The notes below the pieces were generated by a model. The model saw only the letters and a list, made by a program, of their open reading frames with translations. It had not been told where the DNA came from and made no database searches. From contig NZ_VISL01000001.1 of NCBI RefSeq assembly GCF_007827465.1, positions 1,226,501 to 1,290,500 on the forward strand: DNA of 64,000 nt, given 5' to 3'. Every line of letters begins with the position of its first letter. The first letter of the stretch is position 1. The DNA is from Dokdonia sp. Hel_I_53 (GTDB taxonomy: Bacteria; Bacteroidota; Bacteroidia; Flavobacteriales; Flavobacteriaceae). This document shows, in pieces, positions 1 through 64,000 of the stretch. The translations under genes and the position numbers were made by a program.

Positions 1-1
1 T

Positions 2-1129
<1,128 letters not shown>

Positions 1130-1847
1130 CATTCGCAAATAGCTGTATTTTGGTTTAAATCTTACAAAATGATAAATAAAATCATCTTGTTATAAAGAAA
1201 TTTAAATACTGTTTTATAGAAATTAAAATTTATAATTTACTATAAATCATTTACTTATGATTATTTTCAGTTTTGCACTTTATAAAATTTAAAATCTATC
1301 AATTTCATTTTCAATGATTTATTTGGATTTTATTTGTAAGAAAGTGTATCTTTCGCCTGTGAGAATTAAGTAATTGTTTTTAAACATATACTTTCACTTC
1401 TAATCTCGATAATTAAATGTAGGGGTTTAATTTGAAGGGATTAGAACAATAAGATGCCCTGCCATTAACTAATGGTAGGGTTTTCTAGTTTTAAACGCAA
1501 AAAAGCTTCCTAAGATAGATTCTCACAATTAATTAGATCTGATTTGAGATGAATCCAAAAATTTTCTTTCTCAAAACTACCTCTCAACTATTTCAAATAG
1601 ATCTTATTTACAAATTCTAACCTGGTTATATGATCACGTCAATGTTTTTGAAAATTAGAATTTTCTTTTAAACATCTCTTTAACATGCAATGACCTTCAT
1701 TATTTATTATTGAATTAATATGTCTATTTCACAAATGAATGGACTAGAGATTCTTTAAAATATAGACATCAAAAACATTGAGATATTGTATTTTCGCAAG
1801 AGCTTAAAGGCTAAACACTAGAACTATAAATTTTAAAATAATAAATC
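1130..1847. other. 718-base non-coding spacer between gyrB and mdh
   Basis: This is very AT-rich sequence with no convincing reading frame on either strand; in-frame stops are dense. The only clear structure is a terminator-like hairpin at 1457-1484. The spacer is long for such a compact genome. It could hold the mdh promoter and leader or a small RNA ending at the hairpin. No tRNA-like fold or recognisable riboswitch was seen. Confidence 0.6.
1457..1484 (+). terminator. Hairpin with T-run in the gyrB-mdh spacer
   Basis: CCCTGCCAT and ATGGTAGGG form a 9-bp stem with one G-U pair and a 6-base loop, followed by TTTT. It lies 328 bases after the gyrB stop, so it may end a long gyrB 3' UTR or a separate small transcript. 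Confidence 0.5.
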
Positions 1848-2774
1848 ATGAAAGTTACTGTAGTAGGTGCTGGAGCTGTAGGAGCCAGTTGTGCAGAATA
1901 TATTGCAATTAAAAATTTTGCAAGTGAAGTTGTATTAGTTGATATTAAAGAGGGATTTGCTGAAGGAAAAGCAATGGATCTTATGCAAACAGCATCTCTT
2001 AATGGTTTTGACACAAAGATCACTGGAACTACTGGTGATTATTCAAAAACTGCTGGGAGTGATATTGCAGTTATAACTTCTGGAATTCCTCGTAAACCAG
2101 GAATGACTCGTGAAGAATTAATAGGAATCAACGCAGGTATTGTTAAATCTGTCGCTACTGAACTAGTTAAAGCTTCACCTAATGTAATTTTAATTGTGGT
2201 TTCAAACCCAATGGATACAATGACCTACTTAGCACACAAAGCTACAGGTCTTCCTAAAAATAGAATTATTGGTATGGGCGGAGCTCTTGACAGTGCTCGT
2301 TTCAAATACAGATTAGCAGAAGCCTTAGATGCGCCTATTTCTGATGTTGACGGTATGGTGATAGGAGGGCATTCTGACAAAGGAATGGTACCCTTAACTA
2401 GGTTAGCTACTCGGAATAGTGTTCCAGTATCTGAGTTTATCTCAGAAGATCGTCTCAATCAAGTAATGGAAGATACTAAAGTAGGAGGTGCAACCCTTAC
2501 TGGGCTTTTAGGGACTTCTGCTTGGTATGCTCCTGGAGCTGCAGTATCAGGATTAGTTCAAGCCATTGCTTGTGATCAAAAGAAAATTTTTCCTTGTTCT
2601 ACACTTCTTGACGGGGAGTATGGTTTATCTGATCTTTGTATCGGGGTTCCAGTTGTATTAGGAAAAAATGGTATTGAAAAAATTGTAGAAATTAATCTCA
2701 ATGACGCTGAGAAAGCCCACCTTGCTGAAAGTGCTGAGGGCGTTAAGAAAACAAATGGTTTGCTTGAGTTATAG
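1848..2774 (+). CDS. mdh: Malate dehydrogenase (LDH-like type)
   Basis: It interconverts malate and oxaloacetate with NAD in the TCA cycle in the cytoplasm. The 308 residues fit the LDH-like MDH family. The Rossmann motif GAGAVG lies at residues 7-12, with an Asp ending beta-2 (VVLVDI) as expected for NAD. The substrate-binding loop RKPGMTR is at about residue 81, LDSARFKYRL carries the second Asp/Arg pair, and the catalytic His is in GGHSDKGMVPL. It is a single-gene transcript: a long spacer precedes it and a strong terminator follows 19 bases after the stop. Confidence 0.96.
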   Translation: MKVTVVGAGAVGASCAEYIAIKNFASEVVLVDIKEGFAEGKAMDLMQTASLNGFDTKITGTTGDYSKTAGSDIAVITSGIPRKPGMTREELIGINAGIVKSVATELVKASPNVILIVVSNPMDTMTYLAHKATGLPKNRIIGMGGALDSARFKYRLAEALDAPISDVDGMVIGGHSDKGMVPLTRLATRNSVPVSEFISEDRLNQVMEDTKVGGATLTGLLGTSAWYAPGAAVSGLVQAIACDQKKIFPCSTLLDGEYGLSDLCIGVPVVLGKNGIEKIVEINLNDAEKAHLAESAEGVKKTNGLLEL

Positions 2775-2793
2775 AGCCATTTAAAAAAAGTTT

Positions 2794-2834
2794 AAGTCGC
2801 CTGTTATTTTTTATATGACAGGCGACTTTTTTTT
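2794..2834 (+). terminator. Rho-independent terminator of mdh
   Basis: AAGTCGCCTGTTAT pairs with ATGACAGGCGACTT (14 bp, one G-U) and is followed by a long T-run. The T-run abuts a copy of the genome palindrome at 2835. Confidence 0.9.
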
Positions 2835-2852
2835 ACGCTTTCGCGAAAGCGT
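2835..2852. repeat. GCTTTCGCGAAAGC palindrome, copy 1 (18 bp perfect)
   Basis: ACGCTTTCGCGAAAGCGT lies directly behind the T-run of the mdh terminator. Its right flank (AATTAG) is shared with the copy at 34175. Confidence 0.95.
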
Positions 2853-2918
2853 AATTAGCACCTCTAAGATTAATAAACTCAGAACTTATAATAATTAAAT
2901 AAGTACATACCAAATTAT

Positions 2919-2948
2919 TTGCTACTTAGACTGATAATATTATATTTG
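2919..2948 (+). promoter_or_regulatory. Housekeeping-type promoter of the 198-residue secreted protein
   Basis: TTG at 2919-2921, a 19-base spacer and TATATTTG at 2941-2948 match the Bacteroidetes primary-sigma consensus TTG-N19-TAnnTTTG. The GTG start follows 28 bases after the -7 box. Confidence 0.75.
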
Positions 2949-2976
2949 TGCGCTTGCTGAATAAATAAATAAGTTT

Positions 2977-3573
2977 GTGAGAAACAAGTGGTTTTTAAGT
3001 GCGTTTGTAATTGCCCTAGCTATATTAGGAATAAGCTTGGAGCAAAAAGATGTGCCTAATCAGGAGATTCTCATTACATTTTCGACTTCACAAAAAGGGC
3101 CTAATACTACTCATGACGCAATTGCTCTAGTTACTAGTAAATTACAAAGCACGGGCGCAAGTAATATAAAGGTTGAAGATCTACTGGACGGCACCTTGAA
3201 ACTCAGCTACCACAGTAAGCTAGACGTTTCTCAAATCCAAAATATTTTTAACGAAATAATTGAGAATAAGTCGTATACTTCCTCCTGTAAAAATTCCTTC
3301 CCTACTGAAAAAAGCACTATTTACTATGAGTTAGATATTTACAAAATTCAATACTCAAGCGATTTTGATGGTCCCGTGGGGCATATCATTGAATCAAAAT
3401 CAGAAACAACACGTGCTACTAGCTTTGATAACTATGCTTTTATTAGTAAGCAGAAAGCCAAAGAAAAAAATCTTTACAAGGCTAAAACAAAGGCAGTTCA
3501 TCTATACACCGCACTTGTAATTAAAAATCTCCAGTACAAAATACCAGAGGTACGTGCTGGTCCTATTTCTTAA
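2977..3573 (+). CDS. Uncharacterised membrane-anchored or secreted protein upstream of secDF
   Basis: I do not recognise this 198-residue protein. The start is GTG, supported by the promoter just upstream. Residues 5-21 (WFLSAFVIALAILGISL) form one hydrophobic segment, either an uncleaved anchor or a signal peptide. A soluble domain follows that looks alternating beta/alpha (EILITFS..., NIKVEDLLDGTLKLSYHS). That pattern, and the position just before secDF, suggest a small ferredoxin-like head comparable to the periplasmic part of SecD. This is inference only. A 159-base gap separates it from secDF with no terminator seen, so co-transcription is possible. Confidence 0.7.
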   Translation: MRNKWFLSAFVIALAILGISLEQKDVPNQEILITFSTSQKGPNTTHDAIALVTSKLQSTGASNIKVEDLLDGTLKLSYHSKLDVSQIQNIFNEIIENKSYTSSCKNSFPTEKSTIYYELDIYKIQYSSDFDGPVGHIIESKSETTRATSFDNYAFISKQKAKEKNLYKAKTKAVHLYTALVIKNLQYKIPEVRAGPIS

Positions 3574-3732
3574 ATTCTTACAAGATTATCTTACACCTAA
3601 GTTTTTTTATACTTATGGTCTTATCACCCGCTCAACTTCTTCGATGAAATAGGGCGCCTATTATTAATTATATTATCAATCTATTTAGGCAAGTACTTAT
3701 AATACTTGTTTAAATTACTACAAACATTAAAA

Positions 3733-6714
3733 ATGCAAAACAAAGGACTCATTAGATTTTTTGCGATAATTTTTGGTTTGGTATGTATTTACCAACTATC
3801 ATTTACGTATTTCTCTAATAAAACAGAAGATGAAGCTAAGGCCTATGCCGTGGCGCAAGCACCAGGTGACGCAGATAGACAAGACTATCTTGAGCGTTCG
3901 TATTTAGACAGTATAGGAGCAAATCCAATCTTTGCTGGTATCACCTATAATGACGCAAAGGAAAAAGAACTTAATAAAGGACTTGACCTTGAAGGAGGTA
4001 TTAACGTAATACTGCAAATTTCTGTACGTGATATTTTAGGTGGTCTTGCAAATAACAGTACAGATCCAGCTTTTATTGCCGCACTAGACGCAACTGATCA
4101 AGCTCAAAAGGATAGTCAAAATACCTATTTTGAAGATTTCTTGACAGAATTTAATGATCAAGGAGGAACACTAGCATCACCAGATATCTTTTCAAATGTT
4201 GTTTTAGAAGGTAAGGTGGATACTTCTATGGATAATGATCAAGTAGCTACAGTACTTGAAAAAGAAATTCAAGAAACTATAGGCTCTGCTTTTGAAACGC
4301 TACGTAATCGTATTGATAAATTTGGAGTTACCCAACCAAATATTCAAAGTTTAGGGGACAACGGACGTATTCTGGTTGAACTTCCAGGCGCAAAGGATAT
4401 TGACCGTGTGAGAGGGCTTCTTGAAAAAACAGCACAACTTGAGTTTTACGAAACACATTATGCAGGGGATGTAATTAACTATCTAGGTCAAGCAAATGAA
4501 GCATTACGTGCTATCGTTTCTCCAGAAGTGAAAGAAACTGAAGTTGAGAAAGATAGTACGCTAGACGATAGCGTTTCTGATCTTTTAAAAGATGTGGACG
4601 AAGAAGAAGTAGAGGAGCAAGATTTTGGACCCCTATTTAAAATTTTTAGTCCTAATCAACAAGCGTTTCAATTCAGTCAAGTTCCTACTGTAGGTTTTGC
4701 AGCTGTAAAAGATACTGCAACGATTAATTCTTACTTGAGAAATCCTGCAGTTATTAAAAAACGCCCATCTTCATTACGTTACGCAAAATTTGCTTGGGGT
4801 GTACCTGAAGATGAAGGAGCTGATATTGTAGCACTGTATGCTTTAGAATCCAACAGGCAAGGTGCTCCTTATATGAATGGAGACGTTGTGAATGATTCTC
4901 GCCAGCAATTTACGCAAACTCAACAGCCTTCTGTTGGACTTGATTTTGAGGGACAAGGAGTGAACCAATGGGCAAAAATGACACGTGAAGTTGCTCAAAA
5001 AGGAAACGCTATTGCGATTGTACTGGATAACAATGTATACTCTGCTGCGACCGCTCGTCAAGAAATTAAAGGTGGAAGTACAGAAATCTCTGGAAACTTT
5101 ACAGTAGCAGGTGCACAAGATCTTGCAACTGTACTTAATGCAGGTAAATTACCAGCCTCCTCAAAAATTATTCAGGCAGAGGAAATAGGACCATCATTAG
5201 GCCAAGAAGCAATTGATTCTGGAATTTTATCATTCTTAATTGCACTATTATTCGTGCTTTTATGGATGGTATTTTACTACGGAAAAGCAGGCCTTTTTGC
5301 AGATATCGCTTTGGTAGTAAACATCCTCTTTATTTTTGGAGTACTTGCTGGACTAGGTGCTGTTTTAACACTTCCTGGTATTGCAGGTATAGTACTTACT
5401 ATAGGTATGTCTGTAGATGCAAACGTACTTATATTCGAACGTATTAAAGAAGAATTACGAAAAGGTAAGTCTCAAAAAGATGCTATTAAAGATGGTTTCA
5501 ACAACGCGCTATCATCTATTCTTGATGCGAATATTACTACGTTCCTAACAGCATTAATTCTATTCTTATTTGGAACAGGTCCTGTACAAGGATTTGCTAC
5601 AACGCTTATGATAGGTATTGCAACTTCTCTATTCTGTGCAATCTTCATAACACGTTTATTTATTGACGGTTACGGTAAGAATGGAAAATCACTTGAGTTT
5701 GCCACAGGAATGACTAAGAATCTTTTTGTAAATAACAAAATAGATTTTTTAGGAAAACGTAAGATTGCTTATGCTATCTCTGGTCTTCTAATTGTTGTTG
5801 GATTAGCAGCATTATTTACTGGCGGTCTTAATGCTGGTATTGACTTCGTAGGAGGTCGTACCTTTACAGTTCGTTTTGATCAACCTATGAATGCACAAGA
5901 GGTGGAAGATGCTTTAGTTGCAGAATTTGAAAGTGCAGATGTCAAAACATTTGGAGCAGATAATCAATTAAAGATTACTACCAAATATCGTATTGATGAA
6001 ACAGGTACAGATATAGATGCTGAAATTGAAAGACAACTATTTGGCGCATTAACTCCATACTTACCAAATGGAATGAGCTACGAAGCATTTGCAAAAAGCT
6101 CAGATGACAAGCAAGTAGGTAAGATGGAATACTATATGGTAGGACCTACGATTGCAGATGATATTAAGAAAGGTGCATTATTTGCAGTTATCGGTTCTTT
6201 AATTGTAGTGTTCTTATACATCTTATTACGTTTCCGTAGATGGCAGTTCTCTCTTGGGGCAGTTGCTGCTGTTTTCCATGATGTATTATTAGTACTCGGT
6301 GTATTTGCAATTTTCAAAAATATCATGCCGTTTGATATGGAAGTAGATCAGAACTTTATTGCCGCTATCCTTACGGTGATTGGATACTCCCTGAATGATA
6401 CCGTGGTTGTTTTTGACCGTATACGTGAGTATATTAAAGAACATGGATCAACAAGAGGGTTTGGTAAATTAATAAACCAAGCACTTAATAGTACATTAAG
6501 CCGTACACTTAACACCTCTGTAACTACTTTAATAGTACTACTAGCGATCTTCTTCTTAGGAGCTCCATCTATTAGAGGATTAATGTTTGCATTAATCGTA
6601 GGTGTGATTGTTGGTACATATTCATCACTATTTATTGCAACACCAGTGATGTTTGATACCGTACAGAAAAAAGGTTTAAAAGAACCAAAGAAAGATGAAG
6701 AACTAGAAGCATAA
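3733..6714 (+). CDS. secDF: Fused protein translocase subunit SecDF
   Basis: SecD and SecF are fused in one 993-residue inner-membrane protein that uses the proton gradient to pull exported proteins through SecYEG. The SecD half has an N-terminal membrane segment (FFAIIFGLVCIYQLSF), the D1 motif LDLEGGINVILQI, a large periplasmic head with FGVTQPNIQSLG and ILVELPGA, then a membrane bundle with SVDANVLIFERIKEE. The SecF half starts near LNAGIDFVGGRTFTVRF and ends with a second bundle (YSLNDTVVVFDRIRE). I chose ATG 3733 (MQNKGLIRFF), the usual flavobacterial N-terminus, over an in-frame TTG at 3706. Confidence 0.95.
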   Translation: MQNKGLIRFFAIIFGLVCIYQLSFTYFSNKTEDEAKAYAVAQAPGDADRQDYLERSYLDSIGANPIFAGITYNDAKEKELNKGLDLEGGINVILQISVRDILGGLANNSTDPAFIAALDATDQAQKDSQNTYFEDFLTEFNDQGGTLASPDIFSNVVLEGKVDTSMDNDQVATVLEKEIQETIGSAFETLRNRIDKFGVTQPNIQSLGDNGRILVELPGAKDIDRVRGLLEKTAQLEFYETHYAGDVINYLGQANEALRAIVSPEVKETEVEKDSTLDDSVSDLLKDVDEEEVEEQDFGPLFKIFSPNQQAFQFSQVPTVGFAAVKDTATINSYLRNPAVIKKRPSSLRYAKFAWGVPEDEGADIVALYALESNRQGAPYMNGDVVNDSRQQFTQTQQPSVGLDFEGQGVNQWAKMTREVAQKGNAIAIVLDNNVYSAATARQEIKGGSTEISGNFTVAGAQDLATVLNAGKLPASSKIIQAEEIGPSLGQEAIDSGILSFLIALLFVLLWMVFYYGKAGLFADIALVVNILFIFGVLAGLGAVLTLPGIAGIVLTIGMSVDANVLIFERIKEELRKGKSQKDAIKDGFNNALSSILDANITTFLTALILFLFGTGPVQGFATTLMIGIATSLFCAIFITRLFIDGYGKNGKSLEFATGMTKNLFVNNKIDFLGKRKIAYAISGLLIVVGLAALFTGGLNAGIDFVGGRTFTVRFDQPMNAQEVEDALVAEFESADVKTFGADNQLKITTKYRIDETGTDIDAEIERQLFGALTPYLPNGMSYEAFAKSSDDKQVGKMEYYMVGPTIADDIKKGALFAVIGSLIVVFLYILLRFRRWQFSLGAVAAVFHDVLLVLGVFAIFKNIMPFDMEVDQNFIAAILTVIGYSLNDTVVVFDRIREYIKEHGSTRGFGKLINQALNSTLSRTLNTSVTTLIVLLAIFFLGAPSIRGLMFALIVGVIVGTYSSLFIATPVMFDTVQKKGLKEPKKDEELEA

Positions 6715-6736
6715 TTCTTAATCTCTATAAATATTA

Positions 6737-6769
6737 AAATCCGCTACTATGACAGTAGCGGATTTTTTT
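6737..6769 (+). terminator. Terminator of secDF
   Basis: ATCCGCTACT and AGTAGCGGAT form a 10-bp stem with a 5-base loop followed by seven Ts, 24 bases after the secDF stop. Confidence 0.9.
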
Positions 6770-6796
6770 GTGCGGTAAAATAAGTTTTGGATACGT

Positions 6797-6814
6797 ACGC
6801 TTTCGCGAAAGCGT
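6797..6814. repeat. GCTTTCGCGAAAGC palindrome, copy 2 (18 bp perfect)
   Basis: It lies in the convergent gap between secDF and queE, 27 bases past the secDF terminator T-run. Confidence 0.95.
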
Positions 6815-6890
6815 AATCCAACAAATTACATAATCTGCATTTGGTATATCTGATAGTATCGAAAGCTTTGGAAAAGCTAAAACTATTTTT

Positions 6891-7541
6891 CTAAGGGATA
6901 TTTAAATATTTGTGAGTTTGTAGACTCACCTTCCATTTAGGGTTTGCCATCACATAATCTACTATAAGAGGTACTATTTTATCCCGTACAGACCATTCTG
7001 GCTGTAAATATAAAATACAATCATCCCCTACTTGCTCTGCATGTTTCTCTGCAAAAGTAAAATCAGATTTGTTGAAAATAATAACTTTAAGCTCGTTTGC
7101 TTTTTCTAGAACTGAAGGTGTTGGGAGCATTCGCTTTTTTGGTGATAAACAAATCCAATCCCATTCTCCAGAAAGTTGATAAGCACCAGAAGTTTCTATA
7201 TGAGTTGTAAGTCCAAGGCTTTTCAACTTTTCAGTAAGTGGGTTCATATCCCACATTAAAGGTTCCCCTCCTGTAACAACAATTGTATCAGAGTATTTTG
7301 CTGCATTTTGAGCAATAGTATCTGCACTGGTAGGTGGATGTATTGCAGCATCCCAGCTTTCCTTTACATCACACCAATGACAACCTACATCACAACCGCC
7401 TACACGAATAAAGTATGCAGCTGTCCCTTTATGAAAACCTTCTCCTTGAATGGTATAAAATTCTTCCATAAGAGGAAGCATTTCCCCGAGATCTACCTGT
7501 GCCTGTATCGCTTCTGAAGCTTGTTTTGTCATAGCTGGCAA
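6891..7541 (-). CDS. queE: 7-carboxy-7-deazaguanine synthase (radical SAM)
   Basis: It converts 6-carboxy-5,6,7,8-tetrahydropterin to 7-carboxy-7-deazaguanine on the way to queuosine in tRNA. The 216 residues contain the radical-SAM cluster motif as C50-x3-C54-x2-C57 (GGCDVGCHWC), the family opening FYTIQGEG, and the SAM-binding VTGGEPLM. The start could be the first Met or M4. The neighbours are convergent or divergent, so it stands alone and no other queuosine gene is in view. Confidence 0.92.
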   Translation of the reverse strand: MPAMTKQASEAIQAQVDLGEMLPLMEEFYTIQGEGFHKGTAAYFIRVGGCDVGCHWCDVKESWDAAIHPPTSADTIAQNAAKYSDTIVVTGGEPLMWDMNPLTEKLKSLGLTTHIETSGAYQLSGEWDWICLSPKKRMLPTPSVLEKANELKVIIFNKSDFTFAEKHAEQVGDDCILYLQPEWSVRDKIVPLIVDYVMANPKWKVSLQTHKYLNIP

Positions 7542-7622
7542 AGATAAGGAGTACTTTTGAGATAATTGCTTTTTATCTGGCTTAGGGAAATCTTGTGAAA
7601 ATTTGTTTCAAAAATTGAGTTA

Positions 7623-7640
7623 CACTTTCGCAAAAGCGTG
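7623..7640. repeat. Palindrome copy 3, one mismatch
   Basis: CTTTCGCAAAAGCG lies upstream of queE. One base in the centre (CGCA for CGCG) breaks the symmetry. Confidence 0.7.
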
Positions 7641-7645
7641 ATCAC

Positions 7646-7682
7646 ATAAAAAAAACCCACTTCAAAATATGGAAGTGGGTTT
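7646..7682 (-). terminator. Terminator of the outer-membrane protein gene at 7705
   Basis: AAACCCACTTC and GAAGTGGGTTT form an 11-bp stem. On the minus strand a T-run follows (the A-run at 7648-7655). Confidence 0.9.
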
Positions 7683-7704
7683 AGTATTATGTGAAAATTG
7701 ATTT

Positions 7705-8325
7705 TTATCTACCCCATTTACCTCCACCTACGAAGAAGCCTAAAGAAATTCCTAAATAGCCATTTTTAGTAGTTCCTACCACGTCACCATTAAAATCTTG
7801 AAGATCACTCTTACCAACAATATTGTAGTCTAATGTCATTTTAAAACCTGCCCAATTAAAACCACCGCGAATCATGGCACCAAATTTACCACTCCCTTCC
7901 AAATCTGCGGTTCCTGAGCTATTCCCATCAATAGCAACGCTAGCTACAGAATAATATCCCAAACCTCCGCCAACAAAAGGTGCAAATGAAGACGACCCGT
8001 CGTTAAAATAATAATCATACGTTCCTACATAAGAACCATTAACACCAACTTCAGCTTCAGCCTCTTGATTGTTGTCAGAGTACTCTATATTTTTTACCAG
8101 CGCAGCACCACCAAATCGTAAACCTACGCTCATATTATCTTCAATGTTCCATTTTGGTTCTAGATAAAAGGCTACCCCGCCACCGCCACCTCCTTGTGGA
8201 ATTGCGTACCCTAAATCAAAATCGAAACGAAATTTATCTGCTTCCTGTGCATTCATTTGTACAATTGTCCCTATAAAAAGGACTGCTACTAGTAATAATT
8301 TTCTCATTCTTTTAATATTATTCAA
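7705..8325 (-). CDS. Outer-membrane beta-barrel protein
   Basis: This 206-residue protein has a signal peptide (KLLLVAVLFIGTIVQMNA, cleavage before QEADKF). Short amphipathic strands alternate with Gly and aromatic residues to the end, as in small OmpA-like or OmpW-like barrels. Residues 44-50 hold a run of Gly. The last strand is followed by GGGKWGR rather than ending in an aromatic residue, which is slightly unusual for a barrel. The start could be M1 or M7 (MRKLLL). It has its own promoter (8351-8380) and terminator. The function is unknown. Confidence 0.8.
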   Translation of the reverse strand: MNNIKRMRKLLLVAVLFIGTIVQMNAQEADKFRFDFDLGYAIPQGGGGGGVAFYLEPKWNIEDNMSVGLRFGGAALVKNIEYSDNNQEAEAEVGVNGSYVGTYDYYFNDGSSSFAPFVGGGLGYYSVASVAIDGNSSGTADLEGSGKFGAMIRGGFNWAGFKMTLDYNIVGKSDLQDFNGDVVGTTKNGYLGISLGFFVGGGKWGR

Positions 8326-8350
8326 TTAGTATGACTCTTATTAAGCGTGA

Positions 8351-8380
8351 CAAATATAATTTCACTTCTTACATACACAA
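8351..8380 (-). promoter_or_regulatory. Promoter of the 8325 outer-membrane protein gene
   Basis: On the minus strand TTG (8380-8378), 19 bases, then TATATTTG (8358-8351) give an exact fit to the Bacteroidetes primary promoter. The leader is about 20 bases. Confidence 0.78.
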
Positions 8381-8507
8381 CTAGATAAATGTTAAAATTT
8401 TAACGAATTCATTTTCTAATGAAGTTTCTTTCACTTCAATTCCTACAATATAGGTCTAGCAAAATCCCTATTTTTATACAAGAAATAAGATAGCTACAGC
8501 CATTTGT

Positions 8508-9770
8508 ATGAAATATGAAAATAATCTCGCTTTTGCGAAAGCGCAAGATCAGCAAGACCCATTAAAATCGTATAGAGATCAATTTTACATTCCAGTAGAC
8601 AATGATGAGAATGAGCTCATTTATTTTTGCGGGAATAGTCTAGGCTGCCAGCCAAAAGTTGTTGCTCAATATATAGAACAAGAACTAAACGACTGGGCAA
8701 ACCTAGGTGTAGAAGGACATTTTGATGCAGAAAATCCTTGGATGCCGTATCATGAGGAACTAGCAAAACCCATGGCAGAAATCGTGGGCGCAAAACCACA
8801 TGAAGTTGTAGTCATGAATACGCTCACAACTAACCTTCATTTGATGATGGTTTCCTTTTATAATCCTACAAAAAAGCGTCATAAAATCGTTATCGAGAGC
8901 GACGCTTTCCCGTCTGATAAATATGCGGTAGAAAGTCAAATAAGACAGCGCGGTTTTAATCCAAATGACACCTTAATATTATGGAAACCTAGGGAGGGAG
9001 AAGAACTTTGTAGATATGAAGATCTTGAGGCAATAGTAAAAGAACATGGTGAAAGTATTGCATTGTTGCTAATTGGTAATACTAATTACTATTCGGGTCA
9101 ATTTTACCCTATTCAAAAAATCACTCAATTAGGACATGCTAATGGCAGCAAAGTAGGTTTTGACCTCGCGCATGGTGTAGGTAACATTATGCCTAATTTA
9201 CATAAAAACGGACCTGACTTTGCTGTATGGTGTACCTATAAATACCTCAACAGTGGCCCTGGAAGTTTAGGTGGATGTTTTGTACATGAGCGCCATCATA
9301 AAGATGAAAAAATTCAGCGTTTTACGGGGTGGTGGGGACAAAATAAAGATACGAGATTTAACATGCGCAAAGGATTTGACCCAATCCCAACAGCCGAAGG
9401 ATGGCAATTATCAAACCCTCCTATCTTGAGTATGGCTGCTGTGAAGGCAAGCTTAGCTATTTTTGCTCAAGCGGGTATGAAAAACATACGTGAAAAGTCA
9501 GAAAAAATTACAGGGTATCTTGAGTTTCTCATCGATGACTTAAACAACGATAGGATTTCTATCATCACTCCTTCTGACCCTACACAACGTGGGTGCCAGC
9601 TAAGTATTCAAGTGAAAAATGCCGATAAAAGTTTGCATGAGCAGCTTACAAATGCTGGAGTAATTTCAGACTGGCGTGAACCAGATGTCATACGCGTGGC
9701 ACCAGCACCATTATATAATAGCTACCAAGATGTATTTGAAATGGTAGAGCGCCTTAAAAATATTCTTTAA
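8508..9770 (+). CDS. kynU: Kynureninase
   Basis: This PLP enzyme cleaves kynurenine or 3-hydroxykynurenine to (3-hydroxy)anthranilate plus alanine. At 420 residues it has the family length. The PLP lysine is K245 in WCTYKYLNSGPGS, the cofactor Asp is in GFDLAHG (D219), and the N-terminal YFCGNSLGCQP matches the family. Residues 8-12 (AFAKA) are encoded by a one-mismatch copy of the genome palindrome. It is the first gene of a seven-gene tryptophan-degradation operon. Its stop overlaps the next start (TAATG), implying translational coupling. Confidence 0.95.
   Translation: MKYENNLAFAKAQDQQDPLKSYRDQFYIPVDNDENELIYFCGNSLGCQPKVVAQYIEQELNDWANLGVEGHFDAENPWMPYHEELAKPMAEIVGAKPHEVVVMNTLTTNLHLMMVSFYNPTKKRHKIVIESDAFPSDKYAVESQIRQRGFNPNDTLILWKPREGEELCRYEDLEAIVKEHGESIALLLIGNTNYYSGQFYPIQKITQLGHANGSKVGFDLAHGVGNIMPNLHKNGPDFAVWCTYKYLNSGPGSLGGCFVHERHHKDEKIQRFTGWWGQNKDTRFNMRKGFDPIPTAEGWQLSNPPILSMAAVKASLAIFAQAGMKNIREKSEKITGYLEFLIDDLNNDRISIITPSDPTQRGCQLSIQVKNADKSLHEQLTNAGVISDWREPDVIRVAPAPLYNSYQDVFEMVERLKNIL
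8529..8542. repeat. Palindrome copy 4, one mismatch, inside kynU
   Basis: GCTTTTGCGAAAGC is read as AFAKA at residues 8-12, in the poorly conserved N-terminus ahead of the kynureninase fold. Confidence 0.8.
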
Positions 9771-10384
9771 TGTACATCCCAGACATTTATAAGAACGAAA
9801 ATGCGCAAGAAATTCGCACGTTTTTAAAAGCAAATGCCTTTGGAATTTTTGTTACGAATAAAGATGGTAGGTCTTGTGCTACCCACATTCCTTTAGAAAT
9901 TACCATGCGTGAGGACGGGAAAGAAATCTTACACGGTCATATTTCAAAAATGAATGAGCAAGTGGAGCATCTTATAGATGGTGTAGAAGCACTTGGTATT
10001 TTTAATGGTCCACATAGTTACATTTCGGCAAGCTGGTATGATTTTGAAGAAGTGTCTACTTGGAATTATATTGCTGTACAAGTGAGAGGCGTTTTAAAAA
10101 TTCTTGACAGAGAAGGATTATATAACTCTGTAAAAGCATTGATGAATACATATGAAAAACCTCAAGAGAACCCTGTCAACATGGATTCTTTATCAGAGAA
10201 AACAATGCGCCAACTCGATGGCATAATAGGTTTTGAAGTAGAAATTAATAGTATTGAGGCTGCAAAAAAAATGTCTCAAAATAGGGATGTAAAGAATCAT
10301 AATCAGATTATAGAACGCTTGCGCGAAAATGGCAACCCACAAGAAGAAGCCGTCGCAAAAACAATGGATCAGAACAGAAAGTAA
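9770..10384 (+). CDS. FMN-binding PaiB-family protein
   Basis: The 204 residues match the PaiB/FMN-binding split-barrel family: a start like MYIPDIYKNEN, then THIPLEI, HGHISKMNEQ, GPHSYISASWY and STWNYIAVQVRG. Members are annotated as negative transcriptional regulators, but the fold is that of flavin-dependent oxidoreductases. Its start codon overlaps the kynU stop, and kmo follows after 29 bases. It therefore probably serves kynurenine breakdown, either as regulator or as a flavin/redox accessory. Which of these cannot be told from sequence. Confidence 0.85.
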   Translation: MYIPDIYKNENAQEIRTFLKANAFGIFVTNKDGRSCATHIPLEITMREDGKEILHGHISKMNEQVEHLIDGVEALGIFNGPHSYISASWYDFEEVSTWNYIAVQVRGVLKILDREGLYNSVKALMNTYEKPQENPVNMDSLSEKTMRQLDGIIGFEVEINSIEAAKKMSQNRDVKNHNQIIERLRENGNPQEEAVAKTMDQNRK

Positions 10385-10413
10385 CTGAACGCTCAACGAG
10401 ATCAAAAAGAATA

Positions 10414-11811
10414 ATGAAACAAAAAGAACATATATTAATCATAGGCGCGGGCCTTTGCGGATCCTTACTTGCTTTGCGCATGGTACAACGAGGCTACAAA
10501 GTGAGTCTAATGGAAAAGAGGCCTGACTTAAGAGCTGTGCATCAAGATGCTGGAAGATCCATCAATCTTGCGTTATCAGATAGAGGGCTCAAGGGGATTC
10601 GGTTAGTGGGCTTAGAAGACCGAGTAAAAGAATTATGTATCCCAATGAACGGCCGAATGTTGCATGATGAAAAAGGCGACACGTTATTCAGTCCATATTC
10701 TGGTAGAGAAAACGAGTATATCAATTCTATCTCTCGTACCGATCTCAATATTTTATTATTAAATGCGGCAGATGAGCATGACACACTACAAGTATATTTC
10801 AATCAGTCATGTACTTCTGTAGATCTTAAGAATGCCACAGCAACTTTTACAGATTACCTCACCAAAGAAGAGCAAACCATAACCGCAGATATTATCCTAG
10901 GTGCAGACGGTGCAGGTTCTGCGGTACGTAAAAGTATGTATATGAGCAAGGACTTCTTATTCAGCTTTTCGCAAGATTACTTAGGGCATGGGTATAAAGA
11001 ATTAAGCTTCCCTCCTGCTCCAGATGGAGATTACCAGACCGAAAAGAACGCACTACACATCTGGCCAAGAGGTCGCGATATGATTATCGCATTGCCTAAC
11101 GTTGATGGAAGTTTTACAGTAACGCTTTTTCTAGATTATAAAGATGCTCTAGACAGTTTTGAATCACTTTCTAATCCTGAGGCTATTAAGGAGTATTTTA
11201 CAAGACAATTTCCAGATGCTGTGGCGATGATGCCAGATTTAGTAACAGAATTTAAAGAAAACCCCGTAGGTCCTTTAGGAACGATAAAGTGTCATCCGTG
11301 GAGTGCATTTGGAAAAACATGTATCATTGGTGATGCTGCTCATGCCATCGTTCCATTTTATGGACAAGGAATGAATGCCAGTTTTGAAGATGTTGTTGTT
11401 TTTGACGAAGCATTAGAAACGTTTGGAGAGCAAGGATGGGAGAAAGTGTTTCAAGAATTTGAAAAGACTAGAAAACCAGATACCGATGCCATTGCAGATC
11501 TCGCTGTAGACAATTTTCATGAGATGAAAGAACATACCGCACACCCTATGTTTCAAGAAAAGAGAAAGCTAGAAACGATGTTTGAAAAAGAGTTTCCAGA
11601 AACGTATTACTCTAAATATAGTTTGGTAACTTTCAACGAGGATATAGGATATAGAGAAGCCATGCTTCGTGGAAGAGCTCAAAATAAAGCGATTCTCAAT
11701 TTACTGGACGATGGACTACTTCCAGATACACTTTCGCTTAAAGCGAAATTAAATAAAGTACAACAAGCGACACAGAATGTCTTAGACGATGACAACGTAC
11801 TAAGGAAATAA
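10414..11811 (+). CDS. kmo: Kynurenine 3-monooxygenase
   Basis: This flavoprotein hydroxylates kynurenine to 3-hydroxykynurenine using NADPH and oxygen. The 465 residues carry the FAD dinucleotide motif GAGLCG (11-16), the DG-type motif LGADGAGSAVR, and the second FAD motif IIGDAAHAIVPFYGQGMN near residue 310. SINLALSDRGLKG is typical of Kmo. It sits between the PaiB-like gene and the RidA-like gene with a 29-base and an 11-base gap, so it is clearly in the operon. Confidence 0.94.
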   Translation: MKQKEHILIIGAGLCGSLLALRMVQRGYKVSLMEKRPDLRAVHQDAGRSINLALSDRGLKGIRLVGLEDRVKELCIPMNGRMLHDEKGDTLFSPYSGRENEYINSISRTDLNILLLNAADEHDTLQVYFNQSCTSVDLKNATATFTDYLTKEEQTITADIILGADGAGSAVRKSMYMSKDFLFSFSQDYLGHGYKELSFPPAPDGDYQTEKNALHIWPRGRDMIIALPNVDGSFTVTLFLDYKDALDSFESLSNPEAIKEYFTRQFPDAVAMMPDLVTEFKENPVGPLGTIKCHPWSAFGKTCIIGDAAHAIVPFYGQGMNASFEDVVVFDEALETFGEQGWEKVFQEFEKTRKPDTDAIADLAVDNFHEMKEHTAHPMFQEKRKLETMFEKEFPETYYSKYSLVTFNEDIGYREAMLRGRAQNKAILNLLDDGLLPDTLSLKAKLNKVQQATQNVLDDDNVLRK

Positions 11812-11822
11812 AATAAATTAGA

Positions 11823-12269
11823 ATGAGTGATAAAGAATTAGATTTAAGGTTAGAAGGAGATCCATTTAATGAGAAAAAAGTTAAACCGCGTGGAGCATAT
11901 CCGCTTATTAAGCGTGCGGGAGATTTTCTTTTAATCTCTGGAACTAGTAGCCGTAGAGCAGATAATAAACTTGCTGGCGTGCATGTAAAAGATGAAATGG
12001 GAACTATGCATCTGGATATTAAAGAACAAACAAGAGCAGTTTTAGAAAATATCAAAAAAACACTTGCCACTGCTGGTGCCACTATGGAAGATGTGGTTGA
12101 TGTCACTTCTTTTTTAGTAAACATGAATGATTTTGGCGGGTACAACGAAGTGTACGGTGAATTTTTTAATAAAGTGACTGGACCTGCTAGAACCACCGTT
12201 GCGGTGCACCAATTACCTCATCCTCATCTTGTGGTAGAGATAAAGGTGATGGCTTATAAACCTGAATAA
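11823..12269 (+). CDS. RidA-family deaminase, probably 2-aminomuconate deaminase
   Basis: This 148-residue RidA/YjgF-family protein has [25 protein letters not shown] and the late [13 protein letters not shown] with the conserved Arg. The N-terminal extension (about 25 residues) makes it longer than the housekeeping RidA (about 128). That matches the 2-aminomuconate deaminases of 2-nitrobenzoate and tryptophan pathways. Placement next to the semialdehyde dehydrogenase and ACMSD genes supports a role in turning 2-aminomuconate into 4-oxalocrotonate and ammonia. The family assignment is firm; the substrate is inferred from context. Confidence 0.85.
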
Positions 12270-12305
12270 TTAGCATTTCTAAATTCAGCAATTGCTTCAA
12301 ACTTT

Positions 12306-13748
12306 ATGAAAATAAAAAATTACATAAACGGCGCTTATCAAAAGCCATTATCTAATGACTGGCTAGACAATTATGATCCATCTGTGGGTGAAGTTTATGG
12401 GCAAATACCCAATAGTAATTCTCATGATGTTGAGGAGGCTACCGCTTTCGCGAAAGCGGCATTCCCGGCTTGGTCATCTACCACACTGGAGGAGCGCAGT
12501 CGTATATTATTAAAAATTGCAGAAGGCATTGAAGCACAACTCGAAAAATTAGCTGAGGCCGAAAGTAGAGATAATGGAAAACCCATTTCACTTGCTACAA
12601 CAGTAGACATACCGAGAGCGGCTAGTAACTTTCGATTTTTTGCTAATGCTATCACCCAGTTTGCTAGCGAAAGTCACGAGAGTACTGGTACAAACACCAT
12701 AAACTTTACGCTAAGAAAACCCATAGGCGTTGTGGGATGCATTTCGCCGTGGAATTTACCATTGTATCTTTTTACGTGGAAAATTGCACCCGCAATTGCT
12801 GCAGGTAATTGCATCATTGCAAAGCCAAGTGAAGTAACCCCAATGACAGCTTACCTACTAGGAGAAATTTGTACAAATGCTGGATTGCCAGCAGGCGTTC
12901 TCAATATTGTTCATGGATTAGGAAATACTACAGGAAAGGCTATTTTAGAACATCCAGATATTAAAGCAATCAGTTTTACGGGAGGAACAAAAACGGGAGA
13001 ACACATCGCTCGCACTTGTGCCCCAATGTTTAAAAAACTATCCTTAGAACTTGGCGGTAAAAACCCCAACCTCATTTTTGCAGATTGTAATTATGAAGAG
13101 ATGCTCTCTACTACCCTACGCAGTTCTTTTGCAAATCAAGGGCAAATTTGCCTCTGTGGTAGCCGAATTTTTGTTGAAAGGTCTATTTATGCGAAGTTCA
13201 AGAGGGATTTCATTAGTAGAGTTGAAGAACTAGTTGTGGCTCATCCAGCACAAGAGAATGCAAACTTAGGAGCACTTGTATCTAAGTCGCATTTAGAAAA
13301 AGTTGAAGACTACATCAAGCATGCTGAAGATTACGGTGGTAAAATACTTTCTGGTGGTAAACGAGTAAATGTTGATGGCTATGAAAAAGGATATTACTTA
13401 CAACCAACTGTAATTGAAGTGTCAAATAATCATTGTAGATTAAATCAAGAAGAAATCTTTGGCCCCATCGTCACCATCATGCCTTTTGACAAAGATGATG
13501 AAGCCCTAAGGCTAGCAAACGGAACCAAGTACGGACTTTCTGCAACAGTATGGACGCAAAACTTAGATAGAGCCATGCGACTAGGAAATACTCTTGAAGC
13601 AGGAATCGTTTGGATAAACACCTGGATGAATCGGGATTTACGTACCCCTTTTGGCGGAGTTAAGGCCAGTGGTGTTGGTCGCGAAGGTGGTTTTGAAGCA
13701 TTACGATTTTTTACAGAGGCTAAGAATGTGTGTATAAAATATAATTAA
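12306..13748 (+). CDS. Aldehyde dehydrogenase, probably 2-aminomuconic semialdehyde dehydrogenase
   Basis: This is a 480-residue NAD-dependent ALDH with all catalytic residues: N150 (SPWNLP), E248 (LELGGKNPN) and Cys282 (NQGQICLCG). The SFTGGTKTG loop binds the cofactor. Context points to oxidation of 2-aminomuconate 6-semialdehyde to 2-aminomuconate. Residues 47-51 (AFAKA) are encoded by an exact palindrome copy, in a surface helix region where ALDHs vary. Confidence 0.9.
   Translation: MKIKNYINGAYQKPLSNDWLDNYDPSVGEVYGQIPNSNSHDVEEATAFAKAAFPAWSSTTLEERSRILLKIAEGIEAQLEKLAEAESRDNGKPISLATTVDIPRAASNFRFFANAITQFASESHESTGTNTINFTLRKPIGVVGCISPWNLPLYLFTWKIAPAIAAGNCIIAKPSEVTPMTAYLLGEICTNAGLPAGVLNIVHGLGNTTGKAILEHPDIKAISFTGGTKTGEHIARTCAPMFKKLSLELGGKNPNLIFADCNYEEMLSTTLRSSFANQGQICLCGSRIFVERSIYAKFKRDFISRVEELVVAHPAQENANLGALVSKSHLEKVEDYIKHAEDYGGKILSGGKRVNVDGYEKGYYLQPTVIEVSNNHCRLNQEEIFGPIVTIMPFDKDDEALRLANGTKYGLSATVWTQNLDRAMRLGNTLEAGIVWINTWMNRDLRTPFGGVKASGVGREGGFEALRFFTEAKNVCIKYN
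12442..12459. repeat. Palindrome copy 5 (18 bp, CCGC...GCGG arms) inside the ALDH gene
   Basis: CCGCTTTCGCGAAAGCGG is an 18-bp perfect palindrome whose outer arms differ from the ACGC...GCGT type. It is read as TAFAKA. Confidence 0.95.
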
Positions 13749-13788
13749 AAAATGGCTGGAATATTATCGAGCCTTACAATAAGTTACT

Positions 13789-14568
13789 ATGAAGTTAAAT
13801 CTAACTAATAAAAATGCCCTTGTTTGCGGTTCTACTGCAGGAATTGGAAAAGCTACCGCAATTGGACTAGCCGAAGAAGGAGCAAATGTGACTCTCGCAG
13901 CCCGAACAGAGGAAAAGCTAAAAGCCGTACTTGCAGAGTTACCAAATAATGGCAATCAACAACACAGTTACGTAGTTGCAGATTTTACAAATCCGCGACA
14001 GGTGGCAGAAGCTGTTTCAGCAACTGAAAATGTATATCATATTCTAATTAATAATACGGGTGGACCTCCAGGTGGACCCATTGTAGATGCTGATGTAGAC
14101 GCTTTCGCGAAAGCGTTCACTCAACATTTACAAACCAATCACTTATTAGCACAAACGGTAATTCCTAGCATGAAATCTGAAGGTTACGGTAGGATTATCA
14201 ATGTGATTTCTACTTCTGTAAAGCAACCTCTCGATGGTCTAGGCGTGAGTAACACCATACGTGGTGCCGTGGCAAACTGGAGTAAAACCATGGCAAATGA
14301 GCTCGGGCAATTTGGTATCACTGTAAACAATGTACTTCCAGGAGCAACTGCAACTGGCAGACTTTCTGAAATTATTGAGAATAAAGCAAAGAAGACAGGA
14401 AAGACTGTAGACGAAGTTTCTAAAACAATGGCTAAAGCTTCGCCAGCAAATCGATTTGCAAAACCTGAAGAGGTAGCAAATGCAATTGTTTTTCTAGCGA
14501 GTGAAGCCGCCTCTTTTATCAATGGAATAAATGTGCCTGTAGATGGTGGACGTACTAAATCTTTGTAA
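13789..14568 (+). CDS. Atypical short-chain dehydrogenase/reductase in the kynurenine operon
   Basis: This 259-residue SDR has an intact Rossmann motif (CGSTAGIGKA, residues 13-22) and the late family motif VPVDGG. NNTGGPPGG replaces the usual NNAG. The catalytic YxxxK is absent: the aligned positions are L151 and N155 (LGVSNTIRGAV). A subgroup of SDRs with SNxxR here exists and lacks a proven activity. Residues 105-109 (AFAKA) come from a palindrome copy. It may act on a late intermediate of aminomuconate breakdown or bind NAD(P) without classical catalysis. Confidence 0.85.
   Translation: MKLNLTNKNALVCGSTAGIGKATAIGLAEEGANVTLAARTEEKLKAVLAELPNNGNQQHSYVVADFTNPRQVAEAVSATENVYHILINNTGGPPGGPIVDADVDAFAKAFTQHLQTNHLLAQTVIPSMKSEGYGRIINVISTSVKQPLDGLGVSNTIRGAVANWSKTMANELGQFGITVNNVLPGATATGRLSEIIENKAKKTGKTVDEVSKTMAKASPANRFAKPEEVANAIVFLASEAASFINGINVPVDGGRTKSL
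14099..14116. repeat. Palindrome copy 6 (18 bp perfect) inside the SDR gene
   Basis: ACGCTTTCGCGAAAGCGT is read as DAFAKAF, residues 104-110, between the NNTG motif and the active-site strand. Confidence 0.95.
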
Positions 14569-14577
14569 ATTTAACCT

Positions 14578-15666
14578 ATGACTAAAAAACTGCGTATAAA
14601 CGGGCACTCGCATCTACTTCCTTATCCAGAAGAGATTCCTCAATTTATGAAGGATAAAGGGATTTTTTGGGTGGATAAGGACCGAAAGTTTATGCTCCAA
14701 AAAGATTGGAGTCGACCAGTTACTGATTCTAGTTTTTTCTTACACGAAAAATTAGAATGGATGGAGCGCAACAAAGTCGATCACGCTGTGGTGCTGAATT
14801 TGTCGCAACTGTACGGAAATGGGTTGCGCATTGAAGAAATGAAGCAAGCGCTTAAATTTCAGAATGATTTTAATGCTAGAGTTCAAAAAGAACATCCAGA
14901 TAAGTTTACGACCGGTTTTGTAGTGCATCCAGGTTTTGTACGTGGTGCTTTATGGGAAATAGAACGCTGTGTGGAAGTTTTGGGAATGGATTTATTATGC
15001 CTCCCAACTCACTATATGGATACTATAGGTACGTGGCGCTGTATTTTTGATGAAGAGAACGAGCCTATTTTTGAGCTTGCGAGTAAATATAATCTTGCTG
15101 TAGAAATTCATCCGTATGATGGAGAGAAGTTTATCAAACTTGAAAATACAAGTTGGAGATTTCACCTTATATGGATGCTTGCACAATGTGCAGATGCATA
15201 TCATTTTCTGACCTTAAATGGCTATGCAGATAAATATCCGGGTATGAGAGTATGTTTTGCGCATGGTGGCCAACTTGCTCAAATCAACTTAGGTCGTAGG
15301 ATACAAGGTTTTGATGGACGTCCAGATCTATTTGAGGGTAAATCACACCCACGAAAGTCTGTTGGCCACCCTAACATTTTCTTCGACACATTAGTTCACG
15401 ATACGAATAGCTTACAAATGGTTATCGAAAATCAAGGTAGCAAACAAGTAGTTATGGGTCTAGATGATCCTTACCCTCTTGGAGAGATGGAAAGTACAGA
15501 CCAAAGTAGCTATCCTGGAAAAATATTAGATCTCGCCTTAGAACGCAAAATCATTAATCCAACAGAATACGACCAAATATGGGATGACAACGTTGTGCAA
15601 TGGTTATACGGAGATGATGAAAAGCGTAAAGAAGCATTTAGGAAAAGGATTATGAATGAATCATAG
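14578..15666 (+). CDS. Amidohydrolase, probably 2-amino-3-carboxymuconate 6-semialdehyde decarboxylase (ACMSD)
   Basis: The 362 residues belong to the ACMSD branch of the amidohydrolases. The zinc motif HxH is H9/H11 (NGHSHLLPYP), a further ligand is in VEIHPYDG, and the Asp is in MGLDDPYPLGE; FAHGGQLAQINLGRR is also family-typical. ACMSD decarboxylates the unstable product of 3-hydroxyanthranilate dioxygenase and so steers carbon to degradation rather than NAD synthesis. It is the last gene of the operon, starting 9 bases after the SDR stop. Confidence 0.9.
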   Translation: MTKKLRINGHSHLLPYPEEIPQFMKDKGIFWVDKDRKFMLQKDWSRPVTDSSFFLHEKLEWMERNKVDHAVVLNLSQLYGNGLRIEEMKQALKFQNDFNARVQKEHPDKFTTGFVVHPGFVRGALWEIERCVEVLGMDLLCLPTHYMDTIGTWRCIFDEENEPIFELASKYNLAVEIHPYDGEKFIKLENTSWRFHLIWMLAQCADAYHFLTLNGYADKYPGMRVCFAHGGQLAQINLGRRIQGFDGRPDLFEGKSHPRKSVGHPNIFFDTLVHDTNSLQMVIENQGSKQVVMGLDDPYPLGEMESTDQSSYPGKILDLALERKIINPTEYDQIWDDNVVQWLYGDDEKRKEAFRKRIMNES

Positions 15667-15768
15667 CAGTACCTCAATGTTTTGATTACCTAACTTTTAT
15701 CGAACAAAAATGGTGTTTTGTCGATTAAAATATAGTATTATTGTGGTTTAATTTTAAATCTTCTCCCA

Positions 15769-16701
15769 ATGAATTTATCCAAATTTATTTTTGTTTTACT
15801 TCCATTGCTTATCATTACAAGTTGCACTGTTGATAATAGTGGTGACATAGTGACTAACAGAGATGGTCAATTTTTTGCCTCTGTAGATGGCGAACTCTTT
15901 ACAGCTAGTGGAGCAAGAGCCAATGCTCGTTTTTCTGGAGGCAGCCTGAGTATTGATGGAACTAATAGTGGCGGAAATATTATATTCCTAACCATCCCAA
16001 CATTTCAAGGAGAGGGTAGTTATGATCTTTCAACATCAGCTTCGATTGGTACTGGTGCATATTTTGCAGTAGGAGATGACACAACATATCTCTCTATCGC
16101 AGATGGAGGTTCTGGGTCAATAACTATTACAGAATTTAATTCTTTAGAGGGCTATGTATCTGGTACTTTTAATTTTACAGCAATACAAGAAAATATTGAT
16201 ATCAATACACAAGAAATCACTACAGAGACCGTAGTAATCTCCAGTGGTAGTTTTACAGATTTAAACCTACAAGGTATTCTTACAGAAGGAAATACTAATA
16301 ACACTCTCGAAGCAATAATAGATGATGTAGCTTTTAGCGCAAATAATGTTGCAGCTTTTGATTCTGAAATGAACGGCGTAATTAGTAAGACCATCATTGC
16401 AAATAATACAAATACAAACCAGAATATCACTATTACCTTAAATGGTGCTATTGCGATTGGAACCTACGATCTCTCATCTACAACCTCTTCTGCAAATTCA
16501 ACTGCGCTTTACACTCCTGATATAACTAGTGGAGGTAGTTCATATGTAGCTCAATCTGGCGGAACAGTAACCATAGATAGTTATGATGATGTCGCTGGGT
16601 CAATGAGTGGTACGTTTCAATTTGTAGCAGAAGATATTTTACAACAAACCACTGAAACATATACTATCACAGAAGGATCATTTTCAGTTACTTTTCAGTA
16701 A
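15769..16701 (+). CDS. Two-domain DUF6252-like lipoprotein
   Basis: This is a lipoprotein with an SPII signal (LLPLLIITSC). The mature part is Ser/Thr/Gly-rich and all-beta. Two copies of one domain are visible. Each starts with a FFASVDGELFTASG or LEAIIDDVAFSANN strand and continues with a G-(S/T)-YDLS turn. It ends with SGTF(N/Q)F and a GSF strand, at residues 35-165 and 180-308. A single-domain paralog lies directly downstream. Secreted domains like this are common in Flavobacteriaceae and have no known function. Confidence 0.8.
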   Translation: MNLSKFIFVLLPLLIITSCTVDNSGDIVTNRDGQFFASVDGELFTASGARANARFSGGSLSIDGTNSGGNIIFLTIPTFQGEGSYDLSTSASIGTGAYFAVGDDTTYLSIADGGSGSITITEFNSLEGYVSGTFNFTAIQENIDINTQEITTETVVISSGSFTDLNLQGILTEGNTNNTLEAIIDDVAFSANNVAAFDSEMNGVISKTIIANNTNTNQNITITLNGAIAIGTYDLSSTTSSANSTALYTPDITSGGSSYVAQSGGTVTIDSYDDVAGSMSGTFQFVAEDILQQTTETYTITEGSFSVTFQ

Positions 16702-16767
16702 TAATACTTCCATATTTAAAATTGAGAATAGTTTCTTTAAGAACTTCTAGTTAAACCCACAATAAAT

Positions 16768-17268
16768 ATGAAAAATTTTAAATTTCCACAGGTACTATTC
16801 CTTGTGATGCTTTTTATTATAGGCTGCTCATCTAATGATGACGATAGCACACAAATAGCTGATCGTGGAGAAATTGTTGCCACCATTGATGGTGATACTT
16901 TTGCGGCTTCTGGTAATTCTGTTGGGGCAAGTCTTCAATCTGGTGTACTAAACATAACAGCATCAAATACCGGTGCTGATACTATATCTATCAGTATAAA
17001 TAATTTTATTGGGGAGGGTACTTTTGACCTTTCTGGATTTACTGTGGAAGGCACAGGAATATATCTTCCAGCTGGCGATAATCGTTTTTTTAATACGGAG
17101 AATGAAGGTGGAGAAGGCTCTATAACTATTACCTCTTACACTGAATCTTCTGGTTTAATCTCTGGAACTTTTGAATTTGTTGCAGTAAGAAGTAATTCCT
17201 CTGGTGCTAATGAAATTGTAACCATTACAAGTGGTTCTTTTAATGATATTTCAGTCACAAATTCATAA
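16768..17268 (+). CDS. Single-domain paralog of the upstream lipoprotein
   Basis: This 166-residue SPII lipoprotein (LFIIGCSSNDDD) has an Asp-rich tether after the lipid Cys. The domain follows the same plan as in the upstream gene: VATIDGDTFAASG, GEGTFDLSG, GTGIYLPAGDN, GSITITSYTE, LISGTFEF and ITSGSF. The two genes arose by tandem duplication and are separated by 66 bases. The function is unknown; the cell location is probably the outer membrane or surface. Confidence 0.8.
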   Translation: MKNFKFPQVLFLVMLFIIGCSSNDDDSTQIADRGEIVATIDGDTFAASGNSVGASLQSGVLNITASNTGADTISISINNFIGEGTFDLSGFTVEGTGIYLPAGDNRFFNTENEGGEGSITITSYTESSGLISGTFEFVAVRSNSSGANEIVTITSGSFNDISVTNS

Positions 17269-17324
17269 AAGTAAAATTAAATTACTATTATACGTAAGAG
17301 CTAGAGATTATTTAATCGACTACT

Positions 17325-17972
17325 ATGCATTTTTTACCAGAAGAACTCGATGATTATGTAGTGAGGCACTCGGCAAATGAACCCGAGCATTTGAAAAGAC
17401 TCACAAAAGAAACTTACCAAAAGATTTTACAACCTAGAATGCTCTCTGGACCTTACCAAGGAAGGGTATTAAGTATGATTTCTAAGCTCCTACGACCTAT
17501 ATCCATTTTAGAAATTGGAACTTTTACAGGCTACAGTGCATTGTGTCTCGCAGAAGGCTTAAAAAAAAATGGTCTTTTACATACCATTGACATTAAAGAG
17601 GAAATGGTTGACTTTCAACGGAAGCACTTTGATTCTTCACCTTACGGTGAAGTGATCATACAGCATTTAGGGATGGCAATTGACATCATCCCTACAATTA
17701 ATACTACTTTTGACTTAGTTTTTATTGATGCAGATAAGTCTAATTATATTAATTATTTTAATTTGATCATTGATAAAATGAATCCTGAAGGTGTTATTCT
17801 CACTGATAATGTTTTGTGGAGTGGCAAAGTCACAAAACCTTTAAAAGATAAAGATATAGATACTGCGGTGTTACTAGATTATAACAAAATGATACACGAA
17901 GACCCACGTGTGGAGACAGTTATACTTCCTATTCGTGACGGTTTAACTATAAGCAGAGTTTTTAAACGTTAG
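17325..17972 (+). CDS. Class I O-methyltransferase (caffeoyl-CoA/TrmR-like family)
   Basis: This 215-residue SAM-dependent methyltransferase has the SAM motif ILEIGTFTGYSALCLAEGL near residue 62, the metal/substrate motif LVFIDADKSNYINYF, and the late TDNVLWSGKV with a metal-binding Asn. Family members methylate catechols or tRNA uridine-5-oxyacid (TrmR). The substrate cannot be chosen here, and no neighbour suggests one. A palindrome copy overlaps the stop codon region. Confidence 0.88.
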   Translation: MHFLPEELDDYVVRHSANEPEHLKRLTKETYQKILQPRMLSGPYQGRVLSMISKLLRPISILEIGTFTGYSALCLAEGLKKNGLLHTIDIKEEMVDFQRKHFDSSPYGEVIIQHLGMAIDIIPTINTTFDLVFIDADKSNYINYFNLIIDKMNPEGVILTDNVLWSGKVTKPLKDKDIDTAVLLDYNKMIHEDPRVETVILPIRDGLTISRVFKR

Positions 17973-17985
17973 CTTTCGCGAAAGC
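17972..17985. repeat. Palindrome copy 7, immediately after the methyltransferase stop
   Basis: GCTTTCGCGAAAGC begins on the last base of the TAG stop codon and lies just before the hairpin at 17992. Confidence 0.95.
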
Positions 17986-18019
17986 ATAAAAAATCCTGCG
18001 AAGCTAGCTACGCAGGATT
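17986..18019 (-). terminator. Terminator of the S8 protease gene
   Basis: AATCCTGCG and CGCAGGATT form a 9-bp stem around a GCTAGC core. On the minus strand TTTTTT follows. The plus strand has no T-run, so it mainly serves the minus-strand protease. Confidence 0.82.
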
Positions 18020-18076
18020 GATCTAATTATTGAATCATTGTCAACCTATTTTAGGACGACTAAAAATTTTATAAAA

Positions 18077-19609
18077 CTATTGTACGGCTGCGCTTGCATC
18101 TAAATTTCCGTAACCATAGTTGCTACTTGTATTACCATATAGGTCAGAAGTACTACGCATCTTATTCAACACCTGTGCTCTAGACCAAGAGGGATACTTT
18201 GACCAAACTAATGCTGCTATACCCGCGGTAGTGGCCGTCGCTACAGATGAACCCCCTACATAATCAGATTGACCATTATTAAAACCTAATACTGGGCTAT
18301 TCCTACTATCATCACCGTCACGCTCCATAACAATGGTGAATTCTATTTCGTTTCCGTCGTGACAGATATCACATTTTCTATACCCTCCATTATAATCCGT
18401 AATTCCCGTAACTGCTATAGCCTCAGACATACTCGCAGGGAAAATTACTGGATACCAATTTGTTAATGACGTTGAAGTTCCTCCAGCTGCAAATATGAGC
18501 TTACCTTTACTATAAGCATACTTAACAGCATCTTCTACATTTCCAATACCCCAAGGGTAGCCGATAGACATGGATATAATTTTTACATCACTTCTATTTG
18601 CAAGTGCCTTTAGTGCATTAGAAACCCCCTTGCGCTCATGGTAATCATCTAGTACAACATCTGCAGTTCCTCTATACATAACCAGGTTTGCATCGTAGGC
18701 AACTCCTACTGGCAGACCGTCATTATTTCTAGGCGCTACTGCTGCAGAGGCCATGCTCGTACCGTGCCCACACTGATCGTTAGGGCCATCAATATTATTA
18801 GACCACCACCAAGCGGAGTCGATGTATGTTCCGTATTTTTCTACTGTACGATTATTTATAGATGCTCCATCCCCAAAATTTGAACCAAGTAACGGTTGAT
18901 TAGGAGATAATCCGGTATCTATAATACCAATGGTAACACCTTTACCTGTAGATTGAGACCAAGCAGATTCAATATTGTGATAATCAAAGGTCCAAGGAAG
19001 TTTTGCTCCTGGAGATATTGATCTATAATCATTATTATTTAAGGCCTGTCCATTTGTATCACAGCCAGCACTTCTTTGTTGAGAAGCACTTTTTTCTTGC
19101 TTTAATTGGTAAAATGAATATCCATTAGGTTCTAAATAACGTAAATTTTGAGTTGCTCGAAGCTCCCTTACTGTCTCTAGTAATGTAACTTCAACATCAA
19201 TAACATTAAGAACATCATCAGACTTCACCTTTAGAGTAGATTTTGTTTTTCCTTCTTTCTCCTGTACAAGTTGTATAAATTCATTTTGTATAGAGGATAT
19301 ACGAGAATTTTTTTCCTCATGAAAGCTTTCATTCTTTTTACCATATCCTATGGTTATCATATTACCTCCATGCACAGCGGCACTCCAGAGTACATTAGTA
19401 GCTACATCATCCCACGAAAAAGATTTTTTTTCATAAAAAGACTTATCAATAATCTTGTTTATTTCATCTATTGATAAAAATTTACTTGACTGTTGTAAAT
19501 CAATTGTGATATCTTCTGTAAAGTCGGTAGGGGTTAACTCTTCTTCGTTAGTACAAGAAAGAGTTACTAGCAGGATAGCTCCTGCAAGATACATTTTTGA
19601 TCTTTTCAT
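18077..19609 (-). CDS. Subtilisin-family (S8) serine protease, lipoprotein
   Basis: This 510-residue lipoprotein (AILLVTLSC SPII signal) has an N-terminal prodomain-like region (about 100-175) and a subtilase domain. The triad is D231 (GIIDTG), H282 (CGHGTSMAS) and S455 (GGSSVATATTAG). The usual oxyanion-hole Asn of AAGN is Gly here (FAAGGTS, about residue 377). Two close Cys in CDICHDG may form a disulfide. No Por-type C-terminal sorting domain follows, so it is likely held at the outer membrane by its lipid. It stands alone. Confidence 0.9.
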   Translation of the reverse strand: MKRSKMYLAGAILLVTLSCTNEEELTPTDFTEDITIDLQQSSKFLSIDEINKIIDKSFYEKKSFSWDDVATNVLWSAAVHGGNMITIGYGKKNESFHEEKNSRISSIQNEFIQLVQEKEGKTKSTLKVKSDDVLNVIDVEVTLLETVRELRATQNLRYLEPNGYSFYQLKQEKSASQQRSAGCDTNGQALNNNDYRSISPGAKLPWTFDYHNIESAWSQSTGKGVTIGIIDTGLSPNQPLLGSNFGDGASINNRTVEKYGTYIDSAWWWSNNIDGPNDQCGHGTSMASAAVAPRNNDGLPVGVAYDANLVMYRGTADVVLDDYHERKGVSNALKALANRSDVKIISMSIGYPWGIGNVEDAVKYAYSKGKLIFAAGGTSTSLTNWYPVIFPASMSEAIAVTGITDYNGGYRKCDICHDGNEIEFTIVMERDGDDSRNSPVLGFNNGQSDYVGGSSVATATTAGIAALVWSKYPSWSRAQVLNKMRSTSDLYGNTSSNYGYGNLDASAAVQ

Positions 19610-19889
19610 ATTTAGTTGTTTATGTTTGAAGAGATCAATATATTAAAATAATCTTAAAATAAAGCTAAAATATTACGATTTCAATAATATCAAGCAGTCA
19701 TAAATCCATTTACCGCAAATAAATAAGAAAACTATTGAATTTTATACAGGATTATTTTCAGATTATCAATAAATACTACCTATGATTTTAATGCATATGA
19801 AGTCGAATATATAAACGTAATAGATATTAGTGAAGACGAAGAAGTTATACTTATTCTGGCATTAATTTTTAAATTCCAGAAAAAAGGAT

Positions 19890-20171
19890 TTATAGCGAGC
19901 GCTTAATAGGGCCAGTGATATCATTAATATCTTCCTTTGCCTTATCAATTTCCTTTCTTATATCTTTAGTTACATCAAGATCAATGTCGTTACGCTCTGC
20001 AGTTTTTGTAATCTCAGATTTAATATCATTAGTAGCATCTTTTAGTTGACGCATTCCTTTACCTAAGCCACGGGCTATTTCTGGGACTTTATCTGCACCA
20101 AAAACCATTATCACTATAAAGATTATAAAAGCGATTTCGGCTCCTGATATAAAAAGTGGAAGTGATATCAT
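19890..20171 (-). CDS. tatA: Twin-arginine translocase subunit TatA/TatB-like
   Basis: This small Tat component has one membrane segment (SGAEIAFIIFIVIMVFG), then the hinge and amphipathic helix DKVPEIARGLGKGMRQLK, then a charged tail. The FGADKVPEIARGLG block is the TatA signature in Bacteroidetes. It is 93 residues long from the chosen ATG at 20171. An upstream in-frame ATG (20180) overlaps a TACCTTTG -7 box and would lie before the transcript start. TatC is not in the window. Confidence 0.87.
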   Translation of the reverse strand: MISLPLFISGAEIAFIIFIVIMVFGADKVPEIARGLGKGMRQLKDATNDIKSEITKTAERNDIDLDVTKDIRKEIDKAKEDINDITGPIKRSL

Positions 20172-20177
20172 AGGACG

Positions 20178-20185
20178 CAAAGGTA
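20178..20185 (-). promoter_or_regulatory. -7 box of tatA, placing the start at the ATG itself
   Basis: TACCTTTG on the minus strand ends six bases before the ATG at 20171. If used, the mRNA would be leaderless or nearly so. The -33 region is T-rich without a clear TTG. Confidence 0.5.
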
Positions 20186-20481
20186 TTTAATCTTATGTGG
20201 CTTTAAAAATTTTTGAGAATCTTCTCCACAAAAATTTGAATGATCAAATTAGACTTATAAATAGTTTTAAGTGAATTATTTTTCTCACTAACATTGAAGA
20301 ATTTTATGAGAGTGTATACAAGAAAATTTTACTAAGAATAGGTGTTGGAACCCTATATAGAGTAACGGCTGAAAGTATAATTTTTTTTTTATTTAAAAAA
20401 AACTTTAAGTTTTTTGTAACATTTTGCACATTTGCTACGTATAACTACTACAATACCCTAACCCAGATTTATAATAAGAAT
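20186..20481. other. Divergent spacer between tatA and rpoD
   Basis: It contains a T10 tract (20381-20390) followed by A8 (20395-20402), likely curved DNA or an UP-like element for rpoD, and a short AAAAACTT/AAGTTTTT inverted repeat. No gene is seen, and no full TAnnTTTG box is evident for rpoD. Confidence 0.5.
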
Positions 20482-21345
20482 ATGAGACAGCTTAAAATTA
20501 CTAAGCAAGTTACTAACCGTGAGACAGCTTCTTTAGACAAATACCTTCAAGAAATAGGAAAAGTAGATCTCATTACTGCAGACGAAGAGGTAGAACTTGC
20601 ACAACGCATAAAAGCCGGAGATCATCGAGCTTTAGAGCAGCTTACAAAAGCTAACCTACGTTTTGTTGTATCCGTTTCAAAACAGTACCAAAATCAAGGA
20701 CTTACCTTACCTGATCTTATAAATGAAGGTAATTTAGGGTTGATCAAAGCAGCACAACGATTTGATGAAACGCGAGGTTTTAAATTTATCTCCTACGCCG
20801 TATGGTGGATTAGACAATCTATTTTACAAGCCTTAGCTGAGCAGTCTCGTATTGTAAGGTTACCACTCAATAAAATTGGTTCTATTAATAAAATTAATAA
20901 AACCTATGCATTTCTTGAACAAGCTAATGAGCGACCTCCCAGTCCTGAGGAAATTGCAAAAGAGCTTGACATGACAATAAGTGACGTAAAAGAATCATTA
21001 AAAAATTCTGGAAGACACGTCAGTATGGATGCGCCACTTGTAGAGGGTGAAGATTCTAACCTTTATGATGTATTAAACTTTGGTGAATCTCCAAATCCTG
21101 ATCGAGAGCTCTTACAGGAATCATTACGAACAGAGATTGAGAGAGCGCTAGAGACTTTAACTCCACGAGAGGCAGATGTTGTACGTTTATATTTTGGACT
21201 TGCAGATCAACAACCTATGACGTTAGAAGAGATAGGTCAAACCTTTGACCTTACCCGTGAAAGAGTAAGACAGATTAAAGAAAAAGCAATACGTAGATTA
21301 AAACACACCTCACGCAGTAAAATATTAAAGACTTATTTAGGTTAA
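20482..21345 (+). CDS. rpoD: Primary sigma factor RpoD/SigA (short Bacteroidetes form)
   Basis: This 287-residue sigma-70 lacks the long N-terminal region 1.1 and non-conserved insert of E. coli RpoD, as usual for Bacteroidetes. Region 1.2 ([16 protein letters not shown]), region 2 ([17 protein letters not shown]...[10 protein letters not shown]), region 3 and region 4 ([14 protein letters not shown]...[17 protein letters not shown]) are complete. It directs housekeeping transcription from TTG-N19-TAnnTTTG promoters such as those seen in this window. It is followed by an inverted repeat and two hairpins. Confidence 0.95.
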
Positions 21346-21362
21346 GATGTGTTATTTCTATA

Positions 21363-21389
21363 AAATGTTAACACGACTCGTTAACATTT
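21363..21389. repeat. Perfect inverted repeat after rpoD
   Basis: AAATGTTAAC, a 7-base loop, then GTTAACATTT, starting 18 bases after the rpoD stop. No T-run follows, so it is either an mRNA 3'-end stabiliser or a protein-binding site. Confidence 0.7.
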
Positions 21390-21480
21390 ACTAAAGTGGT
21401 ACACACCCTATAAAAGGTTTCGTATATTTACCTCATACTAAAAATGCATTTTACGCTTAGAGCGACTAAATAACCGCAAC

Positions 21481-21508
21481 AACAGTTTATCATAACTGTT
21501 CGTTTTTT
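21481..21508 (+). terminator. First terminator hairpin after rpoD
   Basis: AACAGTT and AACTGTT form a 7-bp stem with a 6-base loop, then CGTTTTTT. Confidence 0.7.
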
Positions 21509-21520
21509 GATTGATGAATG

Positions 21521-21548
21521 AATCCCCGGCTGATTACCGGGGATTTTT
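21521..21548 (+). terminator. Second terminator hairpin after rpoD
   Basis: AATCCCCGG and CCGGGGATT form a strong GC stem with a 7-base loop and T5. Two terminators 20 bases apart suggest that a separate short transcript ends here. Confidence 0.85.
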
Positions 21549-21572
21549 CATTCCATAGAGTCAGCTAAAATT

Positions 21573-21580
21573 TATATTTG
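21573..21580 (+). promoter_or_regulatory. -7 box for rpe
   Basis: TATATTTG matches TAnnTTTG. The -33 region is TTC rather than TTG at the expected distance. It implies a leader of about 100 bases that contains palindrome copy 8. Confidence 0.55.
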
Positions 21581-21613
21581 TAATACATAACAAGTTTTGT
21601 AGGATCTTGTTAT

Positions 21614-21627
21614 GCTTTCGCGAAAGC
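21614..21627. repeat. Palindrome copy 8, in the rpe leader
   Basis: GCTTTCGCGAAAGC with right flank GTAAAC. It would be transcribed in the rpe 5' UTR if the 21573 box is used. Confidence 0.95.
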
Positions 21628-21688
21628 GTAAACGTAAACCCCATATTCCTCCTCAAGATCAATTCCTTTATCTTTACCTAAAAAATCC

Positions 21689-22345
21689 ATGAGTTCAAAA
21701 ATGATTGCGCCTTCCATACTCGCAGCAGATTTTGCAAATTTACAGCGAGACATTGAGATCATCAATAAAAGTGATGCAGACTGGTTTCACATTGATATTA
21801 TGGATGGAGTTTTTGTACCTAATATCTCTTTTGGTGCACCCGTTCTTAAAGCTATTAAAAAATACGCTACAAAAACCATCGATGTACATTTAATGATTGT
21901 AGATCCAGATCGTTATGTTGATACTTTTGCAGAACTTGGCGCAAATATTTTAACCGTACATTATGAAGCGTGCCCACACCTACACAGGACAATTCAAGCA
22001 ATTAAATCTGCTGGAATGAAGGCTGGAGTGGCACTTAACCCGCACACAAATGTTAACCATTTGGAAAATATTATTCATGATATAGATCTCGTTTGTGTGA
22101 TGAGTGTAAACCCTGGATTTGGTGGGCAACATTTTATAGAAAACACCTATAATAAGGTAAAATCTCTCAAAGCACTTATTAAAAATAAGAATGCTGATAC
22201 TCTAATAGAAGTTGACGGGGGTGTTACTGATCAAAATGCCCAAAAGTTATTTAATGCGGGAGCTGATGTATTAGTCGCTGGAAGCTTTGTTTTTAACGCA
22301 AACAACCCCTCTGAAGCGATCTCCTCCTTAAAATATTCAGATTAA
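21689..22345 (+). CDS. rpe: Ribulose-phosphate 3-epimerase
   Basis: It interconverts ribulose 5-phosphate and xylulose 5-phosphate in the pentose phosphate pathway. The 218 residues form a TIM barrel with metal and catalytic motifs HIDIMDGVFVPN, DVHLMI, VMSVNPGFGGQ and EVDGGV. The ATG gives MSSKMIAPSILAADF, the family N-terminus. A symmetric 18-bp terminator follows. Confidence 0.95.
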   Translation: MSSKMIAPSILAADFANLQRDIEIINKSDADWFHIDIMDGVFVPNISFGAPVLKAIKKYATKTIDVHLMIVDPDRYVDTFAELGANILTVHYEACPHLHRTIQAIKSAGMKAGVALNPHTNVNHLENIIHDIDLVCVMSVNPGFGGQHFIENTYNKVKSLKALIKNKNADTLIEVDGGVTDQNAQKLFNAGADVLVAGSFVFNANNPSEAISSLKYSD

Positions 22346-22362
22346 CTAATAGAAAAATCTAT

Positions 22363-22403
22363 AACCAAAAAGCGCCTTTATTAAATAAAGGCGCTTTTTG
22401 GTT
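22363..22403. terminator. Bidirectional terminator between rpe and the BI-1 gene
   Basis: AACCAAAAAGCGCCTTTA pairs perfectly with TAAAGGCGCTTTTTGGTT (18 bp). A- and T-runs on both arms serve both convergent genes. Confidence 0.92.
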
Positions 22404-22419
22404 AATCTAAGTTTAGGTT

Positions 22420-23121
22420 TTAATCCCTAGACATAAATATTCTCAATATATACCAAAAAAGCAGCATTAAAGAAGCAAATAATCCGAGTGCAGCTGCTAC
22501 ATATTGTTCTTCTTTGTATTTATGTACCATATTAGATGTCGTATACAGGATGGATCCAGCTGCCAAAGCAACCATTGCCACACTAAACCACAATCCTAAG
22601 TCAAATCCAAAAATAGTCCCTGCGATCATCAATCCTATTGCGATAAAAAAGCCTAGGGTGAGCCCCGCTCTTAAAAATGAAAAGTCTTTTTTTGTAAGTA
22701 TTACTACTGCAGAAAGACCCGCAAAAAGTGAGATTGTCATAACTGCTGCCTTTTGCAAGATTTCAACGCCATCTACCATAGTAAATGCCATAAGTAATAA
22801 AGGTACAAATATAAATGCCTCTGCTATTACATAAATGCCAAGAGCTACATAATGCGTATTACGATCTCTAGACTTTAGCGCAAGTCCCTCGGCATAATTA
22901 GTCACAATCATAAAGCCGCCTAATAATAGCAGCCAGCTCCATCCACCTGTAAGAGAAATAGCAAAATTTACTATAATAGGAGATTGAAAAAATAAATATT
23001 CAGTGACAATAAATAATAATACGGCTAATGCAACATGTGTGTATGTCTTCTTATAAAAATCAACACGTCGATCCTCAGCTAGTGAACTTACTGGTACAAT
23101 TTGGGATTGAAATTCTTCCAT
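22420..23121 (-). CDS. Bax inhibitor-1 / YccA family membrane protein
   Basis: This 233-residue protein has seven hydrophobic segments. The family-typical cytoplasmic N-terminus (AEDRRVDFYKKTYTHVALAVLLF) is followed by the TM bundle, with conserved acidic residues late (for example in FGFDLGLWFS). BI-1 relatives such as YccA modulate FtsH or act as pH-gated cation leaks. The role here is unknown. It is a single gene with a palindrome copy 64 bases upstream of its start. Confidence 0.88.
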   Translation of the reverse strand: MEEFQSQIVPVSSLAEDRRVDFYKKTYTHVALAVLLFIVTEYLFFQSPIIVNFAISLTGGWSWLLLLGGFMIVTNYAEGLALKSRDRNTHYVALGIYVIAEAFIFVPLLLMAFTMVDGVEILQKAAVMTISLFAGLSAVVILTKKDFSFLRAGLTLGFFIAIGLMIAGTIFGFDLGLWFSVAMVALAAGSILYTTSNMVHKYKEEQYVAAALGLFASLMLLFWYILRIFMSRD

Positions 23122-23184
23122 AAATATGTTTAAATCTTTAATAATATAAAATGCCTACTTTATATAACTTACTATATGATATAC

Positions 23185-23198
23185 GCTTTCGCGAAAGC
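23185..23198. repeat. Palindrome copy 9, upstream of the BI-1 gene
   Basis: GCTTTCGCGAAAGC, with flanks ATAC and GAAA. Confidence 0.95.
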
Positions 23199-23418
23199 GA
23201 AAAAACAAATGTAATGTCTTTAACAATTTAATATAGGATCTGTCTTAAAAATTTCTAAGATACATTTAGAATCAACTATTGAAAACATAAAATAACGGAT
23301 TGCTATTAAAGTGTGCATCACTGATTTTTGACATTTACTCCAGAATGGACTGAATAATGATTTTATTTTCTTTAACATTTTTAACTTTTCTGTAAGATTT
23401 TATTTACAAAAATAAAAC

Positions 23419-23427
23419 TGTGCAAAA
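23419..23427 (+). promoter_or_regulatory. TGTGCAAAA element upstream of the DUF4331 operon
   Basis: TGTGCAAAA also occurs twice, as an inverted pair, upstream of the ECF sigma gene (28094-28102 and 28123-28131). It is a possible binding site shared by the two loci. Confidence 0.35.
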
Positions 23428-23547
23428 ACTTCCTAAGTACTCCTGTGATGGCAAACTCAAGGTATTTAACTACTCAAATTAACTGTAAAAGTGATTTTCT
23501 ATTAGTGCATTTTAAGATTGAGTTAACAGTTATTTAACTACATCACG

Positions 23548-23573
23548 AAAACCGATACGAAAATTCCAGCGTA
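23548..23573 (+). promoter_or_regulatory. ECF-type promoter of the DUF4331 operon
   Basis: AAAACC (23548-23553), 16 bases, then CGTA (23570-23573) fits the general ECF pattern (AAC in -35, CGT in -10). Exactly the same boxes and spacing precede the barrel/fasciclin operon on the minus strand at 37278-37253. The start codon is 25 bases downstream. Confidence 0.65.
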
Positions 23574-23598
23574 TGTTAGAGTAAATAAACACAATACC

Positions 23599-24306
23599 AT
23601 GAAAAAATTACCTAAGATTTTAATTGCTGGAGCTTTAGTACTAGGAGTTGGTGCATTAATTGCAGCCGATCACCTCGATGCTCCTGCCGTAGGCGGATCG
23701 ACCGCAGACATTACAGATTATTTTGCTTTTGAAAGTACAGAAAACGCAAATAACACCGTTTTTGTAGCCAATGTGCAAAGCTCACTTGCTGGCACTGATG
23801 CCACTTTTGATGAAAACGTTTTAATTGAATTTAACATCGATAATGATGGAGATTTAATAGAAGATAGAGTTATTCAAGCAATTCCTCGTGATGGAAATAT
23901 GTATTTCTTTGGACCTTACGAGATTTCTACTCCCGGACTTAATAGTACAGTAGACGAATCTCAATTTATAGGATTTGTAGAAATTAGTACTGGAGCAACT
24001 CCTATTGTAACTACCACTAATAATGGAAGTAAATTATTTGCTGGCCCTAGACAAGATCCTTTCTTCTTTGATTTTACAACCTATAATGCTGTAATAGGTG
24101 CAGATCCTGGAGATTTCACTGGAACAACTGGACCTAATGGCGGTTTTAAAACAGCAGATAATGCTACAGACAGTTTTGACGGGACTAACGTATTATCAAT
24201 AGTAATTGAAGTTCCAAACCAATCTTTAGGAGAAACTTTTGCGCACCCAGCTGGAACCAATGTCCAAGTGTGGAATACGTGGGTTGAAGCTAAGGTGAAA
24301 CAATAA
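23599..24306 (+). CDS. DUF4331 protein, N-terminal half type
   Basis: This 235-residue exported protein has a signal peptide (ILIAGALVLGVGALIAA) directly followed by DHLDAPAV, the start of DUF4331 domains. NGSKLFAGPRQDPFFFDF is also family-typical. Full DUF4331 proteins are longer; the missing C-terminal half seems to be encoded by the next gene. DUF4331 genes often travel with SigK/RskA-type sigma modules, as here. The biochemical role is unknown. Confidence 0.85.
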   Translation: MKKLPKILIAGALVLGVGALIAADHLDAPAVGGSTADITDYFAFESTENANNTVFVANVQSSLAGTDATFDENVLIEFNIDNDGDLIEDRVIQAIPRDGNMYFFGPYEISTPGLNSTVDESQFIGFVEISTGATPIVTTTNNGSKLFAGPRQDPFFFDFTTYNAVIGADPGDFTGTTGPNGGFKTADNATDSFDGTNVLSIVIEVPNQSLGETFAHPAGTNVQVWNTWVEAKVKQ

Positions 24307-24326
24307 ATTTAAAAAAGACATTTATT

Positions 24327-24926
24327 ATGAAATTACATACACTTAAATATTTACTAGCAGGTATCATTCTAACTGGATTTGCATCTTGCGGTAACGACGA
24401 CGATTTTACAATACCAGAAGTTTCAGTAGAATTTACTGGAACTTACGCTCAACAAGATCAAATGGGACGTGCAGCTATTAATACGGTTCTAGGAGGTTCT
24501 AGTGCAGATAAGAATGAATTTAATGTAACTATACCATCAAATATGGTCGCAAACTTTCAACAAGATTTTTTACAAAAAGCTGTTGATTTACATGGCGCTT
24601 TTGGTGTAGAATATGAGACAAATATTCTAAACCTTGATGCTCCTGCATTGACAACTATCTTAGCTCAAGATGTGTTACAAGTGGCTCCAGAAGGTGTAAC
24701 TACTTATTACGATGGAGCAAATGTATTGACCGGAAGACAACTTACTGACGATGTTGTAGATGTATCTTTAATATTACTTTTCGGAGGAATGAATGGAGAT
24801 AGGTTTAATGGTCAAGATACTGATAATGATGGTAATCCTGATTTACCTATATTAGTTACTGATAATGTAAGTTATACAGGAGACGCTCCTAGTGCAACTT
24901 TTCCATATCTACAAAGTCCAGAGTAA
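24327..24926 (+). CDS. Lipoprotein resembling the C-terminal half of DUF4331
   Basis: This 199-residue SPII lipoprotein (GIILTGFASCGNDDD) contains DQMGRAAINTVLG, GRQLTDDVVDVSL and the ending FPYLQSPE. These are motifs of the C-terminal part of DUF4331. It starts 20 bases after the previous gene, so the two halves are probably co-expressed and may associate. A DTDNDGNPD stretch looks like a calcium-binding loop. Confidence 0.78.
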   Translation: MKLHTLKYLLAGIILTGFASCGNDDDFTIPEVSVEFTGTYAQQDQMGRAAINTVLGGSSADKNEFNVTIPSNMVANFQQDFLQKAVDLHGAFGVEYETNILNLDAPALTTILAQDVLQVAPEGVTTYYDGANVLTGRQLTDDVVDVSLILLFGGMNGDRFNGQDTDNDGNPDLPILVTDNVSYTGDAPSATFPYLQSPE

Positions 24927-24945
24927 TCTAAGACATTTTAAATTA

Positions 24946-24975
24946 AAAGGGTTTGAAATTTTCAAACCCTTTTTT
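24946..24975 (+). terminator. Terminator after the DUF4331 pair
   Basis: AAAGGGTTTGAA and TTCAAACCCTTT form a 12-bp stem with a 3-base loop and T6. It lies before the TPR gene, so it separates or attenuates expression of that gene. Confidence 0.88.
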
Positions 24976-24998
24976 ATATTAAAAAAATACCACCTCTT

Positions 24999-26285
24999 AT
25001 GAAATATTATTTTCTAAATATTCTGGCAATTGCACTTTTACTGTCATGCTCAAATGAACAGCAAGTGCACAACCCTGAAGATTATAATCAATACTTGACG
25101 TCAGATAATAAAAATTCAATTGCAAAATCAGTAGAAGAACTTGCATTTTGGAATAAACGCATTAAAGAAGATAGTCTGCAACTCATTGATTTATCAAAAA
25201 GTGCAGGTGTTCAAAGTCGTATCTTCCAAGAAAATGCAGATATAGAACAACTCAAAAAAGCAGAAAAAAACCTAACTAGAGCATCAAAAATTGCAGCAGT
25301 AGGGAAAGACACTTACCTACTCTCTCTAGCTCAGAATTATATAACTCAACACAAATTTAAGGAAGCAAAAATTGTGGTAGATAGTGCACGTGTAGCAGCA
25401 GGTGGAGACACACCTTCCGTAAACCTAGTTGCATATGATGTTGCAATGGAGTTAGGCAATTATAACCAAGCGCAGAAGTATCTCCAAAAGGAAACTGACT
25501 TTTCAGATTACAATTATTTAATAAGATTAGCAAAATGGGAAGATTATCAAGGAAATCTTGATAAAACAATCCAACATATGGAAAATGCTAAACTTATTGC
25601 AGAAAGTGGAAAAAAGAAAGATCTCCTTATTTGGGTATATACAAACTTAGCAGATTACTATGGGCATGATGGCCGTATTCATGATGCTTACGCACATTAT
25701 CTAAAGGCCTTAGAGATAAACCCAAGTAATGCCTACGCTAAAAAAGGAATCGCCTGGATAGCTTATGCGTATGATAATGACCCAAAAGAAGCGATCAGAA
25801 TTATAAATTCTATAGAACCCCAAACGATGAGCCCAGACTTAGGTTTACTTAAAGCTGAAATTTTTGAATATATGGGTGACGAAATAAAAAGTAAAGAGCT
25901 TACAGATCAATTTATAAAAGCGTCGAGCGACCCTAGGTATGGCGATATGTATAATGCGTATCACATCGAAATCTTGTCGAGTAATGAACAGACAGCTGCT
26001 CGTGCGGTGGCTATTGCAAAACGTGAAATCAAGAATAGAGCAACTCCAGAGACGTATGATTTGCTTTCCTATGCCTACTTAAGTAATGGTGATCCAGAGA
26101 GAGCACTAGAAATACAATCTAATCATGTAATTGGAAAAACATATGAACCTGTCGCTCAATTACATCTTGCACAAATTTATAAGGAGCTCGGTATTGCTAA
26201 TAAGGTAGTTCCTCTTAAAAATGAATTACTGGAAGCCTCTTTTGAACTAGGGCCAGTAATAACAAATACTGTTAAAAAATTATAA
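24999..26285 (+). CDS. Tetratricopeptide-repeat lipoprotein
   Basis: This 428-residue lipoprotein (LAIALLLSCSNEQ) has a mostly helical body with several TPR units, the clearest being WVYTNLADYYGHDGRIHDAY and the helix that follows. It would be a binding scaffold in the periplasm or at the outer membrane. Genes of this kind accompany DUF4331 modules in Bacteroidetes, so it probably belongs to the same system despite the terminator upstream. The partner is unknown. Confidence 0.8.
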   Translation: MKYYFLNILAIALLLSCSNEQQVHNPEDYNQYLTSDNKNSIAKSVEELAFWNKRIKEDSLQLIDLSKSAGVQSRIFQENADIEQLKKAEKNLTRASKIAAVGKDTYLLSLAQNYITQHKFKEAKIVVDSARVAAGGDTPSVNLVAYDVAMELGNYNQAQKYLQKETDFSDYNYLIRLAKWEDYQGNLDKTIQHMENAKLIAESGKKKDLLIWVYTNLADYYGHDGRIHDAYAHYLKALEINPSNAYAKKGIAWIAYAYDNDPKEAIRIINSIEPQTMSPDLGLLKAEIFEYMGDEIKSKELTDQFIKASSDPRYGDMYNAYHIEILSSNEQTAARAVAIAKREIKNRATPETYDLLSYAYLSNGDPERALEIQSNHVIGKTYEPVAQLHLAQIYKELGIANKVVPLKNELLEASFELGPVITNTVKKL

Positions 26286-26401
26286 ATAAGAAACCGTCCA
26301 CTTCTTTAATTCGTAAGTATTTACAAATAGAGAAACTATTAGTAAATGTCGTTAGGTATTTACTTTATAGGTTGGATAGTTTTTTTGATTTTGTTTGTTT
26401 G

Positions 26402-26435
26402 GCGATCTACTTTCAATAAAGTAGATCGCTTTTTT
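26402..26435 (+). terminator. Terminator after the TPR lipoprotein gene
   Basis: GCGATCTACTTT and AAAGTAGATCGC form a 12-bp perfect stem with a 4-base loop and T7. Confidence 0.9.
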
Positions 26436-26667
26436 ATTCTAACTCTATATAAGCCTTATTGGTTATTTACATTTCTAAATAGCATTAACTATATTATTCT
26501 GAAAGAAATCCAAAAAGGTTTCAGAGTTAATCTTCCTTATAATCTTTAAGATTAGCTAGATATTGACTCCTAATTACTTATAACGTATTTGAATAATTGA
26601 AAGTCACCATTTTTACAATAGTGATCTAACAAGTAACAGATTATTTAATAACTGTATGTATTACTTA

Positions 26668-26701
26668 AAAAGCCCTTTTCACATGTGTGAAAAGGGCTTT
26701 T
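26668..26701 (-). terminator. Terminator of the sigma/anti-sigma operon
   Basis: AAAAGCCCTTTTCACA pairs perfectly with TGTGAAAAGGGCTTTT (16 bp), with further Ts on the minus strand. Confidence 0.9.
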
Positions 26702-26730
26702 ACAATAGTCTATTGAATTACTTGTTACAT

Positions 26731-27522
26731 TTAAGAAGTTTGCACAACACCTAGCGTATACAATTGCTCTAGCGTAGGTGATACACTACCACCTGCTGGT
26801 TCTAGAGTAATTCCAAAAGCTTCTGAACTATTTGGGTTGCTAAATTCAAATAGCTGACTACCCTGGGTATCGAATTCATTTAATACACCTAAACTCGTGG
26901 GTGTTAAAGGCTCAAGAGTGAGCGACCATACTTGATACACTTTTCCCTCTGGCGGCTCTGGCAAACCTTTTACATCTATATAGGCTTTATTATTTTCTTT
27001 ATCCCAAAAAACAGAGGCATATGCTTCGGGTGCAATTTCTTGTCCTGCTAGCGGTATAGAAATTACATTCCGAGCACGAACGACATCAAGCAACGATTTT
27101 GTTTGCTCTAAATTTTCTTCAGCAACTAGCGTTTTACCTTCTTGTAACAAGAGCTCTCGTTCTGTATCAACAATACGGTTTTCAAGTTCGGATTTTTCTG
27201 TGTAAACATATGCTAACCCAAAGAGTAATACCAATGCCGCTGCCCATCCAAGGTAGGAAGTAATAGGTGTTCGCTTTCGCGAAAGCGGTATTACATCTTC
27301 ATCCTTCTCAAAGGAGATGTTTAGATTTTTAAATTTTGGTTTATACGGTGCTGCAGCACTTGAAAGCTGCATCAGTGCACCTTCTATTGAAACAACTTCA
27401 TCGAGAAGAGTTTTATTTTCAAGTACTTCATGAGCAACCTTTACCATCTCGTCTTCTGGGAGAGTTCCATAAACAAAAAGTTCTAAAACCCCTGAATCTA
27501 TATATGTGTTTTCATCTTTCAC
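26731..27522 (-). CDS. RskA-like anti-sigma factor
   Basis: This 263-residue single-pass protein has a cytoplasmic N-terminal anti-sigma domain (residues 1-60; GVLELFVYGTLPEDEMVKV), a membrane segment (WAAALVLLFGLAYVY, about 93-107), a short coiled coil, and an extracytoplasmic RskA domain (VYQVWSLTLEPLTPTSLG, FGITLEPAGG). It should hold the adjacent ECF sigma at the membrane until a signal triggers proteolysis. The gene overlaps the sigma gene by 4 bases. Residues 79-84 (PLSRKR), just before the membrane, are encoded by a palindrome copy. Confidence 0.9.
   Translation of the reverse strand: MKDENTYIDSGVLELFVYGTLPEDEMVKVAHEVLENKTLLDEVVSIEGALMQLSSAAAPYKPKFKNLNISFEKDEDVIPLSRKRTPITSYLGWAAALVLLFGLAYVYTEKSELENRIVDTERELLLQEGKTLVAEENLEQTKSLLDVVRARNVISIPLAGQEIAPEAYASVFWDKENNKAYIDVKGLPEPPEGKVYQVWSLTLEPLTPTSLGVLNEFDTQGSQLFEFSNPNSSEAFGITLEPAGGSVSPTLEQLYTLGVVQTS
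27273..27286. repeat. Palindrome copy 10, inside the anti-sigma gene
   Basis: GCTTTCGCGAAAGC is read on the minus strand as PLSRK, in the linker between the anti-sigma domain and the membrane helix. Confidence 0.95.
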
Positions 27523-28058
27523 GATACTCCTACTATTTCTCTTAGTTTATTAATACATATTCTATTTCTAGTTTTTACAGTTCCTAATGGTATTGCTAAT
27601 TCTTCAGCAGTTTCCTTTTGGGTGTACCCTTTAAAAAATAAGAAATGAATAACTTTTTTGCAAAGTGGTTCAAGCGCTTCAATATATTTTTTGAGACCTA
27701 TGGCATCTACTGAAGTAGTAAAACTTCCCTTTGCTTCGAGAATATCTACGAAGTATTCTGAGGTATGGTTCTTTTTTTGGTTTTTAAATGCCTTAGACCT
27801 AGTCTTATCTATAGCTCCATTACGAGCTATATTGAGCATCCATGTGAAAAACCTTCCTTTTGAAGGATCATATTTTCCAGATTTCTCCCAGATCTTTACA
27901 AAAGTATCTTGTAAAACTTCTTCTGCGACTTCTTTGTCGTGCACTACGCTATTTATAACGCCAAAGAGGCTCTCGCTGTAGAGATCGTATATTTTTTCGA
28001 AAGCAACAGCATCTTTTTCGAGAAACTGTGCAATAAGTAGGTCTGGTTGTGTCATCAT
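27519..28058 (-). CDS. ECF sigma factor (SigK-like)
   Basis: This 179-residue sigma-70 of the ECF class has region 2 (FEKIYDLYSESLFGVINSVV...AEEVLQDTFVKIWE, core-binding and -10 recognition) and region 4 (LCKKVIHFLFFKGYTQKETAEELAIPLGTVKTRNRICINKLRE). It sits upstream of, and overlaps, the RskA-like gene, the usual sigma/anti-sigma pair. Likely targets are the two operons with matching AAAACC-N16-CGTA promoters (23548 and 37278). No such promoter precedes the sigma gene itself. Translation may start at M1 or M2. Confidence 0.92.
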   Translation of the reverse strand: MMTQPDLLIAQFLEKDAVAFEKIYDLYSESLFGVINSVVHDKEVAEEVLQDTFVKIWEKSGKYDPSKGRFFTWMLNIARNGAIDKTRSKAFKNQKKNHTSEYFVDILEAKGSFTTSVDAIGLKKYIEALEPLCKKVIHFLFFKGYTQKETAEELAIPLGTVKTRNRICINKLREIVGVS

Positions 28059-28093
28059 AATTTACAAGTAGCAATTTAGTAATAAATGCTAAC

Positions 28094-28131
28094 TTTTGCA
28101 CAACAATTACTCACAAAGAAGCTGTGCAAAA
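28094..28131. promoter_or_regulatory. Inverted TTTTGCACA / TGTGCAAAA pair between sigma and crp genes
   Basis: TTTTGCACA (28094-28102) and TGTGCAAAA (28123-28131) are 9-base perfect inverted repeats with centres 29 bp apart, in the divergent region between the ECF sigma and Crp/Fnr genes. A third copy lies at 23419. Confidence 0.5.
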
Positions 28132-28231
28132 CCTCTGGTATTTTCTTAAGTATCTAGAAAAATCCTGTTACCTTAAAAATATTATTATGAATAGAATAGA
28201 GTATTGACAGTAATTTTGCCCTCTATATAAG

Positions 28232-28239
28232 TAACTTTG
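28232..28239 (+). promoter_or_regulatory. -7 box of the Crp/Fnr-type gene
   Basis: TAACTTTG matches TAnnTTTG exactly and lies 30 bases before the ATG. A TTG is not at the standard distance (candidates lie 13 and 25 bases away). Confidence 0.55.
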
Positions 28240-28269
28240 CTAGTATAGACCTCTCAAATTTTAAAACAA

Positions 28270-28896
28270 ATGCTTCAAGAACTTCAGATCTTTTATGGCT
28301 CTCAATTTGAACACGCTTTATTGGAAGAAATAAGCAAAGTAGGAATTTTAAAAGAATTTCCTGAGGGTAGTGATTTAATTAAACCTGGAGAATATATAAG
28401 ATCAATGCCTCTCTTACTTTCAGGTAGTATAAAAATTATGAGACCTGACGATCAAGGAGATGAACTTCTATTATATCATCTAGAGAAAGGGGACACTTGC
28501 GCAATGACTATGACCTGCTGTATGGGCAATACTAAAAGTGAGATACACGCCATTTCAGAAACACCATCTAGATTATTAATGATCCCAATAGGTAAAATGG
28601 AAGAATGGTCAAGTAAATACAAAACGTGGCGCAATTTTGTTTTTGCAAGCTATCACACACGTATGATGGAACTTTTAGAAAGTGTAGATAATATTGCGTT
28701 TAATAATATGGACGAGCGACTCGAGCGTTATTTTGATGATAAAATGAAAATTCTCAATAGCAAGCATATTTATACCACACATAGAGAAATAGCTGCAGAT
28801 TTGCACACAAGTAGAGTTGTTATCTCTAGATTACTTAAAAAAATGGAGCACAAGGATAAAATAAAACTACACCGCAGTTTTATTGAGGTCTTGTAA
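28270..28896 (+). CDS. Crp/Fnr-family transcriptional regulator with a Cys cluster
   Basis: The 208 residues comprise an N-terminal cyclic-nucleotide-type beta-barrel (residues 25-110), a dimerisation helix and a C-terminal winged helix (THREIAADLHTSRVVISRLLKKM, 170-192). The effector domain contains C77, C83 and C84 (GDTCAMTMTCCMG), so thiol, persulfide or redox sensing is plausible. No N-terminal Fnr Fe-S cysteines are present. A palindromic operator overlaps its stop codon and sits at the activating position for the sulfur genes that follow, making it their probable regulator. Confidence 0.9.
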   Translation: MLQELQIFYGSQFEHALLEEISKVGILKEFPEGSDLIKPGEYIRSMPLLLSGSIKIMRPDDQGDELLLYHLEKGDTCAMTMTCCMGNTKSEIHAISETPSRLLMIPIGKMEEWSSKYKTWRNFVFASYHTRMMELLESVDNIAFNNMDERLERYFDDKMKILNSKHIYTTHREIAADLHTSRVVISRLLKKMEHKDKIKLHRSFIEVL

Positions 28897-28908
28897 CATC
28901 TGTTACAA
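28891..28908. promoter_or_regulatory. Crp/Fnr-type operator of the sulfur cluster
   Basis: TTGTAAC-ATCT-GTTACAA is a perfect 7-bp palindrome with a 4-base spacer, overlapping the TAA stop of the regulator gene. Its centre is about 42 bases before the predicted start of transcription set by the -7 box at 28929, the classical class II activator position. Confidence 0.7.
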
Positions 28909-28928
28909 ACCAAGGGTTCAAAGCCTTC

Positions 28929-28936
28929 TATATTTG
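28929..28936 (+). promoter_or_regulatory. -7 box of the sulfur cluster
   Basis: TATATTTG matches TAnnTTTG. The -33 region is occupied by the operator at 28891-28908 and lacks TTG at the right distance, which suits an activator-dependent promoter. Confidence 0.65.
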
Positions 28937-28954
28937 CATTAAAATTACGTTTTT

Positions 28955-29755
28955 ATGGAAATAATAGATTTTTTAGGCTATTTTGGTGCTCTTCTAATTG
29001 GTATCGTACTAGGATTGATAGGAGGTGGAGGCTCTATTCTAACTGTTCCTATCCTTGTATACATCCTTGCTTTTAATCCTGTTATTGCTACAGCCTATTC
29101 ATTGTTTATTGTGGGAACCACATCTCTTGTAGGTGCGATTAAAAACATGATAAAAGGAATGGTTGATCTAAAAACAGCCATTATTTTTGCTATTCCAGCA
29201 TTTATTGCTGTGTATAGCACTCGCGCATTTCTGGTTCCTGCAATCCCGGAAGAACTTTTTAATATTAATGGATTTATGGTTACAAAGAATCTTGCGATCA
29301 TGCTATTCTTTGCCATAGTTATGTTATTTGCTTCTGTTTCAATGATTCGTAATAAAAGTAAAGAATCAGATGAAAATACTGAAATTACATACAATTATCC
29401 ACTCATCATAATTGAAGGTTTAGTCGTAGGAACAATTACAGGTATCGTAGGTGCAGGCGGCGGTTTTTTAATTATACCAGCGTTAGTATTGTTTGCAAAA
29501 CTGCCTATGAAAAAAGCAGTTGCTACATCCCTATTTATAATTGCAATAAAATCACTAATAGGTTTTATAGGGGATGTTCAAAATCTAGTGATAGATTGGC
29601 CATTTCTATTATCATTTACGACACTTTCTGTTGTAGGTATTTTTATCGGAATTTATCTTAATAGGTTTATTGATGGTAAAAAATTAAAAAAAGCATTTGG
29701 TTGGTTTGTCCTAATTATGGGCGTGTACATCATCATAAAAGAACTTTTAATGTAA
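28955..29755 (+). CDS. TauE/SafE (TSUP) family sulfite/sulfonate exporter
   Basis: This 266-residue protein has about eight membrane segments in two repeats. Each repeat has the family motif, LGLIGGGGSILTVPILVY near residue 20 and GIVGAGGGFLIIPALVLF near residue 161. TSUP proteins move sulfite, sulfoacetate or similar anions out of the cell. It is the first gene after the Crp/Fnr operator and precedes the CstB-like gene, so it likely exports sulfite or another product of persulfide oxidation. Confidence 0.9.
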   Translation: MEIIDFLGYFGALLIGIVLGLIGGGGSILTVPILVYILAFNPVIATAYSLFIVGTTSLVGAIKNMIKGMVDLKTAIIFAIPAFIAVYSTRAFLVPAIPEELFNINGFMVTKNLAIMLFFAIVMLFASVSMIRNKSKESDENTEITYNYPLIIIEGLVVGTITGIVGAGGGFLIIPALVLFAKLPMKKAVATSLFIIAIKSLIGFIGDVQNLVIDWPFLLSFTTLSVVGIFIGIYLNRFIDGKKLKKAFGWFVLIMGVYIIIKELLM

Positions 29756-29765
29756 CTTTTGTTAC
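29752..29765. promoter_or_regulatory. Second GTAAC-N4-GTTAC site, before the CstB-like gene
   Basis: GTAAC-TTTT-GTTAC has the same half-sites and spacing as the 28891 operator and also overlaps the stop codon of the preceding gene. No clear -7 box follows at the matching distance. Confidence 0.5.
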
Positions 29766-29809
29766 CTTAAAAGTCTACTGTTCTCATTATTTTTATAAAA
29801 ATTAGAAAA

Positions 29810-31141
29810 ATGACTATAAAACAATTCGAATATAAGCCTCTAGCTCATTACTCTTACGCTATCATAAGCGATGGCAAAATGGCGGTAGTAGATCCAGAGA
29901 GAGACCCTTCACAGTATTACGCTTTCGCGAAAGCGAATAATGCAGAAATAGTAGCAGTAATTGAAACTCATCCCCATGCAGATTTTGTGAGCTCACATTT
30001 AGAAATTCACAAAACAACTGGCGCTACTATATATAATAGTGAAGAACTAGGCGCAGATTATCCTCACAAATCTTTTGATAGTGGTGATCACATTGAACTA
30101 GGACAAATAACACTTAAGGCAATTAACACTCCAGGTCACTCACCAGATAGCATCACAATTGTAGCAACTCAAGGTGATGAGACTGCCATGTTTACTGGTG
30201 ACACTCTTTTTATAGGTGACGTAGGTAGACCAGATCTCAGAGAGAAAGCAGGTAATATGCAAGCTAAGAGAGAAGAGCTAGCAGAGATGATGTATGAAAC
30301 AATTACAACAAAATTTACTGATTTGCCAGATGATGCTTTGGTATATCCTGCTCATGGTGCAGGTTCATTATGTGGTAAAAACCTAAGTGATGCAAATAGC
30401 AGTACATTAGGTAATGAGCGCATGGGAAATTGGGCCTTTAAAAAGCAGACTAAAGAGGAATTTATGGATGTGCTTCTTGATGGTCAACCATTTATACCAT
30501 CTTATTTTGGTTTTGATGTAGATCTTAATAAAACGGGAGCAGATAATCTTGAATCATCAATTAATGGTGTACCATTATCTGAAGGCACAACCGCAACCGG
30601 AATTATTGTAGATACTAGAGATGAGGAATCTTTTAAAAATGGCCACTTAGAAGGTAGCTTTAATATACAAGCTGTTTCTGATAATGCTAAATTTGAAACT
30701 TGGTTAGGTTCTATTATTAAACCTGAAGAAAAGTTTACGATGGTGCTTGATCACAAAGATTCTGAAAAGAAACTATTAAATCGTATTGCAAAAATTGGCT
30801 ATGAGAAAATTATTCTCAAGACTATAACCTTACCTAAAGATTTTCTAGCTATTACAGAAAAATTAGACGTCCAAGATTTTGAAAAAAATCCTGACAATTA
30901 TACCATCGTAGATATACGTAATACAAGTGAAATTGAGGAAGGGAAAATTTTTGAAAGTGCTTTACCTCACCCACTTAATGAACTGAGAGACACTGCTAGT
31001 GAAATTCCTACTGATAAACCTATTGTTGTTCATTGTGCAGGAGGTTATAGAAGTGCTGCTGGAAGTAGTATACTACAAAGCATACTTGAAGATGTCACGA
31101 TTTACGACCTAAGTGATGATGTGAAAAAATTTCAAGACTAA
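29810..31141 (+). CDS. CstB-like persulfide dioxygenase-rhodanese fusion
   Basis: The 443 residues have the same plan and length as S. aureus CstB. An N-terminal metallo-beta-lactamase/persulfide-dioxygenase domain carries metal motif H54-x-H56-x-D58, H110 and D131 (FTGDTLFIGDVGRPD). HGAGSLCGK follows at 182-190, then a rhodanese-like domain without active Cys (about 260-345), and a C-terminal rhodanese with C409 (VVHCAGGYRSAAG). Such enzymes turn low-molecular-weight persulfides into thiol plus sulfite or thiosulfate. Residues 38-42 (AFAKA) come from a palindrome copy. It sits between an exporter and YeeE/YedE genes. Confidence 0.9.
   Translation: MTIKQFEYKPLAHYSYAIISDGKMAVVDPERDPSQYYAFAKANNAEIVAVIETHPHADFVSSHLEIHKTTGATIYNSEELGADYPHKSFDSGDHIELGQITLKAINTPGHSPDSITIVATQGDETAMFTGDTLFIGDVGRPDLREKAGNMQAKREELAEMMYETITTKFTDLPDDALVYPAHGAGSLCGKNLSDANSSTLGNERMGNWAFKKQTKEEFMDVLLDGQPFIPSYFGFDVDLNKTGADNLESSINGVPLSEGTTATGIIVDTRDEESFKNGHLEGSFNIQAVSDNAKFETWLGSIIKPEEKFTMVLDHKDSEKKLLNRIAKIGYEKIILKTITLPKDFLAITEKLDVQDFEKNPDNYTIVDIRNTSEIEEGKIFESALPHPLNELRDTASEIPTDKPIVVHCAGGYRSAAGSSILQSILEDVTIYDLSDDVKKFQD
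29921..29934. repeat. Palindrome copy 11, inside the CstB-like gene
   Basis: GCTTTCGCGAAAGC is read as AFAKA (residues 38-42), just before the strand leading into the first metal motif. Confidence 0.95.
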
Positions 31142-31165
31142 AATTAATTTAAGAAATAAAATTAT

Positions 31166-31723
31166 ATGGATGTAATTTATGAACCATGGCCATGGTATGT
31201 TGCGGGGCCGCTCATTGCCTTAGTAATGTTTCTCCTGCTTATCACTGGTAAACAATTTGGGATGTCATCAAACTTACGTACCGCTTGTAGTGCTGTAGGC
31301 TGTGGCAAATTTTCAGATTTCTTTAAATTTGATTGGAAAGCACAACGATGGAACCTAATGGTTGTTCTAGGCGCAATTATAGGTGGCTATATAGCATCAG
31401 TATTTCTTAGTGACAATACAGTTGTTATTAATCCTGAGATTGCACAGCAACTGGCAAATGATTATCAGATAACTAGTGCTGGAGAAAGTTACTTACCACC
31501 AGAGATTTTTGGTTACGATGCGCTTTCAAATCCTGGAACTAATATCCTTTTACTTATAGGTGGATTACTTGTAGGTTTTGGCGCTAGGTATGCTGGCGGA
31601 TGTACATCTGGACATGCAATATCTGGTTTAAGTAATTTACAACTGCCGTCGCTTATAGCAGTGATTGGTTTTTTTATAGGTGGACTCGTAATGATTCATT
31701 TAATTTACCCCTTAATATTTTAA
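31166..31723 (+). CDS. YeeE/YedE-family transporter half, N-terminal type
   Basis: This 185-residue membrane protein has cysteine motifs typical of the thiosulfate transporter YeeE/TsuA: TACSAVGCGKF (C41, C46) and AGGCTSGHAISGLS near residue 148. Full-length YeeE is about 350 residues; this is one half, the other being the next gene 4 bases downstream. With the CstB-like enzyme upstream, the pair probably moves thiosulfate or a related sulfur anion. Confidence 0.88.
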   Translation: MDVIYEPWPWYVAGPLIALVMFLLLITGKQFGMSSNLRTACSAVGCGKFSDFFKFDWKAQRWNLMVVLGAIIGGYIASVFLSDNTVVINPEIAQQLANDYQITSAGESYLPPEIFGYDALSNPGTNILLLIGGLLVGFGARYAGGCTSGHAISGLSNLQLPSLIAVIGFFIGGLVMIHLIYPLIF

Positions 31724-31727
31724 AGTA

Positions 31728-32141
31728 ATGAGATATTTTATCTATTTAATAATTGGAGTGTTTTTCGGGATTGTGATGTTCAAATCTGAAGCTGCTTCTT
31801 GGTTTCGTATTTATGAAATGTTCCAATTTGGGAGTTTTCATATGTATGGTATTATTGGTTCTGCTCTAGTGCTTGGTGTATTGGGTGTACAGATCATTAA
31901 AGCAAAGAAAATTAAAACACTAGATGGTAGCGAGATGAGTCTCAAACCAAAGGATAAAAGCATATCTAGATATCTTTTTGGAGGCGTAATATTTGGTCTT
32001 GGCTGGGCGCTCTCTGGAGCTTGTCCAGGCCCTATGTATGTTCTTGCGGGTGCAGGTTATGGATCTATACTTATCGTAATTTTTGGTGCGTTATTAGGTA
32101 CTTTTCTTTATGGAATAGTAAGAAAATATTTACCACACTAA
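31728..32141 (+). CDS. YeeE/YedE-family transporter half, DUF6691 type
   Basis: This 137-residue membrane protein has about four membrane segments and the half-transporter motif LGWALSGACPGPMYVLAGAGYG. It starts 4 bases after the other half, so the two proteins are made in step and probably form one channel. The Cys in GACPGP corresponds to those that relay thiosulfate in YeeE. It is the last gene of the sulfur cluster. Confidence 0.87.
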   Translation: MRYFIYLIIGVFFGIVMFKSEAASWFRIYEMFQFGSFHMYGIIGSALVLGVLGVQIIKAKKIKTLDGSEMSLKPKDKSISRYLFGGVIFGLGWALSGACPGPMYVLAGAGYGSILIVIFGALLGTFLYGIVRKYLPH

Positions 32142-32166
32142 TAGTTTTGATGGTATTGTAGATTTT

Positions 32167-32685
32167 CTATTCTGAAACTCCATAAAGCAAATCACTTTGA
32201 AGATTCTTATCACTGCTATGTAGTACAGACATATCTCCTGTACTTTCAAGCACTACCGCATGTACTTCTGAAAAGTTCAAAACATTTGCTTCTCTAAGTT
32301 TAGCGATCAAATCACCTTTGCCAATGTTTGTTTGTTCAAGATTCTCATATAGTATGACTCCATCTTTCATTAAAAGTTTTGGGTCATTTGTAGCCATATT
32401 TTTAAAGAAAGAAAATTTTCTTACAAGATATGCAAAGGACTTCTGAAATAACACAATCCCTGCAAGAGCCGTAGCACCTTTAAATATAGACTGATTGTTG
32501 TTCATTACTACAGCAGCAAGAACTGATCCAATTGCAATAGTAGATGCAAAATCTATACTTGACATTTTTGCAAATGTTCTTAGACCTGAAATTCTAATTA
32601 ATAGAATCATAATGATATAAATAGCTACGATTGACAAAACAACTTTTACTATTGCTGGCAGAGATGCTATAATCCAATTTTCCAT
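32167..32685 (-). CDS. DUF421 / YetF-family membrane protein
   Basis: This 172-residue protein has three membrane segments (from IVKVVLSIVAIYIIMILLIRISG), then the DUF421 signature RTFAKMSSIDFASTIAIGS and a cytoplasmic YetF-like domain (LMKDGVILYENLEQTNIGKGDLIAKLRE). I chose ATG 32685 (MENWIIAS); an in-frame ATG at 32727 would add 14 polar residues not expected in the family. The function is unknown; relatives are linked to spore or stress physiology. Confidence 0.85.
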   Translation of the reverse strand: MENWIIASLPAIVKVVLSIVAIYIIMILLIRISGLRTFAKMSSIDFASTIAIGSVLAAVVMNNNQSIFKGATALAGIVLFQKSFAYLVRKFSFFKNMATNDPKLLMKDGVILYENLEQTNIGKGDLIAKLREANVLNFSEVHAVVLESTGDMSVLHSSDKNLQSDLLYGVSE

Positions 32686-32881
32686 TTTAGGTGTTTTTTT
32701 CGACAATGTAAAAACAAAAACATTCACACTAAAAATTTAACAAAATAGAAACGTTTGATATTTTTAGTTGTGGGCTTTTAATTTAATAAATATTAAGATG
32801 CCTGAGTTAAACATTACTAATTCAAATTCTGTTCGTCAATCTTCATAGTAATTTAGCTGTATAACAAAAAAAAGAAAAGCT

Positions 32882-33367
32882 ATGAAAACATTAACTGACC
32901 TATTTGAACACCAACTAAAAGATTTATACAGCGCTGAAGATCAAATTGTAAATGCATTTCCAAAAATGGTGGAAAATGCAACGGACACAAAGCTTAAAGA
33001 AGCTTTTGAAAGTCACCTTTCTGAAACTAAAAACCAGAAAGATCGCCTTAAATCAATCTTAGATACACTAAATATAAAACCATCTGGTGAAAAGTGTAAA
33101 GCGATGGAAGGTATTATTAAAGAAGCAGAGCATTTTATTAAAGAAGATGCTGCAGATGATGTAAAAGATGCCGGTTTAATAGCTCAAGCGCAACGTGTAG
33201 AACATTATGAAATTACTGGATATGGAACAGTGATAAGATATGCCAAAGAACTTGGACATGATGATATTGCTTCAAAATTACAGAAAACTCTGGATGAAGA
33301 ATATGGTGCAGACAATAAACTTACTGATATGGCAGAGGACAGACTTAACAGAAAAGCCAAAAGCTAA
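32882..33367 (+). CDS. DUF892 / YciE-like ferritin-fold protein
   Basis: This 161-residue all-helical protein opens with MKTLTDLFEHQLKDLYSAEDQI, the DUF892 (YciE/YciF) signature. Metal-site residues appear in EDQI, ESHLSET, EHYEITGYGT and EEYGADNKL. YciE/YciF proteins are induced by general stress in enterobacteria. Here it lies beside small hydrophilic proteins and a DUF421 protein, suggesting a stress-response group. Confidence 0.88.
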   Translation: MKTLTDLFEHQLKDLYSAEDQIVNAFPKMVENATDTKLKEAFESHLSETKNQKDRLKSILDTLNIKPSGEKCKAMEGIIKEAEHFIKEDAADDVKDAGLIAQAQRVEHYEITGYGTVIRYAKELGHDDIASKLQKTLDEEYGADNKLTDMAEDRLNRKAKS

Positions 33368-33386
33368 TTCAATTCAGTACAATTTT

Positions 33387-33416
33387 GAAAAGCCTGATTT
33401 ACTAATCAGGCTTTTT
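33387..33416 (+). terminator. Terminator of the DUF892 gene
   Basis: AAAAGCCTGATT and AATCAGGCTTTT form a 12-bp stem with a 4-base loop and T6. Confidence 0.9.
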
Positions 33417-33455
33417 TATGCCTTAACTTTTTAAATAATAGAATTCTAGAATAAA

Positions 33456-33482
33456 AATAAAGCCCTCAATTTTGAGGGCTTT
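33456..33482 (-). terminator. Terminator of the small-protein operon
   Basis: AAAGCCCTCAA and TTGAGGGCTTT form an 11-bp stem. The minus strand then reads TTTATTTTTATTC. Confidence 0.82.
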
Positions 33483-33505
33483 AATGAGTTTTAAATTCTA
33501 TAGGT

Positions 33506-33724
33506 TTATTGCTTAGATCTTATTTCAGCATCTTTATGTGCGTGGTCCTGTACAGCATTTGCTTTGTTTGAAATGGTACTGGACTCATTAGCATCATCTT
33601 CACTAGGATTAATTTTTCTTTTTAGAGTTTCATCATCTTGAACGCCATATTGATTTATGTGCTCATCTTTTTGGGGACCTAAATCAATCTCCTTTTGATC
33701 TTTTTTATTTATTTTCTCTTTCAT
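33506..33724 (-). CDS. Small, highly charged hydrophilic protein (72 aa)
   Basis: I do not recognise this protein. It has 72 residues, no hydrophobic stretch, is rich in Lys, Asp, Glu, Asn and Gln, and is probably disordered (KKDQKEIDLGPQKDEHINQYG). It lies 11 bases after the 60-residue gene and is followed by a terminator, so it is the last gene of a three-gene operon of tiny proteins. The composition recalls stress-induced hydrophilins; that is inference. Confidence 0.6.
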   Translation of the reverse strand: MKEKINKKDQKEIDLGPQKDEHINQYGVQDDETLKRKINPSEDDANESSTISNKANAVQDHAHKDAEIRSKQ

Positions 33725-33735
33725 GACCTTAGATT

Positions 33736-33918
33736 TTAGTTACTACTCTGCCCTGTTGATATGGTATCATTGGCTTCACTTTCTCTCATTTCGTTTACAG
33801 TAGCCTTTTCTTTAATAAATGTTGCATTCTTCTCCTTTGAAGAAGTTTCTTTCTGTCTCTCTATCTTCTCACGATTTTCTGCTTTATTACTTTTTTTAAC
33901 TTCCATAAGATTTATCAT
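33736..33918 (-). CDS. Small hydrophilic protein (60 aa)
   Basis: This is an unrecognised protein, Lys/Glu-rich without hydrophobic segments (NKAENREKIERQKETSSKEK). ATG 33918 directly abuts the TAA of the upstream 46-residue gene, which suggests translational coupling. An in-frame ATG at 33906 (MEVKKSNK) is the alternative start. It resembles the following 72-residue protein in composition only. Confidence 0.58.
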   Translation of the reverse strand: MINLMEVKKSNKAENREKIERQKETSSKEKNATFIKEKATVNEMRESEANDTISTGQSSN

Positions 33919-34059
33919 TTAAATTAATTTTCTCTTCAACTTTTTGAGATTTGGAACGAATTCTTCTTTAAAAGAACGTTTGTTTTTAATCCAATCATAG
34001 GTATAGTAACCCAGTTGTAATACAGTTACAATTCTAAATAATTTGTTTACCTGTTTCAT
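33919..34059 (-). CDS. Small basic protein (46 aa), first gene of the tiny-protein operon
   Basis: The 46-codon frame starts MKQVNKLFRIVTVLQLGYYT and ends KKLKRKLI. The first half is mildly amphipathic (LFRIVTVLQLGYYTYDWI) and the tail is strongly basic. It is not a shadow of any other frame. Its stop touches the next ATG, and the two downstream genes are in the same orientation with a shared terminator. I recognise no family. Confidence 0.55.
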   Translation of the reverse strand: MKQVNKLFRIVTVLQLGYYTYDWIKNKRSFKEEFVPNLKKLKRKLI

Positions 34060-34174
34060 AGTTTTTTTATTAAAGTTAATTACTAACACAAATATTAAAT
34101 ACCATCTTAAAATACTTTAACGTCAATACGTTAAAAATTACTAACTTAAAAGATCTAATTAAGGTCCTGATTAC

Positions 34175-34188
34175 GCTTTCGCGAAAGC
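34175..34188. repeat. Palindrome copy 12 (22 bp TTACGC...GCGTAA)
   Basis: TTACGCTTTCGCGAAAGCGTAA is a 22-bp perfect palindrome in a non-coding gap. It shares the flank AATTAG with copy 1. Confidence 0.95.
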
Positions 34189-34300
34189 GTAATTAGACAA
34201 TCACATATCTCTAAACTTTAATTTGGAAAATAAGAATTCATATACAAGAGCCAATCGTGTGTATACATATGCCATTAAAAACACCTTTAACTATATAACG

Positions 34301-34861
34301 ATGAAGATTATTCTGTTCTTAGTTATGACTCTACTTTCTCTATCGCTGTACAGCCAAAACTTTCATACAAAATATGAGCACAGTTATAGCAATAATGAAA
34401 AAGTGATTATTGAAAATAGCTTTCCTAAGGGTGGGTTTATTTATGCTACAATAACAGGCAAAAAATATTCATACGTAGTTTTCCGGAGCCATATAACAAA
34501 TAACACAAATTATGATTTAGAGCTACACATTGATGCGTCTCATCAAACATTCAAAATACCAGCATCACCAAGGGTAGGTTTTAAGATGTTTTTTCCAAAA
34601 AATTTCGAGCAATATGGTAGACAAAATTTACAGGATTACGGCTTTAATGTAAAGGAGTTCTTGGACTCTAATATACACAAACCATCCTTTTTTACTGAAA
34701 TCATAAAGGCTGGTGATTCGCATGGATTATACAGTGTAGTGTTATCAGATAACGGCGTTAGTGGAGTTATGCGCGCAGGATTAGTGATAGGTGGAAAAGA
34801 TTTAATCTATAAAGTGAATGGTTTGAAATTATGTGTTGGTTATTTAACACCTAATTTATAA
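34301..34861 (+). CDS. Uncharacterised secreted protein (186 aa)
   Basis: From ATG 34301 the protein has a clear signal peptide (MKIILFLVMTLLSLSLYSQ, cleavage before NFHTKY). An in-frame ATG 26 codons upstream would bury it, so I reject that start. The mature part is beta-rich with several aromatic residues (TGKKYSYVVFRSHITNN). No family is recognised and both neighbours are unrelated. It ends with no terminator in the next 100 bases. Confidence 0.65.
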   Translation: MKIILFLVMTLLSLSLYSQNFHTKYEHSYSNNEKVIIENSFPKGGFIYATITGKKYSYVVFRSHITNNTNYDLELHIDASHQTFKIPASPRVGFKMFFPKNFEQYGRQNLQDYGFNVKEFLDSNIHKPSFFTEIIKAGDSHGLYSVVLSDNGVSGVMRAGLVIGGKDLIYKVNGLKLCVGYLTPNL

Positions 34862-35227
34862 GTTTTTACTACTAGCTATAATTGGTTTGACGGTCTTATA
34901 GTGACTGTTAGATTCAGCACCCAGTACTAGTAGTTTGTTTAATTCACTGAATTTTTATAGGTATTAATTAATTAAAATTGAATCAGTATGAGATCTTTTT
35001 TTACTGCGTAATTATGTTCACCCACAGCTCCTTTTCTATATAATAACCAATATAGATAAATGGACTTTAAGGACCTTTTTTCATCCTAATAGAACTTGGA
35101 AATAATTGCCCAGTATTCACTATGTTTCTAAATACTACTGGAATAGTTTATATAGTATGCACTTAGCATTATCTCATTTATATCATTCAATTTAATAATT
35201 CAAGGTTACCTCACTAATAGAAATAAA
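34862..35227. other. Non-coding gap between a secreted-protein gene and the fasciclin operon terminator
   Basis: This is AT-rich sequence with no reading frame longer than about ten codons and no strong hairpin. I see nothing functional in it. Confidence 0.55.
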
Positions 35228-35258
35228 AAAGAGAGCAACTTTTAAAGCTGCTCTCTTT
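35228..35258 (-). terminator. Terminator of the barrel/fasciclin operon
   Basis: AAAGAGAGCA and TGCTCTCTTT form a 10-bp stem. The minus strand continues TTTATTT. Confidence 0.85.
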
Positions 35259-35311
35259 CTATTATAAGATGTAAAATAATTTAAATCTTAAAAGTTTACG
35301 AAATTAGTGTT

Positions 35312-36313
35312 TTATAGAATAGGCAATAATACTTGATCAATTACGTGAACCACCCCATTAGTTGTTTGTACATCAGGGATTACCATATTAGCTGGGCTAT
35401 CATTTCCAGAACCACTTACAGTAAGTACACCGTTAGTATATTCACCTAAAGTGATATCATCATCGCCAAGCGCATCAAAAGAACCTGCATTCAATTCAGA
35501 TGTAAATTTGTCTGCACTCACATCTGCAAATACGTGATTTAAAAGTACCGCAGTTACTAAATCTTTGTCAAGTTGTCTAATATCAGCTGGCTCTGTAAAT
35601 GTCAATCCAAGCGCCGTGCCTAAATCTATAAAAGCTTGATCATTAGGTGCAAATACCGTAAAATTTGCATCAGGATTACTTAATGCCTCTGCAAGTTCCG
35701 CATACAACACAGCCTCTACAAGATATGAAAGTTCAGATGTTTGAAAAACTTGAGCACTTTGTAAGGCTATAGCAGATTCTACAACGTTTCCACCAGTGGC
35801 GATCATCACCTTATCAATTACGTGTATCGTACCATTTTCAGCTTCGATATCTGTTGCTAAAATTCTTGATCCATTCACAAATAGAGAACCATCACGCTCA
35901 ACAAATCTTCTTGTAAGGCCTTGCAGAGCAGAGCTTGATGTAGAGCCATCTATAATATCAGCACCCCTTAAATTTCCATTAGAAACATGATACAATAAAT
36001 CATTAGTTAAAAAACCTTGTTGTAGTACACCTATAGTAGATTCTGTGAGCCCTAAACGCGCAAAAGCGGCATCATTTGGTGCAAATACAGTATAATCTCC
36101 TGATGGATCATTTGGGTTAGCATTACTTAAAACACCTGCAACATTGCCGTAAACAGCTGCTGCTTCAAGTGTACTAAAATCTGGATTTGCAACCGCTATT
36201 CCAGAAATTGAGCTAAGCTCATCTTCGTAAATACTTGATGTTTCACAAGATGTTAGAGTGATTGAAATAAATGCTATTAAAAGCATACTACTATATATAT
36301 ATGATTTTTTCAT
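35312..36313 (-). CDS. Lipoprotein with two fasciclin (FAS1) domains
   Basis: This 333-residue SPII lipoprotein (LIAFISITLTSC) carries two FAS1 domains (about 45-172 and 190-333). Each has the YTVFAPNDAAFARLG / FTVFAPNDQAFIDLG motif and the closing (N)GTIHVIDKVMI / NGVVHVIDQVLLP motif. FAS1 proteins mediate adhesion or matrix interactions at the cell surface. It is second in an operon with an outer-membrane barrel (24-base gap), read from an ECF-type promoter. Fasciclin genes are known targets of SigK/RskA systems in mycobacteria. Confidence 0.93.
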   Translation of the reverse strand: MKKSYIYSSMLLIAFISITLTSCETSSIYEDELSSISGIAVANPDFSTLEAAAVYGNVAGVLSNANPNDPSGDYTVFAPNDAAFARLGLTESTIGVLQQGFLTNDLLYHVSNGNLRGADIIDGSTSSSALQGLTRRFVERDGSLFVNGSRILATDIEAENGTIHVIDKVMIATGGNVVESAIALQSAQVFQTSELSYLVEAVLYAELAEALSNPDANFTVFAPNDQAFIDLGTALGLTFTEPADIRQLDKDLVTAVLLNHVFADVSADKFTSELNAGSFDALGDDDITLGEYTNGVLTVSGSGNDSPANMVIPDVQTTNGVVHVIDQVLLPIL

Positions 36314-36337
36314 AATTTTTATAAGTTTTAAATTTTA

Positions 36338-37219
36338 TTAGAATGAATACGTTAAACCTGCATAAGAACCAATAGCCTGTCCTATATTTCTACCAGCAAC
36401 ATAAGCATTAGTACCTGCAGATATACCAAAACCTTGGTAAATGGGCACAAATGCGTTTAACCCTAATCTTGTATAATTTACACGAGTAAGTGGAAATGCT
36501 CCTGTAAAGCCATCTCGTAAGATATCCACACCATCTTTATCAGACAATTGATTTGCTACATTAACATCTATGTAAAATTTTGTTGCTGCATATCCTAATT
36601 TCAATTCACTAATTAGTGCATTTGGCACATCATCACCTTTTAAGCTATATCCCATTTGACCTATTACAAACAAACCTGAATTATCCTTATAGGTTGCGAT
36701 ACCTAATCCAGTTACTTCTGTAGCTCTATTACCTATAGCAATAATAGATTGAAGACCTTCATCTACACGATAATCACCCAGTGGAAATTTTACTCCGGCA
36801 GCCCCTATAAAATCTATAGTACCATTTAATACTGGTGTTGAATAAATATTATACTTTCCATACACCCCGAGATCTTGGATACCGCTACGTTCATTCTCAA
36901 AACCGTTATTAGCTAAAGTAGCCTCAGTAGCCTCTCCTTTAGACTTTATATATGGTAAATTAACTACAACATTGAAATTATCTGCAATACCATATTCTGC
37001 ATAAAGTGTTACAGAATTTCTAGTGACCTCATTAAAAACGGGTACTTCCTCAACTTTTTCAGGAACTAAGAATACATCGCTGTAATTTTCTGAAAAATAG
37101 GAGACTGTTGCACTACCTTCTCCTTTTGCTTTCATAAAGCCACTTACAGGGCTTTGAGCTGAAATAATACTCGGAATGCACAGTGCGACAATTCCGATAA
37201 AAAGTAAATTTAACTTCAT
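36338..37219 (-). CDS. Outer-membrane beta-barrel protein upstream of the fasciclin gene
   Basis: The 293 residues have a signal peptide (LLFIGIVALCIPSIISAQ) and then many alternating strands, ending with SYAGLTYSF, a typical barrel-terminal aromatic. I chose ATG 37219 (MKLNLLFIG). An in-frame ATG at 37270 lies inside the ECF-type promoter and would add 17 residues ahead of the signal peptide. The protein may export or anchor the co-encoded fasciclin lipoprotein; this is inferred from the operon. Confidence 0.82.
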   Translation of the reverse strand: MKLNLLFIGIVALCIPSIISAQSPVSGFMKAKGEGSATVSYFSENYSDVFLVPEKVEEVPVFNEVTRNSVTLYAEYGIADNFNVVVNLPYIKSKGEATEATLANNGFENERSGIQDLGVYGKYNIYSTPVLNGTIDFIGAAGVKFPLGDYRVDEGLQSIIAIGNRATEVTGLGIATYKDNSGLFVIGQMGYSLKGDDVPNALISELKLGYAATKFYIDVNVANQLSDKDGVDILRDGFTGAFPLTRVNYTRLGLNAFVPIYQGFGISAGTNAYVAGRNIGQAIGSYAGLTYSF

Positions 37220-37252
37220 AATTTTATTTGATTTTGTATTTATACATCTATG

Positions 37253-37278
37253 TACGTAAAAAGGTTCCAAGCGGTTTT
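37253..37278 (-). promoter_or_regulatory. ECF-type promoter of the barrel/fasciclin operon
   Basis: On the minus strand AAAACC (37278-37273), 16 bases, CGTA (37256-37253), then CATAG. The elements and spacing are identical to the DUF4331-operon promoter at 23548-23573 (CGTA then TGTTAG). Confidence 0.65.
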
Positions 37279-37339
37279 TAAAAAGTTATATAAAACCTCA
37301 TCAAGGGATTTTACGTATATAAAATAAATGAATTAACAT

Positions 37340-37732
37340 ATGATGTTTCTAAGATTTATACTACTAGTATGTACCACTGTTTGCTTCTCCCAAACTGACA
37401 AGATATATTCTAAAATATATTATGACGGAGAAATACTAAAATCGGAAGGCTGGCTTCAAAATGACAAAAGAGATGGCTATTGGTTTTTTTATAACAAGGA
37501 AGGAGAGTTATTGAAAGAAGGACATTACTCTCAAGGGAAAAGAACCGATTGGTGGATTTTATATGGTAAAGATAATACGATCACCAAGGTTCAATATAAT
37601 GATGATGTGAAAGATGGCTATGCACTCCTATATAAAAATGATAAGTTGTATAAAGCAAAGAAGTACAGTGGTGACCAATTGACCGGCACTTGGACTAGTT
37701 TAAAAAAGTTTAAAAGAGATAATTACTTTTAA
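37340..37732 (+). CDS. Secreted MORN/YwqK-like repeat protein
   Basis: This 130-residue protein has a signal peptide (FLRFILLVCTTVCFSQ) followed by at least three copies of a YxxGxxxxxGxWxxYxxxG pattern (GWLQNDKRDGYWFFYNKEGE, GHYSQGKRTDWWILYG, and a third at YNDDVKDGYALLY). These are MORN-like repeats, common in exported Bacteroidetes proteins annotated as YwqK antitoxin-like. Their role is unclear. M1 and M2 are both possible starts. It is a single gene. Confidence 0.78.
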   Translation: MMFLRFILLVCTTVCFSQTDKIYSKIYYDGEILKSEGWLQNDKRDGYWFFYNKEGELLKEGHYSQGKRTDWWILYGKDNTITKVQYNDDVKDGYALLYKNDKLYKAKKYSGDQLTGTWTSLKKFKRDNYF

Positions 37733-37845
37733 AGTTATTAGGAGTATCTCATGATGCTATTTTTTCCCAATAGTTCAAGTACATATTTTATAAGGACATA
37801 ATTAATGAAGAATTTCTGCAGTGGTTCCTCAGGGCTCCGCCCTAA

Positions 37846-37882
37846 AAATAGAAAAGCTCTACTTACAAATTTAAGTGAGCTT
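37846..37882 (-). terminator. Terminator downstream of tRNA-Arg
   Basis: On the minus strand AAGCTCACTTA pairs with TAAGTaGAGCTT (11 bp, one bulge), then TTTCTATTTTT. It ends the tRNA transcript. Confidence 0.7.
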
Positions 37883-37912
37883 GATTTGATGTAAAACTTT
37901 TCTATTTATTTG

Positions 37913-37986
37913 TGACCTCGAAGGGATTCGAACCCCCAACCGTCAGAGCCGAAATCTGATATTCTATCCAGTTGAACTACGAGGCC
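37913..37986 (-). tRNA. tRNA-Arg (anticodon TCG)
   Basis: This is a 74-base cloverleaf on the minus strand. The acceptor arm is GGCCTCG/CGAGGTC, the D-arm GTTCAACTGGATAGAAT, the anticodon stem TCAGA/TCTGA with loop TTTCGGC (anticodon TCG, reading CGA-type Arg codons), and the T-arm GGGGGTTCGAATCCC. CCA is not encoded. A palindrome copy lies 7 bases upstream of the 5' end. Confidence 0.93.
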
Positions 37987-37992
37987 TTTTTT

Positions 37993-38006
37993 GCTTTCGC
38001 GAAAGC
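37993..38006. repeat. Palindrome copy 13, just upstream of tRNA-Arg
   Basis: GCTTTCGCGAAAGC lies 7 bases from the mature 5' end of the tRNA, so it would fall in the precursor leader. Confidence 0.95.
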
Positions 38007-38057
38007 GTAAATGTAACTTTTATAAATTACCTATCTGATTTTTAATTTTTTAAAATT

Positions 38058-38507
38058 TTAAGTTAGTCTCGCCTTTACTATAGTACTAATTGTTTTTCCA
38101 TCTGCCTTGCCTGCAAGCTTGCTGTTTACTTGACCCATCACTTTCCCCATATCTTTCATTCCAGAAGCTCCAGTAGTTTCAATAACCTCATCTACAACAA
38201 CAGCTATCTCTTCATCACTTAATTGTGCAGGTAAAAATTGAGCGATGACGGTTGCTTGTTCAATTTCAGGTTCAGCAAGATCTGTACGACCTTGTTCAGA
38301 AAAAATAGCTGCGCTATCTTTACGTTGCTTTACAAGCTTTTGTAGTATTGCTAATTCTTTTTCCTGTGTGAGTTCTTCTTTTGAGCCACTTTCAGTCTGA
38401 GCAAGTAAAATCGCTGATTTTATAGCCCTCAAAGACGTTAAGGCATTTTGATCTTTTGCCTTCATTGCCTCTTTCATCGCAGTCATAACCTTTGTAGATA
38501 AACTCAT
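38058..38507 (-). CDS. GatB/YqeY-domain protein
   Basis: The 149 residues match the YqeY family throughout: KEAMKAKDQNALTSLRAIKSAIL, the KQRKDSAAIFSEQGRTDLAEPEIEQ block and the closing GMKDMGKVMGQVNSKLAGKADGKTISTIVK. The fold equals the tail domain of GatB, which binds tRNA. The cellular role of the free form is unknown. It follows ftsZ in many Bacteroidetes, as here, but the ftsZ terminator separates the two. Confidence 0.92.
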   Translation of the reverse strand: MSLSTKVMTAMKEAMKAKDQNALTSLRAIKSAILLAQTESGSKEELTQEKELAILQKLVKQRKDSAAIFSEQGRTDLAEPEIEQATVIAQFLPAQLSDEEIAVVVDEVIETTGASGMKDMGKVMGQVNSKLAGKADGKTISTIVKARLT

Positions 38508-38651
38508 ATTTTCTATAATTTTCGCTTTCGCTACGTTTTAATTTGTCAATTTCTATTATTTTTCAAAGATACAATATAGCAATGGCTAGGTCAACTATCT
38601 GTAAGGTTGCAGTCACCTACTAACTAACGATTGTTTGGTCTAAGAAATAAG

Positions 38652-38682
38652 AAAACCCGACCATCTAAAAAAACGGTCGGAT
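38652..38682 (-). terminator. Terminator at the end of the dcw cluster (after ftsZ)
   Basis: CCGACC and GGTCGG form a stem. On the minus strand GTTTTC follows, 20 bases after the ftsZ stop. Confidence 0.75.
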
Positions 38683-38702
38683 TAAGAGTATAAAATGGAA
38701 TC

Positions 38703-40814
38703 TTAATCTACATTATCGTGTAGAAAAGAGTTGTTACGTCTCAATTGTATTTCATCATTATCATCTGTAGAGATACTCGTTCTTGATAAACCTCCATCTT
38801 TATGAGGTGCATCTTCTAAATTTATACCCATACGCTTATATGCAGGTTGTTTTTCTATCTCATCTATACGCGACTGGTTGTGATGAAATTTATAATTAAA
38901 CTCCTTCATTTTACGTTTACGTTCAGCTGCTCGATCAATAAGTAATTTAGAAATAGGACTATTCATTGGGTCTACTTCTTCATCTGTCTCTTCATGCCTA
39001 GGTGTTGCAGGAACTGTTTTGGTTTCAAATACGATGTTTTCCTCATTAGAATTATCATCCTCACATTTTGGTTTTGCGTTAGATAAATTTTCTTCTAACT
39101 CCATATAGTCCTCAAGGCTGTAAGTTGTTTTACCACTATTATCTGTGTTTGTTGTCATAGGCACAACTTCTACAGGTTCGTTTACTTCCATGTTAGATAT
39201 ACCCTCTTCTTCATCGAGACTAAACTTTATCATTCCGTCTTGAGTAGTTTCTTGAGTAATTTCATTTTTTTGAGACTCTTTATGGAGTGGCATATCAAAA
39301 AATAACATCCCGTCGCTATCTTGATGATCTTGATTTATGTTCTTAGTTTCTTTACGAGAAGTGGTGTCTATGATCTCAAAATCCTCTTCTCGCTCTGCCA
39401 ATACTTCATCGTATGTGACTTCAATATTGCGTAAAACTTCATTTGAAGGAATGATATCCATTGAAAGTTGAGACGCATTGCCTGTCGCTTTTGGGAGTGC
39501 AATCTCATCACGCTCAGCAGGCACTTTTTTTCTTTCGCTAGTATTTACAGTAGGTTGATAATTGTTAAACAACCCTGATTTTGTGCTCTCACTCGGATTT
39601 TCTGGTTTACTCTTAATATTAAGTCTACCAGCTTTATCCGTTAAATTATCTACCTCATCTAGGTTTAAAGTATGTATAATTTTTTGAGGTGGAGTAGGCT
39701 TAGTGGGCGAAACAGGAGCTTCAGTAGGAATTTCTACAGTAGCATCTGGCATTAAATCTTGTTGCGCTTTTTGCTCTTCTTCTAATGTATGTATGATTTT
39801 CTTAGTTTCAACATTTACAATCTCATTTTGTTGTTCTGCATTAAAACCAGTAGCAATTATGGTTACAGAAATCGCATCTCCTAAAGACTCATCTTCACCA
39901 ACACCCATGATTATGTTTGCACTATGACCTGCCTCAGCTTGGATATGATCGTTTATCTCCCCTATCTCATCAATAGTAATCTCGTCACCACCAGATACAA
40001 TAAGCAGTAATACGTTCTTTGCACCTGTAATTTTATTGTCGTTAAGTAGTGGTGAATCTAATGCTTTAGAAATTGCTTCGTTAGCCCTACTTGTTCCACT
40101 GGCAGTTGCACTACCCATGATGGCTGTTCCTGACTTACTAAGTACTGTTTTTGCATCACGAAGGTCAATATTTTGGGTGTAGTGATGCGTAATAACCTCT
40201 GCAATACCTCTAGATGCGGTAGCAAGTACTTCATCTGCTTTGCTAAAACCAGCTTTAAACCCTAGGTTTCCGTAAACTTCACGTAGTTTGTTATTATTTA
40301 TAACAATTAAGGAGTCTACTTGTGCACGTAAACGATCTACTCCTTTTTGAGCTTGCTCATTACGCATCTTTCCTTCAAATTGAAACGGTATTGTAACTAT
40401 CCCTACGACTAGGATATCCAATTCACGTGCCATTTTTGCGATTACTGGAGCAGCTCCAGTACCCGTACCACCTCCCATTCCAGCGGTGATAAATATCATT
40501 TTGGTATTGGCTCCCAACATTTGTTTGATATCCATCTCACTCTCAATAGCTGCCTGCTCGCCTACCTCTGGATTTGCACCAGCACCTAGCCCTTCCGTTA
40601 ACCCAACTCCAAGTTGTATTTTATTAGGTACTGTGCTATTTTCAAGTGCTTGTGCATCTGTGTTACAGATAACAAAATCCACTCCATTTATTCCTTGCTG
40701 GAACATATGGTTAATTGCGTTACTGCCTCCCCCACCTACACCTATCACTTTAATGACGTGGCTTTGGTTCTTAGGTAAGTCAAATGTTATGTTATCAAAT
40801 TGTGTCGTACTCAT
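38703..40814 (-). CDS. ftsZ: Cell division GTPase FtsZ with a very long C-terminal linker
   Basis: FtsZ polymerises with GTP to form the division ring. The core (about residues 1-330) has IKVIGVGGGGSNAINHM, the tubulin signature GGGTGTGAAPVIA and NNNKLREVYG. The remaining 370 residues are acidic, low-complexity and probably disordered, ending in a short block QLRRNNSFLHDNVD. The total of 703 residues compares with about 390 in E. coli; long tails are usual in Flavobacteria but this is near the long end. It is last in the dcw cluster, after ftsA. Confidence 0.95.
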   Translation of the reverse strand: MSTTQFDNITFDLPKNQSHVIKVIGVGGGGSNAINHMFQQGINGVDFVICNTDAQALENSTVPNKIQLGVGLTEGLGAGANPEVGEQAAIESEMDIKQMLGANTKMIFITAGMGGGTGTGAAPVIAKMARELDILVVGIVTIPFQFEGKMRNEQAQKGVDRLRAQVDSLIVINNNKLREVYGNLGFKAGFSKADEVLATASRGIAEVITHHYTQNIDLRDAKTVLSKSGTAIMGSATASGTSRANEAISKALDSPLLNDNKITGAKNVLLLIVSGGDEITIDEIGEINDHIQAEAGHSANIIMGVGEDESLGDAISVTIIATGFNAEQQNEIVNVETKKIIHTLEEEQKAQQDLMPDATVEIPTEAPVSPTKPTPPQKIIHTLNLDEVDNLTDKAGRLNIKSKPENPSESTKSGLFNNYQPTVNTSERKKVPAERDEIALPKATGNASQLSMDIIPSNEVLRNIEVTYDEVLAEREEDFEIIDTTSRKETKNINQDHQDSDGMLFFDMPLHKESQKNEITQETTQDGMIKFSLDEEEGISNMEVNEPVEVVPMTTNTDNSGKTTYSLEDYMELEENLSNAKPKCEDDNSNEENIVFETKTVPATPRHEETDEEVDPMNSPISKLLIDRAAERKRKMKEFNYKFHHNQSRIDEIEKQPAYKRMGINLEDAPHKDGGLSRTSISTDDNDEIQLRRNNSFLHDNVD

Positions 40815-40908
40815 ATCAATATATTTTTTGCCCCTTTTGTATTTTTATGACCTGTGTCACCTATGCACTGTAATGCCTGTAGCCTTACTTTTCTTAAAAA
40901 ATTATTTC

Positions 40909-42252
40909 TTACTCTGCATTGTCTAAAAAGTCCTTGAACTTATCTGCCCAGCGGTCAAATATGCTTTTTCTTGGCATTTCTTTTTCCTCTGTCCGACCTT
41001 CTACGTCTGTTTCTGGAACTTCATTTATTGTATCTGTAAAAGCATCTTCTTCTTGAGCGATTACTTCTTCTTCGGAATTACTCTTGTAATTCCTATGTTC
41101 TAAACTGTTCATCACAAGTCCTACAGCTGTTGCATACAATGGACTTGTAGTATCACTATCACTGTCACCAGCAAGGTGTTCATTTGGATATCCTATACGA
41201 GTATCCATTCCTGTGATATATTCTACTAATTGCTTGAGGTGTTTAAGCTGGCTTCCACCGCCAGTAAGTACAATGCCTGCAATTAATTTTTTCTTTTGCT
41301 CCTCATGACCGTAATTCTTAACCTCGAGATATACTTGTTCAATAATCTCCACGACTCGTGCGTGGATGATTTTAGAAAGGTTCTTAAGTGTTATTTCTTT
41401 AGGCTCTCTCCCTCTCAATCCTGGGATTGAAACGATTTCATTATCCTTATTTTCTCCTGGCCAGGCAGATCCAAATTTAATCTTGAGTAATTCTGCTTGC
41501 TTCTCGATAATAGAACATCCTTCCTTAATATCTTCAGTAATGATATTACCACCGAAAGGAATCACAGCTGTATGGCGGATAATTCCATCTTTAAAAATGG
41601 CTAGGTCTGTTGTTCCACCCCCTATATCAATTAGAGCTACTCCTGCTTCTTTTTCTTCTTGACTCAATACTGCATTTGCAGAAGCCAAAGGTTCTAATGT
41701 GATACGATCTAGCTTGAGTCCCGCACTTTTTACACACCTTCCTATATTGCGTATGGACGCAACTTGACCTACAACAACATGAAAGTTTGCTTCTACTCGA
41801 CCTCCATACATCCCAATAGGCTCTTTGATCTCACTCTGTCCATCCACTTTATACTCTTGTGGTAAAACATGAATAATCTCTTCACCTGGTAACATAACTA
41901 GCTTATGCACTTGATTACAAAGTGCATCAATATCTTTTGCGTCTATTACTTCTTCTGAGTTATTACGAGTGATGTAGTCACTGTGTTGCAATGATCTAAT
42001 ATGTTGACCTGCAATACCTACCACAACATCTTCTATTTTAATTCCAGAGACATCCTCTGCCTCTTGTACTGCTTGCTGTACGGACTGTATGGTTTGTGTG
42101 ATATTATTTACCACACCTCTGTGTACTCCTAAACTTTTGGACTTCCCAATACCTAGGATTTCTACTTTATTGTACTCATTGTACCGCCCTATCATCGCCA
42201 CGATCTTCGTGGTCCCTATGTCCAGTCCTACTGCGATATTTTGATTTTCCAT
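40909..42252 (-). CDS. ftsA: Cell division protein FtsA
   Basis: This actin-like ATPase tethers FtsZ to the membrane. The 447 residues have the phosphate-1 motif GLDIGTTKIVAMIG (about 9-22), the SHS2-type 1C subdomain, phosphate-2 IDIGGGTTDLAIF (about 206) and the adenosine motif GIVLTGGGSQLKHL. The C-terminal end KSIFDRWADKFKDFLDNAE is the amphipathic membrane-targeting helix. It is followed by ftsZ after 94 bases. Confidence 0.95.
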   Translation of the reverse strand: MENQNIAVGLDIGTTKIVAMIGRYNEYNKVEILGIGKSKSLGVHRGVVNNITQTIQSVQQAVQEAEDVSGIKIEDVVVGIAGQHIRSLQHSDYITRNNSEEVIDAKDIDALCNQVHKLVMLPGEEIIHVLPQEYKVDGQSEIKEPIGMYGGRVEANFHVVVGQVASIRNIGRCVKSAGLKLDRITLEPLASANAVLSQEEKEAGVALIDIGGGTTDLAIFKDGIIRHTAVIPFGGNIITEDIKEGCSIIEKQAELLKIKFGSAWPGENKDNEIVSIPGLRGREPKEITLKNLSKIIHARVVEIIEQVYLEVKNYGHEEQKKKLIAGIVLTGGGSQLKHLKQLVEYITGMDTRIGYPNEHLAGDSDSDTTSPLYATAVGLVMNSLEHRNYKSNSEEEVIAQEEDAFTDTINEVPETDVEGRTEEKEMPRKSIFDRWADKFKDFLDNAE

Positions 42253-42301
42253 ACTATTAGTTTCTTGCTTTTTACAAGGTATTCTTCTTATTCCTTTTTT
42301 T

Positions 42302-42315
42302 GCTTTCGCGAAAGC
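42302..42315. repeat. Palindrome copy 14, between ftsQ and ftsA
   Basis: GCTTTCGCGAAAGC lies in the 154-base gap, the longest gap between adjacent dcw genes on this side. Confidence 0.95.
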
Positions 42316-42406
42316 GTATTTATGTTATTTTAAAAACGCAATTTTACAAATCATATGCTGTTGTAACCTGCCAACTCACTGTTAAAATTATTTACAAATT
42401 GCTTCT

Positions 42407-43123
42407 TTATTTTTTCTCACAAACGACCTGTCCATCATACTTAAGCGATATTAGTTTATAGTTATTTAAACTTTTATCTTTCAAAGCTTTTTGGTAAAAT
42501 GCTTTATAATTACTAAAACGTTTATTCAAATCTTTAATAGCACCTAACACGATCTTATACTCTTGTTTACGTGCTTCTAGTATATACTCTCCTTTTTTAT
42601 CACGAGTAATACCAATAATGTGTTTTAAAAGAAATGCATCATTTCTTATATAGGTTGCAAGTTTATATACTTGCAAAGTATCTTTTTTACTAGTTCCTGA
42701 CACTAAGGGAACGTGTGCAGAAAAATTTTTTGACAGTGGCATTAATTCCCCAGAGCTATCCATATAAAAAGGTGGATTTCCATTGATACGTGCAATAGGC
42801 TTACGCTGCTCTATAGAAACTCCTATTTTTCCAGACATTGTAACGTAAACATCTGCACTTTTGATAATTGGATGCGCCGTGATACGCTTTTCCAAGGTAC
42901 TCAAAGCTAAATTTTCTTTTGCGTTACTTGCACCGTTTTTAGAACTTACTATCAACAATTTATTAACGGTCTCGCGGGTTACAAAAGGTGCGCTCTCATC
43001 ACTAAAAGCTATAGTAACATCTTGAACTTCACGTTGTTCATTTCTGCGTACAGTAAAAACTACTAGGAAGATTGTAAACCCTAGTAAAATCAGCATTTTT
43101 ATATAAAACCAATTAATTTTCAC
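42407..43123 (-). CDS. ftsQ: Cell division protein FtsQ/DivIB
   Basis: This 238-residue bitopic protein has one membrane helix (FYIKMLILLGFTIFLVVFTV), then a POTRA-like region (RITAHPIIKSADVYVTMSGKIGVSIEQRKPIARI) and a beta domain. It links early divisome proteins to the septal wall synthase complex. Its start overlaps the end of murC by 11 bases. Confidence 0.9.
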   Translation of the reverse strand: MKINWFYIKMLILLGFTIFLVVFTVRRNEQREVQDVTIAFSDESAPFVTRETVNKLLIVSSKNGASNAKENLALSTLEKRITAHPIIKSADVYVTMSGKIGVSIEQRKPIARINGNPPFYMDSSGELMPLSKNFSAHVPLVSGTSKKDTLQVYKLATYIRNDAFLLKHIIGITRDKKGEYILEARKQEYKIVLGAIKDLNKRFSNYKAFYQKALKDKSLNNYKLISLKYDGQVVCEKK

Positions 43124-44465
43124 CCGTTAATTTTCTTGTTACTTTTAATATTTCAACACCTATATCTCCAGCGCCCATCATTACAATTATTTTTTGTGTT
43201 GCTGCACTTACTGTATTATAAAGCTGTTCTTTAGCAATAATTTGCTTTCGCGAAAGCGTCATTTTAGATAATAGCACATTACTTGTCACTCCTGAAATAG
43301 GAAGTTCTCTTGCAGGATAAATGTCCAGTAATACAACCTCGTCAAACCCGCTTAACTCACGAGCAAAATCTTCCATAAAATCTTTTGTACGTGAGAATAA
43401 ATGTGGCTGAAATATAGCCATCACCTCTTCCTTAGGATACATCTCTCTTACGCTTTGGTGCACGGCGGCTATTTCTGTAGGATGGTGTGCATAATCATCT
43501 ATTAAAACAAGATCCGTTCTTTTAACCCTATAAGTAAAACGCCTGTTTACACCTGTATAACTCAATAAAGCGGCGTGTAATTGTTCTTTTTCTGTTCCGT
43601 ATGCCATTGCCATTGCTAATGCTGTGATAGCATTAAACAGATTATGCCTGCCAGGTAAATTACTTCTAAGACCTATAAGTTCTCCCTCTGGGTATTTTAA
43701 ATCAAAAACATATTGTCCGTCTTGCACCTGTATATTTTGTGCACAGTAATCTGATGCATCTTCAATACCTACTGTATTTCCTTCCAGCGGAAGTCCGTTT
43801 TTGATAAATCGATTTTTTGAAGGAACTAGTAAACCAAATTCTTGGAATGTGCTTATTAGTTCATCTTCACTAGCATATATATCCAGATGATCTGCATCCA
43901 TTGATGTTATACAGATAAGATTAGGCTTAAGTTGAAGGAATGAACGGTCAAACTCATCTGCTTCTACTACAACAACTTCGTTTCCTTTTTGAATCAAGTT
44001 GCCATTGTAATTATTTGTGATCCCTCCCACAAAAGCTGTGACAGGAGCACCAGTCGCGGCGAGTAAGTGTCCTAAAATACTTGATGTAGTGGTTTTTCCG
44101 TGTGTTCCTGCTACGGCTAAACTATAAATGCCACGAGTAATTAGACCAAGTACTTCTGCACGTTTCTTTATGTTATACCCGCTTTTGCGAAAATATTGCA
44201 ATTCGCCAAAACTATCAGGTACAGCTGGAGTATACACAATCAAAGTGTCGTCTATAGATTCAAATCCCTCTACTACATTTGACCCATTATCTTCATAATG
44301 GATAGCAATTCCAGAGCTTTCTAAATCGCGTGTAATATCTGACGGCGTTTTATCGTAACCGGCAACTCTATTACCTTCATTATGAAAATATACCGCTAAG
44401 GCACTCATGCCAATACCGCCTATACCTACAAAATAAATATTTGATATGTTATCTAGTGATCGCAT
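43113..44465 (-). CDS. murC: UDP-N-acetylmuramate--L-alanine ligase
   Basis: It adds the first L-Ala to UDP-MurNAc with ATP. The 450 residues have the N-terminal GIGGIGMSALA nucleotide motif, the P-loop AGTHGKTTTSS (119-129), LVVVEADEFDRSFL-type metal residues and DDYAHHPTEI. Residues 403-407 (LSRKQ region) are encoded by a palindrome copy in the C-terminal domain. It lies 2 bases after murG in the dcw cluster. Confidence 0.96.
   Translation of the reverse strand: MRSLDNISNIYFVGIGGIGMSALAVYFHNEGNRVAGYDKTPSDITRDLESSGIAIHYEDNGSNVVEGFESIDDTLIVYTPAVPDSFGELQYFRKSGYNIKKRAEVLGLITRGIYSLAVAGTHGKTTTSSILGHLLAATGAPVTAFVGGITNNYNGNLIQKGNEVVVVEADEFDRSFLQLKPNLICITSMDADHLDIYASEDELISTFQEFGLLVPSKNRFIKNGLPLEGNTVGIEDASDYCAQNIQVQDGQYVFDLKYPEGELIGLRSNLPGRHNLFNAITALAMAMAYGTEKEQLHAALLSYTGVNRRFTYRVKRTDLVLIDDYAHHPTEIAAVHQSVREMYPKEEVMAIFQPHLFSRTKDFMEDFARELSGFDEVVLLDIYPARELPISGVTSNVLLSKMTLSRKQIIAKEQLYNTVSAATQKIIVMMGAGDIGVEILKVTRKLTGEN
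43244..43257. repeat. Palindrome copy 15, inside murC
   Basis: GCTTTCGCGAAAGC is read on the minus strand as LSRK in MTLSRKQI, near residue 404. Confidence 0.95.
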
Positions 44466-44467
44466 GG

Positions 44468-45565
44468 TTATTTAGTATTCTTTATGATTGCCTCTACCTC
44501 ATCTACAATGTCTTGCGTCGCATTAGGCAGTGCTAGTTTTTTTATGTTTCGTCCAAGTTTTAACCGCACTTTTTCATCATTTATAAGTCCAGTAAAAACA
44601 AGATCAAATTTTTTATCAAGTTCGTTTTCTGAAATTAGGATAGCGCCATCCTCCTTTTCTATCGCACGAGCATTTTTAGTTTGATGGTCTTCTGCAACGT
44701 TTGGTGAAGGAATAAAAAGCGTTGCTTTACCAACAATACACAACTCTGAAACACTACTTGCTCCTGCTCTCGATATTATAATATCAGCGGCAGCGTAAGC
44801 AAGATCCATTTCATTTATATAGTCCATCACACGTACAGTGTCACTTGCAAGATGCATATATGTATCTATGTACAGTTTGCCTGTTTGCCATAATACTTGA
44901 ACTCCTAGTTCCTTAAATAGCGGGAGCTGTTTACTTATTAACTCATTAATAGCTCTTGCACCTAAACTACCTCCTAAAACTAATACCACTCTATTGGCTG
45001 AAGAAAAACCATATTTGGTAAGAGCTGCAGTTCGTTTACTATCTATATCTAGAAGGTCAGATCGGACTGGATTACCTGTTTTAACAATTTTTGACGCAGG
45101 AAAATAGGTTTCCATATTGTCATATGCCACGCAGATTTTTTCTACACCCTTGCTCAATAATTTATTGGTAATACCTGCGTAAGAATTTTGCTCTTGCACT
45201 AGGGCAGGAATATTGTTCCACACGGCAGTTTTTAATAGTGGACCACTAGCAAAACCTCCCGTCCCTATAACCACATCAGGCTTAAATTTTCTAATAATTT
45301 GATGTGACTTCCAAAGGCTACTTATGAGCTTAATAGGAAACATTAAATTATCTACCGTGAGCTTTCGTTGTAATCCTGCAATCCATAAACCTTCTATATC
45401 AAATCCAGCGTTTGGAACTTTTTCCATCTCCATACGATTACTCGCCCCCACAAATAGAAACTGCGCGTCTGGATGACGCGCTTGTATTTCTTTTGCAATA
45501 GCAATAGCCGGGTAAATATGCCCGCCTGTTCCTCCTCCTGATACTATAACTTTATATGGTTTCAC
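44468..45565 (-). CDS. murG: Undecaprenyl-PP-MurNAc-pentapeptide GlcNAc transferase
   Basis: It converts lipid I to lipid II on the inner face of the membrane. The 365 residues have [16 protein letters not shown] at the N-terminus, [23 protein letters not shown] and the donor-binding [12 protein letters not shown]. It overlaps ftsW by 14 bases. Confidence 0.96.
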
Positions 45566-46760
45566 TTAGTACGTCTAATGGATTTAATTCATTTTCTTCT
45601 TTTTGTGGTGTAAACTTACGTTTTGCACTCACACTTAATACAATACCTATGGCAAGGCAGGTCATCCATATAGATGAACCCCCACTACTCACTAATGGTA
45701 AAGTTTGTCCCGTTACAGGAAATAATTCTACCGCAACTGCCATATTAATTAAAGCTTGAAATACAATAGGCAGTCCCACCCCTACAACAATAAGCTTGGC
45801 AAAAATTGTCTCTGCCTTATGTGCTATCACGGTTATTCGAAATAGTAATAGCATATATGCGCTAAGTAATAAACCTGCGCCCATTAATCCCCATTCTTCT
45901 ACAATAATCGCATAAATGAAATCTGATGACGATTGTGGTAAAAAATTCTTTTGTACACTTTTTCCTGGCCCTTGACCAAATAGTCCACCAGAGGCGATGG
46001 CAATTTTTGCTCTTTCTATTTGATAATCTGCATCTGCATCTACCTCATCATTAGCAAAGTTTTCAACTCTACTTATCCACGTGTCTACCCTATTAGGGAA
46101 TACTCCTGGAAAAGCTTTAACAACTAAAACAAAAAATAGTAACGCTATAAGCCCTGTCACCATAACAATACCTAAATACTTGAGCGGATATCCTCCTAGA
46201 AATACCAAGGTAACGACCATTAATGCGATGATTGCAGTTGTAGAGAAATTTGCAGGTAAAATAAGGGCTAAAACACAAGCCACTGGTAACCAAAGCGGTA
46301 CTAAAGTCTCTTTAAAAGTAACTTCTTTATCTTGAATTTTTGCTAGGTACCTCGCAACATAAACCATCAATACTACACCCGCAAAGGCAGAAGTCTGGAA
46401 ACCTATTCCTATTATGGGTATATGTATCCACCTACTTGCATTTGCGCCACCCATAGTTGTTCCTTGTGCTAGGGTCACAATAAGTAAAACGATTACAAAT
46501 GGTATTGCAATATAGGAAAGCCCCTTAAAGTAATGATACGGTATTTTATGAACCCCATAAAGCATACCAAACCCAAGGACTAAATGCATCCCGTGTTTTA
46601 CTAAAAAACCAATGGTATTCCCATCGCCTTTTGTGTAAGCTAGATTACTTGCGGCGCTGTACACTGGCATAAATGAAAACAATGCAAGCAAAGCAACAAT
46701 AGCCCAAATGGCTTTATCCCCTTGCAATCCAGCAAATATGTTCTTAAATGATGTACTCAC
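45552..46760 (-). CDS. ftsW: Septal peptidoglycan glycosyltransferase FtsW
   Basis: This SEDS-family polymerase has 402 residues and about ten membrane segments. It has the family features [35 protein letters not shown] and the late [35 protein letters not shown] loop. It works with the adjacent-cluster transpeptidase FtsI. It sits between murD (122-base gap with a palindrome) and murG. Confidence 0.95.
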
Positions 46761-46792
46761 AATACTTGTTATATATATTTACTAACGCTTTT

Positions 46793-46806
46793 GCTTTCGC
46801 GAAAGC
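46793..46806. repeat. Palindrome copy 16, between murD and ftsW
   Basis: GCTTTCGCGAAAGC lies 33 bases upstream of the ftsW start codon. Confidence 0.95.
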
Positions 46807-46882
46807 TTAACTCTAAAAGCTGAAGTAGCCAGTCAACATAATTACGGGGGAATGTGACTGGCTTTTCAAATCAGCCTTAACT

Positions 46883-48220
46883 TTATAGGTCTCTTACAGC
46901 TTCTTTGAACTGACGACCACGATCTTCATAATTATCAAATAAATCAAAACTTGCACACGCTGGAGACAACAAAACATTATCACCGCGCTCTGCTACTTTA
47001 TATGCAATTTTTACAGCCTCCTTCATAGAGGGTGTCTCTACAATAACATCCACCATATTGCTAAAATGACTCATCAACTTTGAGTTGTCTACCCCTAAAC
47101 AAATGATAGCCTTAACTTTCTCATTAATAAGAGGGTAGAGATCTCTATAATCATTTCCTTTATCTACCCCTCCCACAATCCATACGGTGGGTTCACTCAT
47201 ACTATCTAAAGCATAGAACGTAGCATTTACATTAGTTGCTTTACTATCGTTGATATACTGCACGTTATTAATTTTAAGAACTTGCTCTAACCTATGTTCT
47301 ACTCCTTGGAAACCTTCTAGACTCTCTCGAATTGTAGCTTTACGGATTTTAAGCAAATTTGCTACTGTAGATGCAGCCATTGCATTTTTTGTATTATGTT
47401 TTCCTCTAAGCGCTAGATTTTGAGTTGCCATGGTAAATGTGTTGTTATCTATGTTTGTAAACAAATTGTTGTTTTCTATGTAAGCTCCCTCTTTAAATGT
47501 TTGATTCATTGAAAATGGAAGTAATTTTGATTTTACTGGATGTTTTTCTAACCAGTTTACGATTACGGGATCATCTGCATCATAGATGAGATAATCTGTT
47601 TCTTTTTGATTCATCGCTATTCTGAATTTTGAGGCGATGTAGTTTTCGAATTTATTATCGTAACGGTCTAAATGATCTGGACTAATGTTTAATAAAATTG
47701 CTATATGTGGAGCAAAATCCTTAATACCGTCTAACTGGAAACTGCTTATCTCTAGCACATACGTATCAATCTCTTTCTCTAGAACCATCTTAGCAAAACT
47801 GTCACCTATATTTCCAGCGATTCCTGTATTAAGGCCTGCTTGCTGTAAAATATGCCCTGCAAGTAGTGTTGTAGTGGTTTTACCATTACTTCCAGTAATA
47901 CCTATGATAGTAGCATCTGTAAACTGCGCCGCAAACTCTATTTCTGAAACAACCAGAATGCCCTTTTCAAGAAGCTGTTTTACGATAGGTGCCGTATCAG
48001 GAATGCCCGGGCTTTTCATCACAACAGCTGCATTTAAAATTTTAGCTTCTGTGTGTCCATTTTCTTCCCAATCAAAATTATACTGATTTAAAACAGATTT
48101 ATACTTAGCTTTTATTTCCCCAAAGTCAGAAACAAAAACCTCATAGCCTTTAGCATGAGCTAATATGGCCGTACCAACACCGCTTTCTCCCGCTCCTAAT
48201 ATGACAAGTCTTTTTTTCAT
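46883..48220 (-). CDS. murD: UDP-N-acetylmuramoyl-L-alanine--D-glutamate ligase
   Basis: It adds D-Glu to the muropeptide precursor. The 445 residues have an N-terminal ILGAGESGVGTA, the P-loop GITGSNGKTTTTLLAG (about 108), NISPDHLDRYDN, NDSKATN and the closing LLSPACASFDLFDNYEDRGRQF. It follows mraY after 21 bases that carry a palindrome copy. Confidence 0.96.
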   Translation of the reverse strand: MKKRLVILGAGESGVGTAILAHAKGYEVFVSDFGEIKAKYKSVLNQYNFDWEENGHTEAKILNAAVVMKSPGIPDTAPIVKQLLEKGILVVSEIEFAAQFTDATIIGITGSNGKTTTTLLAGHILQQAGLNTGIAGNIGDSFAKMVLEKEIDTYVLEISSFQLDGIKDFAPHIAILLNISPDHLDRYDNKFENYIASKFRIAMNQKETDYLIYDADDPVIVNWLEKHPVKSKLLPFSMNQTFKEGAYIENNNLFTNIDNNTFTMATQNLALRGKHNTKNAMAASTVANLLKIRKATIRESLEGFQGVEHRLEQVLKINNVQYINDSKATNVNATFYALDSMSEPTVWIVGGVDKGNDYRDLYPLINEKVKAIICLGVDNSKLMSHFSNMVDVIVETPSMKEAVKIAYKVAERGDNVLLSPACASFDLFDNYEDRGRQFKEAVRDL

Positions 48221-48224
48221 TTTT

Positions 48225-48238
48225 GCTTTCGCGAAAGC
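48225..48238. repeat. Palindrome copy 17, filling the mraY-murD junction
   Basis: GCTTTCGCGAAAGC takes up 14 of the 21 bases between the mraY stop and the murD start, so it covers the murD ribosome-binding region. Confidence 0.95.
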
Positions 48239-48241
48239 GAA

Positions 48242-49480
48242 TTATCTAATTTTTAATGTTATAATTGACAGGACCGCAAGTAAAATACCTACAATCCAAA
48301 ATCTGGTGACGATCTTACTCTCGTGGACTCCTTTTTTTTGGTAATGATGATGGAGAGGTGACATCAAAAAAATACGTCTACCTTCTCCTGTTTTCTTTTT
48401 GGTATATTTAAAATATCCTACTTGCATGATCACAGATAAATTCTCCATTAAAAAAATTCCACATAAAATAGGAATAAGCCACTCTTTACGAGTAGCAATT
48501 GCCAAAACAGCGATAATACCGCCGATAGTTAGACTACCCGTATCTCCCATAAAAACTTGCGCTGGATAGGCATTATACCACAAAAACCCAATTAGAGCCC
48601 CCACAAAGGCTGCAATAAATATGAGCATCTCTCCCGTACCAGGTATATACATTACATTGAGATAATCACTAAAAATGATATTACCTGAAACAAAAGCAAA
48701 GATTCCAAGCGTAAGTACAATTATCGCACTTGTTCCCGCAGCTAGACCATCAATACCGTCTGTAAGGTTTGCCCCATTAGATACTGCAGTTATAATAATT
48801 ATTACAATAGGTATAAATAGCAACCAGGCATAATCTTTCCAGTCTTCATTAATGGCAGTAACAATAGCCTCATAGTCAAACTCATTGTTCTTTGTAAATG
48901 GCAGTGTGGTTTTTAAACTTTTTACTCCCTTAGTGAATTTATCACTACGCTTTTCTTGAGTTATTTCTACTTTTTCTGATCCTTTGTAACTTTTTATTTC
49001 CTCCCTAACTGTAATGTCAGAATGAAAAAACATGGTTGTACCCACAATAATTCCAAGTCCTACTTGCCCTATAATTTTATATTTACCAGAAAGACCTTCT
49101 TTGTTCTTTTCCATTTTCTTTTTATAATCATCAATAAAACCGATGATTCCCATCCATACTGTTGTAATTATGAGAAGTACGATGTAGATGTTATCAAGAT
49201 TTGCAAAAAGGATCACAGGGATTAAAGTAGAGGCTATAATTATGAGACCTCCCATTGTCGGAGTTCCAGCCTTTTCTGCTTGCCCATCAAGCCCCAAGTC
49301 TCTTATTTGTTCTCCCATTTGCTTACGCTGTAAGAACTTAATAATACGCTCTCCGTAAACTGTAGATAATGTAAGGGAAAGCAATATTGCGAGGGCAGCT
49401 CTAAACGTACTAAACTGAAATAAGCCTGCACCAGGTACATTATAAGCTTCGTCTAACCATTGAAATAGATGATACAGCAT
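48242..49480 (-). CDS. mraY: Phospho-MurNAc-pentapeptide transferase
   Basis: It makes lipid I from undecaprenyl phosphate. The 412 residues exceed the usual 360 because of an extra charged loop (about 150-215, between the FFHSDITV segment and [10 protein letters not shown]), as seen in other Bacteroidetes. Motifs: [35 protein letters not shown] and [10 protein letters not shown]. Its start overlaps the last base of murE. Confidence 0.95.
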
Positions 49481-50943
49481 TATTTATCTAGTGTTTTTAA
49501 AGTTTCTTGTACGATTTTAAAGTCATCAAAATCAAAGCGCTCTCCATTGATTTCTTGATAATTCTCATGACCCTTCCCTGCTATAAGTATAATATCTCCA
49601 GAATTTGCTAATTGACAAGCTGTTTTTATAGCCTGCCTTCTATCCGTTATCGTAAGAATTTTTTTATAATTATGAGGTGCTACTCCATTTTCGATCTCCG
49701 CAATAATAGTTTCTGGCTTTTCTGTGCGGGGATTATCACTGGTTATTATAGTTTTTGTGCTTAAGCTACTAGCTATGTGCCCCATTTTAGGGCGTTTAGC
49801 CTTATCACGATCTCCACCAGCTCCAATAATTGTAATTAAAGATTCATTTTTTGTTCTGATATCATTGATTGTTTCTAATACATTTTTAAGAGCATCTGGA
49901 GTATGCGCATAATCAACGACGGCAGTAATATTTTGAGGAGAAACTATACATTGAAATCTACCTGAAACACTTTCTAACTCACTTAAAAGTTGTAATGCTT
50001 CAATCTGAGTTAATCCGAGCAACTCTGCCGTACCGTAGATTGCTAATAAATTATATGCATTAAAAGCACCTATAAGCTTTGTCCAAACTTCTTGGTCTTG
50101 GATTTTGAGTAAAAGACCTGAAAGTTGATTTTCTAGAATTTGCGCACGATAATCTGCATAAGATTTTAGAGCATAGGTGATTTTTCTGGCCTTTGTGTTT
50201 TGCAACATCACGAGTCCATTTTTGTCATCTATATTCACCAAGGCAAAAGCAGTCTTGGGCAGCTCATCAAAAAATTTCTTTTTTACATCTCTATACTCTG
50301 CAAAAGAACTGTGATAATCTAAGTGATCGTGCGATAGATTTGTAAATATTCCTCCCTCAAAATGCAATCCTTCTGTACGTTTCTGGTCGATACCGTGAGA
50401 ACTCACTTCCATAAAACAAAATTCTACACCCACTTCTGACATTTTTGCCAAATATTTATTAATCGTTAGGCTATCAGGTGTTGTATGCGTTGCTTTATAT
50501 TCATCCTTATCAACAATAATTTTTACAGTCGATAATAATCCTGTTTTATAACCTGCTTTTGTAAACAGTTGATACAAAAGACTTGCTATTGTGGTCTTAC
50601 CATTTGTGCCTGTAATTCCTATAAGTTTCAGATTAGCTGATGGATTTCCATAAAAATTTGAAGCCATCGTAGCAAGTGCACTCGCGCTATTTAGAACCTG
50701 AACGTATGTGACACCGTTAACTATTTTCGAAGGTAACTTTTCACAAATGATAGCAATAGCCCCTTGATCTACTGCTTTATCTATAAATACATGACCATCA
50801 CTTTGAGTTCCTTTTATAGCAACAAATACATCATTGAGTCCCACTTCACGAGAATCAAAATGCATATCTGTAACAGCAATATCCGTAGTTCCTACTACAG
50901 ACTCGAGGGTCACTTTATATAAAATATCCTTCAGTACGATCAC
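49480..50943 (-). CDS. murE: UDP-MurNAc-tripeptide synthetase (meso-DAP adding)
   Basis: The 487 residues contain the P-loop [13 protein letters not shown] and the substrate-selecting DNPRTE motif near residue 405. DNPRxE indicates meso-diaminopimelate as third residue rather than Lys, matching a Gram-negative wall. It overlaps ftsI by 4 bases (ATGA type). Confidence 0.96.
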
Positions 50944-52931
50944 GATAATTCTAAGGTTATAGGTTTGTTTTTTTCTAGTTTTAATCCAGGTTTTAGAGAT
51001 TGGCTTTTCACTTTCCCGCTTCCGCGAAAGCGTACACTGAGCCCTAAGTTTTCTAACAAGGAGACTGCATCCATACCTGACATTCCTTTTACATCTGGAA
51101 TTGTTTCAAAGCCCTTATTAACATTTGCATAGTAGCGCTGGTAATCATTCTCGACAACTGTTGAACTTTTCATAGGAAGTGCTAGCTCGTCAACTACCGG
51201 AGTATCTGAATAAATTTTTTGAGCTATCTCTTTAAAAACCGGAGCAGCAACTATATTACCGTAATAGCCTAATTCTTTTTTAGGCTTATGCACCACAACA
51301 ATGCAAGAATACTTTGGATTATCTGCCGGAAAATACCCTGCAAAAGAAGAGATATATCTACCTGGTTCAATCCAGTATTCTACCTGACAAGTTCCTGTCT
51401 TTCCAGCCATTGAAAATTCTGGACTATAAATATTGCTTGCCGTTCCATGTTCTACAGTATTCTTCATCATTTGCTTTACAGCACCTATGGTTTCTTGCGA
51501 TGCAATTCGGGAGTTAAGTACTTCCTTATCAAAACGCTCTATACTACGATCCCATTCCTTAACCTCTTTAATAAAACGAGGTTTCACCATCTCACCATTA
51601 TTAGCCACTGCATTGTAGAAAGTGAGGGTCTGCAATGGTGTGAGCTGAACTCCATACCCAAAAGCCATCCACGGCAATGTAGTACCGTACCAATTATCAT
51701 CGCCTGGGTAAGGAAACTTTGGAACACCTTCTCCTTTTATTTCCAATCCCAGCTTTTCGTTGAGACCCATATTAAAAAGCCTCTTTAAAAATTGCTCTGG
51801 ATTATCTTTATAACTTTCGTTAATCATTTTGGCGAAAGCTGTATTACTACTAAGCTCAAATGCTTTTGAAGCCGTAATTTTACCGTAGCCACCCCATTTT
51901 GAGTCATAAACAGTACGATCATAAAATTTCACACGACCATTTTCTGTATCGAGTACGGTACTAGAATCTATGACCTTATCTTCAAGCGCAGCGACCATAG
52001 ACATCAGCTTAAATGTTGACCCTGGCTCGTGAGATTCACCTACTGCATAATTAAGCCTCTCATAATATTTTCCCGCTGATGTACGCCCTAGATTTGAGAT
52101 AGCTTTAATTTCACCAGTCCCAGTCTCCATTACCACTACACTACCGTGATCTGCCTCAAACTTTTGTAGACTACTCAATAATGCGTTATGTGCGACATCT
52201 TGAATATTTACATCTATAGTAGAAATTACATCGTAGCCATCGCGAGGGTCTACAGCATTACCTACGCCTATAGGCTTCCATTCTCCATTTGCGATTTTTT
52301 GTTTAAGACGACGCCCTTCCTTCCCTCTTAAATAAGAACCATAGGCACCCTCTAAACCAACTCGAGTATAGTAACCACTATCATCCTGACGCTCATAACC
52401 TACCGTACGCTCTGCCATTTTTTCTAATGGATGCTCGCGCTCTGTATGTTCCTCTACGATCACACCACCTCTGTATTGACCCTTATTAAAAAGTGGTAAT
52501 GCTTTTAATTTTATATAATCTGCATACCCTAACTTTCGAGCTATGAATAAATATCTATTTTTTGTTGACCTAGCTTTACGAAGTCTGTTTTCATAATATG
52601 CAGGTGTTTTACCTAACATTTTTGAAAGGCCCTTAGAAAGACCCACAATATGCTCATTAAAATCTTCATTTGAAGGGGAAATGGCATCCCATCGTATATC
52701 ATATTTAATTTGAGAAGTAGCAAGTAAACTCCCGTCTTCTGCATAAAGATTCCCTCTTGTTGCGGGAATAATATCCATTTTTTCTGTGCTCTTTACCGCC
52801 ATCTCGCGATACTTATCACCTTGAAAAATTTGTATTGCTACAAGCTTATACCCAACAATAATCGCCAGGATGAACATACATCCTGCGACAAAATATAAAC
52901 GATTCAATATGTCTTTTTCTCTTGCTGCCAC
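50940..52931 (-). CDS. ftsI: Septal transpeptidase FtsI / PBP3 with PASTA domain
   Basis: This 663-residue class B penicillin-binding protein has an N-terminal membrane helix (FVAGCMFILAIIVGYKLVAI), a dimerisation/pedestal domain, and a transpeptidase with SxxK (GSTFKLMS), SxN (SSNTAFAK) and KTG (AGKTGTCQ). A C-terminal PASTA domain begins near GFETIPDVKGMSGMDAV. A one-mismatch palindrome in the PASTA part encodes RFRGS. It lies 6 bases after the FtsL-like gene. Confidence 0.95.
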   Translation of the reverse strand: MAAREKDILNRLYFVAGCMFILAIIVGYKLVAIQIFQGDKYREMAVKSTEKMDIIPATRGNLYAEDGSLLATSQIKYDIRWDAISPSNEDFNEHIVGLSKGLSKMLGKTPAYYENRLRKARSTKNRYLFIARKLGYADYIKLKALPLFNKGQYRGGVIVEEHTEREHPLEKMAERTVGYERQDDSGYYTRVGLEGAYGSYLRGKEGRRLKQKIANGEWKPIGVGNAVDPRDGYDVISTIDVNIQDVAHNALLSSLQKFEADHGSVVVMETGTGEIKAISNLGRTSAGKYYERLNYAVGESHEPGSTFKLMSMVAALEDKVIDSSTVLDTENGRVKFYDRTVYDSKWGGYGKITASKAFELSSNTAFAKMINESYKDNPEQFLKRLFNMGLNEKLGLEIKGEGVPKFPYPGDDNWYGTTLPWMAFGYGVQLTPLQTLTFYNAVANNGEMVKPRFIKEVKEWDRSIERFDKEVLNSRIASQETIGAVKQMMKNTVEHGTASNIYSPEFSMAGKTGTCQVEYWIEPGRYISSFAGYFPADNPKYSCIVVVHKPKKELGYYGNIVAAPVFKEIAQKIYSDTPVVDELALPMKSSTVVENDYQRYYANVNKGFETIPDVKGMSGMDAVSLLENLGLSVRFRGSGKVKSQSLKPGLKLEKNKPITLELS
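51018..51031. repeat. Palindrome copy 18, one mismatch, inside ftsI
   Basis: GCTTCCGCGAAAGC is read on the minus strand as RFRGS in the PASTA domain, about 30 residues from the end. Confidence 0.8.
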
Positions 52932-52937
52932 GAGTGG

Positions 52938-53261
52938 TTATCTACTTTTTATTGATCTCACCTTTATCTTTCTTGGCGGTATATCTGCTGGTTTTATGCC
53001 TCGTCCTTTTAAAGACCTTGCTACACTGCTATTTGTTTTCAACTTCCATAAATTCACTCTTGCATCAACACTCTCACTTCTTAACTCAGCAACCTGCTCC
53101 TTTAGGCGAGCTATCTCGTATACTTTTTGATCTGCCTTGTGAGAGCTAGCAATCATCACAAGCGCCAGTACTGAGAGAAAAATGATCATACGCCAGTTCT
53201 TTACAGAGTCTTCATCTACTAGAAATTTTCCTTTAAGAATATTATTAATATTTGATTTCAT
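52938..53261 (-). CDS. FtsL-like divisome protein
   Basis: This 107-residue bitopic protein has a cytoplasmic start, one membrane helix (MIIFLSVLALVMIASS), and a short coiled-coil-like stretch (VYEIARLKEQVAELRSESVD). That is the plan of FtsL. It sits between rsmH and ftsI, the conserved ftsL position. Sequence identity to classical FtsL is low, so the name rests on topology and location. Confidence 0.87.
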   Translation of the reverse strand: MKSNINNILKGKFLVDEDSVKNWRMIIFLSVLALVMIASSHKADQKVYEIARLKEQVAELRSESVDARVNLWKLKTNSSVARSLKGRGIKPADIPPRKIKVRSIKSR

Positions 53262-53305
53262 TTCTCTTTATTAGGGGATTAGAAAATGGTTTAGCCGTAA
53301 GAAAA

Positions 53306-54202
53306 CTATATCTTTTCTGCTATTCTTAATTTTGCACTTCTAGCTCTATTATTAACTTTTATTTCATCTTTAGAAGGAATGATAAGCTTACCCACTTTTT
53401 TAAACGGCACTTCAAAATTCCCGTACATATCTTTTTCAGGTTCACCCTCAAACATTCCGTTACGGATATATCTTTTTACTAATCTATCTTCTAATGAGTG
53501 ATAGCTAATTAAACTTATACGACCTCCGCTTTCTAACAACTGCTCAGTTTGCAGTAAAAATTCTTTTAATACCTCTATTTCTTGGTTTACTTCAATACGT
53601 ATGGCTTGATAAATCTGAGCAAGAATTTTATGTGCTTTATGGTTTGGCAGAAAAGCGGCTAGCGTTTTTTTTAGTTGCTCACTAGTTTGTATGTGACTCA
53701 CTTGCCTAGCCTGCATAATAGCACTCGCTAGTTTTGGCGCATTGCGTAGTTCTCCATATTGATAAAACACTTGTTTGAGCTGACCTTCCTCATAATCGTT
53801 AATAACATTATATGCAGAGAGCACATCCTTCTGATTCATTCGCATATCCAAGTTACTTTCAAAACGAGTTGAAAATCCTCTTTCTGCCACATCAAATTGA
53901 TGTGAACTCACTCCAAAATCACCTAAAATCCCATCTACTTTTTTAATTCCGTGAAAACGCATAAAGCGCTTGATATACCTAAAATTTTCAGGAATGAGAG
54001 TAAAGCGTTCATCATTCAAATCATTACGTACTGCGTCTGGATCTTGATCAAAAGCAAAGAGCCTTCCCTCCTCATTAAGCCTACTCAATATTTCTTTAGA
54101 GTGCCCACCACCCCCAAACGTAACATCTACATAAACCCCATTAGGCTTTACATCCAGACCATCAACGGTCTCTTTTAATAAAACTGGATTATGATAATTC
54201 AT
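53306..54202 (-). CDS. rsmH: 16S rRNA (cytosine-1402-N4) methyltransferase
   Basis: It methylates C1402 of 16S rRNA in the ribosomal P site. The 298 residues have the family start YHNPVLLKETVDGL, the SAM motif VDVTFGGGGHSKEIL, GILGDFGVSSHQFD and the closing ISYHSLEDRLVKRYI. It overlaps mraZ by 14 bases. Confidence 0.95.
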   Translation of the reverse strand: MNYHNPVLLKETVDGLDVKPNGVYVDVTFGGGGHSKEILSRLNEEGRLFAFDQDPDAVRNDLNDERFTLIPENFRYIKRFMRFHGIKKVDGILGDFGVSSHQFDVAERGFSTRFESNLDMRMNQKDVLSAYNVINDYEEGQLKQVFYQYGELRNAPKLASAIMQARQVSHIQTSEQLKKTLAAFLPNHKAHKILAQIYQAIRIEVNQEIEVLKEFLLQTEQLLESGGRISLISYHSLEDRLVKRYIRNGMFEGEPEKDMYGNFEVPFKKVGKLIIPSKDEIKVNNRARSAKLRIAEKI

Positions 54203-54659
54203 CTGGTATATCGCTATCTCCCATAACCTCTTCAGCTAGATCTGCAAAGTCTACCGCTGCCTCATCTATGGCTTTTTCATATAAATCTTTATCCCAAATC
54301 TCGAGAATATTGAAAGCTGCATTTACTACGATCATCTTCTCTAGACCCGCAAAAGACGAAAGGTCTTTTGAAACTAAAATCCTACCCGTACTATCGACAT
54401 CTACAGGTTTAACCCCAGCATTAAAACGACGTATAAATTCATCATTTTTCTTATTGAAACGATTAAGCCTATTTACTTTTGCGCTAAGTGTATTCCACTC
54501 TGCTATAGGGTACAATTCAAGACACTTTTGAAACACAGCACGCTTTAACACAAACCCGTCTTGAAGAATAGGGGCCAACTGTTTTTTGAACGCTCCCGGT
54601 AGCATAAGCCTACCTTTAGCATCAATTTTACATTCATATGTTCCAATGAGATTAAGCAC
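54189..54659 (-). CDS. mraZ: Transcriptional regulator MraZ
   Basis: It is the first gene of the dcw cluster. MraZ is a ring-forming AbrB-fold DNA-binding protein that represses its own operon. The 156 residues contain two SpoVT/AbrB-like halves, GTYECKIDAKGRLMLPGAFKKQL and VDSTGRILVSKDL, each with the DxxGR motif. The start is GTG (54659), the first codon of the conserved MLNLIGTYECK; no in-frame ATG is nearby. Three GTGGT repeats at 10-bp steps lie 50-74 bases upstream. Confidence 0.94.
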   Translation of the reverse strand: MLNLIGTYECKIDAKGRLMLPGAFKKQLAPILQDGFVLKRAVFQKCLELYPIAEWNTLSAKVNRLNRFNKKNDEFIRRFNAGVKPVDVDSTGRILVSKDLSSFAGLEKMIVVNAAFNILEIWDKDLYEKAIDEAAVDFADLAEEVMGDSDIPDELS

Positions 54660-54689
54660 TTAGAATTGATTAGTTTATTTTGTTTAACT

Positions 54690-54697
54690 CAAATATA
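54690..54697 (-). promoter_or_regulatory. -7 box of the dcw cluster (mraZ promoter)
   Basis: TATATTTG on the minus strand lies 12 bases downstream of the first GTGGT repeat. The -33 region falls within the repeats, so MraZ binding would block RNA polymerase. Confidence 0.65.
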
Positions 54698-54708
54698 GGA
54701 CAAATATT

Positions 54709-54733
54709 ACCACATATTACCACATTTTACCAC
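54709..54733 (-). promoter_or_regulatory. MraZ operator: three GTGGT repeats with 10-bp spacing
   Basis: On the minus strand GTGGT-AAAAT-GTGGT-AATAT-GTGGT, with units at 54733, 54723 and 54713. This is the layout (5-base boxes, 5-base spacers) of known MraZ boxes (TGGGN in E. coli). A further GGGGT box lies at 54752-54748. Confidence 0.75.
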
Positions 54734-55025
54734 TTTGTTAATAAGTTACCCCACTTACAAGCGGTTATTAACAACATTTTGGGCTTTTGCTTTAACGAAG
54801 GTGATATGGAAGACCTACTCGTACGCGTTTATCGTCCATCAATTCGGAAAAAACTATTCATTTACCCATAAGATAGTAGTAGATAACTAATTGATCAGAA
54901 AGCACATTACTTAGGTATGAAAAAATACAAAACGCTTTTAATCAATTAAATATAGTCTGAAATACATGGCTTATTTTAATATGAATAGCATTTGGAAAAA
55001 AAATTTACAATCTATCTTAAATAGC

Positions 55026-55033
55026 TATATTTG
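55026..55033 (+). promoter_or_regulatory. -7 box of the alpha/beta hydrolase gene
   Basis: TATATTTG matches TAnnTTTG. TTT rather than TTG stands 19 bases upstream. The ATG is 26 bases downstream. Confidence 0.55.
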
Positions 55034-55058
55034 CTAGAACTGACGTCTAACCAACTCT

Positions 55059-55823
55059 ATGGAACACAAACTTACAACCGAAGGAAAATTTACGTACCTC
55101 GAAAAAGGCGAAGGCACACCTATAATCATCTTGCATGGCCTTATGGGTGGTCTTAGTAATTTTGACGCAGTAACTACTTTTTTTTCTGAAAAGGGATATA
55201 AAGTTGTGATACCAGAACTTCCTGTATACACAATGCCTCTTGTAAAAACCGGTGTAAAAAGTTTTGCAAAATACCTCAACGAGTTTATCAAAATGAAAGG
55301 CTACGAAGAAGTTATTCTTTTAGGAAATTCTATGGGTGGACATGTTGGGTTATATCATACAAAAATGCATCCAGAATACGTAAAAGGCCTTGTTATTACA
55401 GGTAGTTCTGGTCTATATGAAAGTGCGATGGGTGAAAGTTATCCAAAACGCGGAGATTACGATTACATAAAGAAAAAAGCCGAGGGGGTTTTTTATGATC
55501 CTAAATGCGCTACAAAAGAAATTGTAGATGAAGTTTATGACACGGTTAATGACCGCAATAAGCTTCTTAAAACCCTTGCAATTGCAAAAAGTGCAATACG
55601 TCACAACATGGCGCAAGATCTGCCAGAGATGAACACTCCTACTTGCATTATTTGGGGTAGACAAGATGGTGTAACTCCTCCAGAAGTAGCTGAAGATTTT
55701 GATAAATTATTACCAGACTCAAATCTTTATTGGATAGATGAGTGTGGCCATGCTGCAATGATGGAGAAACCAGAAGAATTTAACACCATTCTTTTAGACT
55801 GGCTTAAACAAAGAGGATTCTAA
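55059..55823 (+). CDS. Alpha/beta hydrolase
   Basis: This 254-residue hydrolase has the nucleophile elbow GNSMGGH (Ser91), the oxyanion HGLMGG, the acid in IWGRQDGVTP and the His in DECGHAAMMEKPEEF. The sequence is most like meta-cleavage product or lactone hydrolases, but such hits are common and the substrate is unknown. It is a single gene next to the divergent dcw cluster. No signal peptide was seen, so it is cytoplasmic. Confidence 0.88.
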   Translation: MEHKLTTEGKFTYLEKGEGTPIIILHGLMGGLSNFDAVTTFFSEKGYKVVIPELPVYTMPLVKTGVKSFAKYLNEFIKMKGYEEVILLGNSMGGHVGLYHTKMHPEYVKGLVITGSSGLYESAMGESYPKRGDYDYIKKKAEGVFYDPKCATKEIVDEVYDTVNDRNKLLKTLAIAKSAIRHNMAQDLPEMNTPTCIIWGRQDGVTPPEVAEDFDKLLPDSNLYWIDECGHAAMMEKPEEFNTILLDWLKQRGF

Positions 55824-55873
55824 GTGTAGTAGTTATTTCGCACAACAATATTTCCTTTTTGATTATTTCTTAA

Positions 55874-55906
55874 TTGAGCTACTTGGTAAGTAAATGTCTA
55901 TTTTTG
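55874..55906 (+). promoter_or_regulatory. Promoter of engB, implying a near-leaderless mRNA
   Basis: TTG (55874-55876), 22 bases, TATTTTTG (55899-55906), and the ATG at 55912 only 5 bases further. It rules out the ATG at 55894 as start. Confidence 0.5.
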
Positions 55907-55911
55907 TAGGT

Positions 55912-56520
55912 ATGAAAATTAAATCTGCAACATTTGTTGTAAGCAACTCTGAAGTAGCAAAGTGTCCCAAAACTAAACTCCCAGAATATGCTTTTATAGG
56001 TCGGTCTAACGTTGGGAAATCTTCTCTCATTAATATGCTTACTAATCGTAAAAGCCTAGCAAAAACATCTGGACGTCCGGGGAAGACACAGCTCATAAAT
56101 CATTTTCTTATTAATGAAAATTGGCATTTAGTGGACCTCCCAGGTTACGGATATGCTAAAGTGTCTAAAAAAGATAAGAAAACCTTTCAAAGATTTATCA
56201 CAAATTACTTTGAAAAACGAGAGCAAATGATTTCTGCATTTGTTCTGGTAGACTGTCGTCACGAGCCGCAAAAGATTGATTTGGAATTTATGGAGTATTT
56301 AGGAGAACGCGAAATCCCTTTTTCCATTATTTTCACAAAAGCTGATAAGTTAAGACCGCAGGCACTTGAACGCAATATCGAAAATTATAAAAAAATAATG
56401 CTTGATGGTATTTGGTGGGACTTCCCTAACTATTTTGTAAGTAGTTCTTCGTCTGGTGAAGGCCAAGAGGAAATTCTCAGTTATATTGATGACATAAATT
56501 CAAACCTTAAGCTGTCATAA
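55912..56520 (+). CDS. engB: Ribosome-biogenesis GTPase EngB/YsxC/YihA
   Basis: This 202-residue GTPase is needed for 50S subunit assembly. G1 is [12 protein letters not shown]2 the Thr in SGRPGKTQ, G3 [10 protein letters not shown] and G4 TKADK; G5 is SSSSGEG. The start [13 protein letters not shown] is the family N-terminus. An in-frame ATG six codons earlier lies within the promoter. Confidence 0.94.
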
Positions 56521-56532
56521 AAAAGCTTAGAC

Positions 56533-56895
56533 TTAAATCAATTTCTTTACCTCATCAATTAGTTTGTCTATAGAATCTAAAGCATTCATTTTTTCAGTTG
56601 TTATTCCTACTTCTATCTCTTCAGCTCGTTGAATTAAAAGGATTGGAAAACTATACTTAGGCAACCACTTAGAATTATATTTCTTTAAGAACTCATCCTT
56701 ATGTAAAAATTCAAATGGGATACTTACGCTTTCGCGAAAGCGTAACCACTCTTTCTTCTCTTTTAAAATGCCATGTGTTAGACTACACAGATTACAATTA
56801 TAAGTTGAAGGACTCAAAAGTTTATGCCCCACATCTAGCAAAGCATTGTGCTTTCCTGAATTTGCATTATAAACAAAGAGGAATTTTTTAATCAC
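56533..56895 (-). CDS. Uncharacterised 120-residue protein
   Basis: I do not recognise this family. The start KKFLFVYNANSGKHNALLDVGHKL looks conserved, with a CNLC pair (C34, C37) and a mixed alpha/beta pattern. No signal or membrane segment is present. Residues 52-56 (RFRES) are encoded by a palindrome copy. Its ATG overlaps the gldC stop by 4 bases, so it belongs to the gldB-gldC transcript. Confidence 0.72.
   Translation of the reverse strand: MIKKFLFVYNANSGKHNALLDVGHKLLSPSTYNCNLCSLTHGILKEKKEWLRFRESVSIPFEFLHKDEFLKKYNSKWLPKYSFPILLIQRAEEIEVGITTEKMNALDSIDKLIDEVKKLI
56728..56741. repeat. Palindrome copy 19 (22 bp TTACGC...GCGTAA), inside the 120-residue gene
   Basis: TTACGCTTTCGCGAAAGCGTAA, 22 bp perfect, is read on the minus strand as LRFRESVS. 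It uses a third reading frame compared with AFAKA and LSRK copies. Confidence 0.95.
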
Positions 56896-57233
56896 TTTTT
56901 CTTTTCTAGATCAAGATGCTTAGCGAAGTAATCGCAAAAATCTTTCATCGTGTCTGCCATTTTATCATCGTTAGTTGCTCTACGAAAAGAATCTGTCATC
57001 CCAACGAGTGTCTGGTGGAAGAAAATTTGCATTTCATCTACAGGCATATCTTTTGTCCACAAATCAATACGCACAGATTCTTTTTGATTGTGATCCCATA
57101 AGGATAATAACATCGCTTTGGCTTCCTCATTTGCAACGCCTCCATCACGAGCTGTCCAAGCCATTTTTTCTGGAACTCGATTTTCATCTAGCTCTATTGC
57201 AATTTTTATATCAGATTTATGTGCTACTGCCAT
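56892..57233 (-). CDS. gldC: Gliding motility protein GldC
   Basis: The 113 residues match GldC: AHKSDIKIAIELDENRVPEKMAWTA, DGGVANEEAKAMLLSLWD and KDMPVDEMQIFFHQTL. GldC supports efficient gliding in Flavobacterium but is not essential to it, and is thought to aid GldB. I chose ATG 57233; an in-frame ATG at 57308 lies inside gldB and would give a non-conserved 25-residue extension. It is in an operon with gldB, 4 bases apart. Confidence 0.93.
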   Translation of the reverse strand: MAVAHKSDIKIAIELDENRVPEKMAWTARDGGVANEEAKAMLLSLWDHNQKESVRIDLWTKDMPVDEMQIFFHQTLVGMTDSFRRATNDDKMADTMKDFCDYFAKHLDLEKKK

Positions 57234-57237
57234 TGTA

Positions 57238-58191
57238 TTACGGTTTATATTTTGCCGCTGCAAAGATAGTGGCTGCATCTTGAATGAGCATTGTTTTAAG
57301 TGGAACATCGTTATTTTCCATATAAGACTTTACAATCTCAAACCCAATAAACCTAGCAATACGCCCTGGAGTTTCGTTATCAAATTCTAAATAAAACTTT
57401 GAAAAAGGCGCTGGGTTCATAAATCTACTCAAGAGTTTGCGATCTGTACTATAAAGCAATTCTTTTTTAATAAAATATTCCCATATATTTCTTTCGTTCT
57501 GTTGGGCAAAGTTTAGTTCTTCTTTTGTGTAACCCATTATCTCATACTCTGGCTTTAAAGTGAGTAATCTTTTCATTGCAAAAAGCTTTTTACCTTCGTA
57601 GATCATTTCAGATAGAAATTCGATATTCTTTGGTTTTGAAACTACACCTTTTACAAATATGGCAGCCACATCTACATCAATTTGTTCCTTTCTAAAGTTT
57701 TTTGATTGAAATCTTGGGATGCCTGTATAGAAATGATGTTCTGCTCCCAAATATGTATCTAGTGCTATTACCAGTAGACTATCTGCAAGTACGACCTTAT
57801 TACGATAGTCTACCTCTGAGGTTATCGTTATTATTTTTGGAACTGTCACCTGAGGATAATAGTACGTAATATGTTTAAATAAGTCTTGTAAAGATTCTTT
57901 TTCCTCTTTAAAATCTGGAAACTCCTTTAGAACTTCTGTGTTTAACTCTAGCTGGATAGTATCCTTAAATTTTTGATACCAATACTCATCTGGATATTTT
58001 TTTGAAAAAAGGTAGGGGTAGCGAGTGGTCAACTCCGACAGATCGCTATTTGTTGCTGCAGCAAATTCTTTATCAAATCTGACTACCTCCATATCTACAG
58101 GTTGATTTTCAATTTCTGATGGGATTTTAACTTCTTCTGCACATCCCAAAAAGAACACAGAAAGTAAAAACAGCATAAGTAGATTCTTCAT
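57238..58191 (-). CDS. gldB: Gliding motility lipoprotein GldB
   Basis: This 317-residue SPII lipoprotein (LFLLSVFFLGCAEE) has family blocks VVRFDKEFAAAT, DLFKHITYYYPQ, DTYLGAEHHFYTGIPRFQ and PGRIARFIGFEIVKSYM. GldB is required for gliding motility and type IX secretion in Flavobacterium. It is followed by gldC as in other flavobacteria. Whether this organism glides depends on the rest of the gld set, not visible here. Confidence 0.94.
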   Translation of the reverse strand: MKNLLMLFLLSVFFLGCAEEVKIPSEIENQPVDMEVVRFDKEFAAATNSDLSELTTRYPYLFSKKYPDEYWYQKFKDTIQLELNTEVLKEFPDFKEEKESLQDLFKHITYYYPQVTVPKIITITSEVDYRNKVVLADSLLVIALDTYLGAEHHFYTGIPRFQSKNFRKEQIDVDVAAIFVKGVVSKPKNIEFLSEMIYEGKKLFAMKRLLTLKPEYEIMGYTKEELNFAQQNERNIWEYFIKKELLYSTDRKLLSRFMNPAPFSKFYLEFDNETPGRIARFIGFEIVKSYMENNDVPLKTMLIQDAATIFAAAKYKP

Positions 58192-58298
58192 AGAGTTTGT
58201 ATCTTTATAATAGCTAATGTATGGCTCTTTCGAAAGATGTTATAAGCTTTAAACTAATTGTAAAAATACCAAATTTATAAACCATAAATATACGCGAT

Positions 58299-59090
58299 AT
58301 GCAAACTCAAAAAGTAGTTGATCACATTGTTAACTGGCTAAAAGATTATGCCACAAATGCTCGCATGTCTGGGTTTGTTATAGGTATAAGTGGCGGTGTA
58401 GATAGTGCTCTTACCTCTACTCTTTGTGCAAAAACTGGCTTACGAGTTCTTTGTATAGAAATGCCTATACATCAGGATGAGCGTCAAGTATCGAGAGCAA
58501 AGGAGCACATCAATCAACTCAAAAAAAGATTTGCAAATGTGACAAATCTTGAAGTGAATCTTACAGAAACCTTTGAAGAACTAAAAAAGGCATTGCCTAT
58601 AGTAGAAAATAGCGAGCAGCTTAATTTAAGTCTCGCAAATACACGTGCAAGATTACGTATGAGCACTCTTTATTATTTTGCAGGATTACATAAGTATTTA
58701 GTTGCTGGAACTGGTAATAAGGTGGAAGATTTCGGCGTAGGCTTTTATACAAAATATGGAGATGGAGGTGTAGATTTAAGTCCTATTGCAGACCTTATGA
58801 AGTCTGATGTTTTCAAACTAGCTTCAGCAGTGGGTGTGCCAGAAAGTATTCTAAATGCGGCTCCAACGGATGGCCTTTGGGGGGACGATCGCACAGATGA
58901 GGATCAAATAGGTGCGTCATATGATCAATTAGAATGGGCAATGCTCCAAGATGAAAATGGTCATACAGCAAATGATTTTAATGGTGAGCAAGCTAGAGTT
59001 TTTAAATTATACAAAAAATTAAACACGGCAAACCTCCATAAAATGAATCCTATCCCTGTTTGTAAAATACCCGTTAATCTTAAGAAGTGA
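58299..59090 (+). CDS. nadE: NH3-dependent NAD+ synthetase
   Basis: It amidates nicotinate adenine dinucleotide to NAD. The 263 residues have the pyrophosphatase motif GISGGVDSALTSTLC (about 29-43), GTGNKVEDFGVGFYTKYGDGGVDLSPIADL and GLWGDDRTDEDQIG. There is no glutaminase domain, so ammonia is the nitrogen source. It is divergent from gldB. Confidence 0.95.
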   Translation: MQTQKVVDHIVNWLKDYATNARMSGFVIGISGGVDSALTSTLCAKTGLRVLCIEMPIHQDERQVSRAKEHINQLKKRFANVTNLEVNLTETFEELKKALPIVENSEQLNLSLANTRARLRMSTLYYFAGLHKYLVAGTGNKVEDFGVGFYTKYGDGGVDLSPIADLMKSDVFKLASAVGVPESILNAAPTDGLWGDDRTDEDQIGASYDQLEWAMLQDENGHTANDFNGEQARVFKLYKKLNTANLHKMNPIPVCKIPVNLKK

Positions 59091-59214
59091 ACCTCTTGTC
59101 GATTTTGTTTTCAATAACTTCAATTTTTCTACCAATTGAGTTACTTTGTAAAACAAAAGATGCAAGTTTATTCCCTTCTTTACTTGTCCTATTTTACTCG
59201 TCAAAGAATAAACA

Positions 59215-59853
59215 ATGAACAAAGTCTTAATTGCAGACCACCATCCAATTACTAGAAAAGGAATATCATCAATACTCCTAGCTGAAGGTAATTTCGAAGT
59301 CATTGGCTCCGTGCAAGATGGTAATGATCTTTTAGAGACATTAAACTCAAAAGAGGTTGATTTACTTATTCTAGAAATTGATATACCTAACCTCAACAGT
59401 ATTACAGCTCTAAAGGCTATAAAACGTGAATTTCCTAACATTAAAATATTAGTATTAAGCTGCCATCCAGAAGAGATGTATGCATTAAGTTCTATAAAAT
59501 ATGGGGCAGCTGGCTATGTAAGCAAAACAGCTTCTATACAAAGAGTTCTTGATGCTATTAATCAAGTTCAACGCGGTGGAATCTATATTAATGAATCCTT
59601 GAGCAAGCAATTAGTTAGTGAAGGTAACGCTGGACAAGGGCTCGCTTATAAATACAAAAAACTATCCAGCAGAGAAATTGAGGTTCTTAATTTGTTATCT
59701 AATGGAAAACGCAACAAAGAGATTGCCCACGAACTCAATATTAACGAGAAAACAGTGAGCACTTATAAAATGAGACTTCTCAAAAAGCTCGAAGCACAAA
59801 ACGTAGCAGAACTCATTAAACATGCACGTTTGCTACAAAGCAGCCACGTTTAG
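59215..59853 (+). CDS. NarL/LuxR-type response regulator with altered phospho-acceptor site
   Basis: The 212 residues form an N-terminal receiver and a C-terminal LuxR HTH (LSSREIEVLNLLSNGKRNKEIAHELNINEKTVSTYKMRLLKKL). The receiver is atypical: the acceptor position holds E54 (LLILEIDIPN, normally D-I-x-M-P), and the acidic pair is D8-H9 (IADHHP, normally DD). The Lys (SKTAS) is kept. Glu may mimic phosphorylation and leave it always active or under another signal. No kinase gene is adjacent. It converges on dnaG with a 4-base overlap. Confidence 0.88.
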   Translation: MNKVLIADHHPITRKGISSILLAEGNFEVIGSVQDGNDLLETLNSKEVDLLILEIDIPNLNSITALKAIKREFPNIKILVLSCHPEEMYALSSIKYGAAGYVSKTASIQRVLDAINQVQRGGIYINESLSKQLVSEGNAGQGLAYKYKKLSSREIEVLNLLSNGKRNKEIAHELNINEKTVSTYKMRLLKKLEAQNVAELIKHARLLQSSHV

Positions 59854-61817
59854 ACTGATAAAACCCTTCCTAATTTATTTCCTAACAGCGTATTGAGAGA
59901 TTGATAATCGAGAATGTCTTTGATAATATCATTATTTTCAGAGCTGTTTTGAGTTTGCTCCATTAAATCCTTTATCTTTTGTGTTATCAGGTATTTTCTC
60001 AAACTTAACACTGTCTCTGAAACAAACTGTGATATAGAGGTATCTTTTTTACGGACATACACTTCTCTAGTATCCCAGCGATGCAATTCATACTTCTCAT
60101 CGTTGAGAATAATATTTGAGATTTCTGATGCTTCTTCAGGCGCTAACTCATTGATGAAATTTTGAACTTGAAAGTTAGGGTCTGCATGCAATCGCTCCAC
60201 GATTTTTGCGTATAGTGTCTTGAAAAGATCATTTGTAAACTCTACCTCATCATCTTGTAGGTCTAGATATATTTTTTCAAAAACTTTTGATGTATGCACA
60301 ACTGGCTCAAGTTTTACGTTGCCATGATCATCTTCCGTCATAACGAGGTCTTCAAAATCTTCTTCCTTATGACCGTAAAGTAGTAATGCTTCGATAAGTT
60401 TCCGTTCTAACTCATAAAGAACATTTATTTTTTCTGACCTAGAAACAGCTTCGTTTGCAACTACAGACATTTCACCTGTAGCTTTAATTGGAGCTTTTTT
60501 TGAGGACTCTTTTCTGTTTTTATTTAAAATCTGAGCAAGAGTATTATACAACACATTTTCAGAAATATCCATTATTCTAGCACACTCTTGGATATAAATC
60601 TCTTGTTTAATAGCATCGGGTATTTTTGAAATACTCTCTACCATATCTCGCACAGTTCCAGCTTTTTTTACTGGATCTCCAGCGGCTTCCTTTACAAGTA
60701 AGTTTGCTTTGAACTGAATAAAATCTTGAGCGTTCTCCTTAAAATAGTCGAGAATTTCATCTCTAGAATGTTTTCGAGCAAATGAATCTGGATCTTCTCC
60801 TTCTGGAAAAGAACACACTTTGACGTTCATCCCCTGCTCTAGAATAAGGTCAATACCTCTTATGGCAGCACGCTCTCCTGCGGCATCACCATCAAAGAGT
60901 ACCGTAATATTCTTTGTAAGTCTATTTACTAATCGTATTTGATCTGCTGTAAGCGCTGTTCCTGATGAAGAAACAACATTTTCGATTCCAGATTGATGCA
61001 TTTGAATCACATCTGTATACCCTTCAACGAGGTAGCAATTGTCTTCCTTTGCTATCGCTTGTTTTGCATAATAAATACCATAGAGCACTTTACTCTTGTG
61101 ATAAATATCACTCTCTGGAGAGTTAAGATATTTTGCCGCTTTTTTACTGCTATCCAATATTCGCCCACCAAAACCTAAGACACGGCCACTCATGGAATGT
61201 ATTGGAAACATCACTCTTCCTTTAAATCGGTCAAATTGTTTCTCTTCTTTTACTATGGAAAGTCCCGTTTTTTCTAAGAATTCTAATTTGTATCCTTTAC
61301 GAAGAGCCTCTCCAGTAAATGCATCCCATTGATCAAGATTATATCCGAGCTCAAATTTTTCTATAGTTTCATCTGTAAAGCCTCGCTCTTTAAAATAGGA
61401 GAGACCTATCGCTTTTCCCTGCTCAGTTTGAAGTAACGTTTTATGAAAATAATCTCGTGCATACTCACTTACGAGATACATACTTTCCCGCTCGTTTGCC
61501 TGCTCTTTTTGCTCGTCTGTTTGCTCAGTTTCTTCTACCTCAATATTATACTTCTTAGCAAGATATTTTATTGCTTCTGGATACGTAAAATGCTCATGTT
61601 CCATTATAAACGAAACCGCAGAACCACCTTTTCCACTTGAAAAATCTTTCCAAATTTGTTTTACAGGTGATACCATAAAACTTGGTGACCTTTCATCTGT
61701 AAAGGGAGAGAGTCCCTTAAAATTAGAGCCAGATTTTTTAAGATTAACAAAGTCACCTATTACCTCCTCTACTCGAGCAGTTTCAAATACTTTAGCTATG
61801 GTTTCTTTACTTATCAA
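59850..61817 (-). CDS. dnaG: DNA primase DnaG with degenerate zinc-binding domain
   Basis: It makes RNA primers for replication. The 655 residues comprise an N-terminal CHC2-type domain, a TOPRIM catalytic core (NCYLVEGYTDVIQMHQSG, VLFDGDAAGERAAIRG) and a C-terminal helicase-binding region. The four zinc ligands of the N-terminal domain are replaced: KGLSPFT and WKDFSSGKGG stand for the usual KGLCPFH and YHCFGCGKGG (S37, T40, D58, S61). The fold markers around them are kept, so the domain probably survives without zinc. Confidence 0.94.
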   Translation of the reverse strand: MISKETIAKVFETARVEEVIGDFVNLKKSGSNFKGLSPFTDERSPSFMVSPVKQIWKDFSSGKGGSAVSFIMEHEHFTYPEAIKYLAKKYNIEVEETEQTDEQKEQANERESMYLVSEYARDYFHKTLLQTEQGKAIGLSYFKERGFTDETIEKFELGYNLDQWDAFTGEALRKGYKLEFLEKTGLSIVKEEKQFDRFKGRVMFPIHSMSGRVLGFGGRILDSSKKAAKYLNSPESDIYHKSKVLYGIYYAKQAIAKEDNCYLVEGYTDVIQMHQSGIENVVSSSGTALTADQIRLVNRLTKNITVLFDGDAAGERAAIRGIDLILEQGMNVKVCSFPEGEDPDSFARKHSRDEILDYFKENAQDFIQFKANLLVKEAAGDPVKKAGTVRDMVESISKIPDAIKQEIYIQECARIMDISENVLYNTLAQILNKNRKESSKKAPIKATGEMSVVANEAVSRSEKINVLYELERKLIEALLLYGHKEEDFEDLVMTEDDHGNVKLEPVVHTSKVFEKIYLDLQDDEVEFTNDLFKTLYAKIVERLHADPNFQVQNFINELAPEEASEISNIILNDEKYELHRWDTREVYVRKKDTSISQFVSETVLSLRKYLITQKIKDLMEQTQNSSENNDIIKDILDYQSLNTLLGNKLGRVLSV

Positions 61818-61901
61818 AGGAGGATATTATCTGAGTTAAAAATAAAACAGTTTGTAAAAATAGTTTAAAAAATTACAACCCAATAATACTTAAATAGAGA
61901 T

Positions 61902-61940
61902 ATAAAAATAGCCTAAACTCCATTGAGTCTAGGCTATTTT
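61902..61940 (-). terminator. Terminator of the 62004 outer-membrane protein gene
   Basis: AAAATAGCCTA-A-ACTC pairs with GAGT-C-TAGGCTATTTT (15 bp, one mismatch). Ts follow on the minus strand. Confidence 0.87.
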
Positions 61941-61958
61941 AAGATTTTGGATATCTAC

Positions 61959-61972
61959 GCTTTCGCGAAAGC
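61959..61972. repeat. Palindrome copy 20, between dnaG and the 62004 gene
   Basis: GCTTTCGCGAAAGC lies between the 62004 gene and its terminator hairpin, so it is in the 3' UTR. Confidence 0.95.
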
Positions 61973-62003
61973 GCAAACAACCCAGACTAACACTCAAAAA
62001 ATA

Positions 62004-63104
62004 TTACAAATCCCAACGTAAACCTAAAGACAAGTTGTTTACCTCCCCAAGATTTTCGGTTTTAAACGCTGAACTTAAATCATATTTTCCATACAAACTT
62101 AAGTCCCCAGATAATCTTATGTAACTACTAAATCCGTAAACAAAATTATCACCTCCAAAATCTGTTTTCTCTTTTGTTTTCACACGTTCACCGTCCACTT
62201 TATACTTGAGTTTTTGCTGCGTTCCTAAACGAAAACCTGCGTATCCTCCAATTCCCATTCTAAATTGCCTTGCAAGTCTATATCTTACATAATCTTCTTT
62301 TTGTTCTTTTTTCCATCCTCCAAATTCAAAATGAATTGGCACTACTAAATTTGAGAACCTTAATTGAGATTTATCCAAATCTTCTGGAAACTCTTCAAAA
62401 CTAGCCATATCATTTGAAACTACAAGACGTTCATTTTCCTTCTTGAATAACTTATTTGTTTGTAGAGAAAGTCCATATTTTAAATGTAACGCGCCAGAAT
62501 TTTCAAATACTCTTGTTTTCCATGCATACCCTAACTCAAAGAAGCGAGATCTTCCTATTGAAAATTGGTCCCCTATTTCACTATCCACTTCAGTAATACC
62601 ATTATTGAGTCCGAACGCAATCACTAACTCACTGTACGTTCTTTTATCATATTCCTTTGTATCACCTACTTTACCATCATTTATTGTAATACCATATGTT
62701 TTTTTACCATCATCACCATCCGTACCCATATCAAAAACAACTTGTGATCCAACGTCATTATTAATTTTTCCATTTCTCTGGACTAGCTCAATCTTGTTAT
62801 CAATAATTGCAGTTTCATTTTTGATATTAAGGGCTACTTTCTCTGCAAAAGCGAGTTTCTGTTCCTCTGCTTCTTCTTTTGTAATTTCTCCGCTTTCAAC
62901 TTGTTTATTTAAAAACATCACACGCCTTTTAAGGGATTCTTTCTCGACGTTAATAAGCTCTTCTCTTTTTTCTTTGAGATACTCTATTTGATTTTGCTTA
63001 TTCCTAATTCCTGAAACTTCTTTCTCTGAAGAGTCTTGAGCAGTTAAAGTTTGGGCAAAGATTGCCAGTGTCGCCGCGAGGGCAAGTCTAATAATTGATT
63101 TCAT
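62004..63104 (-). CDS. Outer-membrane barrel protein with N-terminal coiled coil
   Basis: This 366-residue protein has a signal peptide (IIRLALAATLAIFAQTLTA), a charged helical region of about 100 residues likely to be a coiled coil (NQIEYLKEKREELINVEKE), then a beta-barrel domain ending NLSLGLRWDL. It lies 49 bases after an anti-sigma-like gene that itself follows an ECF sigma gene. It may be the envelope component of that signalling unit. No family name is certain. Confidence 0.78.
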   Translation of the reverse strand: MKSIIRLALAATLAIFAQTLTAQDSSEKEVSGIRNKQNQIEYLKEKREELINVEKESLKRRVMFLNKQVESGEITKEEAEEQKLAFAEKVALNIKNETAIIDNKIELVQRNGKINNDVGSQVVFDMGTDGDDGKKTYGITINDGKVGDTKEYDKRTYSELVIAFGLNNGITEVDSEIGDQFSIGRSRFFELGYAWKTRVFENSGALHLKYGLSLQTNKLFKKENERLVVSNDMASFEEFPEDLDKSQLRFSNLVVPIHFEFGGWKKEQKEDYVRYRLARQFRMGIGGYAGFRLGTQQKLKYKVDGERVKTKEKTDFGGDNFVYGFSSYIRLSGDLSLYGKYDLSSAFKTENLGEVNNLSLGLRWDL

Positions 63105-63153
63105 AATTGTTTGATTTTTGAGCGCTGTAAAGCGCGTTTATTGATGATTCTAA

Positions 63154-63915
63154 TTAATTGTTTTTTGCTGCTACGGCATCTACTGCTTTATTAAAATTAG
63201 CTTTCAAAGTGTGAAATATTTTATCCTTAAAAGTATCTGGGTCTACTTCTGCTTCTATATCTAGCAGCATCGCATGAGCATCAAAGTTTGTGGTACTTGT
63301 ATCAAATTTCTTATCATTAGTTATCTCACGAAAGGCTGCATCTAATAACTGATTTGCTTCGAAAGCGGCAACAGCATTACTTAGTTCTACCGATGAGTTT
63401 TGAATCTTGGTATTTCCAAGTTTTATATCTTTTAGACTTGTTTGTTCTAAATGTACATCATCGGTTTGCGCTACTACAACTGTGTTTTGAACATTTGCTA
63501 TAGATGAAGACTTCTTAATAATAGGCCTCTTGAGATTCTTGTTGCTAGCCACGGCAGCATTAGGTTGTTCTTCATCATCTTCAATTATCTCTGCTACTTG
63601 AGTCGATAATTCTTCTTTGTCATCCTCCTCTTGGCTAAAGATTGGATTTCTTATTTTTTGATCTGTTTCAACGGAAGTATCGGTATTCTCTACATATTGG
63701 TTTTGAAGTAATCCTCTTGAATCATTATTGAAGATAAAAGTAGCAATGCTTATACCTGCAATAAAGCTAGCTGCAATACCTATCCATAACTTCCTCTGGC
63801 TTTTGTTTTTATTCTTCTCTACAGCGAGTTTACCTTCAATTCTATCCCAGGCAGATGCAGTAGGTGTAATACGCCTAGCTTCTAGTTTTTGTTTTATATT
63901 ATTTTCAAAGTTCAT
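63154..63915 (-). CDS. Single-pass membrane protein, probable anti-sigma partner
   Basis: This 253-residue protein has a short cytoplasmic N-terminus (about 45 residues: NIKQKLEARRITPTASAWDRIEGKL), one membrane helix (LWIGIAASFIAGISIATFIF), then a long acidic, low-complexity periplasmic part. The layout and position 11 bases after an ECF sigma gene are typical of unclassified anti-sigma-like proteins in Flavobacteria. No zinc-binding anti-sigma motif was seen, so the role is inferred. Confidence 0.72.
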   Translation of the reverse strand: MNFENNIKQKLEARRITPTASAWDRIEGKLAVEKNKNKSQRKLWIGIAASFIAGISIATFIFNNDSRGLLQNQYVENTDTSVETDQKIRNPIFSQEEDDKEELSTQVAEIIEDDEEQPNAAVASNKNLKRPIIKKSSSIANVQNTVVVAQTDDVHLEQTSLKDIKLGNTKIQNSSVELSNAVAAFEANQLLDAAFREITNDKKFDTSTTNFDAHAMLLDIEAEVDPDTFKDKIFHTLKANFNKAVDAVAAKNN

Positions 63916-63926
63916 CTTTGTCTAAT

Positions 63927-64000
63927 TTAAATGCCTTGCAGGCTAGTATTTAATTCTTTGTCCAGTTGCAGTTGTAATCGCTTTCGTGCTTTAAACAGTT
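63927..64000 (-). CDS. ECF sigma factor, C-terminal end (rest beyond the window)
   Basis: The frame is open from the right edge to TAA at 63929-63927. The 23 visible residues (LFKARKRLQLQLDKELNTSL...) resemble the end of region 4.2 of ECF sigma factors, where the recognition helix runs into a basic tail. The next gene starts 11 bases on. Only the tail is visible, so the call rests on that and on context. Confidence 0.6.
   Translation of the reverse strand, partial: LFKARKRLQLQLDKELNTSLQGI

What the first reader, a model, noticed from the sequence alone, without database searches (positions are those of the whole stretch)
2835..61972. Highly repeated perfect palindrome GCTTTCGCGAAAGC across the whole window
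Seen: 17 exact copies of the 14-mer (chance expectation in 64 kb is about 0.0002) plus 3 one-mismatch copies, roughly one per 3 kb with no clustering. At least five extend to ACGCTTTCGCGAAAGCGT and two to 22 bp. Twelve of the 20 are in gaps, which make up a small part of the sequence. The closest known parallel is HIP1 (GCGATCGC) in cyanobacteria. Inference: a species-specific chromosomal motif, perhaps a target of a methylase, a nucleoid or repair protein, a DNA-uptake tag, or a self-spreading element. It is symmetric, so it cannot mark replication direction.
Basis: partly seen in the sequence, partly recalled or inferred. Interest (0 to 1): 0.85.

Follow-up and report, generated by a model that had tools for sequence, protein, structure and literature searches.

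The report
Genome-saturating 14-base palindrome in Dokdonia
A 14-letter palindrome with G-poor arms recurs about every 4,000 bases in the genome of a marine bacterium, throughout its genus and in a distantly related genus, and looks most like a tag by which these bacteria recognise DNA of their own kind.

Summary
In detail: 17 exact and 2 one-mismatch copies in the window, 700 exact copies in the 2.93 Mb genome. Named loci place the genus as Dokdonia. All 17 other genomes of the genus tested hold 369-905 copies; g11 holds 578 and 664, g210 408; the other 344 of 349 family genomes hold 0-19.

New here: (1) the signal is about 54 bp and two-fold symmetric: beyond the 14-mer each strand, read outward, avoids G for about 20 nt. 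(2) Copies exclude each other below about 1 kb: 1 interval observed, 23.8 expected with intergenic enrichment controlled. (3) In gap-free coding alignments copies arose by substitution in place. (4) In non-carrier genera, copies often cluster in conjugative metal-resistance islands.

Two methylase families, ParB and shared AddB gave no support for rivals. Best explanation: a DNA-uptake/self-recognition signal maintained by biased uptake plus recombination. The outer-membrane gene pair that Riemerella needs for transformation is present, but also in non-carriers. The reader protein is unknown.

The parts
2837..2850 (.). exact 14-mer, in a gap; extends to 22 bp
6799..6812 (.). exact 14-mer, in a gap between convergent ORFs; extends to 18 bp
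8529..8542 (.). one-mismatch copy (GCTTTTGCGAAAGC), inside ORF 8508-9770
12444..12457 (.). exact 14-mer inside ORF 12306-13748 (aldehyde dehydrogenase family), phase 0
14101..14114 (.). exact 14-mer inside ORF 13789-14568, phase 0; extends to 18 bp
17972..17985 (.). exact 14-mer, overlapping the last base of ORF 17325-17972
21614..21627 (.). exact 14-mer, in a gap
23185..23198 (.). exact 14-mer, in a gap between divergent ORFs
27273..27286 (.). exact 14-mer inside ORF 26731-27522 (minus strand)
29921..29934 (.). exact 14-mer inside ORF 29810-31141 (metallo-beta-lactamase/rhodanese domains), phase 0
34175..34188 (.). exact 14-mer, in a gap; extends to 22 bp; as RNA it would form a 13-bp hairpin without a T-run
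37993..38006 (.). exact 14-mer, in a gap next to tRNA-Arg (37912-37986)
42302..42315 (.). exact 14-mer, in a gap; exact in 3 of the 10 Dokdonia-type sequences that cover it
43244..43257 (.). exact 14-mer inside ORF 43113-44465; exact in 3 of the 10 sequences that cover it, gap-free other sequence in the rest
46793..46806 (.). exact 14-mer, in a gap; exact in 6 of 11 sequences
48225..48238 (.). exact 14-mer in a 21-base gap; exact in 7 of 11 sequences, two more with one mismatch
51018..51031 (.). one-mismatch copy (GCTTCCGCGAAAGC), inside ORF 50940-52931
56728..56741 (.). exact 14-mer inside ORF 56533-56895 (minus strand); exact in 5 of the 10 sequences that cover it; extends to 18 bp
61959..61972 (.). 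exact 14-mer, in a gap

Best explanation
The motif is most likely a self-recognition signal on DNA of the DNA-uptake-sequence kind, used by Dokdonia, g210 and the distant genus g11. Inferred mechanism: a DNA-binding component of the transformation machinery recognises a two-fold symmetric signal of about 54 bp (14-mer core plus about 20 bp of G-poor DNA running outward on each side), so that fragments carrying one copy are taken up preferentially. Recombination with imported fragments then spreads copies that arose by point mutation (molecular drive). A second copy on the same fragment adds nothing, so copies stay more than about 1 kb apart and settle where proteins and promoters tolerate them. 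Shown here: abundance, distribution, symmetric arms, mutual exclusion, in-place origin, mismatch gradient, and presence of the two-gene outer-membrane locus that Riemerella needs for transformation.
For: Steep mismatch gradient: observed/expected 2.1e5, 534, 34, 3.5 at 0, 1, 2, 3 mismatches in 464 kb of G000, in the manner of uptake sequences (PMC1939737, passages). In-place substitution in coding sequence, at column 16060 changing Asp/Glu/Gly-Phe-Ala-x-Glu/Gln to Ala-Phe-Ala-Lys-Ala. Mutual exclusion: 1 interval below 1 kb against 23.8 simulated with intergenic weighting; seen also in g11, 1 against 7.4. Extended weaker arms around a strict core, as in USS (PMC12616744, passages). Intergenic enrichment about eightfold. 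The 20-kb gap, longest of the first 99 intervals, is a defence island. Related dialect in g11: same core, different +2 preference. The pair DUF5689 protein + PF13620 outer-membrane protein, essential for transformation in Riemerella (PMC8459023, sections read), lies side by side in G000 and in G281 of g11.
Against: Uptake was not observed; ComEC, DprA and ComF were not searched for here, and the papers listed do not mention Dokdonia. The DUF5689 family is in 19 of 19 genomes, carriers or not, and does not separate carriers from non-carriers. DUS/USS dialects follow phylogeny, whereas g11 is the most distant genus of those compared by MurD. A siphophage in viral contigs carries the motif with host-like arms, although phages are not expected to need it. 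Two further long gaps hold ordinary genes among the ORFs scanned. The core is palindromic, unlike DUS and USS. The gradient, spacing and turnover would also suit an intracellular binding site.
Confidence: 0.45

Rival explanations
1. Binding site of an unidentified nucleoid-organising or chromosome-maintenance protein that needs about one anchor per few kb; each site is individually selected.
For: Even spacing with exclusion below about 1 kb, no evident gradient along the sampled genome (2-8 copies per 20 kb), palindromic core as for a dimeric protein, strong conservation at some orthologous places (7 of 11).
Against: ParB, the one such family tested, shows no carrier-specific paralogue: one canonical copy in all 15 genomes, a second copy in 1 of 9 carriers and 2 of 6 non-carriers. 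It is hard to see why a distant genus should share the same 54-bp site, or why metal-resistance islands and a phage should carry it. Selection at 700 separate sites would have to be strong.
Confidence: 0.25
2. A bidirectional Chi-like site: the recombination helicase-nuclease recognises the core on single strands arriving from either side, with the G-poor arm as context; phages and islands carry it for protection.
For: Strand-specific arms on the 3' side of each half; about one copy per 4.2 kb, near the density of Chi in E. coli (recalled); carriage by islands and a siphophage.
Against: AddB of g11 is as far from Dokdonia (36-38%) as from non-carriers (35-39%), and AddA is only 45-60% identical among three Dokdonia genomes while the motif is constant (AddA of g11 was not recovered). 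Known Chi sites are short, 5-8 nt, and not palindromic (recalled). Mutual exclusion and intergenic enrichment are not expected.
Confidence: 0.12
3. HIP1-type motif created and kept by a methylase, for example through methyl-directed mismatch repair as proposed for HIP1.
For: Palindrome with CGCG centre; HIP1 is tied to methylases (PMC4390886, passages), and that model gives a roughly 1-kb length scale.
Against: PF00145 in 3 of 9 carriers and 4 of 6 non-carriers; PF01555 over cut-off in 2 of 9 and 1 of 6; G000, G008, G010 and G281 have neither. Inner words TCGCGA and CGCG are not enriched outside the motif, though TTCGCGAA is mildly (18 against 8.9). Other methylase families were not tested, and G000 has an Eco57I-type methylase in its defence island.
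Confidence: 0.05
4. RNA-level element: hairpin terminators or 3' stabilisers that spread downstream of genes.
For: As RNA the site at 34165-34200 folds to a hairpin of -15.7 kcal/mol, z -5.4; convergent gaps hold more copies per base than divergent ones (12 in 7.3 kb against 7 in 14.7 kb).
Against: No T-run follows: outward T is at or below background over +3 to +10 in gaps of G000. 52 of 110 copies lie inside ORFs, and arms are the same there.
Confidence: 0.03
5. A small self-spreading repeat (REP/MITE-like).
For: Hundreds of near-identical copies, enriched in gaps.
Against: At columns 15236, 16060 and 16173 of the Dokdonia alignment the 14 positions and 8 on each side are gap-free in every sequence that covers them, with and without the motif. 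Arms share composition, not sequence. Copies avoid each other.
Confidence: 0.02

Closest known systems
DNA uptake sequences (DUS, Neisseriaceae) and uptake signal sequences (USS, Pasteurellaceae)
   Same: Hundreds of copies, strict core, steep mismatch gradient, origin by point mutation, permissive sites, weaker arms (USS), dialects, use as a marker of mobile islands (PMC1939737, PMC12616744, PMC3630211 passages; PMC7371117 abstract).
   Different: Palindromic core and arms on both sides; Bacteroidota; the T4P-type receptor route is not known there; dialect does not follow phylogeny (g11); carried by a siphophage; uptake not shown.
HIP1 (cyanobacteria)
   Same: Highly iterated perfect palindrome spread over whole genomes (PMC4390886, passages).
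   Different: 14 bp rather than 8, with G-poor arms; no conserved PF00145/PF01555 methylase among carriers; embedded short words not enriched.
Chi sites (RecBCD/AddAB)
   Same: Similar density (recalled) and strand-specific 3' context.
   Different: Longer, palindromic, mutually exclusive, enriched in gaps; AddB does not follow carriage.
ParB/Noc sites (parS, NBS)
   Same: 14-16 bp palindromes bound by dimers (recalled).
   Different: 700 copies; no carrier-specific ParB paralogue.

Membership tests
DNA uptake sequence (DUS/USS) | Strong genome-wide excess of one exact word over its one-mismatch forms | tested here: met
   110 exact, 14 one-mismatch in 464 kb; ratios 2.1e5 and 534; two control palindromes 0 and 0
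DNA uptake sequence (DUS/USS) | Arises by point mutation in place | tested here: met
   three coding places gap-free in all covering sequences; intergenic places not decisive
DNA uptake sequence (DUS/USS) | Preferential uptake of DNA bearing it | not testable with these tools
   needs a transformation assay
DNA uptake sequence (DUS/USS) | Natural-transformation machinery in the carriers | tested here: inconclusive
   DUF5689 family in 19 of 19 genomes, with its PF13620 partner in the two loci examined; ComEC, DprA, ComF not searched
DNA uptake sequence (DUS/USS) | Dialect follows phylogeny | tested here: not met
   g11 carries it at 61% MurD identity; g164 at 74% has 6 and 9 copies
DNA uptake sequence (DUS/USS) | Scarce in recently acquired DNA and phage | tested here: inconclusive
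   20-kb defence island bare but metal islands and a siphophage carry it; two other long gaps ordinary
HIP1 | Cognate orphan methylase in carriers | tested here: not met
   for PF00145 and PF01555 only; other methylase families not tested
HIP1 | Word GCGATCGC | tested here: not met
   the motif is GCTTTCGCGAAAGC; CGATCG is 15 against 21.6 expected in 464 kb
Chi site | Recognised by the RecBCD/AddAB enzyme | not testable with these tools
   indirect: AddB identity does not follow carriage
ParB/Noc site | Cognate ParB-family paralogue in carriers | tested here: not met
REP/MITE | Copies inserted as a unit | tested here: not met
   coding places
Intrinsic terminator | Hairpin followed by a T-run | tested here: not met
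   hairpin yes for the one site folded, T-run no in pooled gap sites

The most novel reading that the evidence does not exclude
The first two-fold symmetric DNA self-recognition signal (about 54 bp, palindromic core with G-poor arms) and the first in Bacteroidota, read by an unknown component of the flavobacterial outer-membrane uptake system. Two distant marine genera share it and so form one DNA-exchange community, and the signal rides out of that community on metal-resistance islands.
Probability: 0.35. Interest if true: 0.88.

Novelty: new variant of a known kind. Interest (0 to 1): 0.76.

Why it matters
Few genome-saturating tags with a known function exist. This one occurs where my searches listed no report of such a signal, has a geometry unlike DUS, USS, HIP1 or Chi, and is shared by lineages that are not each other's nearest relatives by the core genes compared. 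If it is an uptake tag, the unexplained own-DNA preference of flavobacterial transformation becomes directly testable, genetics in Dokdonia gains a tool, and the motif is a ready tracer of DNA flow between marine genera. If it is not, an unknown DNA-binding protein with about 700 sites per genome awaits discovery.

Tried and rejected
Rejected or weakened: mobile repeat; terminator; short-word restriction or methylation (only two methylase families tested); extra ParB; shared AddAB (AddA of g11 not recovered). The DUF5689 protein as the sole specificity determinant is not supported: only three alignment columns are shared by at least 8 of 9 carriers and at most 3 of 10 non-carriers.

Led nowhere: a search for analogous 10-mers in 70 non-Dokdonia loci of about 21 kb found nothing comparable, but a sparser motif would be missed. 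Replication polarity was not tested because the origin was not located. Stretches of g11 are no closer to Dokdonia than to other genera in the genes compared. The 14-mer and its inner words occur in 26 papers, none relevant by title and abstract; none was opened.

Errors of mine: searches stopped on script errors and were rerun. In one search minus-strand loci were translated on the wrong strand; that MurD table is discarded and replaced. The p-values treat positions as independent, and its other-Dokdonia set holds orthologous loci.
Full report
OBSERVATION. The window holds 17 exact and 2 one-mismatch copies of GCTTTCGCGAAAGC (shuffle mean 0.02). The genome in which it lies (2.93 Mb, one contig) holds 700 exact copies and 0 of the reversed control. 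In 464 kb of it (the window plus 20 stretches of 20 kb) there are 110 exact, 14 one-mismatch, 20 two-mismatch and 29 three-mismatch words. Against base composition the ratios are 2.1e5, 534, 34 and 3.5; the last equals the ratio in 70 non-Dokdonia loci and is background. Two control palindromes of the same composition have none at 0 or 1 mismatch. The signal is therefore the whole 14-mer: TCGCGA and CGCG are not enriched once it is masked, TTCGCGAA only mildly (18 against 8.9).

DISTRIBUTION. Named loci around a MurD-type gene of the window place the genus: 10 of 10 Dokdonia-type loci (9 labelled Dokdonia, one labelled Cytophagaceae at 77% identity) hold the motif and 0 of 70 other loci do (the best 80 of 544 relatives were kept). 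All 17 other genomes of the genus drawn have 369-905 copies. Of 349 family genomes five exceed 400: G000, G011, G230 (g210, 408), G027 and G281 (g11, 578 and 664); the other 344 have 0-19, 67 of them at least one. In a draw of 395 genomes of the phylum, G000 apart, none exceeds 6, and none outside the family exceeds 1. MurD identity to G000: congeners 77-84%, g210 75%, g164 74% (9 and 6 copies), g96 68-70%, g11 61%. SecDF ranks g210 and g164 the same way; g11 is not among the matches listed, and the list is cut. The carriers are thus not one clade by these markers, with the caveat that an identity ranking is not a tree.

ISLANDS. In non-carriers copies often cluster: all 16 of G116 lie within 78 kb, 18 of 19 of G326 in two stretches, 16 of 17 of G091 on two contigs; those of G184 and G368 are mostly scattered. 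I fetched 16 stretches from 12 non-carrier genomes; 14 of the 16 share DNA similarity with at least one other (L060 and L067 do not). Pfam, run on genes of four of them (L053, L054, L056, L057), shows P-type ATPases, RND pumps, multicopper oxidase, HlyD-type adaptors, TraG, DUF4138 and RteC: conjugative elements with metal-resistance cargo. A pair of copies exactly 933 bp apart recurs in seven genomes of six genera (G141, G118, G254, G127, G116, G326, G200). At one site 8 of 10 island versions keep the exact 14-mer while flanks are 73-100% identical, a ninth has one mismatch and the tenth six; several other sites are conserved in a minority only. The islands have either lived under the force that keeps the motif or carry it out of carriers.

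ANATOMY. Beyond the core each strand, read outward, favours G at +1, T (Dokdonia) or G/A (g11) at +2, A at +3 and +4, and then avoids G to about +20. Counts over +4 to +20: G000, 109 sites, C 813 and G 316; g11, 39 sites, C 348 and G 68; other Dokdonia 498 and 177; g210 188 and 93; islands 338 and 131. Seven control words in G000 give G/(G+C) of 0.46-0.58, two of them with fewer than 10 sites. The pattern holds in gaps and in ORFs, on sense and antisense sides, weaker in g210. Together this is a two-fold symmetric signal of about 54 bp.

PLACEMENT AND SPACING. With ORFs of at least 90 aa as genes, 58 of 110 copies lie in the 12.5% of DNA outside them, about eight times the coding density; 26 of 52 coding copies are in the phase that reads Ala-Phe-Ala-Lys. 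Copies repel each other: 2 of 99 intervals in G000 and 2 of 66 in G016 are below 1 kb, against 20.0 and 16.3 at random (the first listed sites of each). With placement weighted for the intergenic excess, 1 is observed against 23.8, and the lowest of 3000 simulations is 11. g11 gives 1 against 7.4, other Dokdonia loci 1 against 13.4 (orthologous loci, not independent); g210 has too few sites to tell.

TURNOVER. In an alignment of the window's cell-division gene cluster with ten Dokdonia-type loci (68-75% DNA identity to the window), columns 15236, 16060 and 16173, all inside ORF 43113-44465, are gap-free in every sequence that covers them, with and without the motif. At 16060 one species has Ala-Phe-Ala-Lys-Ala where the others have Asp/Glu/Gly-Phe-Ala-x-Glu/Gln (window places; amino acids read from the alignment). 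Other places (871, 2095, 2122) have gaps in or near them in one or two sequences, and intergenic places are not decisive. Some places are shared widely, for example 7 of 11 at 48225.

BARE DNA. The longest of the first 99 intervals, 20 kb (L270), holds an Eco57I-type methylase, an OLD/AAA protein and a UvrD-type helicase, a defence island by recalled likeness to Gabija. Two other long gaps, from the few ORFs scanned, hold pheT, recG and uvrD type genes. An array of repeated elements in L035 (from 13.2 kb) and L037 (from 7.7 kb) contains no copy. That acquired DNA is poor in copies is suggested, not proven.

VIRUSES. A scan of viral contigs stopped at 120 stretches; many are likely chance, being of high G+C, and 21 have Dokdonia-like arms. 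L235, L256 and L259 share gene sizes and hold 3, 2 and 2 copies; L256 has portal, major head and tape-measure proteins, and L184 an integrase. So at least one siphophage carries the motif, which an uptake tag does not predict unless it is a long-resident prophage.

WHO READS IT. PF00145: 3 of 9 carriers and 4 of 6 non-carriers; PF01555 over cut-off: 2 of 9 and 1 of 6. ParB: one canonical copy in all 15 genomes. AddB of g11: 36-38% to Dokdonia, 35-39% to non-carriers. In Riemerella, transformation needs ComEC, DprA, ComF, RecA and four further proteins, among them a DUF5689/DUF5017 surface protein encoded next to an outer-membrane protein with a carboxypeptidase-regulatory domain (PMC8459023; outline and sections 19-21 read). 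G000 and G281 have the same pair side by side, with Exo_endo_phos_3 genes nearby; DUF5017 is below cut-off in G000. The DUF5689 family is in 19 of 19 genomes tested, 9 carriers and 10 non-carriers, and its sequence does not separate them. The route is plausible; the specificity determinant was not found.

LITERATURE. Uptake sequences arise by point mutation and fall steeply with mismatch, 92- and 82-fold from 0 to 1 (PMC1939737, passages); here the fall is about 390-fold. USS has weaker AT-rich arms, and dialects follow phylogeny (PMC12616744, passages). Intergenic DUS pairs associate with terminators (PMC3630211, one passage). DUS content marks ICEs in Neisseria (PMC7371117, abstract). HIP1 is tied to methylases (PMC4390886, passages). 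Riemerella columbina prefers its own DNA; k-mer counts there gave candidate words of unproven function (PMC7965970, passages). No report of this motif appeared in the listings, which cover open-licence papers only.

VERDICT. A strong genus-wide signal with a geometry I know from no other system. It behaves more like an uptake or self-recognition tag than like any rival, but the phage, the distant genus, the presence of the machinery in non-carriers and the missing reader keep confidence below one half.

Noticed in passing
L035:13272-19190 and L037:7746-19726 (G000 C1, about 0.61 and 0.91 Mb): An array of repeated elements of about 120-300 bp sharing the words AGGCCACTGC and CGCTTTATGC in both orientations (10 copies of each in L037), perhaps a gene-cassette array; free of the 14-mer.
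   Followed up: partly
G000:C1:411628/411851, G116:C3:94528/94750, G326:C4:16492/16714: A pair of copies only 222-223 bp apart recurs in Dokdonia and in two g96 genomes; it is the one clear exception to mutual exclusion and marks shared DNA.
   Followed up: no
L270 (G000 C1:391001-411000), ORFs 6935-16126: Defence island: Eco57I/MmeI-type methylase, OLD-type AAA protein and UvrD-type helicase.
   Followed up: partly
L053, L056, L057, L059 and relatives: A family of conjugative metal-resistance islands shared across many Flavobacteriaceae genera, recognisable by conserved 14-mer spacing (933 bp).
   Followed up: partly
L235, L256, L259: The same siphophage, by gene sizes, in three viral-contig records, with 2-3 copies of the motif each.
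   Followed up: partly
L063 (G230 C1:1-20000): The word ACAACGGTCT occurs 8 times in 20 kb (expected 0.02).
   Followed up: no
L467:2865-3875 and 8319-9377; L468:141-1232: Exo_endo_phos_3 genes near the DUF5689/PF13620 pair; possibly nucleases that belong to DNA processing.
   Followed up: no
L405, L401, L411, L412 against L395, L396 and others: The C-terminal half of the DUF5689 protein comes in two sequence types that do not match carriage of the motif.
   Followed up: no
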